Translations under genes and position numbers: made by a program
The notes under the pieces: generated by a model
Database searches by the model: none
What the model saw: only the letters and a program-made list of their open reading frames with translations
What the model was told of the DNA's origin: nothing
In this document: positions 1 to 64,000 of the stretch, piece after piece
Numbering within the stretch: the first letter of the stretch is position 1
How the letters are laid out: every line of letters begins with the position of its first letter
DNA from: Lactarius indigo
Lineage: Eukaryota > Basidiomycota > Agaricomycetes > Russulales > Russulaceae
Length of the DNA stretch: 64,000 nt
NCBI GenBank assembly: GCA_025766275.1
Contig: JAFKAC010000079.1
Coordinates: 213,758-277,757, forward strand
Reading direction: 5' to 3'

Positions 1-2019
1 GGTAGTACGCTCTGGCTCTGGCTCTGGCTCAGGCAACATGGACTCAACTTCCGATAGCGACGACAGTGACGACAACGACGACTGCCTGGACGGGGGTGCT
101 GGTACAGGTACTAGGTCTGGTTGAGGAGGAGCTGGAGGTAGCGGCGGTGCGAACAACAGGGGTATTGGCGCGGCGTGTGACTCGGGCAAAGTTTTGGAGG
201 TAGGCACATCCATTTTCTCCCCCTCGAGTCGCTCAGCCGCGGCGAAGTAGACGTTCCGTTCAACGCCGACAGACCTGTTCGCGGACCAGTAGACGCGGTG
301 GCCGCGCGACTCTATATCGAAGCCGAGCCAACGTCCTTCACGCGCACGCGGGTCGAGCTTTGAGCCGTTCGGGTCGTGCACCCAAACAGGTTCGCCGAAG
401 CGCTTCAAGCCGGACAGGTTGGGAGGGGCACCGTACAACGCCTGCCAAGGCGTCCCGCCGCTGAGGGCGCGGGTCGAGGTGCGATTCTTCAACCATGTTG
501 AGTGCCAAAGGGCCTCCCCCCACAAGCTCTGGGGAAGGCCTGCCGAATGCAGGAGTGCGCGAACTTTCGCCACGAGGGTACGGTTAAGTCGCTCCGCGAC
601 GCCGTTCAGCTGAGGCGAGTCGTGAACGGTGAGTCGTCGCGCGGTGCCAGCGTTCGCGAGGTGGGCATTGAACGCTTCACTCAGGTACTCTCCGCCGCGG
701 TCCGACCGCAAAACCTTGATCGCGGCGCAGTGATTTTGCGTCAGCGCCCACGCCTCGAACTGGCGGTAGTTCGCGAAGGCATCGCTCTTCTCGGCCAGAA
801 GGTACGTGACTGTATAGCGGGTGGCGTCGTCGGTAAAGGTAATGAAATACCGGCGACCTTGGCGCGTTGCGACTGGGGCGGGGCCCCACACGTCGGTGTG
901 GATCTCGTCGCCGAAGTTCTTGGCTTGAGGACTGACGCGCAGCTTCGGGATGGGCTGGCGTGTGGCGCGAGCGTAGAGGCACGCCTCGCAGTGCTCTTCC
1001 CGTGAATTCGGGTCGAGAGCGATGCCGGTGACGAGACCGCCTTCAACGAGCTTGCGGGCGCTGTCGGGTGCGATATGCCCCATGCGCCTGTGGAGTTCCA
1101 TGACGCTGACTACTTCCACAGCGTAGCCCCCGTCTTCCTCGTGCGCGACACGATACAGTCCGTGCGGTGTCCGCGCAATGGTCGCGAGACGTTCTCCCGC
1201 GCTCGACTGAATCTCGAGGTGGCCGCCGCCGATTGCAATCCGGTAACCAAGGTTGTCGAGGGCCCCGAGGGACACCAGAGTATAGCCGACCGACGGTGCG
1301 TGCAGCACATTCTCGAGCATGAGCTCGGACTGGCTGTTCCCGTTCGGCGCACTAACCACCATACTGCCGGTCCCTACAGCCGGGAACTGCTGGCCATTGG
1401 CCGCGTTCAAGAATACCGGGTGGTCAAGCGATCGGTAGGTCAAGAAATCCTCGCGGTAAGGCGAGATGTGGCGCGTGGCGCCGGAGTCGTAAAGCTCTAC
1501 GCGGGTGGGTCTCGCCGCCTCCATTTGCGTGATAGCAGCTGCTGCGAGCCCGCCATATAATGCGGCGCCCGCCCCTGCTCCTTCGCGGTCTAGAGGGGAA
1601 ACGACTTGATTTTCCGGTAGCTCGTAGATGTCCTCGAGGAACACGGCCGACCAGCATCCATCTGGCTCAACGGACGTCCAGCCCTCTGCGCTGGCGTCGT
1701 CTTCGGGGATCGCCACGACGTTGGCTGATCCGACCGGCTTGTTCTCGGGTTTTGTTGCGTTCTGGTACGTCGGCGGTTGACTAGACTGCCCGGACGAGTT
1801 GGACTGATTCGCGTTTTGATTGGACTGTGAGTCTTTCTTCGGCGACCGGCACTCGCGTGCCCAATGGCCTTGCTTGCCGCAATTGTGGCACTTGCCTTTG
1901 CGGCGCTTCTTCCCCCCATCACCGTGAGTGGCCGCCATAGCTTCGTCTTGGGGCTGGGACTGATGTTGCTTCCCCTTGCCTGATGAGCCCCCATCCCGTT
2001 TGCGCCGCGCCGCCAGGCG
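1..2019 (-). CDS. Copia-1 Gag-Pol, central part: zinc knuckle, protease, integrase (runs off window)
   Basis: On the minus strand 2019 to 1 is one open frame of 673 codons, without a stop, running off the edge. In order it shows a basic stretch, a CCHC zinc knuckle (CHNCGKQGHWAREC, about 1900-1850), an aspartic protease motif (LYDSGATRHISP, about 1495-1460), and an integrase with an HHCC zinc-binding part (ELHRRMGH, about 1100-1075, and CEACLYARATRQP, about 990-955). The DDE core follows: HTDVWGP near 900, a DD pair near 835 and SDRGGEY further on. A Pro/Ser/Glu-rich segment lies at the edge. The order protease-integrase before RT marks the copia superfamily. The upstream codons are at 9685-10293, separated only by the gypsy insertion. 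Confidence 0.93.
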
Positions 2020-2024
2020 GTCGG

Positions 2025-2470
2025 TGTAACGCCGTCACAGCGTTAGCTCGACTTGAGCGTAAATGAAGGCGACCTGAGTAACTTAGCTGATCACGCCCTA
2101 AGACGTATGGCACGAAGGCTCTATTCTAGATGTTCGAAGACACTAGTTATGACTTGCGGCTCCTCTACTCCGAGGTAGAGATGAAAGAGGGTTTGAAGCG
2201 AGAAGTGACGATTGAAGAAGACCAAGATGGCGTGTCTTGGTCTTCCACAGCTATCTTAAATACAAAACAGCAGGCTTTCAAGCGCTGCTATGAGTCACTG
2301 TAATGTAGCGTCCAACGTATCGCGTAAGTAGCGCAATCCTAGTACTACTACTATCTGTACTAGGATCGAGTCATTCCCAAACACCTAACTCCTGCGTAAA
2401 CTCCGAGTCCGTGACTAATCTACCTTACCGCCGTAGTCACAACCGGTACAGTAAGGGTCAAACCGTAACA
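2025..2470 (-). repeat. Gypsy 3' LTR
   Basis: 446 bp, starts TG and ends CA. It matches 9239-9684 except for one C/T difference in a CpG at 2135. Because the element is on the minus strand, this is its 3' LTR. A purine-rich tract (minus strand GAAAGAGGGTGA) abuts it at 2471-2482. Confidence 0.95.
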
Positions 2471-2482
2471 TCACCCTCTTTC
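2471..2482 (-). promoter_or_regulatory. Gypsy polypurine tract
   Basis: Read on the minus strand, a purine-rich run GAAAGAGGGTGA lies directly against the 3' LTR. This is where plus-strand DNA priming is expected in LTR retrotransposons. The position and composition are seen; the function is inferred. Confidence 0.6.
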
Positions 2483-2500
2483 TAGCGTGAGGCTCCAGAC

Positions 2501-5500
2501 TCACTGGAAGTCACGAGCGATCCACTCGCGTTGCTCGTCCTCGATGCGTCGGAATACGTCGGCACGCTCCAGGCGGTATACACAGTCCATCTTGTCTTCT
2601 CGGGCGACAAGGACCATGCCGCGGAGTTGGCGGATGCGCGCCTGTAAGCGCGACTCCTCGTGGGCTGCGGCGCGATACCGTGTTACCTCCGCAACCAGGG
2701 ATTCATCCCCTATGCGGTTAAGCGCGCGGTCCGTGAGTTTGTCGGCAGCGAGGATGACAAGATCCTCGTGAGCGATGAAGGCGCGATTCGCAGCCGAGAG
2801 ACGAGGGGCGGCATAGAGGGGTTTGCCGTACAGATAAGGGGATCCCGGGATTACTCCCAGGACAAAAGGGTTCGCACCTCCAACGATCTGGACATGGCTC
2901 GCCTGCAGCTCTACTCCGTCCGGCCCGGTGATGGGGAAGTGAATGTAATGGGGCTGTCGATTCGCCCGGAACCCTTCAGGCGCAAGGACCTGCGCCGGGT
3001 CGTCGTCTCGCGTAATGGGGGTGTGTAATGCGACGCCGGGCAGTCGCACACGTCCTCGAGACATGGGGGTTCCGTCGGTGTGCAAGAGCCACGGGGTGAT
3101 TCCGGGATTAGCAGAGTCGCGGTTCGTTCGAAGGAGGGGGTGGCTGACCAGGTAGTAATCTCCGTCGTCAGGGTCAGCTTGGTCCGGCATCGTTGCCTGC
3201 GCTGCCGCAACTCGCTCAATCTCTCCTGCGCTAACCTCAACTGTTCTCTGGCCCACTCCTGAGCCGTCCTCCGCCAAACCTCCTCCGCTTCCGTCTCCTC
3301 CCGGTCCTTCCTTAGATCGATCGGTCGGGAAAACTCCCCTAATACCGATAAGAGCGTCGTCTGGGGGGATGATTGCGATGGGCTCCCTTGTCCCGTTGTC
3401 ATCTCGGAAGATGTGAGCGACGGCATGCTGCTGCTCGTCGCTGGGCTGGCACGTGGGGTCTGGGAACCTCTGTAGGAGGCCAGCCCATTCTTGAGCGGTG
3501 ATATGCCCCGTTCGCATGTTTGCAGGTGTGTACGGAGTGAGTTGGACCGCTGGAACCACGGTTTCTTCATCGTCTTGGATGATGGCGGCGGCGTCTTGTG
3601 CGACTTGGTCGAGGAGGATCGCCGTGGTGACATGTCTGAGGGGAGAAGTGGGCATAGAAGTGGAAGTGGATCGAAGGTAGGAGTGATGCTCTTCTCGACG
3701 CTTTTCGATGGTGCTTTTAAGTCTTCGTGCGGTTGCTCGGGCCGCTTGGTATGCCTCTATTGCTTCCGGGGCGAAAACGTCATCCTTGTCGACCCATTGA
3801 TTCTCCGAGTCAGGATACCCCTTCCATTTGATGAGATATTGGAGTTTCTTGCGGCGGCCGAAATGCCGTGAGTCTAGAACAGCCTCGACTTCATATTCTT
3901 CTTCCCCCTCTACAAGATCCGGTGGCGGTCGGGAGAAGTTTTCGCCATGCATGGTCGTACTCTTGTACGGCGTGAGAAGATCTATGTGAAACACGGGGTG
4001 GATGCTCCACTGTGTGGGAAGTTCAAGGTGGTAGTTGTATGGGGACATCACCTGGACTACTTTAAAAGGGCCGTGGCGTCGCGCCGCAAGTTTTGCCGTA
4101 GGTTGATTGGTTCGAAGGTGTTTTCCTTCTAGCCATACTTGGTCTCCTATTTGATATCTCGGGGTGTTTCGGTGTTTCACCCAGCTGTCCTGCGCCTTCT
4201 TGATAAGGGTTTGGGCCAGCTGTCGCGCTTCCTTGAGCTGTGTGAGTCTGGTGACGACGCGTGGAATAGGGGATGGCTTATCCGTCCAATCCGCCGTCGG
4301 GTCGTAGCCCATAAGCAGCATAAAGGGTGATTGTTTTGTGTGCTCGTGGGGCCAATTGTTGTGAGCGAATTCTGCTATGGGGAGGTATGCCGCCCAGTTA
4401 TCTTGGCGCTCGTTGGCCCAGAACCGCAGATACTGTTCCAGCCATTGATTGGTTCGCTCCGACTGCCCATCCGTTCGTGGGTGATACGCCGTAGAGACAT
4501 TTTGTCTGATGCCTAGAATTCGACAGACTTCCTTGGTGAACTTTGATGTGAATCGAGGATCGCGATCACTGATGACTTTACGCGGTAGTCCGAACCGTTT
4601 GAATACGTGAAGGACGTACAGGGTGGCCGTTTCCTCTGCGGTAATCTCTTCATTGCACGGGATGAATATCGACGCCTTACTACAGTCGTGATCTGTAACA
4701 GTGAGGATGCTATCATAGGACTGAGATATTGGCAATTTGGTAATAAAGTCCAACGCGATGGTGTGGAAAGGAGAGGCATCCGTTACTGCGGTGATGGGGT
4801 GCAACGGCGCGTGCGTTGGTCTTGTATTGACTTTGTTTCGTTGACAGTCGGCGCATCCTGTGACGTATTCATACACATCTCGGCGAATCCTTGGCCACCA
4901 GTAGTGTCGTTCTACGATCCGTTGGGTTCTGCTGATGCCTGGGTGCCCGTGAACGGGGGGGTCATGATGGTCGTGTATTATCGCCCTGTACGCGGACATG
5001 GGTCCAGTGACTACCAGCCGTCCGTCCTTGTACCATTCTCCTTCTATCTTCTTCAGCTGGTGAGCGTCGACCCACGCCTGGACAACTTTTGGGTCTTGCC
5101 GTCGTCTCGGCGTTTGTAGTAGTGGGTGTATTTCCAGGGCGCGGGCGGTGTTAGTGGCTCGCACGAATACTTCGGGGGGTAAGACCACTACACCTTCGTT
5201 GTCCCCTTCTCCCTGATCATAATCCGGTCATCTGGATAGGGCATCTGCTCTACCGTTGTTCTTCCCCTTGATATGATGGATCTCGAAGTCGTATTCCATT
5301 AGTTCCAGTACTTCTCTAGCGACTCGTCGGCTAATCTTTTGCGGGGTTTTCCAGTACTGGAGATTAAGGTGGTCCGAAAATATCTTGATTTTGTGCGGGG
5401 ATCCCGCAAGTAGGGGTCTCCAGTGCCTGAGAGCCTTGACGATGGCTAGAAGCTCTAAGTCGTAAATATCGTAATTGCGTTCGGCTTCGTTTAGCGTGGC

Positions 5501-7249
5501 TGAGTAGTACCCTATCGGGTGCTTGCGACCGTCATTTTTCTTCTGTAAGAGTACAGCACCTACTGCAAATCCGGATGCATCGACTTCTAATTCGAATTGG
5601 TCCTGTAGATTGGGATGTGCCAATACCGGTTCTTCCGTGACGAGGTGTTTGAGGGTCTTGAACGCGCGGTCTTCGGCTTCTGTCCATTTCCATTCTGCAT
5701 CCTTCCGGGTGAGTCAGTTTAATGGTCGTGCATGGGTAGCGAAACTGCAGATGAAAAGACGGTAAAAGTTGCAGAAGCCTAAAAAGGATCGTACGTCCCT
5801 GACCTTTGTTGGGGTTGGCCAGTCCTTAATGCCGCAAACTTTTACCGGGTCCATGCGTGTTACCCCCCTTTCAAGGATTACCCCCAGGTAATCCATCCGC
5901 GGTTGGTGGAACAGGCATTTCTCGAGCTTAAAATAGAGATCGTGATCCTGGGCGACGCGGAGAACGTCAGTCACGGCGGCAATATGATCAGCCATTGTAG
6001 ATCCTTCCCGTGTGGCAATTCCAATATCATCCATGTAGACTCGGATGACCGTCCCTCGTAGCTCGTGTTTTGCGATGGTGTCGCGATAGATGTGGTTCAT
6101 CATGGTTTGAAAGGTGGCTGGTGAGTTTGTGAGGCCAAAGAACATGACCGTTGGTTCGAAGAGACCGAATTTGGTCTTAAAAGCCGCCTTTTCCTGATCA
6201 CCGTCACGTATGCGGACATTGTTGTACCCCCATCGGATGTCAAGTTTGGTATAAATGTGGGCATTACTAAGGTCATAGATGAGGTCCTGGATGAGGGGGA
6301 GTGGGTATTGGTTGCGTATGGTATGTGAGTTGATAACGCGATAATCCTGTACGGGGCGTAGCTTCCCGTCCTTCTTTTTGACAAAGAAAAATGATGAGGC
6401 GTACGGGGAGATGGACGGTCGCAGATATCCTTGCTTAAGTTTTTCGTCCAGGAACTCCTTAAGCTTCCCCTCTTCCTCTTGCGTTAATGGGTATATTTTG
6501 CAATCTATCGCAGATGGAGTGCCAGGTTTGAAGTCGATGGCGTGATCCCAGGGTCTTGCTGGGGGAAATCGTTGGGATGCCTCTTCGCTGAAGAGCCTTT
6601 CGAAGGCGGTGTATACTGCTGGCAGTTCTACGGGTTCATCTTCTGTCTTTGCCCGAATGGCCAGCTCCGTGGACGTAGTTGCGCGTAGGTACGTATCCTC
6701 CTCATCCATATCCAGGACGATTGCTTCCTTTTCGTCATTAGTGAGCGCGGCTGCAATGATGGTATGACGATTTGTACTGTCCTGTGTACTGATCACGACC
6801 GGCATGATCTCTTCGTGTATTACTGCGTCTCGCCAGTTAATGGTCGGCTCGTAGGTTGCCAGCCATGGATATCCTAGAACAATACTTTCTTCGCCGAGGT
6901 CGGTTATGAGGAATCACATGGTCCTGTGATATCCTTTAGCGTATACATCTAGGTCGGTGAAGTGGGTAATAGACCCAGCTTTGTTTTCGGTGTTGTCTAT
7001 ATTCCAGATTTTTCGCGGTTGCGGCAGGGGCTGGAGTCCAATGCCTAACCTCTTGACAAAATTTGGATGTATAAAGTTGTCGGTTGCTCCCGAGTCAACT
7101 AATGCTTTGATATCGGCCATTCGGTAATTCGTGCGAATCGAGACTGGAATTCGAAGGGAGCGAAAGCGTGTCATGATTACAGAATTACAATTTAGAGCCC
7201 TCACCCAGGCCGATGGGTTCAGGCGCTCCGAAAATCCTCTTTCCCCCAT
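2501..7249 (-). pseudogene. pol: Gypsy pol: protease, RT, RNase H, integrase, chromodomain; three in-frame TGA stops
   Basis: One minus-strand frame runs from about 7249 to 2501. Domains in order: aspartic protease with ALVDSGATDNFIHP (about 7110-7070), reverse transcriptase with YMDD catalytic motif (about 6040-6030), RNase H (DASGFAVGAVLLQKK, about 5585-5540, to the GRADALS end near 5235), integrase with an HHCC module (HGHPGISRTQRIVERHYWW, then CADCQRNK) and DDE core (ISDRDPRF; YHPRTDGQSERTNQWLEQYL), and a chromodomain (EAVLDSRHF... YLIKWKGYPDSENQWV, about 3900-3780). The frame is interrupted at 6914-6916, 5714-5716 and 5228-5230, all TGA; family context suggests arginine (CGA) at least at 6914 and 5228. 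There is no indel between the segments. A long C-terminal tail follows the chromodomain. Confidence 0.93.
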
Positions 7250-9219
7250 AGATCCTGCAATATCAAATCTTTTACTTCGTCAGGGGCGTTGGCTACTCCC
7301 GTGAGCCACTCCTTGGCCCGTTCTTCCGCTGTTTTGCTGGTCGAGGCAGCCTGTATTTGGGCGGGCGGCGCTTCTTGTGCGTAATAATCGGTTTCTGTCA
7401 TCCGGACGGTAGAGGGTCCGGGTTCTTGCGGTCGCCACTGTCGCGGCTGTCGTGGATGGGGGCAATTTCGTGAGAGGTGGCCCGGTGCGTTACAGTTATA
7501 GCACAGGACTGTCCTTAGGTCTCGTCGTACCCCCCCTCTTCCGCGTCCTCTAACTCCAGGTCCTCCTCTTGGCGGGAACGGGGGTAGGTTGGTGTATGGT
7601 GGTTTGCCGTAGTCGATTTCATCCGATCCAGCCAATCTTGCCCTTACTCGATCAGCGGAGGTGTCCATTGCCCAGGGGTTTGCGAGGTTCTGTGGGACGC
7701 TCCAACTAGCATTGCCCGTCTTCTTTGGTTTGTTGTCCTTGTATTCATCCACCCTGGCTCTAATGTGGATGTAGTTGCGCTGTCGGCGAAGCGTTGCCCA
7801 CTTCCATTCGTCGAAGGTCTCTGGTTCGTCTAGGTCGTAGGTCTTCTCATATAGTTTCTTGGGGAGTCCCTTCGTAAAGAGATCGATTGTCTGTGGGTCA
7901 TTAAGGCGGTATCCCGCTTTCCTGGCCGCTTCTTCGAATTCATTGACGTATTTGTCAATGTCCCCATCGATCATTTTGAGGCCTTTCCTTAGCAGCGCTT
8001 GAGCTTGTTCTCGTTCGAGGGTATTGACGAACCTTTGGTTAAACCCTTCTGCTACTGCGTTCCACAGATCTCTTGTGTGTTGGTCTATACCTCGTTGTAT
8101 TTGTCGATTGAGCCATTTGAGGTATGAGAGCACCCATTCGCTCACGGACACCCCCTTGATGTAGGAGAGGAAAAGTAAGCTTCGTCGATAGTCGTTGCGC
8201 ATAACAGGAGTGTCGAGGTTCATCCCCCAATACACGTGCCATTGTGTGAGGAATGAGTCCACTTTAGTGCGATCTCCGTCAAAGATGGTGGGAGGTTCAC
8301 CGGTTAGTTTTTCGTGCCCATGTCCTCCTCCTGCACCTGCACCGCCCCCACCTCCACCACCGCCCCCACCTCCTCCTGGGGGTCCTCCTTCGGGTGGATT
8401 ATTCGGGAGGTCGGGCGGGTTCCCTCCTCTTCCTGGGCGTCGGGGAAAGTCGTCCCCGGGAGGTCCTCCCCATCCTGGTGGGGGGTCGAGTGGCATTCCT
8501 CGTCTTCCTCCATCCCCTGACGGGGGGTCTCCCTGGTCGGGTCCGATGGCACGGAATATCGCCGCGTCGTCTGCGGTCATTCGATGTCCTGTCTCGGGGT
8601 TGATGGGCATGAGATTTTGTCGGGATTCTTGCCTGATTGCTTCGGCCGCGTCTCGCGCCGCTTGTTCTCTAACGGCCATAATTTCTTCCGCCGTCATGGT
8701 CGTTGTTGCCATTTCTGCTGCGGGCGATCGTACGTGGATTATTTCTGGTTGTTCTGAGATATGTAGGGACTCAGCTCGTTGGATGGTGTATTGCTCGATA
8801 GGTCCGATGCTTGCCGGGCGATTTTCTTCGCTTTGCTCTTCCTCCTCAGTTTCTTCGCTTACCGCTTCTCCGGTCGAATGTTCTCGTATCTGGCCGTCGA
8901 TGGGCCCCCAGTCGGCTCGTGAATTGAGTTCGCGTGCGTCGATATCGCACTGATATTGTCTTCCTGCTGGTCTAATGACGTCCCAGTGGTGATCTATGGG
9001 GTTCCACGTAACTTCTACCCAACACAGGTGGTCGAAATTGAACTCAACAGGTCTGAACCGTGTGGGTCCGTTGAATTCTACGAAGTATCCGGTTTCGTCT
9101 CCTCGTTCTCTCCAGCGGGCTGCCCCTAGGAATCTGGTTGGTACGTTGCGATCTCCTCGTCGTTCCAAATAGTAGGGACGGAAGCTCGTCCACTGATCGC
9201 GTGTGTTTACAGTCGCCAC
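7219..9219 (-). CDS. gag: Gypsy Gag (nucleocapsid with zinc knuckle)
   Basis: A 667-codon open frame. A central retrotransposon Gag homology region lies around residues 310-480 (FDGDRTKVDSFLTQWHVYW onward). A Gly/Pro-rich segment with a long glycine run lies at about 8390-8310. A CCHC zinc knuckle CYNCNAPGHLSRNCPH lies near 7505-7460. The frame ends at 7219, overlapping the pol frame (which extends to 7249) in a different phase, so pol would be reached by frameshifting. The frame opens with GTG at 9219 and has no upstream ATG before the primer site. Either the initiator was lost by A-to-G change or translation starts further in. Confidence 0.88.
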   Translation of the reverse strand: MATVNTRDQWTSFRPYYLERRGDRNVPTRFLGAARWRERGDETGYFVEFNGPTRFRPVEFNFDHLCWVEVTWNPIDHHWDVIRPAGRQYQCDIDARELNSRADWGPIDGQIREHSTGEAVSEETEEEEQSEENRPASIGPIEQYTIQRAESLHISEQPEIIHVRSPAAEMATTTMTAEEIMAVREQAARDAAEAIRQESRQNLMPINPETGHRMTADDAAIFRAIGPDQGDPPSGDGGRRGMPLDPPPGWGGPPGDDFPRRPGRGGNPPDLPNNPPEGGPPGGGGGGGGGGGGAGAGGGHGHEKLTGEPPTIFDGDRTKVDSFLTQWHVYWGMNLDTPVMRNDYRRSLLFLSYIKGVSVSEWVLSYLKWLNRQIQRGIDQHTRDLWNAVAEGFNQRFVNTLEREQAQALLRKGLKMIDGDIDKYVNEFEEAARKAGYRLNDPQTIDLFTKGLPKKLYEKTYDLDEPETFDEWKWATLRRQRNYIHIRARVDEYKDNKPKKTGNASWSVPQNLANPWAMDTSADRVRARLAGSDEIDYGKPPYTNLPPFPPRGGPGVRGRGRGGVRRDLRTVLCYNCNAPGHLSRNCPHPRQPRQWRPQEPGPSTVRMTETDYYAQEAPPAQIQAASTSKTAEERAKEWLTGVANAPDEVKDLILQDLWGKEDFRSA

Positions 9220-9225
9220 AATGGG

Positions 9226-9236
9226 ATCTTGGTCTT
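9226..9236 (-). promoter_or_regulatory. Gypsy primer-binding site of self-priming (Tf1/sushi) type
   Basis: Two bases inside the 5' LTR the minus strand reads AAGACCAAGAT. The reverse complement of this 11-mer, ATCTTGGTCTT, is present in the 5' LTR on the same strand at 9442-9432. That is about 28 nt downstream of a TATA-like TATTTAA (9476-9470), where the transcript 5' end is expected. I do not recognise a tRNA 3' end here. This matches the Tf1 scheme, in which the mRNA 5' end folds back to prime reverse transcription. Confidence 0.7.
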
Positions 9237-9238
9237 AA

Positions 9239-9684
9239 TGTAACGCCGTCACAGCGTTAGCTCGACTTGAGCGTAAATGAAGGCGACCTGAGTAACTTAG
9301 CTGATCACGCCCTAAGACGTATGGCACGAAGGCTCTATTCTAGATGTTTGAAGACACTAGTTATGACTTGCGGCTCCTCTACTCCGAGGTAGAGATGAAA
9401 GAGGGTTTGAAGCGAGAAGTGACGATTGAAGAAGACCAAGATGGCGTGTCTTGGTCTTCCACAGCTATCTTAAATACAAAACAGCAGGCTTTCAAGCGCT
9501 GCTATGAGTCACTGTAATGTAGCGTCCAACGTATCGCGTAAGTAGCGCAATCCTAGTACTACTACTATCTGTACTAGGATCGAGTCATTCCCAAACACCT
9601 AACTCCTGCGTAAACTCCGAGTCCGTGACTAATCTACCTTACCGCCGTAGTCACAACCGGTACAGTAAGGGTCAAACCGTAACA
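9239..9684 (-). repeat. Gypsy 5' LTR with promoter
   Basis: 446 bp, partner of 2025-2470. On the minus strand it carries a TATA-like TATTTAA at 9476-9470. This is followed by a short inverted repeat (AAGACCAAGA at about 9457-9448 against TCTTGGTCTT at 9441-9432). Transcription probably starts near 9442. Confidence 0.93.
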
Positions 9685-10293
9685 GTCGGCCTCTTCGGAG
9701 ATGTGATCAATCAGGAGGTCGGGGTCGATGGAGGTGGTAGGGGACAGGACGCGAGCGGCGGTGAGTAAGCCCGAGGCGAACTTGGACATTTCGTCCGGGA
9801 TAGCTTTGATTATCGCTGACCGGTACTCCTTCTCAGATACAGTGACGCCAACAGCCGCGAGCTCCTCGCGCTTCACGCGCATTTCTCCAAGGAAAGCACG
9901 GACGTCCCCGCCGCGCGGGCAGCGCATCTCAGAAAAGGCGGTGAGCATGTCGGTCTCCGCGTACTGACTTTTCACGCTGAACTCGGTGGTTACTTTCTTC
10001 CAGCGCTCTTCGGCAGAGTTGAGCGACTTCAGGCGAACGGCGGTGGAATCGGGGAGACGCTGAGAGAGTAGGTATTTGGCGACGGTCTCCTCCTGAGTCC
10101 ACTCGTCGATGGCTTTCTTCTCGTCGGCCGTGGGCTTGTTTGGGTCAGCCGCGACGGGACATTGAGACTTGCCAGTGAAGTGAGTCCATTTCTGATTGGC
10201 CTCCATAGCTTCCTGGAAGCGCATGCTGAAGATAGCCCAGTTGGAGCCGGTAGGATCAAGACGAGGGACAGAGGTGGGAAGGGGGTCGTTCAT
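9685..10293 (-). CDS. Copia-1 Gag, N-terminal part
   Basis: 203 codons from ATG at 10293 (MNDPLPTSVPRLDPTGSNWAIF) to the gypsy junction at 9685, ending HISEEAD. The pattern, a short N-terminus and then W-x-x-F-x-x-R-F-x-E-A-M-E-A, is typical of copia Gag. An in-frame ATG at 10317 lies inside the primer-binding sequence, so 10293 is preferred. The frame resumes at 2019 with RLAARRKRDGG and reaches the zinc knuckle at about 1900. Removing the inserted element and one TSD copy keeps the frame open. Confidence 0.88.
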
Positions 10294-10307
10294 AGCAGCA
10301 GGGATGG

Positions 10308-10321
10308 CAGGGCCCATAACC
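10308..10321 (-). promoter_or_regulatory. Copia-1 primer-binding site (initiator tRNA-Met anticodon-arm type)
   Basis: The minus strand reads GGTTATGGGCCCTG next to the 5' LTR. The same 14-mer abuts the 5' LTR of Copia-2 at 46622-46635. It is complementary, with one G-U pair, to the CAGGGCUCAUAACC anticodon arm of eukaryotic initiator tRNA-Met, as in Drosophila copia, which is primed by a cleaved half-tRNA. Confidence 0.7.
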
Positions 10322-10789
10322 TCTTACGAGGTATGGACGCTCGGATATGTAAATGAATGTAGTGAGTAATAAATGAGTTAGAACGCGTGCGCCGCCTGTG
10401 TCTGTACAAACGGACAAGGCACTCAGAATCTGCGCACGCTAGAGCAGATACTAGGTATATTCACCTGTACAAACGGACAAGGCACTGGGGCCGGTAAGTA
10501 CAGGCAAGTCGGTAGTAAACTACTATAACTCACCTCAGAATCTGCGCACGCTAGAGCAGATACTGAGGTTCTACGATACGAGAATACGGAACGTTTTATA
10601 CTGTAAGTATACGAAAATAAATTTCTTTTCCACTTCCGCGGAACGGCGTGGGCAACGGGAATCGAGACAGTAAGTAAGTAAAATATTGTGACGTCGCGCG
10701 CGTTTGCACGACATCCGCTCAGTACCAAAATATACGGAATATACGAAGTGGACACAATCGATAAGGTAATAATAGAACTCACTTCAACA
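10322..10789 (-). repeat. Copia-1 5' LTR
   Basis: The left limit is set by the abutting primer site. The right limit is the terminal ...CAACA (minus strand TGTTGAAGTGAG), which resembles the TGTTGATAAGTG start of the Copia-2 LTR. The other LTR is outside the window, so both ends are inferred. Inside are two duplicated motifs: TGTACAAACGGACAAGGCAC at about 10404 and 10469, and the sequence starting CAGAATCTGCGCACGCTAGA at about 10421 and 10536. These may be promoter or RNA-structure modules. Confidence 0.65.
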
Positions 10790-11136
10790 TCCGGGGCCAG
10801 ACACCATTGCACCAAGTAGTACTGGGCAATCACGACTACCAGAGTTTCTGGATGAACCCATGGGATAAAAAATCCCATCTAGGCAGAGTTGTTTGTCTGG
10901 CACAACAATTACTGGAGCACGGCGCGGACGTGAACGCACAAACCAGGGACCGGGAAACGCCGTTACATCTGGCATCACGCCTTCGGTTGCACGAGATGGC
11001 GCGAATTCTTCTCAAGTACGGTGCCGATGTCAATGTGAAGAACTCCGAGGGCAAGTCCCCGTTACAACTCGCTTCTGGGAGAAAAGGCAAGGGGATGAAA
11101 CGATTGTTGTTGAAATATTCATATCCTGTCAAGTAA
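10790..11136 (+). pseudogene. 3' end of an ankyrin/NLR gene cut by Copia-1 (cassette 0)
   Basis: The frame opens inside an ankyrin unit (IRGQTPLHQVVLGNHDYQS) and continues through LLEHGADVNAQ, PLHLASRLRLHEMARILL and GADVNVKNSEGKSPLQLASGRK to a stop at 11134-11136. It aligns residue for residue with the last two to three ankyrin units and basic tail of NLR-A and NLR-B. The 5' part is missing because the copia LTR ends at 10789. It should lie left of the window, beyond the copia 3' LTR. The surviving part has no stop. Confidence 0.85.
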
Positions 11137-14100
11137 ATATGATACAAAGTCGGGATAGGTCTGCCCTACGATACCTCAGTGTAGAAACATAGCTCGTTTG
11201 CCATATTTGTTCGGATGTTAGATAGCAGTCGTATGTGGAGTGTAAAAAAAATTTGCGGAATCCCGCACCTCACCGGACCGTGTCCCCCCTGCCCACAAAA
11301 GCGTTGTCCCTGCGCCCACCCTCGCTCGTGACGACATTCCTTCTTTCCATAAAAGCCTCAGAATGGTGGGGATCTCAGCGTACCGTGTGTCACGCAACTT
11401 GCTGGGGCCGTCTAACATGGCGCACGTGACACCTGTGCCCGATGGCCACAGGAGGAGCAAGCGCAGGCGGTAAATGGTCAGGGTGACAAAAGCCTCGCAC
11501 GAATAGGACGGACTAGACCGGAGGGAGAAGATCACTGCAATAAAGATGCTCGCAATGCGAAATTACGAGAGCGAGAAGCGAAGTGCCACGTGTATGCGTT
11601 GGCCATCCTTAAGAGGAAGAGAACGAGAAATGGGTGAGTAACAGTTAAGAGGGCCTATGTCAAGGGTTCCAATATATTTGCCAAACTCTAGCGACAGATT
11701 GCCCACTGCGCCCGTCGGCCAATGGGAACCCTGCACCTGGCTCCATCTGCGTGTGGAGAGGAGAGGGTGTGAGAGGATGAGGTCCTTGGGAAAACAGTAT
11801 GAGGTAAACGGTACTCGTACAAAGAGATCGCGTTGCACAGTACTTACATTCGAAAGTTTCGAAATACAAACGTATTTCGTCACGGATAAACGCGCAACCG
11901 TCAGGGGAGAGCGGCATATGCCCGCAGTACGTCGCCTACGCCCGCTCCGGTACAGAGGTAAATATATCACACGCGTCATCGCTGAAGCCGCAGAGGCAGT
12001 ACAAACCCGGCAGGAGGGGCAGTAAGGTCTGCAAAGGAAGCGCGCCCAGCGATAATGCGTGTGAGCGAGGAAGTGTGACCTAGGAAGTACGGGAAAACGC
12101 GCCCATGTCGCTCGTCAACTCTCTGGCCGGGAACTCCCTCACTCGAACCGATGAGCCGGACGCAGAGCTCGATCCGGCGACGAGCGTAACAGACAATTTT
12201 GTCGCCAAAGTCAGCAAATGCCTTTTGAACGGTTTGACTCTCCTGCTCCACTTCTCATAGATAGCCAGCCACGTAAATGTAGCTGACGCGCGGTGGAGAC
12301 AATGACGATATCAGTCATCCGACTTCTAGTCTAGTCAATTTGACCGTGTCGGAGACAAGGGCAAGGTCCATGCCACTGAGACGCCCTTGAATTTCCAGGG
12401 TTCGGTACCGGAAGCGGGGTGTTGGGGAACCCGACGCTGAACCGACGCTGAGAAGAGGACGATCCGTACCGGACGGGCGGTAAGGACGGCGGAGGAAACT
12501 ATTGCTGGCGGGGCGGACGTGCGCGAAAGTAGTAGAGGACACCATTTGAATGCTATTCCATTTGTGAGATAGGGGACTGAAACGGGAGAGATAACGCACG
12601 TATAAAGCGAACAAGAGTTTTCTAACTCCTGCGACCAAGCTTCCGTTCATCGCCAACGGAAGCCCTGTTCTGGCGTGCCGTTTCGGAGAATGGCAAGGTG
12701 GTCCCTATGTGAGTGTGAGAAGGGGGTGCTCGGAAATGTTAGGTCGGGGTTGGTTTGACCGGCAAACACCGGATTTCCATGAGTTCGTCGCCATTTCACA
12801 TACTGTACAGTAAACTCTTCCCAAGACTCCCCACAGAATTTCCCCTTTGTGATGAGTCATTGCTCGATATTCCACTTGAGATCTACTTCTCTGTTTTAAA
12901 ACGTGCACAACGAGTGATTAGTACCATGGAACTATGGTTAGATGTGAATGTAATAGCGTCAATGATACATGAAGGAGAATATTACTAAGTTTGACGTTTG
13001 ATGAACAACTCAACGGGGGTATTAAAGGTCATGCTGGTCTGTGATAAGATAATGTGATGAATTCATTGGAACACCAGTAACGTTCAGATGTGATAAAAAT
13101 CTCAAGTCTGCTACAGCTGCAGTCGCTGCGGCTGCTGCCGGATGCGGAGAGCCGTGGGATGTCAAGACTACCCTATGGGCTACAATACACCGAGTGACCT
13201 TCGGCCACTTCTACTTTGCGCAGATGAGACCCCTACATGAGAGCGGGAAAACAGTGTGGGTACTGCGTGGCTCGGTGTGAGCAAGCCATGTGAAACTTGA
13301 AGCTTGAGGCCTGATGCTCTGTGATCCCGTCCGTTTACCCGAACCTGCGTGTGCACCGTTCTACCTAGGTGGTCCCCATAAAACCGCTTTGAGTAAGGCA
13401 GATCTAGATTTGCTCGACGTAGAGGCTGTGCTGGCGGTAGCTACCAGCGCACAAGCAGGTCAGAACTTAGTGGAGCATGAGTGCGTTTGAGTCTATTGCT
13501 CAGTCTATCGTTTCCTCGCCAGCTGTCATAGGTCAACAATCATCAGTCACCAGTCATCTGGTGAAGCTGTCTGAATCCCCGCAGTCGTCATCGCCCATAG
13601 TGACCCCCCTGCGCTCTGCCACCGCCCTGGTATGCCACACATCATGCCACCTGGTGGGCGTATCACCAGACGCGCTTCCCTGGGAGGCCGTGAGAAGATC
13701 CCTACACACCGCTGACAGCACCCAATGACCATTCGAGAAAAAAGTATGTTTATATCCCCTTCATCTTTTGAGAAAGGCTTCATGACGCCCACAGACTCTT
13801 GAGGGTGAAGTTATCAGGGCCTGCAGACACCACATGGGAAGATATTAATATCAGTAACATGGATCGGGGTGAACTGCATCTGGGTTGCTGCATATCTAAG
13901 GTAAGCTCAGCTTTTTTTAAAGATCTGTTTCTATTCCGGGATACATATTGGAAATACAGACCGGTCGCCATAATAGAGCTACAGTGTCTATGGGCAGTTC
14001 TGCCTATGCAGAATCACCTCCCCAACACAGTACCTGCGACTAGCACTATGAATTAACGTTAAACCAAGGCAAAACCATATAGACAGAGGCTGGGAGGCAG

Positions 14101-14554
14101 TCCTTCGGTGATTGGGGGGGGTTGAGGGAAACGGAGACAGGGGGTAAAAAGAGAGGAAGACGCGAAGTCCTCACACATACACTAACAGAAGGGGAACTTT
14201 CACCTCATGCCCCCCCTAGGGTAAGCTGCGTATACTTTGCCGAAGGCACCATATCTAAGAATGGAGGGTGAGTCCATAATCGGTTAGTAGAGAAGCCGGG
14301 GAAGAGTTGTTGGGTAGGAAAAGAAGACAGAGCCGTGGGACTCCATCAAGGGTTGTTGACAGGCGGGGAAACATTGGCACAAGGCCGAATCTTTCAGCGC
14401 CGAAAGTCCCCCGCGATCCGGTCGTGGTTGTACCGGACCCGAGTCGAACTGCAGCTTCCAAACCGATACAGTACATACGCGACTCGGAGGCTGTCCCCAC
14501 ATCTCACTGGTCTCACATCTCGACCTTGTCCAACTCAGAGTCGCCATAAGCACG
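11137..14554. repeat. Inter-NLR spacer 1, diverged copy of the array spacer
   Basis: No convincing gene. The start repeats the 3' flank found after every cassette (compare 11150-11200 with 19375-19430). Blocks near 12550-12610 and 13030-13080 (TGCTGGTCTGTGATAAGATA) recur at 20690, 21228, 30540, 31150, 38680 and 39210. About 13480-14240 has no evident counterpart in the other spacers and may be an insertion of unknown kind. Short open frames here are poorly conserved between spacers. The promoter of NLR-A must lie at the right end (14450-14554). Confidence 0.7.
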
Positions 14555-17500
14555 ATGTCATCCAACAACCAGATGTCCTCCTCCACTCCAAATATTCAGC
14601 TGATCTTCGACGAGGCCCTAAAAGAGTACAAGAAGAAAACCGGAAAAGAACTTACTACCCACCCAATTGCAGACGAGATCAAAGCTTGCGATTCTCCTGA
14701 AGCTATCCTTACGGTACTTCAAGGGAAAGCCAATGAACTCAACCCATCTCAGAGCAACGATGAGCGACTCACCAAGTGGCTTACGCCAACCGTAAATGTC
14801 CTCAACGCACTCTCCGCCACCCTTGGTGTGGGTGTTGGTATGGTAAGCCCCAGCATGTTGTCACATAATGCTCGGTCTGTGTCATAACGTTAATTTTCAG
14901 GTATTTCCCCCGACTAAAGTCATATTTTCTGGAATCGGCATCCTCCTCGTAGTCAGTTTTTGTGCCCACTCCAATCGTGTACTAGTAGGCCGATAACACC
15001 GTCATGACCTCACGCAGGCAGCAAGGGACACGGCAGCGAGCCGCGATGCACTTATAGAACTCTTCGACCAGATAAAGAACTTCTTTATACGCCTCAAGAC
15101 CTACACCGAAGTCCCACAGACCGCGGAGATGACGAGCGTAATAGGGAAGATTATGGCGGAAGTGCTGTTTATGCTTGCTATAGCAACAAAGGCGATGAAG
15201 CAAGGACGAACGAGTGGGTCCAGTTCTGTCTCTGAGCTTCTCCTCACTTAAATTCGACCAGAAACATTTCTTAAAAAGCTGGCGGGAAGGAACGACATCG
15301 AGGACGCGCTACTGAAGTTGAATAAATTGGAACAGGGGGAGCTTCGTATGGTATCTGCGCAAGTGTTGAAGACCACCAGTGATCTCAAGGACGTTACAAA
15401 GGATATAAAAGACGCTACTGGTAATCTCAAGGACGGTGCGTAGCTAGTTCGTCTCTCAACACAATTCACACTAAATATCGGATCAGACGCGAAAGAAACG
15501 AAAGTGATGGTGCAGCAGATTGTAAGCAATATTAGCTCCGGCAGTTGTAAGTATTGTCATGATCTCATCGCGAATAAGTGTAAGAGTTCACACACAATTT
15601 CAGGGGAGCAACTCCGAGGATGGTTGACTCCACCTGATCCATCGACGAACCACAACATCGCGTGCAGCGCTCAGCACGAGGGAACTGCGGTGTGGGTTTT
15701 CAACGAGGATATTTTCAAGCAATGGGAGTCGTCGGGCTCATTATTGTGGATTCATGGGAAACGTACGTTTTATACAATGGGGCCCGCATCTCACTGACAA
15801 CTGCTGCTTTTGTAGCGGGGTCGGGGAAGAGCATCCTCTGGTTCGCCATTCTGTTTTATTTTCGTATCCAGAAGCTTATGTTCTCGATCAGCTCTGCAAT
15901 CATTCAGCACATCATCACCCTACGCGATGCTGGGTCGGCCTCCGCCGCCTATTTCTATTTCGATTTTAGAGATGACAATAAAAAGCATCGGCGAAACCTC
16001 CTTTCTTCACTTCTGATACAGCTTGCTTCCCGGTCCACGCCTTGTCTCAATATACTCTCCCACATCTGTTCCCCTTATGATGCTTGCAAGGAGCAACCCA
16101 GTGAACGTGCTTTGATGCGATGCCTCAAAGACATGCTCATGGTCCCTTCCCTTTCTCAACTCCCCACTTACATCGTCCTTGATGCCCTTGACGAATGCCC
16201 CAACACGTCCGGCATACCAACTCCGCGAGGACATGTCCTCGAACTCGTAAAAAATCTTGTTGACCTGCGCCTTCCGAACCTACACATCTGCATCACCAGT
16301 CGCTGGGAGAATGATATCCGGACCACTCTCGAGCCACTGGCATCGGGCCACCTCTCCCTTCATGACCAACCCGGGCAGAAAAATGATATTGTTGAATACA
16401 TTGGTGCGGTTGTTCAATCCGACCCTCAAATGATGAGTTGGCGGGACGATGACAGGAGTCTAGTAATCAGGACACTCTCGGAGAAAGCCGATGGCATGTA
16501 AGGCGATGTTTCATTCTCATCAGTACCCCCTTCCCTAATATTCGTCATACAGGTTCCGATGGGTGTTTTGTCAGCTGGAGATGTTGAGGCACTGTCTGGC
16601 TCCCAGTCTTCGACGTCAACTTGACGAACTACCGAAAACCCTGGACGAGACATACGAGCGGGTCTTGAAAGAGATCGAATCCACCAACCAAGGCCAATAC
16701 ACGCGCCGTTTGTTGAATTGCCTCGCTGTGGCTCGTCGGCCGCTTCGTGTTGAGGAGTTCGCAGAGGTACTTGCATTTGACCTTGATACAACTGAAGAAG
16801 AGATCCCGACACTCCATGTGGAATGGCGATGGGAGGACCAAGAGCGAGCCGTGTTGTCTGCTTGTTCGAGCTTAGTTGCCATTGTCGACGACGGGAATTG
16901 CCGGGTTGTCCAATTTTCACATTTTTCAGTGAAGGAGTACCTCACGTCGAATCGTCTTGTTGCCGCGAGCGGAGATATCTCACAGTACCACATTCTTCCC
17001 GAACCCGCGCACTTGATCCTTGCGCGTGCCTGTCTTGGCGTTCTACTCAACTTGAATAATCGCGTTGACAAAGATTGTGATGAGGGGAGTGGCAGGAACG
17101 GCGACAAGATCATCCCTTTGCTCAACTACGCTGCCAGGTACTGGGTTCCCCACGCACAGGTTGGGAGCGTCTCGTCACGCCTTAAGGATGCGATGGGGAT
17201 TCTTTTCGACTTGAACCAACCATACTTTTTGGAATGGATAAAGATACACGACATCGACCCCTATGTATATGAACACCGGGAAAAACACCACCAACCCCTG
17301 TACTACGCCGCTCTCTGTGGGTTCTATGACCTAGTTCGGCGCCTCGTCGTTAAACACCCAGAACAAGTAAATTATCGTAGTGGCAACCTCCGGTGTCCCC
17401 TGGTCGCGGCCCTATCAAGAAAGCACTTTCGGGTTGCCGAGCTCCTCATTGAACATGGCGCACATATCAACGCTCGCGGATGCCCCCCACTTTTCCACAC

Positions 17501-19370
17501 CATCCGGTTTTTAGGAGGTGCTCGTGTCGACGCCGTGGAGTTTCTGCTCAGATGTAGCGCAGATGTGAACGCCATGGAGGAACATTTTTGGACTCCACTG
17601 CATATAGCGGCTGAAAGGGGATTTCTCAAGGTAGCTCAGATGTTACTCGAACACGGGGCCGAGGTCGATTGTCGAAATGACAAGGGTCAATCACCATTAC
17701 ACCTGGTGTCGATCAGGAAGTCTGGCGAACACGAAGGCGAACGTGAAGGCGAACGTGCTATTCTTGTGCGAATACTAGTTGAGCGCGGTGCGGACGTGAT
17801 GGCACAAGATGAGGACAAGGCAACCCCGTTGTCTTTCGCATCATGTTACGGGCGGTCCGAGATTGCCCGGCTACTGCTCGACCACGGCGCAAACGCACAA
17901 GCAGAGAACATCCAAGGCCGGAGCCCACTGCACGAGGTGTCACGAGGCATCCGCCAATACCAAACATATCCTAACATCGGACTTAGTTCCAAGGACACGG
18001 CATTTCGCCACGAAATGGCTTCCAATGTCGCGCTGCTCCTCCTTGAGCACGGCGCGGACGTGAATGCACTAGATAAAGACCACGCAACCCCATTACATCT
18101 CGCGTCCTCTTACGGGATACTCGAGGTCGCTCGACTGCTGCTCGACCATGATGCGAAAGCCAACAGGGAGAACGTTCAGGGCGAGACGCCTTTGCATCTA
18201 GTTTCACAACACGTGCCGTACAGCAACGGAAATTCCGACGTCGCACGACTTCTACTAAAACTCGGCATGGACGTGAACGCACGAGACAAGTCCCAGGCAA
18301 CCCCTTTACACTTCGCGTGTTTCCGTGGGCACTTCGATACGGCATTGGTGTTGCTCGACCATGGAGCTGAAGTCAACGCGCAGAACGCTGATGGCCAGAC
18401 CCCATTGCACCGTGCTGTAAATTCTTGCGCATACTATAATGTTCGTGTTGCACAGCTAATGTTGGAGCGCGGCGCGGACGTGAATGCACGAGACAAGGAC
18501 CGGGCAACCCCATTACATTTGGTGTCTCCCTTCTACTCGGCGGAGGTTGCTCAGGTGCTGCTTGACCATGGTGCCGAAGCCGACGCACAGAACGCAGACG
18601 GCCGGACCCCATTACACTGTTTATCGCAATGTTCACATATCCGCCACCTTCATAACTTCGCGCGGCTATTGTTGAAACACGGCGTGGACGTAAACGCACA
18701 AGACAAATCCCAAGCAACCCCATTACATTTTGCATCCCAGCGTGGGCTTGTTGATGTCGCCGAGGCGCTGCTCGACCACGGGGCAAGCGCGAATGCGGAA
18801 GACATCCGGGGCCAGACACCATTACACCGAGTATCACAGTGCCTAGACCATCCTGGTGAACACTCTTCCCGTGTTGTGCGGCTATTGTTGGAGCGCGGCG
18901 TAAACGTGAACGCACGAGACGAAGAACAGGCAACCCCATTACATTTAGCATCCTACTATGGGAATGCCGGTGTCGCAGAGGAGCTACTTGATCATGGGGC
19001 ATGGGTTAACGGGGAGGATATCCGAGGCCAAACACCCCTACACCGATTACTACTAGGAAATCACGACTATCACAGTTTCACGAAGGCGGAGTCGTGGGAT
19101 CGAAAAAGCTATCCAGACAGAGCTGTTCGCCTCGCACGGCGATTACTAGAGCGCGGCGCGGATGTGAATGCACAAAACGGAGACCACGAAACCCCGTTAC
19201 ACCTGGCGTCACGTCTACGGTTACTCGAGATAGCGCGAACCCTTCTCGAGCTCGGTGCCGACGTCAATGTGAAGAATTTGGAGGGAAAGTCGGCTTTGCA
19301 GCTTGCTTCCGGAAGAAAAAGGAAGGCAATGAAACGATTGTTGTTGGGATGCTCTAACAACCAGGCGTGA
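14555..19370 (+). CDS. NLR-A: Goodbye-NACHT-ankyrin STAND protein, 9 exons, reads intact
   Basis: Likely an intracellular sensor/switch NTPase of the fungal NLR type. Exons by splice signals and comparison with NLR-B: 14555-14842, 14901-14951, 15018-15213, 15262-15435, 15487-15546, 15604-15762, 15816-15840, 15892-16497, 16553-19370. Their sum is divisible by three, giving 1458 residues. The N-terminus (STPNIQLIFDEALKEYKKKTG) matches the Goodbye domain of fungal STAND proteins. A linker with three TSDLKD-type heptads follows. In NACHT, Walker A GKPGSGKS is assembled across the intron at 15763-15815, Walker B is IVLDALDEC and a sensor-like CITSR follows. The winged-helix-like region (FRWVFCQLEML... 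VVQFSHFSVKEYLTS) leads to about 18 ankyrin units and a Lys/Arg tail. The ligand and effector are unknown. It is close to NLR-C in repeat order. Confidence 0.9.
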
Positions 19371-22300
19371 TACATAGTCGTGATTGGCCTGCTCTACGAT
19401 ACATCAGCGTAGAAACGTTGCTTTGTTCGACATATTTATTCAGATACAGATAGTAGGTAGTAGCTTTATACGGAACGTATTGAAGATCCCGCAGCTCACC
19501 TCTGCTCGACCTGCCAATTCATGAAAACGTTATTCTTGCCCCTTGTCTCGCCCCATTGTCGCTCACGGCAACCGTGCTCCAGCATCGGCCCAACATGGGC
19601 AAGCATCAGCGCATCTCATGTCACGTAACTTGGTGGGGCTCTATCTGGATGTAGTATCACCATTGGGTGGCTCACTGGAGAAGATTCAAGCGCGGTTAAT
19701 GAATGGCCTGGTCACGCGGAATTATGTGAGGGAGAAGCGAAGTGTCATTTGTACGCGTTGGCTTAGTCAGGAAGGGAACGAGAAGTAGTGAGTGCCAGTG
19801 GCGGTAGACAGAAGACGCACGTCGAGTATATTTGCCGAACCCTAGCGAGGAATTGCTCGTCAGCCGATGGCTGACCTGCGTCGGGCGCTGTCTGTTGGGA
19901 GAAACGAGAGGAGGGCGAAAGAGGGACTAACGAGGGAGAGTAGTCCTTGGGGGAAAATGGTGTGCTGTGGACTGCGTTGCGCAGTGCTTACGCTTAAAAG
20001 TTGGCGAATGGAAACATTTTTCGTCCCAGACGAATGTACGAATCTGACTTTTGTCAGTAGAGCCCCGGAGCGGCACGGCCGTGCACTGTGTCGCCCATCT
20101 CCGCCATTTCACAAAGGTAATGCATCGCATGCGTCAGTGTCACCACCGGAGCCGCCGACACGGAACAAATCATGCAGGAGGAGTAGAGGTGCCCAGGGCA
20201 AACGTACGCTGTGAGAAGACGCATGAGCGAAGAAGTGCGACCACGCAAGTACGGGAAAAACCCCCACGCTTTTCATCTGCTCAGCGCTCGGCGCATGGGA
20301 CATTGTCACCCTCTCCACCAGCTACACCATCGCTGCCCTCTCTTTCGCCCAAACGAATATGCCAGACATAGATTTCACATCCGGGGACGAGTGGAACAGA
20401 TATTGGTTGCCATATACTATACTCACCTGTTTCGGTTTCCTCCCTCACACAGACTGCCAGGACATGTAAACATTGGGTTGCGTAGCTGACGCGTCGTGGA
20501 GGCAAAGGCGATGTCGGTCATGGATCGAGCCGTAAATGCGGACCAAGGTCAGTGTCCTTGGATTTCCAGGATTCGGTGCCAATGGTTGGCTGGGGACCCG
20601 ATGCCTTGCAGAGGCAAGAAGAGGCCTACCAAATGGCAGAAAGGTGATTACTCGTTGAGTAGATGTACAGAGAGTAAAGAAGACCATTTGAATGCCATTC
20701 CATTTATGTGAGAGAGAACCAGAACAGGAGAGACAACGCACTCTTCAACGGACCAAGCTAATAAATAAATACGGGAGCCCTGCTTCTGGAGTGCCGATGT
20801 TGGGTCGGAGAACAACGGTAAGAATTGCGGAGAGGAGGTAGCCTATTCCTATTTTCAGGTGAGCAATGAGAGGGAACAGCCCTATTTGAGCTTAGATTGC
20901 TTGATTAGAACCGACATGACACTCGTCGAACGAGAAGATGGCGGTCTGTCGGAGGGACGGTTTGGCCCGCGGACACCAGTTGTTGCATTCAAATGAGATC
21001 CCGCTTTTAAATACAGTAGCTAACCCACTTATAAGTTATTTATAACCTTCCCACGACTATTCCCGTTTACATTGGCTCCAGCTCTACTTCTTACATTACA
21101 ACGTGTGCGACAAGTAACTACCGCTGTAAAACAAGCTGTATAACACATGTATCGTGGTTTGAGGTGGCTGCAATGGCGTCGATAGGACAAAACGTTTTTG
21201 GGACCGTCGAACGTTGAAGACTTGTGCTGATCTGCGATAATGTTAACTTAATTGGAACGCACCCGACTTACCTATCCCCAGGCCATGGAGAGTAATACCG
21301 ACCCACAAAGTAATTCAGATGTGACGACGCCATATCCTCTGGTATGCAACTTCTTTCGTGTTCATGACCCCATTTCCCTCCTGCCGTAAGCCCGACCGGC
21401 ACCAGCAATTACCAAAGATAACTCGCAACGTACCGTTCAGACTTGCGAAAAACAAGACGAGTCGTGGGCTTGCTACGGCTGCGGTCACCGCGGCTGCCAC
21501 AGGTGGAGAGATGTCGTGCGGTGTCAAGACGGCCGTGTGACCTTCGAGCCCTTCCACTTTTGCACGGACGAAACTTCTACGTCATGCGAGAACTTGGTCT
21601 GTGGTATTCCGTCATGGCACCACCCGGGGAGAGCCGCGGGAAACCTGAAGCCCCGTGAACTCGTATGCTCACCCATACGTCCTTGGTGGCACCCTGCCTG
21701 ATCAGAGCACCCCAAGAATCCGTCAAGATAAGCGTGGATCGGGAATGATATGCGGAATCGCTCGACGTGGAGGCGGTGCTGGCAGTAGCTGCTAGCGTAT
21801 AAACCGATTGGAAAATAACGTGTGAGAAGGAGCGAGAGAAAGAGGGTCGACGATCATCGTGTGATAAGATGTTGTTTTCGCTTAAGTTTACAAATGCATA
21901 GGAATTCTGGCACGGACATAATGTCTTCAAACGCAGGCCCGTGTCGCTCCGGTGATTGATCGAAACAAACAAACGCATGAGGGTTGACATGTTGAAGTCC
22001 TTGAGGATAATCATGAACAAAACTCAGAGGTCACCCTGGTACGCACCTAAAAGTCTGATCCCCGCCGTTGTCCTCGCTCGTCGTAACCATCACTCGCTCT
22101 ACCACCGCTTGGGGCGCCGCACGTAGTAACACCTAGTGAGTGTATATGCTCTCCTCCAGTCGGCCCCAAGACTGTTCTTACAGAGTACCAATGGCCTCCG
22201 ATGACCACCCTCCGACTGGGGTGTCCTGGTATTGGTGCCGGCAATTCGAGTTGAGGGGCCAGTGCCTTAAATTCCTACGAGGGCCGGACGAATGCTTTCA

Positions 22301-22603
22301 GACCACAGATGGGACGCGTACAACACAGATGCGCACTAGAGGGACAGTAGTAAGATGCCATTTACCTCTGTGAGAGGAAACGAACGGGAACGAAGGGGGA
22401 GAGAAAAGGCGTGTGAGAAGGGGCCACGGGATCCGGTTGAACCGGTCCGGATACTGATGAGCGCCTGTTTCAATCAAACCGTCATGCGTGCTGTGCGAAA
22501 GGCTGTGCGCGCTACCTACGCACGTTCCCACCTGAGAAACGTGGTCCTTGGCTCGCATTTTCGACCTGCACTTTCCATCGAACTCAAAGTTACCACAATT
22601 ACG
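19371..22603. repeat. Inter-NLR spacer 2
   Basis: Diverged copy of the other spacers. The 3' flank (19375-19430) and the block at 19870-19950 (GGAGAAACGAGAGGAGGGCG) recur at 38065-38130. Blocks at 20690-20750, 21228-21260 and 21640-21790 have counterparts in spacers 1, 3 and 4. No convincing gene. The last 100 bp before 22604 resemble those before 32584 and probably hold the NLR-B promoter. Confidence 0.7.
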
Positions 22604-25600
22604 ATGTCAACCAGTCTCCAGCCGTCTTCCTCCTCTCCAAACTTGCACCCGATCTTCGAGAAGGTCCTCAAAGAGTACAAGAAGAAGACCAGAAAGGAAC
22701 TTTCTACCCACCCACTCGCAGCGGAGATACGAGGCTGTGATTCAATTGAGGCCATCCTCACCGTACTTCAAGGGAAAGCCAACGAACTCAATCAATCCCA
22801 GAGCAGCGACGAACGACTCACAAAATGGCTTACGCCAACCGTGAATGTCCTAAACGCTCTCTCTTCCACCCTTGGCGAGGGCGTTGGCACAGTAATTCTC
22901 AGCGTGTTACCTGACTACCGGTTTGTGTCCTAACGTCAATTTCAGGTATTTCCCCCAACCAAAATTATCTTTTCCGCGATGAGTATCCTCCTCGTAGTGA
23001 GTTGACTCTCCGCGTATGCTTTGATTACCCGTGATAACCCCCCATTTCCCTCAGGCAGCAAAGGGTACCGCCGCGAGTCGCGATGTGCTCATCGAGCTCT
23101 TCGAGAGAATTGAAAACTTTTTTGTACGCCTCCAGACCCATATCGAAGTCCCGCCAACATCACAAATGGCGAATGTGATGGGGAAAGTTATGGCTGAGGT
23201 GCTTTCTATGCTTGCGGTCGCGACGAAGGTGATGTACCAAAGCCGAAAGAGTTAGTTCACCTTCGCTGCCGAGCTTTCCCTCGCTGAAATTCGCCCAGAA
23301 ACATTTCTTAAGAGGCTTGTGGGAAGGAACGATATCGAGGACGCGTTATTGAGGTTGGATAAATTGGAACAGGGAGAGCTCCGGATGGTGTCTGCGCAAG
23401 TGTTAAAGGATACCAGTGATCTCAAGGACGGTGCGTAGCTCTTTTGTCTTAAGGTACAATTAATACTGAACCTCTTCGGATTAGATATGAAGGAAACAAA
23501 AGTGATGGTCCAGCAGATCGTCGGCGATGTTACCTCCCGCGAATGTTCGTATTGTCACAACCTCACCACGGATAATAGTAGGAGCTCACATGCCAATCGT
23601 AGGGGAGCGGCTTCGAGGATGGCTCACCCCGCCTGATCCATCGACAAACCACGCCAACGCGTGCAGCACGCAGCACGAGAGAACCGCTGCCTGGGTTTTC
23701 AACGAGTTTGTATTTAAGGAGTGGGAGTCGTCCGAGCCGGGATCGTTGTTGTGGATTCACGGGAAGGGTACGAATGCTCTCACCGCGGTGTTCACATCTC
23801 AATGACTACTCCTGCTTTCGTAGCCGGTTCGGGGAAGAGCATCCTCTGGTCTGCCGTTCTTTTTTTTCTCCGCACACAGATTTTTATATCCTCTATTAGC
23901 TCTGCAATCATTCAGCATGTCGTCACTCTACGCGACGCCGGGTCGGCCTCCGTCGCCTATTTCTATTTCGATTTTAGAGACGTCGACAAGAAGGATTGTC
24001 GCAACCTCGTTTCTTCACTTCTAATACAACTTTCTTCTCGGTCCAAACCCTGTCTCGACTTACTCTCCCACGTCTATTCAACCTATAGCGATGGCAAGGA
24101 ACGACCCGGTGAACGTACTTTGGTGAAATGCCTCAAAGACATGCTCATGGCGCTATCTGCGTCTCAACTCCCCACTTACATCATCCTTGACGCCCTTGAC
24201 GAATGTCCCAACACGTTCGGAATACCAACTCCGCGAGGACATATCCTCGGGCTTGTAGCAGATCTTGTTGACCTCCGCCTTCCGAATTTACACATATGTA
24301 TAACTAGTCGGCCGGAAAGTGACATCCGGACCGCTCTCGAACCTTTGGCATCGGGCCACTTCTCCCTTCATGACCAACCTGGACAAAAGAAAGACATCTC
24401 TGAATACGTCAGCTCTGTTGTACAATCCGACCCCCAAATGAAGAGATGGCGAGAAGATGACAGAAAATTGGTTATTGATAAGCTCTCGGAGAAAGCCGAT
24501 GGCATGTAAGCCGGTTTTTAGTCCTTCCCGGTACTTCCTCTTGTGTTGATATTGGTCGCATAGGTTCCGCTGGGTTTTTTGTCAGCTGGAGATGTTGAGG
24601 CATTGTCTCGCTCCCAGTCTTCGGCGTCAACTAAATGAACTGCCAAAAAGCCTGGACGAGACGTACGAACGGGTGCTAAAGGAGATCGAGTCGACGAACC
24701 AAGGCCGCCATGCGCGCCGTCTGCTGCAGTGCCTTGCCGTGGCTATGCGACCGCTTTATGTTGAGGAGCTCGCAGAGGTGCTTGCGTTTGACCTCGATGC
24801 GACCAAGGCGGAAATCCCGGTGTTTCATGCGGAGTGGCGATGGGAAGACCAAGAACAAGCAGTGTTGTCCGCCTGTTCGAGCCTGATTGCCATCGTTGGC
24901 CGAGATGATTCCCGGGTTGTCCAATTTTCGCATTTTTCCGTGAAGGAATACCTCACATCGGATCGTCTTGCCGCCGCAAGTGGAGATGTCTCACAATATC
25001 ACATTGTCCCGGAACCCGCGCATTTGATACTTGCTCAGGCCTGCCTTGGGGTTCTACTCGGTTTGGATAATTGCGTCGCCAAAGACAGTGAAGAGGGCAG
25101 CAACAGCAACAAGGCCTGGACCATTCCGCTGCTTGGGTATGCTGCCGGGCACTGGGCTTCGCACGCCCAGGTCGGGAACGTGTCATCACGCCTGAAAGAC
25201 GCGATGGAGACCCTCTTTGACTCAGACAAGCCATATTTTTTGTCATGGAAACGGATACACGACATATACCCTTATACACTCAGCAACGAATATCGCCCAA
25301 CCAACCCCCTATACTACGCTGCCCTCTGCGGGTTCTATGGCCTAGCTCAGTGTCTCATCGCCAAACATCCAGACCAAGTAAATCACGACGGTAGTCAGTA
25401 TAACTCACCCCTAGCCGCCACACTTTTGGGGAAACACGTCCAGGTTGCGAATCTCCTACTTGAGCACGGCGCGCATGTTCATGTTCGGGGAAACCCCCCA
25501 CTTTGCCACGCAATCGAATTCTCAGATGACGCCCGTGTCAATGCCGTGCAGTTTCTACTTAGACACGGCGCACATGTGAACGCTGGGCGGAAGAATCTCC

Positions 25601-27594
25601 GGACTCCTCTGCATTTGGCAGCGAATGTGGGAGACCCAGAGGTGGTTCGGATATTACTCGAACACGGCGCAGATGTCGATCTTCGGGACGACTATGGCCA
25701 AGTTCCGTTGCACCTAGTGTCAACCAGCGAGCGCGAGTTTATGAGGGACGAAGGTGGCGAACGTTCGATTATTGCGCGGTTATTAGTGGAACGCTGCGCG
25801 GACGTGAACGCAAGAGATAAGGACGGCGCTACCCCGTTGCACTTCGCATCATACCATTGGCGGCTCGAGATTACCCGGCTGCTGCTCGGCCGTGGCGCCA
25901 ACACCAACGTATTAAATGCCCAAGGCCGGAACCCACTGCATGAGCTGTCGCGACGCAACCAAAATTCTTACGCTGATGAGTCGCGAGAAAAACCAAGCGG
26001 AGTTAAACTTCAGAACGTTCTCAGCATCGCAAAGCTTTTACTGGAGCATGGCGTGGACGTAAATGCACTAGATGAAGATTACGCAACCCCATTACACGTC
26101 GCATCCTCTTGCGGTATGCTTGAGATCACGCGACTGCTGCTCGACCATGGTGCAAAAGCCGACGCGAAGAATGTACTAGGCCAGACCCCTCTCCACTTAG
26201 TATCTCAAAGCGAGTCTTTCGCCTGCGAAGATCCCGATATCGCACAGTTATTACTCGAGCTTGGTGCGGATGTGAACGCGCGAGATAAGGACCAGGCTAC
26301 CCCTTTACATTTCGCATGCTCCCATGGGAACTTCGAGACCGCGCTGCTGTTGCTCGATCATGGCGCAGAAGTTAACGCGCAGAATGTTGATTGCCAGACA
26401 CCTTTACACCGAATCGGAGTTCCACAGATCTCACATGAAAACCCCAACGACAATCCCCGTGTTACACAGCTAATGCTAGAACGTGGCGCAGACGTGCATG
26501 GACGAGACAAGGACCAGGCGACTCCGTTACATTTGGCATGCTACATGTTGATGTTCGAGACCGCACAGGTGCTGCTCGACCATGGCGCAGAAGCAGACGA
26601 AAAGAACGCAGACGGCCAGACACCATTACACCGAGTATCACAAACCCCAGTCGTTGACGACGAGAGACCCTCCCGTATCACACGGCTGTTGTTGGAGCAT
26701 GGAGTGGGCGTAAATGCACTAGACAATCGTCAGGAAACCCCATTACATCTCGCGTGCTCCCATGAGAAATTTGGGGTCGCACAGGTATTGCTCGACCACG
26801 GCGCCGAAGTCAGCGCGCAAAATGCTGACGGCCAGACCCCGTTACACCGAGTATCACAGACCTCACTTTATTACACAGACGACCGTGTCACACGGCTGTT
26901 GTTGGATTGTGGCGCGGACGTAAATGCACGAGACAAGCACCAGGCGACCCCATTACATTTGGCGACTCACAAGTTGTTGTTTAATATTATCCTGGTACTG
27001 ATCAACCATGGCGCAGACGCCGACGCACGCAATGCGGACGGCCAGACTCCACTGCACCGAGTATCACAGTATTCGTTCAGTAGCAAATATGACAGTTACT
27101 ATGCTGCTCACGTTGTGCGGATTTTGATGGAACACGGTGTGGACGTAAATGCGCGAGACAAGGAGAAGGCAACCCCATTACATTTGGCGTCCTACCATGG
27201 CTATGTCGAAGTCGCAGAGGTACTGCTTGACCACGGGGCACAAGCTAATGCAGAAGACATCCGGGGTCAGACCCCATTGTATCAAGTGCTACTGGGCAAT
27301 CAAAACTACAAGAGTTACACGATGGGATCACCAAGGAACGACCCAGGCAAAGCTGTTCGTCTCGCACAGCGATTCCTGGAGTGCGGTGCGGACGTGAACG
27401 CGCAAACTAAGGACCACGAAACGCCATTACACCTGGCATCACGCCTTCGACTGTACGAGATTGCACGGATCCTTCTCAAGCACGGTGCCGATGTCGATGT
27501 GAAGAACTCGGAGGGAAAGTCCCCATTGGATCTCGCTTCTGGGAGAAAAGGGAAGGGGATGAAACGATTATTGTTGAAATATTCTGCCAAGTGA
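22604..27594 (+). CDS. NLR-B: Goodbye-NACHT-ankyrin STAND protein, 9 exons, reads intact
   Basis: Same architecture as NLR-A. Inferred exons: 22604-22891, 22946-22996, 23055-23250, 23299-23430, 23485-23544, 23603-23767, 23824-23848, 23900-24505, 24564-27594, giving 1517 residues in frame. The N-terminal domain starts MSTSLQPSSSSPNLHPIFEK. The linker carries only one heptad (DTSDLKD). Walker A GKAGSGKS spans the intron at 23768-23823, Walker B is IILDALDEC, and CITSR follows. About 20 ankyrin units alternate between a DKDQATPLHLA type and a NADGQTPLHRVSQ type, two units more than NLR-A and NLR-C. It ends GRKGKGMKRLLLKYSAK. One donor (23545, GTTCG) is weak but conserved in NLR-C. Function is inferred from the family only. 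Confidence 0.9.
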
Positions 27595-30500
27595 ATGTGA
27601 TACGTAGTAGTGACGGGCCTGCTCTATGAGGCATTTGTGTAGATAAGTAGCGGAATCGTATTTGTTCGGATGCGTAGATTGTATATAGTAGTCGTTCGTA
27701 AAGTGTAAAAGGACATCGCATGAGTCACCCCTGCTGACCTGCGCATTCGCGAACACGTTGTCGGTCCCTACTATCGCTCGTGATGACCACCTTGCGCTTC
27801 ATTAGCCCCCCGCGTAGGCCAGGATCTCAGCGTGCCGGATGTTAGATTACTGGTCAGGCCATCGAGCAGGTCGCATATGACACAACCACTAACGTCCGAC
27901 AGCTTCACGGGAAGGGATTGCAAGCGCAGGCGGTAAATGGGCAAGAAGCCGAACGCCTCCGGGAATGGGAGGAACAGTCCCGAAGGGGTAGACAATGGAT
28001 GCTGCACAAGAATCAAAGTGCCGTTCGTATGTCTTATCCATAAGAGGAAAGAAACGAGAAGTGGTGAGAGGGTAGAGAGAGGATAGTGGACACACGTTGA
28101 GTATTTTAACATATTTTGTGCCGCATACTTGGACGCATAGTTCGTTGAGCTGACTGGAGTTCTGCGTCTGGGGCATCTGTTCTGGGATAGAGAGGGTTGA
28201 TGATGGAGTCAAGGAGGGACTCCGAGTTGTTCGAGGGCTCGGACAAGGGGACAACTTGTGTACCTACATTGGCGAATGTAACAGCCTGAGTATTACCCCA
28301 ACTTTTATCTTTTGTCAGGAGAGCTACTCAGGTCTGCAGTGCGCCCCCCTCTGGCATTATGGAAACGTATTCACGCCGCTTGTTTGTCTGACCTCAGGCT
28401 GATTGCTCAGCGCTCAGCCCTTATACTTTGGCTTGTACGTTCCCGCGCATATGGGACATTGGCACCTTCCTCTCCACCCTGGGCCCCAGCCCCTATCTCC
28501 CCCGACTCCAAACTGTGACAGATGCAGGAACCCCCAGGGATGTAATTAGGTCGTATCACTGATAGCTGTATAAACGACGGATCTTGCTCTACTAAATTTG
28601 AGAAACTTGAGACCCGGAATAACCGAATCGGAGATGCGGGCCGAGGTCCTTGGATTTTGGCCGGTCTGAGGCGGAACGAGGCACTCGCGGCGCCTTAGAG
28701 CATTGTTTTGAGTGAGCGGACGAGGCGGCACATGCCATTCCCTTCTTGCGTGCCGCCACCTGCCCGCCCACTATTCCAACCAGTCTAAAGAACCGGATCC
28801 TTTCTTTTTTCCCGCCCACCGCACCCTTTTTCCTTTTGCCATGGGATCGTTTATGAGGATCGCTGTTGTCCCCAATGTTCTTCTGGTCGCCCCAGGAGGG
28901 TTTCCACTCGCCCGTCGCAACCTCGCCTCGGAGGCAGAGACCCTCCTTTTCGATCGAGAAGCGCTTCGCGCTTTCGCCCGCTCTCTATACTTGTTTTACC
29001 CCCATTTCGCGCGAGCATGAACTCCTTTCGCACCTAGCCACCTACACCGCCTGTACATGCTCTTGGACTGAATACCCAAATAGACCTAGCCGCGTCCCAT
29101 TGCGGCTCCGTGACTGACTCTACGCGTGGCGCCCCAGCTCTCCCTCACCTCCCCTCTCCTCAACTGGCGCCGTACCGTCACCTCCATCGTAAAGCGCTGC
29201 GACTCGCAAAGATTACGGCGGCAACCGGAAATGTCCCTCATGAACTCGCCAATTATCCTTAAGTTTTCCAGCTCTCGTTGCTCCGCACCTCAAATACCCC
29301 CCAACTTCATCCATGACATCAAAACCAGGTAATCCCGGCGGCCAGAGAAGAAGTATCCCAGAAATAGAAGGATATGATCCAAATGTAGACAAATCGGCGT
29401 ACCCTTCCACCCGACTGCGATGTATGTGATAGTCCTGATCGTTGCAACTATCCAACCCTTCAACTGTCCTGACTCCGCGGATCAGTGACGCTCCCTGCTC
29501 ACCTAATATCGACCTAATAAGCCTAGTCAGTAACTTATGGGACAATCAATGAGAAGTGGTCGCTGCGGGACAAATGGGACCTCAGACTGTTGCTGTCGTC
29601 GTTACTTGTATCCTAGATTCTTGCTCTGCGCCTGCGCATACCATTGTACGATCAAAAATAACTATATGCTAGCGAGATAATACTCGGACTTGGACAAGCT
29701 CTTGTGAAACGTACTCGTGATGGATCTGCTCTACGATATGAAAGTGTAGAAATGCCGCATTATTTCATATATGTTTTCTAATAGTAGGTAGTTCCAATGT
29801 AGCGGACATCCCTCACATTACCCCTACCCGACCTGGCTATCCACGAAAGTATTGTCCGTGTCCCTACCCTCCCAACCGTCTCGTGTTCTACCAGCGGCCC
29901 AACACGCGTTACACCAACTATTGTCGGGAGAGCGAGGAAGCTCTGCATAGAGCGTACCGGAGGCGAGATGCGTGCTGCTATAATGTGCGTGATGGAGGAA
30001 GTGTGACCCAGGAATCACTGGAAATGCCGCTCGTCTGGTCAGCGATCGGTGTTCGCCGTTCATACGTTTCCGCGCATTTGGGACATTAGCCCCTCCTCTC
30101 CAACCTTGATTTCTTCTGTACGATCCTCGCGAACTCGATCGACGCACCAGATGCAGAACTACCATCCAATAATGAGAAGGCGACAGACATTTCGGCGCCA
30201 AAGTCAGAAAATATGTTGGAACGTTTGACTCTGCCCGCTATCGCCTTCACATAGATGGCATGTAAATCGTGGGACGAATTACTAATGCGCAGTGGAGGAA
30301 ATGTCAATATCGTCCATCCAATGGAATCGGGACTATGGCCGAGATCGATGCGGCCAAGGCATCCTTGAATTCCAGGCTACGGTGTCGATGGTGAGGTGTA
30401 GGGAAATTCGGAGCCATGTAGAGATGGAGCGAACCCTACTGGACAGGCGATAAGGACGGTTGCGGAGACAAGTGGTCGCTGTATGCATGGATGTGGGCAA

Positions 30501-32583
30501 ACGGGGGAGTAGAGATACCATTTGATATTTGGGTGCTTTTCCGTTGGTGAGTGAGAGAAACAGAATAGGAGAGATAGCACACACCTCAACGGACCGAGCA
30601 CTTTCTGACTTCGGTGATGAACGTTTCGCTCCATTCACAGCCCAACTTTCAGTTTGGAGAAAGGCGATGTAGGAGAGATGGGAGGCGGCCTAGTCCTATG
30701 TATGCAGGGTCCAGATTGCCGGTGTCGAGATGGCATAATGGGGTGATAGTCGGGGAAGTTGGACTTTCTTGGGTCGACTTGGCATGACACTTGTCGAGCG
30801 AGAAGACGACGAGAATGAGCCGGAGATGTCGGTTTGGCTGACAAACAGTACCAATCACCGGACGTCCGCGTTCCGTGAGTTCCGTTCCACATGAGTTCGC
30901 CATTTCATGTACTTTCAACTTCATCCCGACGGAACATAAGTAGTAGGTGCTGCTTTTGAATAACCCCCCACGACAATTCCATTGAGTCATTGATCGACAT
31001 TTCGCTCCTCTGCTTCCTGCGTTACAGTACAAAGTGCGTACCGAGTAACTACGGCCGTAGAACCACACATACCACGGCTAGATGTGGCTGCAATGGCATT
31101 CGATAGCACCCGAAACATTTTGGGGATAGTTGAATAACTCAACGGGGGTCATGCTGATCTGCGATAAGATAACGATAACTTGATTGGAACGCACCAAACT
31201 CGACTCCGTTCGTGTCTGCGACCCTTTCTGCAAGACCAACTAGAGGTGCCAAAAAGAACTCGCCCCATACCGTACAGCTATCAACGGGTCTCGAGTTTGC
31301 TACGGCTGCTGCAGTCACCGTGGCTGCCAGAGGTGGAGTGGAGGGGGGTGTCAAAACAGCCGTGTAGCCCTCGGGCCATTCTACTTTTGCACGGATGAAA
31401 CTCCCGCGAGTTCGAGGTACCGCGTCACGCACGACTCGGAGAGAGCCACGGGAAACCTGAAGCACCATGATCTTGTACGTTCGCCAATACGTGCTACGTG
31501 CGCTGTTCTACCTTGATAGTAGCCTGTCTGGTTAGTGCGCCCCAGAAATCCGCTATGAGTAGCGCAGATTGAGAGTGAAGTGCAGAATTGTTTGACGTGG
31601 AGGAAGCGCTGGCGGTAGCTACTAGCACAAAGGCCAGTTGGGAGACAAGGTGTGGGAAAGAAGGAGGGTAGATGGTCGTCGTGTGATAGGATGTCTATAA
31701 GTTGGTGAGTGTGCATAGGGACTCTGGAACGGAACTTGAAGGACAAGCGAACGCAACTTGTGCCAGGGGAAAGGGCCAAGGTCGGCACTCGTCTGCTGAT
31801 CCTATCAGTCATGTCTACAGACGCAGGCAAACACAGCGGCCACGCTCTGGTCATTGATCGAAACAAACGAATCGAACGAGGGTTGACGATGTTGACAGGT
31901 CGACGCCGTTGAGGAAGATACTCGTGAACAGACGTTGAAAGCCACCCTGGTACGCACCTGAAAAGCGACATCCCCGCCATCACCCTTGCTCGTGCCCTCC
32001 TGTGCTCTGCCACTGCCTTGGTGCGCGGCGCGTCATAACTCCTAGTGAGTGTATCGCCTCTAGTAGGCCGCAAGACTCTTCTTACATACCATTAATTGCC
32101 ATAAATAACCATATTCTGACCGAGGTATCGGTGCCTGGCATCGGTGTGGGCTATTGGAGATTGGGGGGCCTAGCGTCCTACGAGGGCTGGACGAACGTGT
32201 TCACGGGATTGGACAGATGGGAAACGTACAGCATAGATGCATGTGGGAGAGGATCGTATTTTCCAGTTGGATTCCCATTTGTGAAGGGGGCGAATAGGAA
32301 CGAAGGGGGGATGGAAAGAGCGCGCGCATCGAGGACTGAGAAGGAGGCAGTGAGGAAGCGTATCGCTGGAACCATCCGGTCACGATTGAACCGGTCCGGA
32401 AAAGCGCTTGTCTCAGTCAGTTCTAGGTCATGTGTGCTGGGTGCCTGCCGCAAGGACGTGCTTTGGGCAGTGCGCGCTACATGGATACACGAGGCAGGGT
32501 AAACGTTCCCATCTAAGAAACCCTGTCCTTGTCTCTCATTTTCGACATACACTCTTATCGAACTCACAGTCGCGATAAACACG
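27595..32583. repeat. Inter-NLR spacer 3, carrying two copies of the 3' flank
   Basis: Nearly 5 kb without a convincing gene. The normal 3' flank follows NLR-B at 27600-27660, and a second copy appears at 29700-29780 (GTACTCGTGATGGATCTGCT). This is followed by the usual spacer order (30540, 31150, 31600, 31700-32200). About 28260-29690 is not matched by the other spacers. The arrangement suggests that a further cassette once stood between NLR-B and NLR-C and was lost, or that a spacer was duplicated. Confidence 0.65.
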
Positions 32584-35500
32584 ATGTCGACCAGTCTCCA
32601 GGCATCCTCCTCCACTCCAAACGTTCACCCGATCTTCGAGAAGGCCCTCAAAGAGTATAAGAAGAAGACCGGAAAAGAACTGTCTACCCATCCGCTTGCG
32701 GAGGAAATACAAGGCTGCGGTTCTATTGAAGCTATCCTCGCCGTACTTCAAGGGAAAGCCAACGAACTCAATCAAAATCAGAGCAGCGACGAGCGACTCA
32801 CAAAGTGGCTTACGCCGACCGTGAATGTTCTCAACGCACTCTCTTCCACCCTTGGCGAAGGCGTCGGCACAGTGAGTTCCAGTACGCTGCCTGGTCACCA
32901 GACGGCGTCCTAACATTAAATTTCAGGTATTTCCCCCCACTAAAATTATCTTTTCCGCCATGAGTATCCTCCTTGTGGTGAGTTGACCTTCTGCGTAGAC
33001 TGTGATGACCCGGGACAACGCCATTTCCCACAGGCGGCAAGGGATACCGCAGCGAGCCGCGATGTACTTATCGAGCTCTTCGAGAGAATTGAAAACTTCT
33101 TTGTACGCCTCCAGACGCACACCGAAGTCCCACCGACAGCGCAGATGGTGAATGTGATGGGGAAGGTTATGGTCGAAGTGCTGTCTATGCTTGCGATGGC
33201 GACAAAGGTGATGTACCAAAGTCGCAAGAGTTTGTTCATCTCCCCTCCCCCGAGTTTCCCCTTGCTGAAATTGGACCAGAAACGTTCCTTAAGAAGCTGC
33301 TGGGAAGGAACGATATTGGGGACGCGTTAGTGAGGTTGGATAAATTGGAACAGGGGGAACTGCGGATGGTGTCTACGCAAGTGTTAAAGGACACCAGTGA
33401 TCTGAAGGACGCTACAAGTGATATTAAGGACGTCGCAAATGACATTAAGGACGTCACAAGTGATATTAAGGACACCACAAGTGATATCAAGGACGTCACA
33501 AGTGATATCAAAGACGATACCAGCGAGCTCAAGGACAGTGCGTAGTTCTTCGTCTCATAACACAATTCGTGCCAAACCTCTTCGGATTAGACGCGAAAGA
33601 AGCAAAAGTGATGCTAAAGCAGATTCTCGGCGATGTTAGCCCCCACCAATGTTCGTATTGTCATGGCCTCACCGCGAATGCTCGTAAAGCTCACATACAA
33701 TACCAGGGGAGCGGCTCCGAGGATGGTTGACTCCGCCTGATCCATCAATCAAACCACACCAACGCGTGCGGCGCTCAGCATGAGAGAACTGCGGCCTGGG
33801 TTTTCAATGAAGATATATTTAAGCAGTGGGAGTCGTCCCAGTTGGGATCCTTATTGTGGATCCATGGCAAAGGTATCGGTGTTCCACTCTGCGGGGTTCA
33901 CCTGTCTGACTGCTCCTGGTTTCGTAGCGGGTTCAGGGAAGAGCATCCTCTGGTTCGCCATTCTGTTTTCTCTCCATACAGATGCTTATGTCCTTCGGTC
34001 AGCTCTTCGATTATCCAGCATCTCATCACTCTCCGCGATGCTGGGTTAGCCTCCATTGCCTATTTCTATTTTGACTTTAGAGATGACAACAAGAAGCATC
34101 GCCGCGGGCTCCTTTCTTCGCTTCTATTACAGCTTTCTTCCCGGTCCACGGATTGTCTCAATATACTCTCCCACGTCTATTCGACCTACGACGCTGGCAA
34201 GGAACAGCCCAGTGAACGTGCTTTGGTGCAATGCCTCAAGGACATGCTCATGGCGCCATCCCTTTCTCAACTCCCCACTTACATCGTCTTGGACGCCCTT
34301 GACGAATGTCCCAACACATACGGGATACCAACTCCGCGAGGACATGTCCTCGAACTTGTAAAAGATCTTGTTGACCTCTGTCTTCCGAACCTATGCATGT
34401 GCATTACTAGTCGCTGGGAGAATGATATCCGGACCGCTCTCGAGCCTTTGGCATCAGGCCACTTCTCCCTTCATGATCAACCTGGACAGAAGAACGACAT
34501 CAGCGAATATGTCAGCGCTGTTGTTCAATCTGACCCCCAAATGAAGAGTTGGCGAGAAGACGACAGGAGTCTAGTCATCGAGACACTCTCGGAGAAAGCT
34601 GATGGCATGTAAGGCGATAGTCGATTTCGACCTATACTTCCCTGACTCATCGTACAGGTTCCGATGGGTCTTTTGTCAGCTGGAGATATTAAGGCATTGC
34701 CTCGCTCCCAGTCTACGGCGTCAACTTGACGAACTACCGAAAACCCTTGACGAGACGTATGAGCGGGTCTTGAAGGAGATCGAGTCCACCAACCAAGGCC
34801 GATACGCGCGCCGTCTGTTGCAGTGCCTTTCCGTGGCTTGTCGGCCGCTTCGTGTCGAGGAGTTCGCAGAAGTACTTGCGTTTGACCTTGACACGACCGA
34901 GGGAGAGATCCCGACGCTTCATGCGGAATGGCGCTGGGAAGATCAAGAGCGAGCAGTTTTGTCTGCTTGTTCGAGCTTGGTTTCCATTGTCGACGGCAAA
35001 AATACCAAGGGCGAATATTGCCGGGTTGTCCAATTTTCACATTTTTCGGTGAAAGAATACCTCACGTCAAATCGTCTTGTCTCCGCTCGCGGAGATATAT
35101 CACGGTACCACATTCTTCCCGAACCTGCGCACTTGATACTTGCGCGTGCCTGCCTTGGGGTTCTACTCAACTTGGATAATCGCGTTGACAAAGAGGGCGG
35201 CGGCGAGCACAACGACAACGACATCCCTTTGCTTAAATATGCTGCCGAACATTGGGCATCCCACGCTCAGGTCAAGAGCGTGTCATTACGTCTGAAGGAT
35301 GCGATGGAGGCCCTCTTTGACTTGGACAAGCCATACTTCTTGGAGTGGGTACGAATACACGACATAGACCCTTATATATTTGGGTACTGGAAAGAACGCC
35401 ATCCCCAACCCCTGTACTATGCCGCTCTTTGCGGATTCTATGACCTCGTTCGGCTCCTCGTCCTTAAACACCCGGAGCAAGTAAATTACCGTGATGGCAA

Positions 35501-37484
35501 CCTCGAGTTTCCTCTAGTTGCGGCCCTATCCAGAAAACACTTTCAGGTTGCCGAGCTCCTTGTTGAGCACGGCGCGCGTATCAATGTTCGCGGACACCCT
35601 CCACTTTTCCACACCATCCGATTTTTAGGAGATGCTCGTGTCGACTCCGTGCAGTTCCTGCTTAGACGTGGCGCAGATGTGAACGCCACAGAGGAGTATT
35701 TTTGGACCCCACTGCATATAGCAGCAGAAATGGGAAATCTCAAGGTAGCTCAGATGTTACTCGAGCACGGGGCAGAAGTCGATTGTCGGAACGACAAGGG
35801 GCAAACTCCATTACACTTAGGTATCGACCAGGAAGTCCGGCGAAGATGAAGGCGAACGTGAACGTGAACGTGCTATTCTTGCTCGAATATTGGTGGAGCG
35901 CGGTGCGGACGTGATGGCACAAGATGAGGACAGGGCAACCCCATTACATTTCGCATCATGTTACGCACGGGCCGAGATTACCCGGCTGCTGCTCGACCAT
36001 GACGCAAACGCCCGGGCCGAGAATATCCAAGGCCGGAGCCCACTACACGAGGTGTCACGAGGCATCAGCCAATATAAAACGTATCCTTACCTCGGACTTG
36101 GTTCCGGGGACCCAGCATATCACCGCAAAATAGCTCCCGATGTCGCACTGCTTCTACTAGAGCACAACATAGACGTGAATACACTAGATAAGGACCACGC
36201 AACCCCATTACATTTTGCATCCTCCTATGGGATGCTCGAGGTCACACGACTACTGCTCGATCATGGTGCGAAGGCCAACGCGGAGAATGTACGGGGCCAG
36301 ACCCCTCTTCACCTAGTATCATGGCACGAAGAGTACACTAAAGAAAACCCCGATGTCGCACGGCTATTACTGAAGCTCGGAATGGATGTTAACGCGCGAG
36401 ATAAGGACCAGGCAACCCCTTTACATTTTGCGTGTTTCCATGGGCACTTTGAGACCGCACTGGTGTTGCTTGATCACGGAGCTGAAGTCAACGCACAGAA
36501 CGCCAATGGCCAGACCCCATTACACCATGCTATAAACGATCGCATATACGATAATGCTCGTGTTGCACGGCTACTGTTGGAGAGGGGCGCGGATGTGAAT
36601 GCACGAGACAAGGATCAAGAAACCCCGTTACATTTGGCGTCATATCACAACTCGATGGAGGCCATGCTGGTACTGCTCGATCATGGTGCAGAAACTGACG
36701 TACAGAATGCAGACGGCCAGACCGTATTACACCGAGTAACACAGAGTTCACATTATAACTCATCCCGTCATGAGCTTGCGCGGCTATTGTTAGAGCGCAG
36801 CATGGACGTAAATGCCCGAGACAAGACCCAGGCAACCCCATTACATTTTGCATCCTACCATGGGCTTGTCCATGTCGCAAAGGTGCTGCTCGACCATGGG
36901 GCAAGTGCTAATGCGGAGGACATCCAGGGCCAGATTCCATTACACCGGGTATCACAGAGCTCACGCCATCGGGGATATGGTCCCGATATTGTGCGGCTAT
37001 TGTTGGAGCACGGTGTGGACGTAAATGCACAAGACAAAGAACAGGCAACCCCACTACATTTAGCATCCTACTATGGGAATACCTATGTCGCAGAGGAGTT
37101 GCTTGACCATGGGGTACAGATTAACGCGGAAGACATCCGAGGCCAGACACCACTACACCGAGTGGTACTAGGCAATCACGACTACTACAGTTTCACGACG
37201 GCGGAGTCGTGGATCGAAAACGCCATCCAGACAAAGCTGCTCGTCTCGCACGACAATTACTGGAGCGCGGTGCGGATGCGAATGCACAAAATGAAGACCA
37301 CGAAACCCCGCTACACCTGGCGTCACGCCTTCGATTGCTCGAGATGGCGCGAATACTTCTCAAGCACGGAGCTAACGTCAATGTGAAGAACTTGGAGGGA
37401 AAGTCACCTTTGCAGCTCGCTTCTGGGAGAAAGAGGAAGGCAATGAAACGATTGTTGTCGGAATACGCCGCCAACCAAGCATGA
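32584..37484 (+). pseudogene. NLR-C: Goodbye-NACHT-ankyrin paralog with three frameshifts
   Basis: All domains are present: Goodbye-type start (STPNVHPIFEKALKEYKKKTG), a seven-heptad linker, Walker A GKAGSGKS across an intron near 33870-33927, Walker B IVLDALDEC, CITSR, and about 18 ankyrin units in the same order as NLR-A. Relative to NLR-A there is one extra base at about 33745-33752 just before NACHT, one extra base at about 35819, and one missing base at about 37211. Each puts a stop in frame soon after, and the reading resumes in the expected frame. Exons and splice sites otherwise match NLR-A. Sequencing error at three sites is possible. Otherwise this is a young pseudogene that can still donate sequence by gene conversion. 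Confidence 0.88.
33390..33536 (+). repeat. 21-bp coding tandem repeat: seven coiled-coil heptads in the NLR-C linker
   Basis: Seven units of 21 bp encode variants of VTSDIKD, including DTSDLKD at the start and DTSELKD at the end. Ile or Leu and Val recur with 3-4 spacing, the a/d pattern of a coiled coil. NLR-A has three such units (about 15369-15434) and NLR-B one (about 23410-23430), in the same exon directly before the same intron. Confidence 0.9.
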
Positions 37485-39520
37485 TAGGTAGTCGTAATGG
37501 GCTTGCTCTATGATACAGTGTGGACATGTTACTTTGTTTGACAAATTCATTCGGATACACAGTTTGTAGGTAGTAGCCATATATGGAGCGTATTGAAGAT
37601 GCCGCGCGTCACCTCTGCCCAACCTGACCATTCACGAAACCGTTATCCCTGCCCCTACCCTCGCTCATAACAACCGACTAGCCCAACACGGGCAACCGTC
37701 AGCGCACCGCATTTGATGTGGCCGCCAACCTCACAGCATGTAACATCACCACTGGTGCCCCGTGGCACCACGGGAGACGATACGAGCTCAGGTGGTAAAT
37801 GGTCAGTGTGTCAACCGCCCCACGAGAATGGACAGGAAAAATCACGCCGGAAGGCAGAAAACACCGCACTAGGGAGATGCGCGGCATGGGGGTTATGCGA
37901 ACGGGAAATAAGTTTTTATGCGTTGTGTTAGTCTAGAAGGGAACGAGAAGTTGTGAGTAATGTTAAAGAGTTAAAGAGAGGATGCACGTCGAGTATTTCG
38001 ATATATTTACCGAACCCTAGCGGGGAAATCTTGCCAGCAGACGGGAGACCCGCGTCTGGCGCTGTCTATTGGGAGAAACGAGAGGAGGGCGAAAGAGGGA
38101 TTTATGGGTGAGGGAGCGTAGTCCTTGGAAAGGAAAGGAATGATGTGAATGGTTTCAGTACAAGGGGAAGGGCGTAGCGCTGTGCTTACACTTGAAAGTT
38201 GGCGAGTACAAACATATTTCGTCACCGACGGACATGCGAACTTAACTTTTGTCAGTGACGACCCGGAGTGGAACGAGCCCACACTGTGTCATCCGGGGCT
38301 GCCCATTCACGGAGGCGATGCATCACATGCGCCATGACATCACCGGATCACCACCGGAGCCGACAAAGCGGAACAAACCCTGCAGGAGGGGCAGTGATGA
38401 CCTCAGGAGAAACGTGCGCTGCGAGAATATGCGAGAGCGAAGAAGTGCGACCTAGGAAGTGCAGTGTAACTGATGTGTCGTGGAGGCAATGCCGATATCG
38501 GTCGTTGACGGAGTCAGAGATCCGGACCAAAGTCTGTGCCCTTGAATTTCCAGGCTTCGGTGCTGATGATGGGGCGTTGAGAACCAGATGCCCTGCAGAG
38601 ACGAACCCTAATACTAGATGACGGTAGAGGGGGTGTCTGTTCGCTTCGTGAATGGGTGTGAGTAGGTGTAGAGAGGACTATTTGGATGCCATTCAATTTC
38701 TGTGTGAGAGAACCGGAACGGGAAATATAACGCACCCTTCAAGGGTCCCCGAGCAAGCAAAAAAGCTCGCAGTTGATCACTCAAAAGGAGCTCTGCCTCT
38801 GACGCGTCGATGCCGGATCGGAGAAAAGCGAGAAGGATTCGAATCGGGAATGACACTTGTCGAGCGAGAAGACAGTGCGCATTGCGTGGTCAGTTCAGCC
38901 GGCAAGTACCGGTCGTTCCCATGTGAGTTCGCCATTTTACAGTACTGTTTTCACTCTGGCGCCACGTCTCACGCTCGCGAGAGGACAGGCAGATTCCGCA
39001 TTCGAAAAAAAAAAGATTCCTCGCACGACATTCCCGTTCGCATATTGAGTCTTTGGCCGACGTTCCACTCTGCTCCCTGCATCGCAACGTGCGCGCCGAG
39101 TAACTAGTAACTACTGACGTAGAACCACATGTATCGCAGCTAGACGTGACCATAATAGCACCGATAGCACGTAAAACGCCTCGGGGACTGTTGAAGAACT
39201 CAACAGGGGTCGTGCTGATCTGCGATAAGATAACGAAGGAATGCACCGAACTTGGCTCCTTTCGTGTCCGCGACCCCCATTTCCCTCCTTCCACAAGACT
39301 GACTTGCACCAGCAAGTCAAGAGAACTCGCTCCGTACCGTATAGCTATCATTGAAAATGGGACGAGTCTCAAGTTTGCTACAGCCGCGGTTGCCGGCGCG
39401 GTGGAGAGAAGTCGTGCCGTGTCAAGAGTGCTGTGTGACAACATGTCACGGCACGATTCGGAGCGAGCCGCGGGAAACTTGAAGGTCCATAGAGTATACG
39501 TCCGGTCGGTAACTGGGCCT
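37485..39520. repeat. 3' flank and spacer after NLR-C; right end of the NLR array
   Basis: The sequence follows spacer 2 (37490-37560 like 19375-19440; 38060-38130 like 19870-19950; 38683-38740 like 20690-20750; 39211-39250 like 21228-21260). Similarity stops near 39520. No gene is recognised. The open frame 38652-39107 crosses the conserved spacer blocks and looks fortuitous. Confidence 0.7.
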
Positions 39521-40661
39521 GGTGACGGCGCTGGTGACGGGCGGTCACGTCACCGGGGGGTCACCACCGCAGGACCCCTGAGATACGCGCACCCAAGCCT
39601 TTGCTGACTCACTGCTTACTCATGTCGCCACTCTGTCCTTTCGTATCCTTCGTATGTTTCGCACACTTTTGTATGTTTCGCACACTTTTGTATGTTTCGC
39701 ACACTTTCCACTTTCGGTCATGCCGAACCTACCTGTCTGGCCGATCGCAACGTTCGCAAGGGTGGTTTGCCCCCCGAATACACGCTTTGTTCGTTCCGAC
39801 TTCATCGCTCGCACACACCGTTCTGTCCTTTGCGTCCTTAGGGCCACTTTGACCGACATGTCCTTAGTCCAAACCTACCTATGCTGCCAATCGCGCCGAT
39901 CACACAATCTGGACACATTGATGCCGTCGCCCGAGACGCTCAAAGGGTCCTGAGGTCAGTTTGAACCTTTTTTTTTGGCCTTTGCTAATCACTCTGAGGG
40001 CGTTTTGGACGTTCCGACCATTTCGAGTCCTTTTTTGCCGCTCCTCCATTGTCGAGCACGTCGTCCTACACTACACCCAGGACCAAGGTCAGACGCGGCG
40101 ACCGGTCGGCAAATCGAGCCGTGTCCTTTTCCTCTTTCCAGCTAGCGCGCTCCCGACCCTTCGGTCCTCACCGTGCACAGATCTCACGATCCTTCGACAG
40201 ATTTGGAAGGGCGCCTACCCTTTTTGGACTGTCTCGTCCAGATCCTTCAAACTTGAAGTCGCCGTTCGGACGAAAAGGTAACGACTCCTTCGTCCCACTT
40301 TCTGTCTGACCTTCCGAACCCCTCAAATTGTTCAGTTCTCTCGCACTATCCGATCCTACCAGATGGTCTAGTTTCCCACGTGTGCCCAGACGCTGTAAAA
40401 TACAGGGGTGATGGTGGCTGAGCCGCCTGCAAGAGCCCGTGCAAGAGCCCGCCACGGGTGTCGTCTAGCACCGTGCGCCTAGTCCCCCCCGTGCTCCGCG
40501 ACCGATCGTCTCTCGAGGGGCCCGCGATTTAGCGCACAGAAGATTTCAGACCTAATTGACGCGTTTTCTTTTCTTTTCTTTTCTTTTCGTTTCGTTTTTC
40601 ATCCTCGTTCTCGTTCTCATTCTCTCTCTCTCTTTTTTTTCTTGGTTCGTTCGACTCTTCA
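39521..40661. other. Low-complexity stretch before the Crypton gene
   Basis: No gene recognised. It contains a small tandem repeat (39652-39708). The C/T-rich run at 40567-40660 (TTTTC repeats, then CT repeats) probably belongs to the core promoter or 5' UTR of the gene at 40662. A short repeat GTGCAAGAGCCCG lies near 40428-40452. Confidence 0.5.
39652..39708. repeat. 19-bp tandem repeat, three copies
   Basis: Three head-to-tail copies of GTATGTTTCGCACACTTTT, the last diverging at its end. It is short and non-coding as far as can be seen. Confidence 0.85.
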
Positions 40662-41381
40662 ATGCTCTCAACCCCGTTTACCCCCCGTTCGCCGCTGGCG
40701 CACAAGAGGCGACAACTCGATGCAATAGCGGGCCTTGGTCTTTCCTCGCCATCGTTCTGCGCCGATGACGACATTGAAGATGAAGACGATAGCGACAACG
40801 AGGAGGAAGAGATGGCGGTGTTCGCCTCTCTCTCGTCGGGCTCGTGCGGGCTCGATCCACCACCCAGCGGCTTGCCGTTGCCTGGTCCGCCAGACAGAGT
40901 TTCTGCTGGCTCGTCTGCGCACATGCAGCAGGCTATCGACGACTTGGAAGCCGCCTCGCAAGACGTCCGCTTCCGTGTCGCTCGCAATGAGCAGAGCGAC
41001 AAGACGACCGCCGCCACCTACCGCAGGCACGTCGATGCGTACACCTTCTGGTGGGATGCATACCAGGCCAGCGTCCTCAACGAGGACCCCACCCAGGTCG
41101 CAATTCCTGCCTTTCCGATCACTCCTGCGAAGGCGACAATGTTCCTGGAGTACACGAGCACTCGTCCAAAGGTAAGCGCTCCGTTTCGCTGCCTAATCCC
41201 ACTGACGTGTCCTTGCTCTCGAAAAACTCGCAGCGCAGGCACGGGAGCTCTGAGAGAATCCCAGGGTCCGTTGTGGGGGCTAGCGTTATCAAACAGACCA
41301 TCTCGGCCCTCGAGCACCACCGACTCGAACACCAACATATCCACACGCAGACCCCTGAGGCGCAGATAGGACTCCGCCTTG

Positions 41382-41994
41382 TGATGAACAGCACACATAG
41401 ATAGCTTACTCACAGAGGGACAAAGTGTTCTGTGGTGAGACAAGCTGGGTGGCTGAAAGCAGCAACAGGAAAGTCTAGCAAGGAAAAGCAAGGTGTCTGG
41501 CACACAACAGTGAGAGAACTGATGATGGTATTACAGAGGAGGAGACATACCTGGCACACAACAGTGAGAGAACTGATGTGGACCAGGAGCGTACAAGCAC
41601 TACTACTTATACTGTACAGAGGTGTGACACTAGTACAAGAGTGGTAACGTAGAGTCACAAAATACAAGGAGCGTTGTTCTACATACAGGACAAAAGGAGT
41701 GTATGAAAAGAGAACAAGGCGACTAGAACAAAGAGAGTCCAGACAAAGATGATATCATAGTGACATCACAATAAAGATAAGAAAAGAAGAACAAAGGACT
41801 GAGTACAATGAAGTGTCCGGAGTGTTCTACATGATGTCATAGTACGTGATGTCATACATGACGCAATGATCAGCGCTAGATTGTACAGATCAAATGTAAG
41901 TAATCTACAAGTCCAATTAATCTAATCTAAAGCAGTCCATGCTGCAAGTCCGGTCCGTATGAGCCGCTAAGTGCGCAAGGGTCACTTATCAACA
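41382..41994 (-). repeat. Copia-2 3' LTR
   Basis: 613 bp, matching 46636-47248 at every point I compared by eye. It contains an internal duplication of CTGGCACACAACAGTGAGAG (about 41499 and 41552). The minus-strand tract ATGGGGAGA directly outside it (41995-42003) is the likely polypurine tract. Confidence 0.95.
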
Positions 41995-42013
41995 TCTCCC
42001 CATGATCTACAAT

Positions 42014-45000
42014 CTAAGTACACACAAGTCCCATGTCATCGTTGTGCTTCTGTAGCAGGACACGCGGTAGTGACTTTGTAAAGCCGTCCGCAACCATATC
42101 CACAGTAGGAGTTCTAATGAGGGTGATGGTCCCCTTTTCGATGTACTCCCTAATGACATGATGCCGTATGGCAATGTGCTTAGACCGTCTCCCAGTGACA
42201 GGGTTCAAGGCCAAATCAATGGCACCCTTATTGTCACCATGAAGTGGGATGGGGTCGTCGACCTCGTACCCGAGTTCCGTGAGGAAGCTCTGATACCACG
42301 CAGCCTGATTAGCCGCGTCGGTCATGGCCATGTATTCCGCTTCCGTTGTGTTTTGGGCAACAGTCTTTTGCTTGCGCGAAGACCAGCTTATTGCACCGTT
42401 AGCTAGTAGGAACACATAACCAGAGGTGGAGTGGCGGTCGTCAGTCTGATCAGCCAGACTGGAATCAGTGTAGCCATGAAGGCCATCGCCATTGGCGCCA
42501 TCATAGACAATACGCATATCCACAGTTCCTACTAGGTAGGATAGGACATACTGCGCAAGTCGCAGATGTTGAGGTGAAGGATTCGCTGCGTACTGCGCCA
42601 AACGTGACACAGCAAAAGAGATATCTGGCCTAGTGCCAATCTGCACATAAAGCAGACTCCCAATCAAGGACTGGTAGTGAGAGATATCTGAGGCAGTTGC
42701 CTGCGACGTATATTTAACCAGGTGCTCGTCAGCACCAGCGGGCAAGGGTGTGTTGTGTGGTGTGGCATCAGACATGCCAAAGCGTTCAAGGACATCCTTG
42801 ATGTAGCCAGACTGATCTATTTCGATGTGTCTAAGGGAGCGGTCGCGCACAATGCGCATACCAAGATAAGACTCTATCTCCCCGAGATCTGTCATCTCAT
42901 AGCGTTCAGACAAGTCCGACTTCAAACGCTTGATACCACTCAGCGAGGGACCCAGTATAGTGATGTCGTCAACGTAGACAATGACGAAGAGTGGATCATA
43001 CCCCTCCCGTTGAGGCATCACATATATGCCAGCATCAGCAAACGTCCGCTTAAAGCCGAGTGCAGTGAGCACTCCATGGAATTGCAAGTTCCATGCGCGG
43101 GAGGCCTGTTTGAGACCATAGATCGCCTTAACTAGGCGACACACCTTCGTCTCAGAGCCAGTGACAGTGAAACCTTGTGGCTGCTCCATGTATATCTCCT
43201 CGTCAAGCACGCCATTGAGAAAAGCAGACTTAACATCCATCTGATGGATGTGCCAGTCCTCCAGCGCAGCCAACGCCAGAAGTAAACGTAGCGACTCAAA
43301 TCGTGCGACGGGAGAGAAGGTTTCATCAAAATCTATGCCAGGGATTTGCGTGAATCCCTTAGCCACCAAGCGAGCTCTGTAGCGGCCATCTGCTTTGAGC
43401 TTAAAGACCCATTTGGATTTTACTGCCTTGCGATTAGGCGGGAGATCCACTAACTCCCAAGTCCCATTCTTAGCTAGGGCGTCCATTTCATACTGACACG
43501 CCTTAGTCCACTCGTCTGCAGCTGCAGACCGCATGGCCTCTGCATAAGTTGCAGGGTCTCGGCCTACAAAGGCAGCAGCCAATAACTCCGCATACCCCAG
43601 ACGCCTGCTGTGCCATGCCGCATTATCCGTATTGAAGTAACGCGGATTAGGCACAGGGACACGAGCAGTGCGCCTTGGTGCATTGTCCATTTCGCGCAAC
43701 AGCTGACTACGCTGTGCACGATCCTCAAATCCCCCAGGCATTTCTGGTGAGGGAGGAGGAACATGGCACATGATGCGCGTTGCACTAGGACGCGGCGGGG
43801 GTGAAGTGGGAGTGGCTTGCTCACGCTTAGGTGTGGTGGGCGGAGCCGGCAAAGCAGGTGGTGGAGTGGTGGGGCGTGCTTGGACTTGTGGGGGGTCTAG
43901 GAGCTTTTCAACATCCTCCTCCTCACTACTGCTGGAGTGTGCAGGGGAGGGGGCTCGCATTGGTGGTAACGCCGGCGGGTGAGGCACGGCAGTCACTGTT
44001 GTGCTAGGCACGACTGGTGGTGAAGGTGTGGGGTGTGTCTCAACACCCTGGAGGGACGGGAAGCTACTCTCGTCGAATGTCACATCCCTGGACACTCGGA
44101 CGGAGCGGGTTGAGCGGTCCCAGAGCTTATAGCCCTTAGATTCGGGCTCAAACCCAATAAGCGTGACCTCAATGGCCTTCGCATCCAATTTGCGACGCTT
44201 ATCAGCGGGTACGTGCATGTACCCCTTGCATCCAAAGACGCGGAGATGTGAGACATCGGGCACTTTGCCAGAGTGCCAGAGCTCATAAGGAGTGCGCCAC
44301 TTAAGCCCACGGACTGGAGAGCGGTTATAGATGTGCACAGCTGCGCACACTGCATGCTCCCAGAAGCCTTTAGATATGCCAGCTGTGTGAAGCATGGACA
44401 TTGCCTTATCCATAATGGTGCGGTTAAACCGCTCGGCTTTCCCGTTGGACTGTGGTGAACCCGGCATCGTGAGGTGATGCTCTATCCCTTTCTGCTTAAG
44501 AATGTCCTGCGTGACACTCGACATGTACTCGCCACCGCGGTCAGAGTGCAGAGCCCGCAATTTATGGCCAGACTGGGTTTCACCCCAGGCCAAATACATC
44601 TGCAGCGACTTAGCAAACTGGTCCTTCGACTTAAGGAAGTGTACCACAGTGAACTTAGTGTGGTCATCTATGAAGGTGGCAGTGTAGGTCGAGCCTTGCA
44701 AGGACTGAGTCTGCATAGGACCGGCGAGGTCACTGTGCACGATCTCAAATTGACGAGTTGTCCTTTTGTTGGAGGACGCAGAAAAGGGTTGGCGAGTGGA
44801 TTTGCCCATCTCGCACCCACGGCAGACTGTGTGGGTCGTGGTAGAGCTATCTATGTCCATGCCAGTAGTGGCAGAGGGACCATGCGCTTTTAGCGCCGCA
44901 GAGGAGATGTGTCCCATGCGTTGATGCCAGATATCAAGTGTGGCAGCACTTGATTTTGTGTGGGCGTTGAGGCCGACGCTGGCTGCGTCCAACCAGTACA

Positions 45001-46336
45001 GGTTGTCCTCAAGGTAGCCTTTGGCCACACACTTTTGGTTGACAGATATTTTAAACGAGCTACTGTCAAAGGCAATCTCAGCACCCTTTTGTGCTAGGGC
45101 GCGCGTCGATAAGAAGCGCGTCTTCACCTGTGGTAGGTGTAGCACATTACTGAGGGTGATAGAGATACCCTGGCTCGTAGTAAAGACGACAGACCCGACA
45201 CCCACTTGGTCTATTGTGGACTTATCACCCAGGCGTACAGTGCCTTTGGTTGGGGTGTAGTCCTTGAAGTCAGACCGATGTGGGGTAATGTGGTGAGTGG
45301 CACCACTGTCCATCATCCAACGCACACGCGAGGCAGCATACAAGGCAACACCAATTGATTCAGAGGCCCAGTCTATGGCGGGCTCTTCGACCTCCTTAAT
45401 GGAGGCAGTGGTAGGTACAAGAATGTGACTATTGGCAGCCTTGTTGCCTGCTTTCTCTTTCTCCTTTGCGTCAGCCTCATCCTTCTTCCTCTTCCTGCAG
45501 TCAGGCTTGATATGGCCCTTTTTGTTGCAGTAGTGGCAAGTAAGACCGGAGTGGTCCTTCTTGCCCTTCTTGCCCGTCGGCTTGACGGGGGCCACCTTGT
45601 TGAGGGAGGAGCCAGAGGGCCCAGAGCGGCGAGCTTCTTCCGACACTATGCGCGCGATTATTTCAGCGTGCTTGAGTGTGGAGGGGGCCCCACTGGCGAG
45701 GATTGTTGAGGCCAACACCTCATAAGAGGGCGGCAGTGCGTGGAGGAGAATGAGACAGTACTGGACGTCAGAGACACCCATCTGTGCGTTGGAAAGGGCA
45801 ACCCTTAGCTCATTGAGCTTGGCCAGCTGAGCAGCCATGGGTGCGGAGTCGTCAAGGCGGGCTTGTGTTATCTGAATCCACAAATTAAAGATGGTGGTGC
45901 TGCCCGAAGCACCTCCATATACGTCCTTGAGCTTGGCCCACTTGTCCTTAAAGGTAGGGTAGGCAGTGTTATCTGCCACAAGCGAGTAGACATCTGGTTT
46001 GAGGTAAAGGTGAAGGTACGCCTTGGAACGACGCTGGACTGAATCCCACTCATCGGTAGTGATGCCAGATGGGGGTGTATCCAGAGTGAACACATCCTCA
46101 GCTTCATGCAGTGTGAGGATGGCCTCAATGGTGCCAGACCATTCGTTCCAACCAGTGCCATCAAACTGTTCAAGGCAGATGCCAGAGGGCATGCCGAACG
46201 TTGCACCATACGCGGCAGATACGCGTGTGGAAGGTGTGGATCCAGAGGGAGGAGGGAGTGAGCCTCCTGCAGAGCCACCGGTGGGGCTGGGAGGAGCACC
46301 AGCACCAGCAGCAGGGGTAGAAGATGAACCAGACAT
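42014..46336 (-). CDS. Copia-2 Gag-Pol polyprotein, 1440 residues
   Basis: Starts MSGSSSTPAAGAG at 46336. Residue ranges are approximate: Gag of UBN2 type 50-230; CCHC knuckle CHYCNKKGHIKPDC at 266-280; protease WMMDSGATHH at 339; integrase HHCC (HQRMGH... CRGCEMGK) and DDE (HSDLAGPM, then DDH, SDRGGEY, NGKAERFNRT) at 465-700; a Pro/Ser-rich spacer with many TP/SP pairs at 785-880; reverse transcriptase (WVFKLKADGRYRARLVAKGF, catalytic YVDD) at 955-1200; RNase H (TEAEYMAM, DNKGAIDLA, KHIAIRHH) at 1290-1425. The length and order are those of an uninterrupted copia polyprotein. No stop or frameshift is present. One ORF encodes everything, so Gag excess would need processing or RNA-level control. 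Confidence 0.97.
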   Translation of the reverse strand: MSGSSSTPAAGAGAPPSPTGGSAGGSLPPPSGSTPSTRVSAAYGATFGMPSGICLEQFDGTGWNEWSGTIEAILTLHEAEDVFTLDTPPSGITTDEWDSVQRRSKAYLHLYLKPDVYSLVADNTAYPTFKDKWAKLKDVYGGASGSTTIFNLWIQITQARLDDSAPMAAQLAKLNELRVALSNAQMGVSDVQYCLILLHALPPSYEVLASTILASGAPSTLKHAEIIARIVSEEARRSGPSGSSLNKVAPVKPTGKKGKKDHSGLTCHYCNKKGHIKPDCRKRKKDEADAKEKEKAGNKAANSHILVPTTASIKEVEEPAIDWASESIGVALYAASRVRWMMDSGATHHITPHRSDFKDYTPTKGTVRLGDKSTIDQVGVGSVVFTTSQGISITLSNVLHLPQVKTRFLSTRALAQKGAEIAFDSSSFKISVNQKCVAKGYLEDNLYWLDAASVGLNAHTKSSAATLDIWHQRMGHISSAALKAHGPSATTGMDIDSSTTTHTVCRGCEMGKSTRQPFSASSNKRTTRQFEIVHSDLAGPMQTQSLQGSTYTATFIDDHTKFTVVHFLKSKDQFAKSLQMYLAWGETQSGHKLRALHSDRGGEYMSSVTQDILKQKGIEHHLTMPGSPQSNGKAERFNRTIMDKAMSMLHTAGISKGFWEHAVCAAVHIYNRSPVRGLKWRTPYELWHSGKVPDVSHLRVFGCKGYMHVPADKRRKLDAKAIEVTLIGFEPESKGYKLWDRSTRSVRVSRDVTFDESSFPSLQGVETHPTPSPPVVPSTTVTAVPHPPALPPMRAPSPAHSSSSEEEDVEKLLDPPQVQARPTTPPPALPAPPTTPKREQATPTSPPPRPSATRIMCHVPPPSPEMPGGFEDRAQRSQLLREMDNAPRRTARVPVPNPRYFNTDNAAWHSRRLGYAELLAAAFVGRDPATYAEAMRSAAADEWTKACQYEMDALAKNGTWELVDLPPNRKAVKSKWVFKLKADGRYRARLVAKGFTQIPGIDFDETFSPVARFESLRLLLALAALEDWHIHQMDVKSAFLNGVLDEEIYMEQPQGFTVTGSETKVCRLVKAIYGLKQASRAWNLQFHGVLTALGFKRTFADAGIYVMPQREGYDPLFVIVYVDDITILGPSLSGIKRLKSDLSERYEMTDLGEIESYLGMRIVRDRSLRHIEIDQSGYIKDVLERFGMSDATPHNTPLPAGADEHLVKYTSQATASDISHYQSLIGSLLYVQIGTRPDISFAVSRLAQYAANPSPQHLRLAQYVLSYLVGTVDMRIVYDGANGDGLHGYTDSSLADQTDDRHSTSGYVFLLANGAISWSSRKQKTVAQNTTEAEYMAMTDAANQAAWYQSFLTELGYEVDDPIPLHGDNKGAIDLALNPVTGRRSKHIAIRHHVIREYIEKGTITLIRTPTVDMVADGFTKSLPRVLLQKHNDDMGLVCT

Positions 46337-46621
46337 TGGGATGATTTATCTGTCGCCGAGGAGCAGTCAGCAACAGTGCTTCATAGTTGCAAGACAAAGA
46401 TAGAGGGGGATACCACTCCTGTCTGTGATTCTGTAAGGCCAGAACGCTAACGCGTCCTGCCTCCTGATAGTATAGTACATACACAGGAGGTTCCTCAGCA
46501 GAGACAAGTGGCGCCCCACTGTCCTCTGCCTTGGGCAAGGCTGGTAAGGCCCCAGACAGACCTTAGCCTGGTGTGTCCTCCTAGGAAGACAGTGACCAGC
46601 CAAGTGGAGTGGCCAGGGCAC

Positions 46622-46635
46622 CAGGGCCCATAACC
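46622..46635 (-). promoter_or_regulatory. Copia-2 primer-binding site
   Basis: Minus strand GGTTATGGGCCCTG directly abuts the 5' LTR. It is the same 14-mer as in Copia-1 and complementary to the anticodon arm of initiator tRNA-Met with one G-U pair. Confidence 0.72.
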
Positions 46636-47248
46636 TGATGAACAGCACACATAGATAGCTTACTCACAGAGGGACAAAGTGTTCTGTGGTGAGACAAGCT
46701 GGGTGGCTGAAAGCAGCAACAGGAAAGTCTAGCAAGGAAAAGCAAGGTGTCTGGCACACAACAGTGAGAGAACTGATGATGGTATTACAGAGGAGGAGAC
46801 ATACCTGGCACACAACAGTGAGAGAACTGATGTGGACCAGGAGCGTACAAGCACTACTACTTATACTGTACAGAGGTGTGACACTAGTACAAGAGTGGTA
46901 ACGTAGAGTCACAAAATACAAGGAGCGTTGTTCTACATACAGGACAAAAGGAGTGTATGAAAAGAGAACAAGGCGACTAGAACAAAGAGAGTCCAGACAA
47001 AGATGATATCATAGTGACATCACAATAAAGATAAGAAAAGAAGAACAAAGGACTGAGTACAATGAAGTGTCCGGAGTGTTCTACATGATGTCATAGTACG
47101 TGATGTCATACATGACGCAATGATCAGCGCTAGATTGTACAGATCAAATGTAAGTAATCTACAAGTCCAATTAATCTAATCTAAAGCAGTCCATGCTGCA
47201 AGTCCGGTCCGTATGAGCCGCTAAGTGCGCAAGGGTCACTTATCAACA
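46636..47248 (-). repeat. Copia-2 5' LTR
   Basis: Partner of 41382-41994 at a constant offset of 5254 bp, with no difference at the points compared. A leader of about 300 nt (46635-46337) separates it from the polyprotein start. Confidence 0.95.
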
Positions 47249-49619
47249 CCTTGACCCTCGCATCCGTGCCTTTGAGCGTGCTGCCCAACACAATGAACCA
47301 AAGCGCATCGTATCTGCGCAGGCGTTAAAGGCATCGGGGAGCTCCTCGGGTACGTGCTTGCCTCTGAACTGCCTGGTCCCAGTGATTGACACGCTGTGTG
47401 ACCAGATACTTATACAAAAGAAGAGCTCGAGCGGTGCTCGCTCTTCTGTTTGACAGACTTCAGCGGGCCAAAGGAAATCTTTGTGGGAATCCGCGATCGG
47501 GCGATGATGCTTCTGTCTGCGAGCACTGCACTTCGTGGTGCAAGCTGTCGTGCAGTCGAACTGTCGGATCTTTTCCCCGCCACCATCCCTTCACCGAGTG
47601 GGGACGAGTCGGGAATTGAGGTAAGACGCCCTTTTTTATAATCGGTGCTGCGTGTCACTTGATGTACTCCTCGCTCGATGTGTGATACAGGTACTCGGCA
47701 TCCTGTTGGACAACGCCAAACACAACCAGACAGGCCGCACGGACGAGCATGGGGCCATCCGCCACCGCCATGTCGAACTCTGTCCCATCAACGCCGTCGC
47801 GATGCTGCTCTGGGCGACGTTCCACCTCAGGCAGATCCCAGTTCCGGACTTTGCTCCAGACTTCTCGGATCCCGACTTTGGGGAGTTCGGAAGACGCAAC
47901 TGGTACAACCACCTCCTTTTTTTCTCTAGCACAGGCTCGCCAGAGGTTCCCCTGAAGTACAAGTGTGGGTCACTGCCGCAATAATGTTCCTCTGCAAATG
48001 GCTGATCCTCGGCGTTAGCCCACAACGACAGGGTCAACCTCATCCACGCCAAGAATGACGTGGCCATCTCTAAGTCCACTCATGCAGGCCGACCATTCGC
48101 AGCTCAAACTGCTCGAGCTCACGGCGCCAGTGTGAGTGGGACAAAAGCACTCGGTGGCTGGAGCGAGAGCGGGTCATTTCGGCCTTGTTATGACCGCGCG
48201 TTCCCGACCGATGCACTCCTCGGTGCTGCCATGTTTAATGCTCGGCAGCCGGATGCTCACTTCCAGCCTCGGAATGCCCTTAGTGAGTCGGATTCTGTAC
48301 CTCTCGACCCTCGTTGATCTCTCGAGCTCAAACATGGTCGCTAGAACCACCAGCGGAGCTGCTGGCCGCCGTCTTTCCTTGGGTGGAGCAAGAACAGGAA
48401 AGGCTCGCCCAACGCCAAGCCAGCAGTTCAAAGTCTGCTGACATTGCCCTCAAGCAGTTCCTCCGCTTGCTGGTGTGGCTTCGCCGTGTCCTTCTGCAAG
48501 ACTGTGCTATCTTGTTCGCAAAGTACCCCTCCTGTGCCATGTTCCGATATCCCCCGTTCAACGATCCAGCGTTCCGCCAGTTTGCCAGTTCTGCTTGGTC
48601 TGTGCTTGACCAAGCAGAAGAAGAAGTTCGCCAGGCTTTCAATGATCTGCCTGACCGTGTTGCGGCCACTTTCCATGGTTTGGTCACGGGCATAAAAATG
48701 GACCAGCGTTCTCAGCGCACTGACACAGAAATCCGCTGGGACACACTTGACGACCGGCTTGACCAGCTGTTAGCCCTACTGCGGTTGATTGTCGGGTCGA
48801 GGTCACTCAAGAGCGGCTGGAAGGCGAACAAAAGTTTGTTTGTTTGTTTTTTTTTTTTTTTTCCGTCTCATTTAGTGTAGTACTTATTTGGGTATGGCAG
48901 CGCTGCGCACCCTTCAAAGTGTGCATGCTGCATCTGACCCTCACGATACTTTCCAAGTCACTTCCAGCGCCTCATCACCCCAGCCGTTCACAACATCTTC
49001 GGCAGCCGCCATTCCTAACGTCACAATCAATATATCCGGTTCATCCACTGGCACACCCACATCGAGCATGACCTGCGCCGTCACTCAGCCCACTCAGCCA
49101 CTCATGGGCTTGGCTCATTCTAACTCCGCTCACGGTTCCACACAGCAGCAGCCTCACGTTCCCGGGTACCAAGGACGGCCTATGACCCTGGCCCAGCTTG
49201 CAAAGTGGAAGACCCTCATTGCGAAGTATGGTGAGACGCGTGTTCACAAGCACACATGGGACTGGGTCCAAGGGGAGTTCCTTCCGGTTTACCTTTACCA
49301 GTCGGTCAACCGATTGACTGACTATTGGACTGAGTGGGCAGAAGGCATCGGAGGATATTTGTCAACAAGGGAGTTGACCGAGGTTTGGGGTGCAAAGTGG
49401 CGGCGAAACAACGGTGGGCAGCGGACAGAATGTGGTAGGAGAAAGAAGGTCATTGAGCTTGTGACTGCCCTCTCTGCCAAACCAAACTGGGATGTTCGCC
49501 TGGCCCTGCGATTTTTGGAGAAATATGAGGTTTTGTATAGTCCTCGAAAATTTTGTGATTGGCTCAAGCCCGAAAACGTGCAGGCTGTACTCGCGTCTGC
49601 AGCAACATACTCTCACTAG

Positions 49620-50984
49620 CTTTACTTACTTTTGCTCTTCAATACTACAGTTTTTATTCGGAAATTTATTATCTACAATCCCTACAATCAATCGTCATGG
49701 TCTCGGAAAATAGCGATGCTCCACTAGTAACATCGAGGACAAACCGTGAGAAATTGATGCGAATAGTAGCCACCGCGTGGCTGGCTCACCACCTCGGGCT
49801 CGGATTCTCACGGACATCAATTCGCACTCATTCACCATCTCTCCTTCCCCTCCCGAACATGTTCTTCTTGCAAGCGGCTCGCAGCCCACTCGTAGACAGG
49901 CCCCGCGTCCCCGCGCGTCATCCCGTCTTTGTTCGCTGCCCTTGCCACTCTTCGTTCACCGCTCAACGCCCATATCGAACCCCACTCGTTTTGTCACCCT
50001 GACACCTCAGCCACGCCGTCCCCTTGTTAAGAGGCAAAGGTGCGGTCGTGTTTCTGTTGTCTTGATACTCACAGATCCTGTCGTAGTGCGCCTGCTGTCG
50101 TCGGCTTCGATGCCGGTACCTATTCGTCATATCTCACTGTCTCTGTCTTGGATTCGGGGCTCTTTGTCTCGCTCGCCACTCATACCTTATGCCCTCGATT
50201 CCCGGGTCTTGTATGTTCAATTACCTCCGTGCTCCCTCGACTGGCTTCCCCTATGCCGCCCGTTTCCTTACCGTTAGCACGTAGCTACGGGTTTCCCTGT
50301 CTATATAACCCCCTTCCCTTTTACCGAATACACTAGCGTTCGTATCGCCAACTTTCCCCCTCTCCATCTCGTGCCAGTGCGACCCTCATTTCGGAGTCAG
50401 GCCCTACCGCAGGCACTCGCAATCATGACCACTCGTCACTATCTCTATCTCGCCGCCACGGACAGCGCCGTCTCGTCTCGTCTCGTTTCATTCTTTTCGT
50501 CTCGCTCGCTCTCGCACTCGTCGTCCCCCCTTTGCGGCTTTGTGAACCCCTCTCCCTGACCCCTGCGAGATCCCACTCATTTCGAACGCACACAGACTTG
50601 GCTCCGTACACCTGTATCTGTCACAGTGCGGCTGCCTCTACGAACGCTATCGCCCCCGGCACCACGCCGGCACTGACCTCGCAACCTGCTCGTGATCCAT
50701 CCTGCATCATCCTTCTTCATCACCTTCCAGCAGCTCTTCAAGGTGCCCGCCCGTCAACCTTCCCTACAACAGCTTCAAAGCGTCCCTTCGCGACTGCCCC
50801 AATCCAGTGGCCTTCCATGACGCACTCTACACAATGCGTGACAAGGCCGAGGACGGTCGCATGTTCGAATTGATTGATGCCCGGCGAACGCCTCGAACGG
50901 TATTGTGGTCTGTTGCCAGCAACACGTGACTCAGTGCTGAATCACCCGACTCCGACCCCTTTTCGATCTGGCCTGGCACTCAAA
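49620..50984. other. Region without a recognised gene between the Crypton and the SMC4 relic
   Basis: C/T-rich on the plus strand (TCTCGTCTCGTCTCGTTTC near 50470-50530), with several short overlapping open frames that show no family motif. Around 50758-50905 a frame reads NSFKASLRDCPNPVAFHDA and similar, plausibly a coding remnant that I cannot assign. The right end of the Crypton element should lie here but cannot be placed without a second copy. Confidence 0.4.
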
Positions 50985-53150
50985 GAGATGGCAGCATACG
51001 AAAAGTGGGAAGCAGACCTGGAAGAGAAGCGTCGACACGCCTATAGAAGTGCCGAGAAGCTCAAGAAATTGTTGCGGGACGTACGGTTTTCAGTCCCGCG
51101 TGTCCGTCCCGCGTGTCGACTGTACCGGCTGACCGGTTTGTGTTGCAGGACGAGAACGCCCGTAACAACGCCCTTCGCTCCATCCAAGAAAACACTGCAG
51201 AGGTGAGGAACGAGAAGGAGAAAGCCGATCGTTATGAGAGAGAGTTGCAGCGGGAGGAAGAGGTACTTGAAGGCATCCACGACAATCTCGAAGGTATCGA
51301 TCTGCTTATTCTCGGACAGTCGCGCACTTACTGGGCCTGCAGATAAGACTCAGGTATTTCGTGATCAGATCGAGCAAAAACAGAAACAACTCCAGCCCTG
51401 GAAAGCGAAGATTGACCAAAAGCAAGCCGAGGTCGATGTCAAGACAAGTGAGTGTAACATGCTCGTCAAGAGGGTCGGAGCGGTCGAACAGGCCAGTGCG
51501 GAGGCACAAGAGGCGCTTGAAACAGTCAAGAGCGACCAGAAGGCCAAGGTGTGTTTCCTTGGTCTAGCCGTATTGTTCGCTCTGCTCTCTGACCAAGCTC
51601 CAAGATCGGAGAACTCGAAAACCTCAAGAATAATGGGCGGTCTCTTCGACGGCAGGCAAACGCTGTGAGGCAGAGAGTCCAGGTATGATCATTCAAGGGT
51701 TCATTACAAACGGCTAATACGAGGCTCGCCCCGCGTAGGACTTGATCATCCGCGTAGACCAGCACCGTGCTCAAGCATCCTCCACGAGGCGATGTGCCGA
51801 GGAGGCCAAAGCGTCACAAGCGGCCAGCACTTCACAGAACAAGGTCTTGGATAGTCTGACACGCTTAAGGAAGTCAGGTCGGGTCAGTGGATTTCGTGTA
51901 AGTACCACGTGAAAGTTTTTGGCGAACCTCACATCACGGAGCAGGGTCAACTTGGAAGTCTCGGGACTATCCCTGACGAGTACAACGTGGCGATTACAGC
52001 CGTGTGTAGTTCCCTCAATGACATGGTCACGGACACAGTGCAGCAGGGTCAAGCCTGCATCGAGTACCTCCGAAAGCAAAACGTCGGACGCGTGAATTTC
52101 CTTGCGCTCGAGAAGACAGACGAGACGAACGGCATGAGGTCCATCCAGACTCCAGAGAACGTCCCACATCTATTCGACCTCGTCGAGCCGAAGGAACCGC
52201 GGTTCGCTCATGCGTTCTACAAGGCATTGCGTGACACATTGGTCGCGCAGGATCTCGTGCAAGCAAATCGCATAGCATCTGGTGCGCGCAGGTGGCGAGT
52301 TGTCACTCTCGCGGGAGAGCTCGTCGATTCGTGTGGCACGATGTCCGGGGACGCGGCACAACCCAGAGGTGGTGCCGATGCGCTTCCGCCTGACTTGCTG
52401 CGGAAGTACGAGCAGGAAAGCGAAACCGCTGCCTTGCAACTCACAGAGGTTACGGAAGAGCTTCGGGCAGCTGAAGCGGAGCTAGAGGCTGTGGGGAAGT
52501 CTGTGTCGCAGGTCGACCTCGAGATTGACCTGGTCAATCTCGATATCCGAAACGCCGGGAAGCGCGTCATAGAAGCTGAAAAGTGGGTCCGCGATCTCAA
52601 GTGAGCACCGCCTCACTCTCTGTTGTTCGCAGTATGCTAAGGCTGGAGCCAACTTAGGACGCAGAGCAAGCCAGGCGTGGGTGATCTCTCTCGTGTCGCA
52701 TTCCTAAAACGCGAGATTGCTACTGCCCAGAATGAGCTCAAAAGGTTGCAGTCGCCGTCAGGTACGATCGAAGAAGCGATCAAGGCCCTCGAGAGGAAGA
52801 TTCTCGAGATCGGCGGTTCCCAGTTGCTTGCGCAGAGGTCAAAAGTTGATGACCTGAAGCTACACATCGACATCGCAAACGAGGGGATCACCAGAGCAGA
52901 GGTAGCGACGGCTAAAGCAGAGAATGACTTGGCCAAGCTCGAGGGTTCCATTGCCAGTAACCAGCAAAGCTTGGAAGGCGTCGAAATCGAACTTGGGAAG
53001 CTAAGTGAGTCGCTGCAGGAAGCCGCAGATCATATCATGACGTGAAGGTCGAAGCACGGCATAAGCTAAGGTTAGAGAACCCATGACCCAGGGGGAGGAC
53101 GACTCGGAGAACTTGAAGGCAGAGCTGGGTGACAAGACGGAGAACGTGGG
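50985..53150 (+). pseudogene. Condensin SMC4-like fragment: coiled-coil arms and hinge, no ATPase head
   Basis: Exons with good GT-AG signals read as the middle of SMC4. The first coiled-coil arm is EMAAYEKWEADLEEKRRHA, DENARNNALRSIQENTAEV and FRDQIEQKQKQLQPWKAKID, ending SGRVSGFR. The hinge is GQLGSLGTIPDEYNVAI, DTVQQGQACIEYLRKQNVGR, PRFAHAFYKALRDTLVAQD and GARRWRVVTLAGELVDS. The second arm is AFLKREIATAQNELKRLQ and KILEIGGSQLLAQRSKVDD. Walker A before 50985 and the signature/Walker B after 53150 are absent. The hinge glycine run expected after GTMSG is altered (GTMSGDAAQPRG). Introns are kept, so it arose from DNA, not from retrotransposed mRNA. A complete SMC4 must exist elsewhere. The region from 53046 on is eroded. 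Confidence 0.85.
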
Positions 53151-53599
53151 GTGAATAGATCGTGTTGGATGTCATGTATAGTATCTTCTCCTGGAGTCGG
53201 ATGTCTTCGATTCGAGACCTGATCCGAGATGGTTGTCAAATCACGCAAGACGAGAATGAGAATGAGAAGGGGGGAATCGACTATGACATTGAGAGTGCGA
53301 ACACAACAGACAGCCTTCATACAAAACGATCAGTACCTAAGCCAAACGAATCGAAATGCGACCAAGTCGAAATATGTGAGGCAAATGCCGTAGTGGGAGG
53401 AAAGTAAACGAAGTTGTGGACGAGACGAGGGTTGACAGATGAAAATACGAGGCCGACGCAAGGAGAAAATGGCATAGGTAAAGTAAGGGAGTTGGTAAGC
53501 AAAGGCGTATGGCCGAATGATAGGCTGGCCTTACAGCGCGCGGGGGATCTGCCACTCTTCGGCATTGCCATTGCGAGCCGCCTTTGCCAGCGGCAGCGC
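53151..53599. other. Short region without a recognised gene
   Basis: Between the SMC4 fragment and the 3' end of the XPG-family gene. Open frames on both strands overlap and show no motif. It probably includes the 3' UTR of the minus-strand gene. Confidence 0.4.
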
Positions 53600-55408
53600 T
53601 CACTGCTTACCTCTTGACAACTTTGTGCGTTTCGCCTCGAGCTTAGCTTCATACCGCTCAACAAGACCCGGGAGCGCAGGACGGACCATACATGCCGGCA
53701 TCCACATACGCAAGTGGCTGTCTGGCTCCAGTGGGTAGCCCGCACCACGCTTCCTTTTCCTTGTGCCCGTGTCCCCATTGTCGGGATCTCCGCCACTATC
53801 TTCAGATGCCGAGGGGAGTACGTCGTACGTTGTGTCCGCGGGCTTTCGGAGCTCTTGAATCCCCGCACGGGCAAGGTACACAAGCCGCGCGGGCGCGACC
53901 TCGAGACGATACTCCAAGATGCCGTCTGTGTAGGCGTGCATCCGCGAGCTATGAATTTTTAAAATAAGTCCCCGCAATCCACCAGCGTCACCGTCTCCTG
54001 TGTCGTGCGCACCGGGACCCAAAGAAGAGAGCGCCAGCCGCTTCGACGGAGCCGCCTGAAGCGGTCCTCTCTCCTTCCTGCCAGGCACGCCACGGGATTC
54101 TAGCACGTCGGCAGTTGTCACTGCTGCTGCTTCCAACGCAGAGCGCCGCAGAGCACTAAGCACGATACTTGGCCACAAGATGGTACGAAAGCGCTTTATG
54201 ATGATGTCTTTGAGCCCCCACTCAAAGCGCAACTCACAAAGGTGCGCGAGTTTCCCTAGATCCGGTTCGCGCTCCCACCGGGGCGGTGTGTGTGTGTGGC
54301 ACGCGCTGGCGTCCGTTGCGCTGATGATCGGATTGGTGTACGAGAGCAGGACGTCGACGTCAGGAAATGTGTCCGGCACGGCCTTGGCCAGAGAGGGCTT
54401 CTTTGAGCCGAGGTGTCCACGCGAATTGGTGCGTAACTCGCTGCGCAGGTCCCTGCACCACGTGATGAGGAAATCGAGGAGCTCGTCACGGGTCAGAGAC
54501 TGAGCGGCCTTGAGGAGCTCATCTCCGAACCCACACTTTGCAAGCCCATGGGCAGTCCCAGGCCCACAGCGGGGAAGACCGGTATGGTAATCGCCACCGG
54601 AGAGCAGACCGATGAGGATGAGTCCACCTCTGGTCAGCTGGACGGATGGGTGCATGAGGATTTCGGCCGATGTGTAGACTGTGGAGTGGTTGTCGTCCAC
54701 ACGACCATCCGCGTTCTTCATGGTGTGCTTGCTGTTTCCTGAGAGGTTGACGCTTGTGCTAGATCGGGAGGGTGAGAGAGGCAATTTGCGTGGCAGTGTT
54801 AGCTAGGGCGCACCTGCGAATGACCGTCTTAGCACCGAATAGGAAGTTATCGACGTCATCTGATAAGACCGCGTCGATAACCCCTATACTATTTAGGTGA
54901 GCCAATTCTGCTTCCGCCTCGCCAGGGGCCTTCAGGGGGGCTCCTCAGTTAGCAGAACGCAAACCCATAAAGAAAAATATGAACGCACCATTCTCCATTC
55001 GAATCCAAATGCTTCGATGAATTCCTTCATACTGTCGACGAGCCAGTGCTTTCCCTTAGAGATTCTCTTTCCACGCTTGACCTTGGGGCGTTTGGGACCG
55101 TCGAAGATGAAAAGTGGAAGGAATGGTGCACTCGCAAGCCTGGCACAGCGGAAGAACAGTGTGCGAAGTTCGGGGTTCTCTCCCTCTCTTCCATACGCAG
55201 CGTGAAAAAACCAGATGGACGCATCAACGCCGATGCGAAGACCGCGAAAATTGGCAGGATTGGCCTCGAAACCATCAACGACGGCGATGTGGGTAAGAGA
55301 CCGCAGTTTCCCGGAAGGCCTGAGAATCTGAGCTGTGTTAGAGGGTCCACTTGGATGAGTGAGCAATTACTTGAGCGTACTTACATCCCAAAGGCCAGTC
55401 ACTCCCAT
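53600..55408 (-). CDS. XPG/Rad2-family structure-specific nuclease (GEN1/Yen1-like), 4 exons, 545 residues
   Basis: Likely a metal-dependent endonuclease acting on branched DNA. Exons on the minus strand: 55408-55385 (MGVTGLWD), 55327-54989, 54929-54814, 54758-53600. Their sum is 1638 nt, in frame to the stop. The XPG-N part has ILRPSGKLRSLTHIAVVDGF, RIGVDASIWFFHAAYG and LFIFDGPKRPKVKRGKR with the expected Asp residues. The XPG-I part has APGEAEAELAHLN and DAVLSDDVDNFLFG with the acidic cluster. The helix-hairpin region has LLSGGDYHTGLPRCGPGTAHGLAKCG. A C-terminal domain follows, ending in a Lys/Arg-rich tail (TRKRKRGAG, LEAKRTKLSRGK) that may direct nuclear import. Acceptor choice for exon 2 (CTCAG before ATT) is set by the conserved D-I-L-R order. 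No damage seen. Family members of this kind are often multicopy in mushrooms. Confidence 0.9.
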
Positions 55409-55699
55409 TTGTGCAATAACAAGACTATTCCCGCTAAGTCCCCTATATTTCCGCGATTTTCCTGCACGGGTCGAGTCACGTGATAGAACACGGGATCGAG
55501 CACCGAAGCGCAAAAAAGGGGAAGCGAACAGAGAGCACGCAGAATGTGTGCACACCGGAACAACACATGCACACCAGAATGGAAGAAATGACGGGGGAGT
55601 GTAAGTGGCGGAAAAGTAAAAAGAAAGGAGGGGAGGACAACTGTCAAGTCAGTCGTAGTGAACAACGGAGCACAGGCCCGTGACATACCAGGTTAACCC

Positions 55700-56669
55700 C
55701 TCGCCATTGTATGACGACTTTTTCCCAGCGGGAAAAAAGAAGAGCAAGTAGAGGCTGGCGATGTCACGGTTGTCCATGCCGACCATGCCCTGTTCGACGA
55801 AGTACTTCACCGTGAAGGCGACACCCACCCGCGTCGTTTGAGACAGATGCGATTAGCCGCAAATATAGATGAAGAACACGGTGCGCACAAATAGTAGGTC
55901 TACGCGACAAAGTCGAGGATGCAGTAGTACCGCTTGCGTTCGTTGACTTGACCCTCGAACACGTCCTTTTGCATCTCCAGGATGGAAATATCAAAGGTAC
56001 CACCACCAAGATTGTAGACAGCGATAACAGTCGTCGGCGAGGTCAAGTCCATAGTCAAGAGTTGCGGCAGTAGGCTCATTGATTACGCGAAGGACTCAAG
56101 GCCCGGCATCCTTCAATGCCTGACGTTGTCACGCTGAGCATGCGGGGACGGTGATGACGGCTTGGCTATGGTTTAGAATTTACTCCATTGACGACAGCTC
56201 TTCGGCAAACTATGGAGCGCAAGCTCAAGAGAAATCACATAAGCGCCGATGACTCACCTTGCTGTGGAACTCTACTTTCACTGCTGCCCGCCCCGCCCAT
56301 TAGGCTCGGAGACAACTTTGAATTGCCTGACAGAAGGACGGCATAAACACATACGCTCTCAAAAAAAAAACTGAAAGTCTTCGTATCAGTGCCTCATATC
56401 ATCCTTCACTTCTTCGTCACCGAACTGACGGCCGATCAACCGCTTGAATGTGAACACACGTTTTGCGAGTTGACGACTGCCTGTCGCTTAGCGGTCAACC
56501 AAACGCTCACCGTCTTTGTGAACACAACGACGGAAGGTGTTATCCGTGCGCCTTCCGAGTTCTTGGTGAGTCGAGAGGTCTTGCCCTCCATGACAGCGAC
56601 GCAAGAGTTGGTCGTCCCCAAGTCAATACCTACAACCGGACCTAAGAAGTGTGAATAATCGGGACGCAT
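55700..56669 (-). pseudogene. Mitochondrial-type Hsp70 relic, N-terminal ATPase part
   Basis: From 56669 leftward the minus strand reads [35 protein letters not shown] and [11 protein letters not shown]. After a frame change come [30 protein letters not shown], then AVKVEFHSK. Further on come [51 protein letters not shown] and a last piece FVEQGMVGMDNRDIA. The order matches mitochondrial Hsp70 (SSC1 type). Stops and several frame changes break it, some perhaps old intron sites. The remainder of the gene is at 60815-61330 in the opposite orientation. Confidence 0.88.
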
Positions 56670-59600
56670 ACAACGACACGTTTACATACCTGAGACCTCA
56701 GAGTTATGCTCCTCGCAATTAAGGCAATTGAGGAACGGGGAAGTCCCAAAAAATGTGAGGAGAATGTGTTGACAGAGCATCTATGTGGATCTACAACATA
56801 GCTGCCTGAGTGCAGTGGAGGGAGCGGATTACAGCTAATACGGGGGACGACTCACCACGAACATGGCCATCCATAAAACCACAACCGAGAACCGATAAGC
56901 GGCGGTTCCTTCCGACTCAATTGACAGGACACATCAAGGAGAATTGATTGAAAAAATGATTTTAATAAAGCCATCAGATCTTGGCTGCTGGCGAGTCGAT
57001 GTGAGCGTGTGAGAGGAGCTAGTGCCGCCAACCGCCCACGAAACTGTGGCGATATAAGATATAAGTTTGGGTAAAGATGATAACCAGTCGCCGTGTTTGA
57101 CCGACTGGGGTGTTAGATCGCCGAACAAGGGAACTAATACCATGAAGGAGTAAACTGAAGGACGTAAACTGAAGGGCATACAGATGAACCGCTCGGTTCG
57201 AGGAGTCGGACTCGGGAAGCTTTCAATTGAACCATTGGGTACCTGGCGTAACAGTTGTGCAATGCTCACCTCTGAGCCGTTCTACTTCCTTCACAACCAG
57301 GCTGCCTCAGACTACAGTAGATGTTCCATAGTGCGAAAGGCTAACTACACGTACTGTAGAGCTAATGAACTCAAGGCGCTGAGTAAACCGATAGCGTGAA
57401 AGTGTTTGAATCAGTTTGATGGGCTTTACATATGAATAATCACTTCGGCTACTATCCACGCTCGCTCCCTGGATCTTAGCAAGTGTCTGACGTCTAACTC
57501 TTTGCTATTCCAGTCCTTAGTGTATGCGTGCTGTAACTGCTGTCCATATCGATCCGAAGATCCGGTTCCCTCGTCTTTCCTGTCCCCGAACGTCTTGCTA
57601 TTCGCACCTTCATAGGACAGGGCCTAAGCGAGCCAAACATGTGAATGCCTCCGAATAATCAAAACTTTAATTTCCGTGCTAATCAAGTTTCGGGCCTCAG
57701 TTTTACTTGCGACTTTGATGGCTGTTCGCCCCACCTAGAACTACTAGTGTGGTAGTACCTATGCAAAAATTGACTTTTTATTTTCTGTAGCTTCAACAAC
57801 TATCGTAGCTAATTCATATTGTACACACTAATAGAAGAATGGATATCCTATTCAATGCCATTACTTTTCACAACTCCCCTCTCTTCCTTGTTGCACTGTG
57901 GTTGAAATTCTCCATAGATTTTTATTTTTTGTTGTGATATCATATAGAGTATATCATATCATATCTATAGATCCTACTATACCTACTGTATTTTTTTGGA
58001 GCAGAAAGGACCATGGGAAGAGGGTGATCGAGGCACCCCTGACAACAACTTGGGAGACACGCGGGAGACACGCCGAGCGCCTGAGCGTCACCTCCACGCG
58101 ACGACGGTCAGATGACAGTCGGAGGCCAAATGTGTGAGAAAAAAATAAAATTCGCGTTAGTCAACAAGTCACAGCCCGTCACACAACCCAACCAACCTTG
58201 TCCAACCTCGCCATCCTCAGACCCAGAGCATGTCGTCCCCTCCTCACGGGCGCCCTCACCTCTGATCTCACCCCCACGTTTGCCAACGGAGGTGTTTTAT
58301 TGCACCGCTCTGAGTATAACAACAATGATACAACGTTTGCAAGTTTTTAGGTCTAACTCATACCCACCTTTCAATGTGCTCTAGGAGATTGGCCAGGGGC
58401 CAGATCTATGTTGCTCCTTCCACCTTACCTGATTGAAGCGTAATTCCCTGCACCTTGAGAAACGCTTGGTCAAACAGAGGGTTGAAGAGCACGAGATCAC
58501 CCTTTAAGTAAGTACTCAAAGAGCGGATGTCCGATATGGAAGAGAACATAACAAGTTTTAGAATGAGGTCTGGGTGATTGCTGCTCATACCTATTACTAT
58601 GTGCTATCGTTGTGTAAGCAAATTTCAAGTTATCGTCCTTATTTTTCCGGTTAACGTCTTTTTTTAGAGTCCTGAAACATCTATGTCGATAATCGTCACA
58701 ATGTAGGTAATTCGATATGTGCGTTCGACGTCTGAGTCACGGCGCATATGCCAAAGACATTACACACCTATACCACCACGCGCGATGGATTGTTCACAGT
58801 AAGTGCCGAATTGGTTGGAGTTTCCCTCGTCCGAGTGCGCAAGATAACGCCGGTGTGATATCGAACGGACGGACGGCCTGGTATTGCTCGCGTTGTCGCC
58901 TGGGATCGATTACTCCCTTGATCGCCTCGCGCATTCGCCCGAGTACGCACGATAATATCGCATATTTGCCGCGAAAGCACAGCCGCTCAAACACGCGTTC
59001 ACACAGTACACACCGAGTTCGCGCCGAAAACGAGGAAGCAAGTGATAGATTTTTTATGTACATTACGACGCTAACTGACCCTCTCTCTCCAGCTAAACTT
59101 GCTCGGCTTCTTCGCCTTGGCCGGCGGCCGTGCCGCGAGGGAGCGCGAGTCGCACTGCCAAGTCGATGACCTCTTCTGCACCAGACAGGATCCTGATATG
59201 CGCCGATACGGCGACTTCTGCGCGCAGAGCCCTGCGTCGCATCTATCGAACGGTCAGCGCGGCGTTCGATCGGTGAATCGGCGACTTACCCAACCCCCTA
59301 CTGGCTCGATGGCCACCCTGCGCACCCAACCCCAAGCGAGTCGAACGACCGAGCGAAGGTAATCAAAGAACATCTAAAAACCGTGAGTCAACGCTTTATA
59401 ACATGTCATGAGGACTTACTGTGTGATAGTGTGTGTGCGTGTGATAGTGTGTGTGCGCGCGAAGAGATGAGCAAGACGATGAAAGATGTTGGAAACGGCG
59501 TTGACGCGCGGCGCGGGAACGAGCGCCGGCGTCGCTTCACGTTAGCCGCAGCGTCGGGACTTATCTTTCCACACGGCCAGAACGCGACCATCTCGAATAC

Positions 59601-60300
59601 ACGTTTCTTGTCTGCGCACAGTGTACTGTAGTGTATTATTGGATCAATAATAATTGTATTTATCTACATCTGTCAATTTTTTACTTGAATTTCTTGTCAT
59701 TATTGACGAATGAGAATCTAGGAATTATGATAGTTAAGTCGATTTTTTTTTATCGGACCGGCCGGACCGACAATGCGGGGAACTTACACACGGTAGTGAT
59801 AGTTCCGTTTTCCGTTGTTTGTTCCGTGTCACGTCACGGTCATCGGCCACGTGCAAGGTAATCAGGGGTCCGTGCGGCGTCAGGGTCTATTGGGCCAGTC
59901 GCCCATGTCGGCGTGTCGGGGGTGTCCTGACACCCTCCTGTCCCGTGGTCCGGGAACTCATTAAGGTGCGCACAATACGATTCCTCTGCGGCATCACCTC
60001 TTTTTCTCGTCGTACTGGTCCATACTTCTGACTTGGCGTTTCAACATCACGTACTCGGTACCAAACCACTCCCTCTTTCGCTTCGACGTTTCACTCCCGA
60101 GTCCGGACGACCCCTCCACTCCACCGTTGATGCCCGACATACCTTTACCGCTCCGTGCCACACATGACATCACGTGCAACAATTGCGCTGCCACTTTTAA
60201 CCGCATCGTGTGTTGCGATGGCCCGAACTGGTCTCGGATATTGGACTTCGACGACACATCACCTTTCCTTTTCATAGGCCGCATGCTGTCAGGTTATGTT
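56670..60300. other. 3.6 kb without a recognised gene
   Basis: I see no convincing coding unit. The stretch 57650-58010 is AT-rich, with TATCATATCATATC-like runs near 57938-57970. A small TG-rich simple repeat lies at 59420-59460. Open frames at 58717-59169 (plus) and 58794-59063 (minus) overlap each other and show no family motif. Between the two Hsp70 relics this is probably inserted or inverted DNA. Confidence 0.4.
59420..59460. repeat. TG-rich simple repeat
   Basis: Two copies of GTGTGATAGTGTGTGTGCG in tandem, grading into a GCGC run. Non-coding as far as can be seen. Confidence 0.75.
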
Positions 60301-60352
60301 TTATAAGAATCTAGGGTACACAGTTACAAATGATGAATACACGCTAGACACA

Positions 60353-60739
60353 AAATAAGGAACAGAAAGAAGATAGATACGAGACAACTGAGGCCGAGTG
60401 CGAATAGATAGTCGAGACAAGAGGAAAAAGTCCATATTGCAGAGATAGAGATTCGGCATCACCATGGATCCAACCAGAGCCAAATAAGGAACAGAAAGAA
60501 GATAGATACGAGACAACTGAGGCCGAGTGCGAATAGATAGTCGAGACAAGAGGAAAAAGTCCATATTGCAGAGATAGAGATTCGGCGTCACCATGGATCC
60601 AACCAGAGCCAAATAAGGAACAGAAAGAAGATAGATACGAGACAACCGAGGCCGAGTGCGAATAGATAGTCGAGACAAGAGGAAAAAGTCAATATTGCAG
60701 AGATAGAGATTCGGCATCACCACGGATCCAACCAGAGCC
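60353..60739. repeat. 129-bp tandem repeat, three copies
   Basis: Three head-to-tail copies of exactly 129 bp, starting AAATAAGGAACAGAAAGAAG, with only a few substitutions between copies. 129 is 43 codons, so the minus strand stays open across all copies (60780-60301) with a repeated 43-residue unit (SIRTRPQLSRIYLLSVPY and flanks). No homology is recognised, so the open frame may only reflect the period. Confidence 0.95.
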
Positions 60740-60814
60740 AGGCCCTCCGTCCATTCCACGCAAATCCATTTCATGCCCATAAAATCCCGCCCTCGCTCGC
60801 GTCTTCATTTCATC

Positions 60815-61330
60815 GGGTCCCAGTGGACCTCAGCACATCAACGAGAAACTCATGCCATCCCAATTTGCGTCCTTTACTGTCCCCTTCATTCCGCGCGCTG
60901 TTGACCCTCGTAAGAAAGCGCTCAATGACGCTGGCGTGAAGGCATAGGAGATCAACGAGGTTATTCTAGTCGGCGATGACACGTATGCCACGGGTCGTTG
61001 ACACGGTCAAACCCATTTTCGCAACGTCACGGACATTCTTCTCCTTAAAGTCACTCTATTCTCGTTACGTGTCTTAGTCTCTCCAGCGCAGACGATGTAT
61101 TGACGAGTTCACAGGCACCGAGACGCTCAGCGGTATCACGACCGAGCTCATTCCGCGAGACACCACCACTCCCACGAAGAATTTGCAAGTCTTTTCGACC
61201 GCTGCAGGGACAAACTGCCATCGAGGTAAAGATAAAAAATGAAATAGAAAAACCATGACGAGCGTGAGCTTGTGGGTGACAACAAGCTACTCGGTAATCT
61301 CGACCTTGTTGGCATCCCCCCAAAGGGCGT
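60815..61330 (+). pseudogene. Mitochondrial-type Hsp70 relic, later part (end of ATPase domain and start of substrate-binding domain)
   Basis: The plus strand reads GPQHINEKLMPSQFASF, VDPRKKALNDAGVKA, stop, EINEVILVGDD. After frame changes come ETLSGITTELIPRDTTTPTK, LQVFSTAAG, and ERELVGDNKLLGNLDLVGIPPKGV. These match consecutive segments of mitochondrial Hsp70 C-terminal to those at 55700-56669. Stops and indels make it non-functional. The opposite strand relative to the N-terminal relic implies a rearrangement. Confidence 0.85.
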
Positions 61331-61359
61331 ACAACAGTAATAGCAGGTAAATACGTAAG

Positions 61360-62790
61360 TCAGACAGGATGTTCATCCCTCCAGGTTTTAAGCCATTGGA
61401 GCAGCTTTGTACGGCCCTCAGGTACCCCGGCGGTAGAAGTGATTTTGTCGATAAACGGCTGAGAACGATGGGTACCTCCTTCGCCGTACGTTTGCACGAT
61501 TTTCACTGCATCGTTTGCTTCGGAAAGCCAAGTTTTGCCAACGCCGAGGGCCGTAGATACTTCAAGCTTTGAGATCTTCCGGTATTCACCATCCTGCGAA
61601 CCGGATCAGATGAGGGTGAGACAGCAAAGTCGTCAAAGTGTAATGTCACTCACGACCAGGCATACCCCGCTGTGAGCCTTCAAAAAATCAACACCAAATT
61701 TCCAAGATTTTACTGCACCCGGGTTATCCCTGACGTGGTGAAGCGTCGATTGAAAATCGTTATAATCAGGGTGGAGTTTGAGCTCGTCGATGAGACACCC
61801 CACAATTCGCTTGGTCCGTTCCGTTTTGGACGCCTTTCTGGTGGGACCCATCTTTGCCCGCACGAATGATGATCGAGACGTATGACGATAAGTCGCTCTG
61901 AAGGGCCTGACACCGGCAGCTGTTGAGCAATCATGTCCAGTAGAACTTTGGCCGGTGTCGTCAACTGTAGTCGTCACGGCACCAGCGCCATCAAGAGCTG
62001 TAAAATTCGAACCTTTATCTGGGAAATCGGGCATTTTGCAGCCGGAGATATTGGACGCCAGCGGTTGCCCATGGTTTGAGCCCTTCACACAGGTCAGCTG
62101 TCTCGTCGCAAGCCTTCGGGGCAGAAAATGAACTTGCATTGAAAGGGTGCTCTTGTTCCATGCCAAGGGGCGCATACAAAGCGAGGTTAGTGAAATCTAG
62201 TCCGTCGTCGAGACTGTAAGTTGGACCCGCTAGGCCCGGTCGTGAGGACAAGAGTCGTCGGATACCCCAACATGAGCATACCTGGCTTGTTGAAGTCGAT
62301 TCCTGCACCCAACACGAATGGACTGGGCTCGTTGAAATCAAGCGCCGCTTCCTGAGTTGTTGCCCCTGTGACGTCGTTCGATTGGACCGGTATGGCACAG
62401 TGGTCTTCTGAAGGGAAATGGTGAGCAACGACGAGTCAGGTAGTACCCCAACACGAACGCACCTAGTTTGCTCAAGTCGGTCACCTCCCCCTCAACGGGC
62501 TGCTCTGCACTCGCCACAGCAGCTTGATCCCTGTCGGAGCTCCCCAATACCTGCCGATCATTGCTTGAATGGGCCGATAGGACATGGCGGTCGTCTGAAG
62601 GGATGGGCAAGTTGGGCACGTTCGAGTCGATTGTCGCAACCTTACTGGCGGTCGCCACCCCCTCGACAGTACTCGGGTTCTCGGAGCTCCCCTGTACCTG
62701 CCCTTCGTCCTGGCTCTCGGGCTCCAAGGCACTCGCACGAATAGTAAAACCCAGCTCTTGATCGAGCAGTGCCACGCAGATGGTCGCCAT
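61360..62790 (-). CDS. Multi-exon gene of unknown function
   Basis: Consistent splice signals on the minus strand connect MATICVALLDQELGF (ATG at 62790), a Ser/Ala/Asp-rich segment ending VTDLSKL, then CAIPVQSNDVTGATTQEA, LDFNEPSPFVLGAGIDFNKP, GPTYSLDDGLDFTNLALYAP, GSNFTALDGAGAVTTT, TERTKRIVGCLIDELKLHP, DNPGAVKSWKFGVDFLKAHSG and DGEYRKISKLEVSTALG. It ends LLQWLKTWRDEHPV with a stop at 61360-61362. Introns are about 50-70 bp. The N-terminal half looks disordered and the C-terminal half folded, with basic clusters. I recognise no domain. GVGKTW is short and lacks the flanking features of a P-loop. An extra upstream exon is possible. Confidence 0.6.
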
Positions 62791-63178
62791 GTTCGTTTTT
62801 GAGGTCAGCTTTCCAAGTGTCAACGTGGGCCATTTTTCTATTTGAGATTTGACGATATGCTGGAGGGCTGTTTTCGAGAGCCCGTGCCTGTGTAGACCTA
62901 GTTTGAGCAGACGACGCGTAGCGAGAAGTGTGGTGTGACACTCACAAATCGGACTCTCTCACTCGTCGATCTGTGTGGGCACGGCGCGTGCGCATCCTTG
63001 CAAAGCCTGCTTTCGGGTTGATGGGATGCTTCGGACGGGCGAGAGAAAAGGGGCTTCGGAAAGGCGAGTGAATGAAAAGGGGCTCAGGGGTGGGCCCAGG
63101 AAAGGGCCCGGGGACCCGGAGTATCGCTGGTGGGAGATGGCAAACGGAAACGAAACGAATGAATAAAAAAAATACTAA
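62791..63178. other. Upstream region of the 61.4-62.8 kb gene
   Basis: No gene recognised. It probably contains the promoter and 5' UTR of the minus-strand gene. GA-rich near 63040-63120. Confidence 0.4.
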
Positions 63179-63860
63179 AGGTTCGACTGTAGGAACGCTT
63201 TCGAAAGGCCTCGCGTCGCACCAAGACAAAAAAAGAAACGTCCGAAACGTCCTTAGAGTCCTTAGGAAGTCATCACAAAAAATGTTTCGAAGTGGCCTTA
63301 GGGCCTAACGAACGAAAGGGATGAATAATATAAGAAACATACCTCGAAAGGTTCGACTGTTAAGAACGTTTCACCAAAAAAGGTCCGAAATGTCCCTAGA
63401 GTCCTTAGGGAGCCACCACAAAAAACGCTTCGAAGTGGCCGTAGGGCCGAACGAACGAAAGGGATGAATGAAACAAGAAACATACGTTCGAATGGTTCGA
63501 CCGTTAAGAACGCTTCACCAAAAAAAGGACTGGAACGCCCCTAGAGTCCTTAGGGAGCCACCACGAAAAACGCTTCGAAGTGGCCTTAGGGGCCCGAACG
63601 AACGAAAAGGACGAACGAAACAAGAAACATACGTTCGAATGGTTCGACTGTTAAGAACGCTTCACCAAAAAAAGGTCCGGGGCGTCCCTAGGGCCCTTAG
63701 GGAGCTACCGCAAAAAAAGCTTCGAACCGGCCTTGGGGTCCTTTTGATGTTCGAGGGTGCGACTAAAAAGAGCCTTCGCGTTGCACCAAAAAAACATCTG
63801 TAACAACCTTAGAGTCCTTAGGGGGCACCAATTGCAGGGGCACCGCAAGAACCGCTTCGA
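63179..63860. repeat. Short satellite block, about 145-170 bp period, four to five copies
   Basis: Units start GGTTCGACTGT(T)AAGAACG at 63180, 63350, 63494 and 63641, with a degraded one near 63764. Shared parts are an A-run, CCTAGAGTCCTTAGGGAGC, CGCTTCGAAGTGGCC and CGAACGAACGAAA. Spacing varies (170, 144, 147 bp). The open frame 63468-63803 is repetitive and probably a by-product. Confidence 0.88.
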
Positions 63861-64000
63861 ACCATTTTCACGGACTTTCAGAGTCGTAGCGATCAGCAGT
63901 GGCGAGAGAAAAGGAAACGGCAGACGGCATCCTCCACATACAGGCGAGTCTCATGATGCCAGGAGGTAGGTGGAGGGCGAAGAGACCAGTGGAAAGTCAC

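Follow-up and report, generated by a model that had tools for sequence, protein, structure and literature searches.

Three full-length NLR genes and a split fourth gene

The window analyzed here is a stretch of 64,000 nucleotides of the Lactarius indigo genome (contig JAFKAC010000079.1, positions 213,758 to 277,757 of the forward strand), and coordinates are those of the window unless a contig is named. The contig that carries the window, and with it genes A, B, and C, is labeled C269, and C179, C239, C233, and C46 are other contigs of the same genome. Gene A (14555-19370, + strand) is, by gene model, Pfam, and motifs, an intact Goodbye-NACHT-WHD-ankyrin NLR gene encoding 1458 amino acids in nine exons (14555-14842, 14901-14951, 15018-15213, 15262-15435, 15487-15546, 15604-15762, 15816-15840, 15892-16497, and 16553-19370). 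Gene B (22604-27594, + strand), assigned on the same three grounds, has the same domain order and is likewise intact, with 1517 amino acids in nine exons (22604-22891, 22946-22996, 23055-23250, 23299-23430, 23485-23544, 23603-23767, 23824-23848, 23900-24505, and 24564-27594); intact relatives of B, at 98% identity, lie on C179 (275-280 kb) and C239 (192-197 kb). Gene C (32584-37483, + strand) was delimited by its model and by mosaic analysis and joins a B-like 5′ part to an A-like 3′ part. Introns in the nine-exon models are GT-AG and 48-66 nt long. The original prediction of three full-length paralogs standing head to tail was borne out by the gene models and Pfam, which place all three on the + strand; the common nine-exon layout that it proposed is present in each, with A and B open to the stop codon and the frame of C broken by single bases at three separate sites (once in exon 6, twice in exon 9). 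Gene C is probably a full-length pseudogene, unless the disruptions are assembly errors, and intact C-type relatives are present elsewhere in the genome. The paralogs are 73-82% identical in nucleotides (BLAST pieces), and their start-to-start distances are 8.0 and 10.0 kb.

The Goodbye family (PF17109) has a Pfam cut-off of 24.8 bits, which A exceeds at 28.1 and C at 27.9; B falls short at 19.2, and its exons 1-3 are 77.2% identical in nucleotides to those of A and 87.4% to those of C. In the two genes whose NACHT exons were put to Pfam, NPHP3_N (PF24883, cut-off 24.8) scored 81.9 bits (A) and 90.9 bits (C), while the two exon pieces tested gave PF05729 itself scores of 22.5 and 17.0, under its cut-off of 26.7, and GPIID_WHD in B was also below its cut-off (24.0 vs 27 bits); ankyrin families were well above cut-off in A, B, and C. 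Gene A has the P-loop GKPGSGKS and the Walker B motif IVLDALDEC, and the Walker motifs are kept in both A and B (GKPGSGKS/GKAGSGKS and LDALDEC). By its predicted domain content, a NACHT/NPHP3_N domain with Walker A and B followed by C-terminal ankyrin repeats, the family is that of fungal NLRs (STAND, NACHT), as originally proposed. Full-length relatives are annotated in L. deliciosus (P0001) and L. tabidus (P0003), and align with 99-100% of A at 60-63% identity. Among the L. indigo models deposited for these contigs, the short ones in a listing of proteins of ~141-448 amino acids are fragments. NLR genes of this kind may thus be divided in the deposited annotation.

What had been taken for a truncated fourth tandem unit is the exon 9 tail, with 3′ flank, of a gene that starts to the left of the window (gene 0; tail at 10790-11335, + strand). 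The gene body lies at C269:206.8-211.5 kb, with its start near 206.8 kb (about window position -6900), and is separated from its tail by a nested LTR insertion of 13.07 kb with a 5-bp target duplication (TCCGG), the right-hand part of which fills window positions 1-10789. The outer 3′ LTR (10322-10789, 468 bp) is 99.8% identical to its partner, and the inner element (2025-9695, - strand) is of Gypsy type with gag, reverse transcriptase, integrase zinc finger, and chromodomain, its LTRs (2025-2480 and 9239-9695) being 99.1% identical. Over 10786-11268 the tail is 97.9% identical to C179:123780-124262, which adjoins an intact gene body and is apparently an uninterrupted allele. At the other end, the right edge of the array is marked by a 7-bp overlap, CATAGAG (39485-39491), between array-type spacer and a flank shared with C46, close to the end at 39520 predicted earlier. 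Further right is a young Copia LTR element (41382-47251, - strand) with 99.84% identical LTRs and the target duplication CCTTG, which is absent from C46.

Mosaic structure and exchange near the heptad linker

A breakpoint scan of gene C gave a maximum chi-square of 67.3, compared with 17.2 as the largest value among 2000 permutations, and placed the likeliest crossover point between its B-like and A-like parts at 33714-33717 (+ strand), near the start of exon 6 and just past a heptad linker. Sites pairing C with A or with B number 79:142 to the left of 33714 and 594:307 to the right; if the NACHT exons are taken by themselves, the difference is small, C being 85.2% identical to A and 83.3% to B. 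The upstream spacers of B (21457-22603) and C (31284-32583) are 68-75% similar, and the downstream spacer of A (19748-20754) resembles that of C (37913-38748) in two blocks, at 71.7% and 70.5%; beyond the latter, array-type spacer runs on to 39491. The duplicated spacers that had been predicted were recovered by alignment as related blocks, which are patchy only (19748-20754 with 37913-38748, 21457-21872 with 31284-31694, and 30981-31309 with 39044-39387). The outer flanks of C change partner together with the coding halves, the upstream spacer and Goodbye half being B-like and the NACHT-ankyrin half and downstream spacer A-like. Because this is what a crossover predicts, gene C looks like a crossover product, which lends support to the earlier suggestion that the array expands by unequal crossing-over. 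Gene C alone showed an exchange of flanks; in the sole other mosaic pair with flanks compared, A and gene 0, the upstream regions showed no relation beyond ~100 bp, and the flank gives no crossover support for that pair.

Conflict between the two ends of the gene extends beyond gene C. In 17 copies, with exon 1 trimmed to its last 262 nt throughout and C269_208 left out of the tests as a truncated allele of C179_120, each domain rejects the tree of the other (AU p below 1e-65), by 245 log units for Goodbye data on the NACHT tree and by 224 for NACHT data on the Goodbye tree. For example, identity between C239_301 and C179_369 is 95.9% in Goodbye and 82.4% in NACHT, and C179_120 goes with A in Goodbye (89.2%) and with B in NACHT (88.7%). 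Lesser conflicts, of 26 to 146 log units, are found among the NACHT, WHD, and ankyrin-tail trees (C269_203 and C179_105 also being left out of the last), and these point to further, undated exchanges; the mildest, NACHT vs WHD, are rejected by the AU test and mostly not by the SH test. Exon 4, which ends in a variable coiled-coil linker built of a heptad (21-bp) unit, ranges from 132 to 258 nt over 18 copies and is 132 nt plus a multiple of 21 in 16 of them. It occupies 15262-15435 in A, 23299-23430 in B (the shortest form), and 33280-33537 in C (the longest), all on the + strand. The mosaic and tree comparisons suggest that it is mainly a Goodbye-plus-linker module that has been reassorted against a NACHT-WHD-ankyrin module.

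The sensor repeats themselves present a different picture. Highly internally conserved (HiC) repeats, with more than 85% identity across at least 100 amino acids, were not found in any of the four copies tested, where the best value was 66-69% over windows of ~104 amino acids, which speaks against high ankyrin homogenization of this type, and BLAST self-comparison of eight copies gave no off-diagonal ankyrin match of 60 or more amino acids. The proposal that the Goodbye-to-ankyrin pairing may be a local reservoir of new specificities has partial support: the two modules are reassorted, and the ankyrin repeats are not homogenized. Taken together, the sequences support unequal crossing-over that would re-pair effector with sensor, rather than shuffle ankyrin repeats.

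It could instead be argued that the mosaics arose by gene conversion between paralogs and that array size changes by other means. Conversion yields the same within-gene tree conflict, and gene B differs from its two 98% relatives at synonymous sites by 0.118 in Goodbye and by 0.011-0.016 in NACHT (~7 to 11 times), as a short tract would leave. A tract inside the gene, however, would not make both outer spacers of C switch in the sense of the coding halves, although a long conversion tract could mimic one crossover, and we regard conversion as unlikely to be the general explanation.

Array size, haplotypes, and selection

By the definition used for Sordariales (at least two NLRs within 40 kb of each other, separated by no more than seven other genes), A, B, and C form an NLR cluster, given their start-to-start distances and the few open frames of at least 150 amino acids listed in the spacers. 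They are included in at least 47 full-length NACHT places in the genome (all 201 NACHT residues covered at 72% identity or more), at least 46 of which sit on C269, C179, C239, and C233, with at least 16 on C179 alone and at least 17 on C239 alone (150 of 709 candidates scored). On each of these four contigs the copies stand head to tail in a single orientation, and the array continues leftward on C269 and spans hundreds of kb on the other three. The predicted array of four is accordingly too small: as assembled, the window is only part of an NLR supercluster, and the supercluster and the displaced exon of gene 0 rule out a simple four-copy duplication history.

Could much of this array consist of duplicated haplotypes, or of assembly errors, in a dikaryotic assembly? 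C179 is collinear with the left part of C269 at 94.7-99.7% identity, and the NACHT search gave the same score to several copies on C179, C233, and C239. Against this, pairwise differences among A, B, C, and gene 0 amount to ~18-27% of nucleotides, far above those of the apparent alleles, the copy numbers on C179 and on C239 are each reached within one contig, and the LTR junctions carry 5-bp target duplications, all of which make it distinctly improbable that much of the array is of this kind. A true array divided between contigs that look like two nuclei, or two haplotypes, fits better. C239 and C233 may be haplotypes or paralogs, and the copy counts given here are accordingly those of the assembly and its contigs rather than of one nucleus. 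The insertions are reciprocal, with 5-bp target duplications: gene 0 is split on C269 and not on C179, while A, uninterrupted on C269, has an apparent allele on C179 that is split by two LTR insertions. If the contigs do represent two nuclei, one dikaryon would show reciprocal loss of different receptors, and complementation between its nuclei would be directly testable.

Within the large family 19 copies were read, 11 intact and 8 disrupted. For nine chosen pairs of the 45 possible among 10 of the 11 intact copies (C179_098, an allele of C269_195, being left out), omega was 0.04-0.18 in Goodbye in all nine and 0.05-0.19 in NACHT in seven, the other two being B-type pairs (0.61 and 0.30) with six changes each. 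Judged from these ratios, Goodbye and NACHT are under purifying selection. The ankyrins are looser, and their omega above 0.25 could reflect relaxed constraint rather than adaptation. Non-synonymous exceeded synonymous change at a few positions of the ankyrin register (e.g., 12 and 21 in C-type copies), each position resting on few sites, and positive selection is not claimed; an omega of 2.06 in one near-identical ankyrin pair comes from 15 changes, too few to use. Nor do the data favor a recent array of four units: A and B differ by 0.65-0.99 at synonymous sites, and sequences from other Lactarius species fall into groups with the unit lineages. A decaying, repeat-like family without current function might be suspected from the disrupted copies, the young LTR elements in and next to genes, and the fragmentary short deposited models, but the low omega values between paralogs, the P-loop and Walker B motif retained in A and B, and the grouping of lineages across species make this highly implausible.

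Proposed receptor function and comparison with known systems

Goodbye is among the effector domains of fungal NLRs, where it occurs with NACHT and repeats (Dyrka 2014, PMC4986451; PLoS Comput Biol 2022, PMC9815663), and has been described as an MLKL/HeLo four-helix core with an N-terminal extension, in an account that leaves its function, including regulated cell death, open (PMC9815663). Here a structure model of Goodbye from 35 sequences reached a pLDDT of 54.7, a second model gave only unspecific helical matches, the weak one to MLKL among them, and a profile search with A2 among solved structures returned matches dominated by ankyrin proteins, the alignment containing full-length rows. By analogy with the family, the Goodbye front end is a probable cell-death effector.

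We propose, with a probability of about 0.72, that the locus belongs to a large tandem array of genes for intracellular receptors. Each intact gene would be expressed as one such receptor, in which the ankyrin repeats would sense a ligand, the NACHT ATPase would switch and oligomerize, and the N-terminal Goodbye helical domain would act as an MLKL/HeLo-like effector of cell death. Tandem duplication and unequal crossing-over would enlarge and alter the array, with exchanges close to the variable heptad linker re-pairing effector module and upstream spacer with sensor module and downstream spacer. Recent LTR insertions and small indels would inactivate single copies, and not the same ones in the two apparent haplotypes. 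A bolder extension, which is possible if rather doubtful, is that the heptad linker is the recombination joint at which putative death-effector and sensor modules are re-paired across dozens of NLRs, and that LTR insertions give each nucleus a different live set, making the repertoires of the dikaryon complementary. If the linker is such a joint, diversity would come from exchanging the output half of a receptor as well as its sensing half.

In fungal NLRs, the sensor repeats are where recombination has been described best (PMC4986451, PMC10197012), whereas the exchange in this array appears to be of one receptor end against the other, effector against sensor, and is backed by the flanks in one gene. 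The HNWD-type and highly conserved-repeat NLRs of Podospora anserina likewise have a repeat-built sensor with recombination as a source of diversity, but there diversity comes from near-identical sensor repeats, whereas here the ankyrin units are 66-69% identical and the main exchange is effector vs sensor module (PMC4986451). Surveys of fungal NLRs deal with architectures across species (PMC4986451, PMC9815663); in this case paralogs of one array appear to have exchanged the effector module. NLR genes are also clustered in Sordariales, with unequal crossing-over proposed as a route to diversity, but the clusters described there have 2 to 5 genes, with paralogous copies in only 16 of 272, and the Lactarius cluster, with at least 16 and at least 17 paralogs on single contigs, is much larger (PMC12258605). 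No paper on a Lactarius NLR array was found in the literature searched, most subscription journals lying outside its coverage, and absence is not claimed. P0001 of L. deliciosus and P0003 of L. tabidus have the same Pfam domains as A in single annotated proteins, the comparison being at the protein level.

Plant NLRs have NB-ARC and LRR domains, unlike the NACHT and ankyrin domains of the Lactarius array, and their clusters contain transposable element insertions and pseudogenes. Like the array described here, plant NLR clusters are large, some with more than 10 genes, and are shaped by unequal crossing-over and conversion (summarized in PMC12258605).

Gene structure and split copies

The locus is a real and large NLR array. 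In genes A (window 14555-19370, +), B (22604-27594, +) and C (32584-37483, +), Goodbye, NPHP3_N/NACHT, a winged-helix region (WHD) and ankyrins follow one another in that order according to open frames and Pfam, where the NACHT matches are those of A and C, and B's Goodbye and winged-helix matches both lie under the cut-off. Eight short introns with GT/AG ends occupy corresponding positions in the alignment of the three copies, and neither A (1458 aa) nor B (1517 aa) contains an internal stop, both carrying a P-loop and Walker B as well as two blocks of conserved sequence past NACHT. The exons of C are as in A and B, with three single-base frame disruptions, one in exon 6 and two in exon 9. 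That these genes encode one long protein is independently supported by two annotated relatives, P0001 of L. deliciosus (1548 aa) and P0003 of L. tabidus (1522 aa), in each of which a single model holds all of Goodbye, NACHT and ankyrins. The NLR assignment made in the original prediction is upheld. In A, B and C179_120 (a copy near 120 kb of contig C179), the ankyrin exon encodes 33-aa repeats in alternation with longer units, 36-55 aa in the case of A, in which a variable loop follows the TPLH-containing helix. Part of the B-C spacer (27760-30980) has no BLAST similarity within the window and makes the B-C unit ~2 kb longer than the A-B unit.

The fourth copy had wrongly been taken for a truncated unit. 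Its tail (window 10786-11268) is 97.9% identical to C179:123780-124262, which is directly continuous with an intact gene body on that contig, while on C269, the contig of the window, the body stops at position 211476, left of the window. The intervening 13.07 kb is bounded by 468-bp LTRs (99.8%) and the target duplication TCCGG, and encloses a Gypsy element at window 2025-9695, whose own LTRs are 99.1% alike. Given the LTR flanks, the target duplication and the uninterrupted C179 version, the fourth copy is a single gene that nested elements have broken in two. A is the opposite case: two LTR elements have inserted into its C179 counterpart (98%), one right where the reading frame begins and the other in exon 9, each with a 5-bp target duplication (LTRs 99.8% and 98.4% alike). 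A second A-like copy lies in two pieces ~25 kb apart (C179:428177-428798 and C179:453500-454820). The two pieces share 6 bases of the query, the pattern expected from an insertion, and the copy has a stop in its NACHT part. By projection, 11 of the 19 copies examined are intact (A, B, C269_195, C179_098, C179_120, C179_276, C179_346, C179_334, C239_420, C239_193 and C239_301) and eight are disrupted (C, C269_203, C269_208, C179_105, C179_369, C179_401, C239_184 and the C179 copy of A), C179_369 near its end only; single-base differences in the copies could be assembly errors.

Extent, age and annotation of the family

Lactarius indigo is an ectomycorrhizal milk-cap, and the top-scoring relatives outside its own species in the protein search are likewise Lactarius. 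The original prediction was wrong about the extent of the array, which goes well beyond four cassettes in 29 kb. In the assembly (291 contigs, 90.3 Mb), with 201 aa of A's NACHT as query and 150 of 709 candidates scored, 47 places, A, B and C included, match at ≥72% identity over all or all but one of these residues, a count that may include alleles as well as paralogs, the two being told apart just for the left part of C269 versus C179, collinear at 94.7-99.7%. These places are distributed over C269 (5), C179 (16), C239 (17), C233 (8) and C281 (1), uniformly on the + strand of the first three and on the - strand of C233. Two further partial places match at 72%, and a lower tier at 64-65% includes C269_195 and C179_098. 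Goodbye matches number at least 138 (150 of 967 candidates scored) and NACHT (PF05729) matches at least 89 (89 of 674).

With the DNA of A, B and C as queries, lineages of all three types turn up on several contigs. In an unrooted NACHT tree, B joins L. deliciosus, hatsudake, sanguifluus and vividus sequences (support 80), C179_369 and C179_401 join one L. deliciosus sequence (98), C269_195 groups with L. akahatsu and hatsudake (100), and C269_203 with L. sanguifluus (96). From these cross-species groupings the lineages appear to predate these Lactarius species, the C type seeming to have expanded later. Synonymous-site divergence between A and B is 0.65-0.99. Omega was computed for nine chosen pairs among ten intact copies. 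All Goodbye values fall within 0.04-0.18. In NACHT, seven pairs have 0.05-0.19, and the near-identical B pairs, two in number, have 0.30 and 0.61. The WHD region gives 0.17-0.30 in seven pairs, an undefined value in one and 1.25, from five changes, in another. In the ankyrins, eight pairs lie at 0.27-0.54 and the ninth, with 15 changes, at 2.06.

The family looks under-annotated in L. indigo. In the full-length search, the best 120 of 699 matches include no protein from C179, C239 or C269. A search covering proteins of ~141-448 aa found deposited Goodbye fragments 179-390 aa long on L. indigo contigs of 767822 and 430182 bases (P0121, P0124, P0125, P0132, P0134, P0137, P0138, P0152, P0161, P0185, P0202 and P0215), and a further search matched two other NLR models on C179 (P0285 and P0314, 52-54%).

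Right edge of the array

Array-type sequence ends on the right at 39485-39491, and C269 itself terminates with the window (contig positions 213758-277757). Similarity to the C spacer reaches 39491 in nine spacers from other parts of the array and stops earlier in others, and the match to contig C46 begins at 39485, leaving 7 bp common to the two at a sharp junction (C46:1023102). The 0.9 kb of C46 left of the junction has no similarity to the sequences compared, save a poly-T run. The junction is either a haplotype rearrangement or the product of one chimeric contig. A ~120-bp dispersed repeat sits at the edge (39489-39608), with copies on C1, C260 and C216 and three on C226 at 795-bp spacing. 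Beyond it, a young Copia element (41382-47251) is missing from C46, where its 5-bp target is single; it is of the same family as the element splitting the start of the C179 copy of A (93-94%, identical termini). The right flank contains pieces with NDC10_II, GCR1_C, SMC hinge and GEN1_C domains (48287-54802), and 51207-54802 has a near-identical copy on C46.

Mosaic genes and probable domain re-pairing

C is closer to B in exons 1-3 (B-C 87.4%, A-C 80.4%) and to A in the NACHT exons (A-C 85.2%, B-C 83.3%) and the first part of exon 9 (85.7% versus 79.8%). Along C, the sites it has in common with B prevail to ~33.5 kb, those in common with A past ~34 kb, with the best breakpoint at 33714-33717 (chi-square 67.3, against a maximum of 17.2 in 2000 permutations). 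The upstream spacer of C has B's as its partner and the downstream spacer A's. A single unequal crossover would explain both coding halves, the breakpoint and both spacers, and the unequal crossing-over originally proposed is supported by spacers that switch partner along with the coding halves.

Mosaicism extends beyond C. Among 17 copies, Goodbye on one side and NACHT and WHD on the other reject each other's trees, by log differences of 209 to 245. With 15 copies, every partition rejects the other trees by AU in all comparisons shown, the mildest conflict being NACHT versus WHD (26 and 41 log units), which SH does not reject. The A/C179_120 pair switches at the exon 4 linker, between Goodbye and NACHT, and the C239_301/C179_369 pair again between these domains, between linker and P-loop. 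This linker is a 21-bp heptad repeat, with exon 4 ranging from 132 to 258 nt among 18 copies and measuring 132 plus a multiple of 21 in 16 of them (162 in the other two, which are alleles); the repeat may be the cause of the crossovers. The original prediction had suggested that the Goodbye-ankyrin pairing may be a reservoir of new specificities, which gave no more than a hint of effector-sensor re-pairing, and it is this re-pairing that is of greatest interest in the array.
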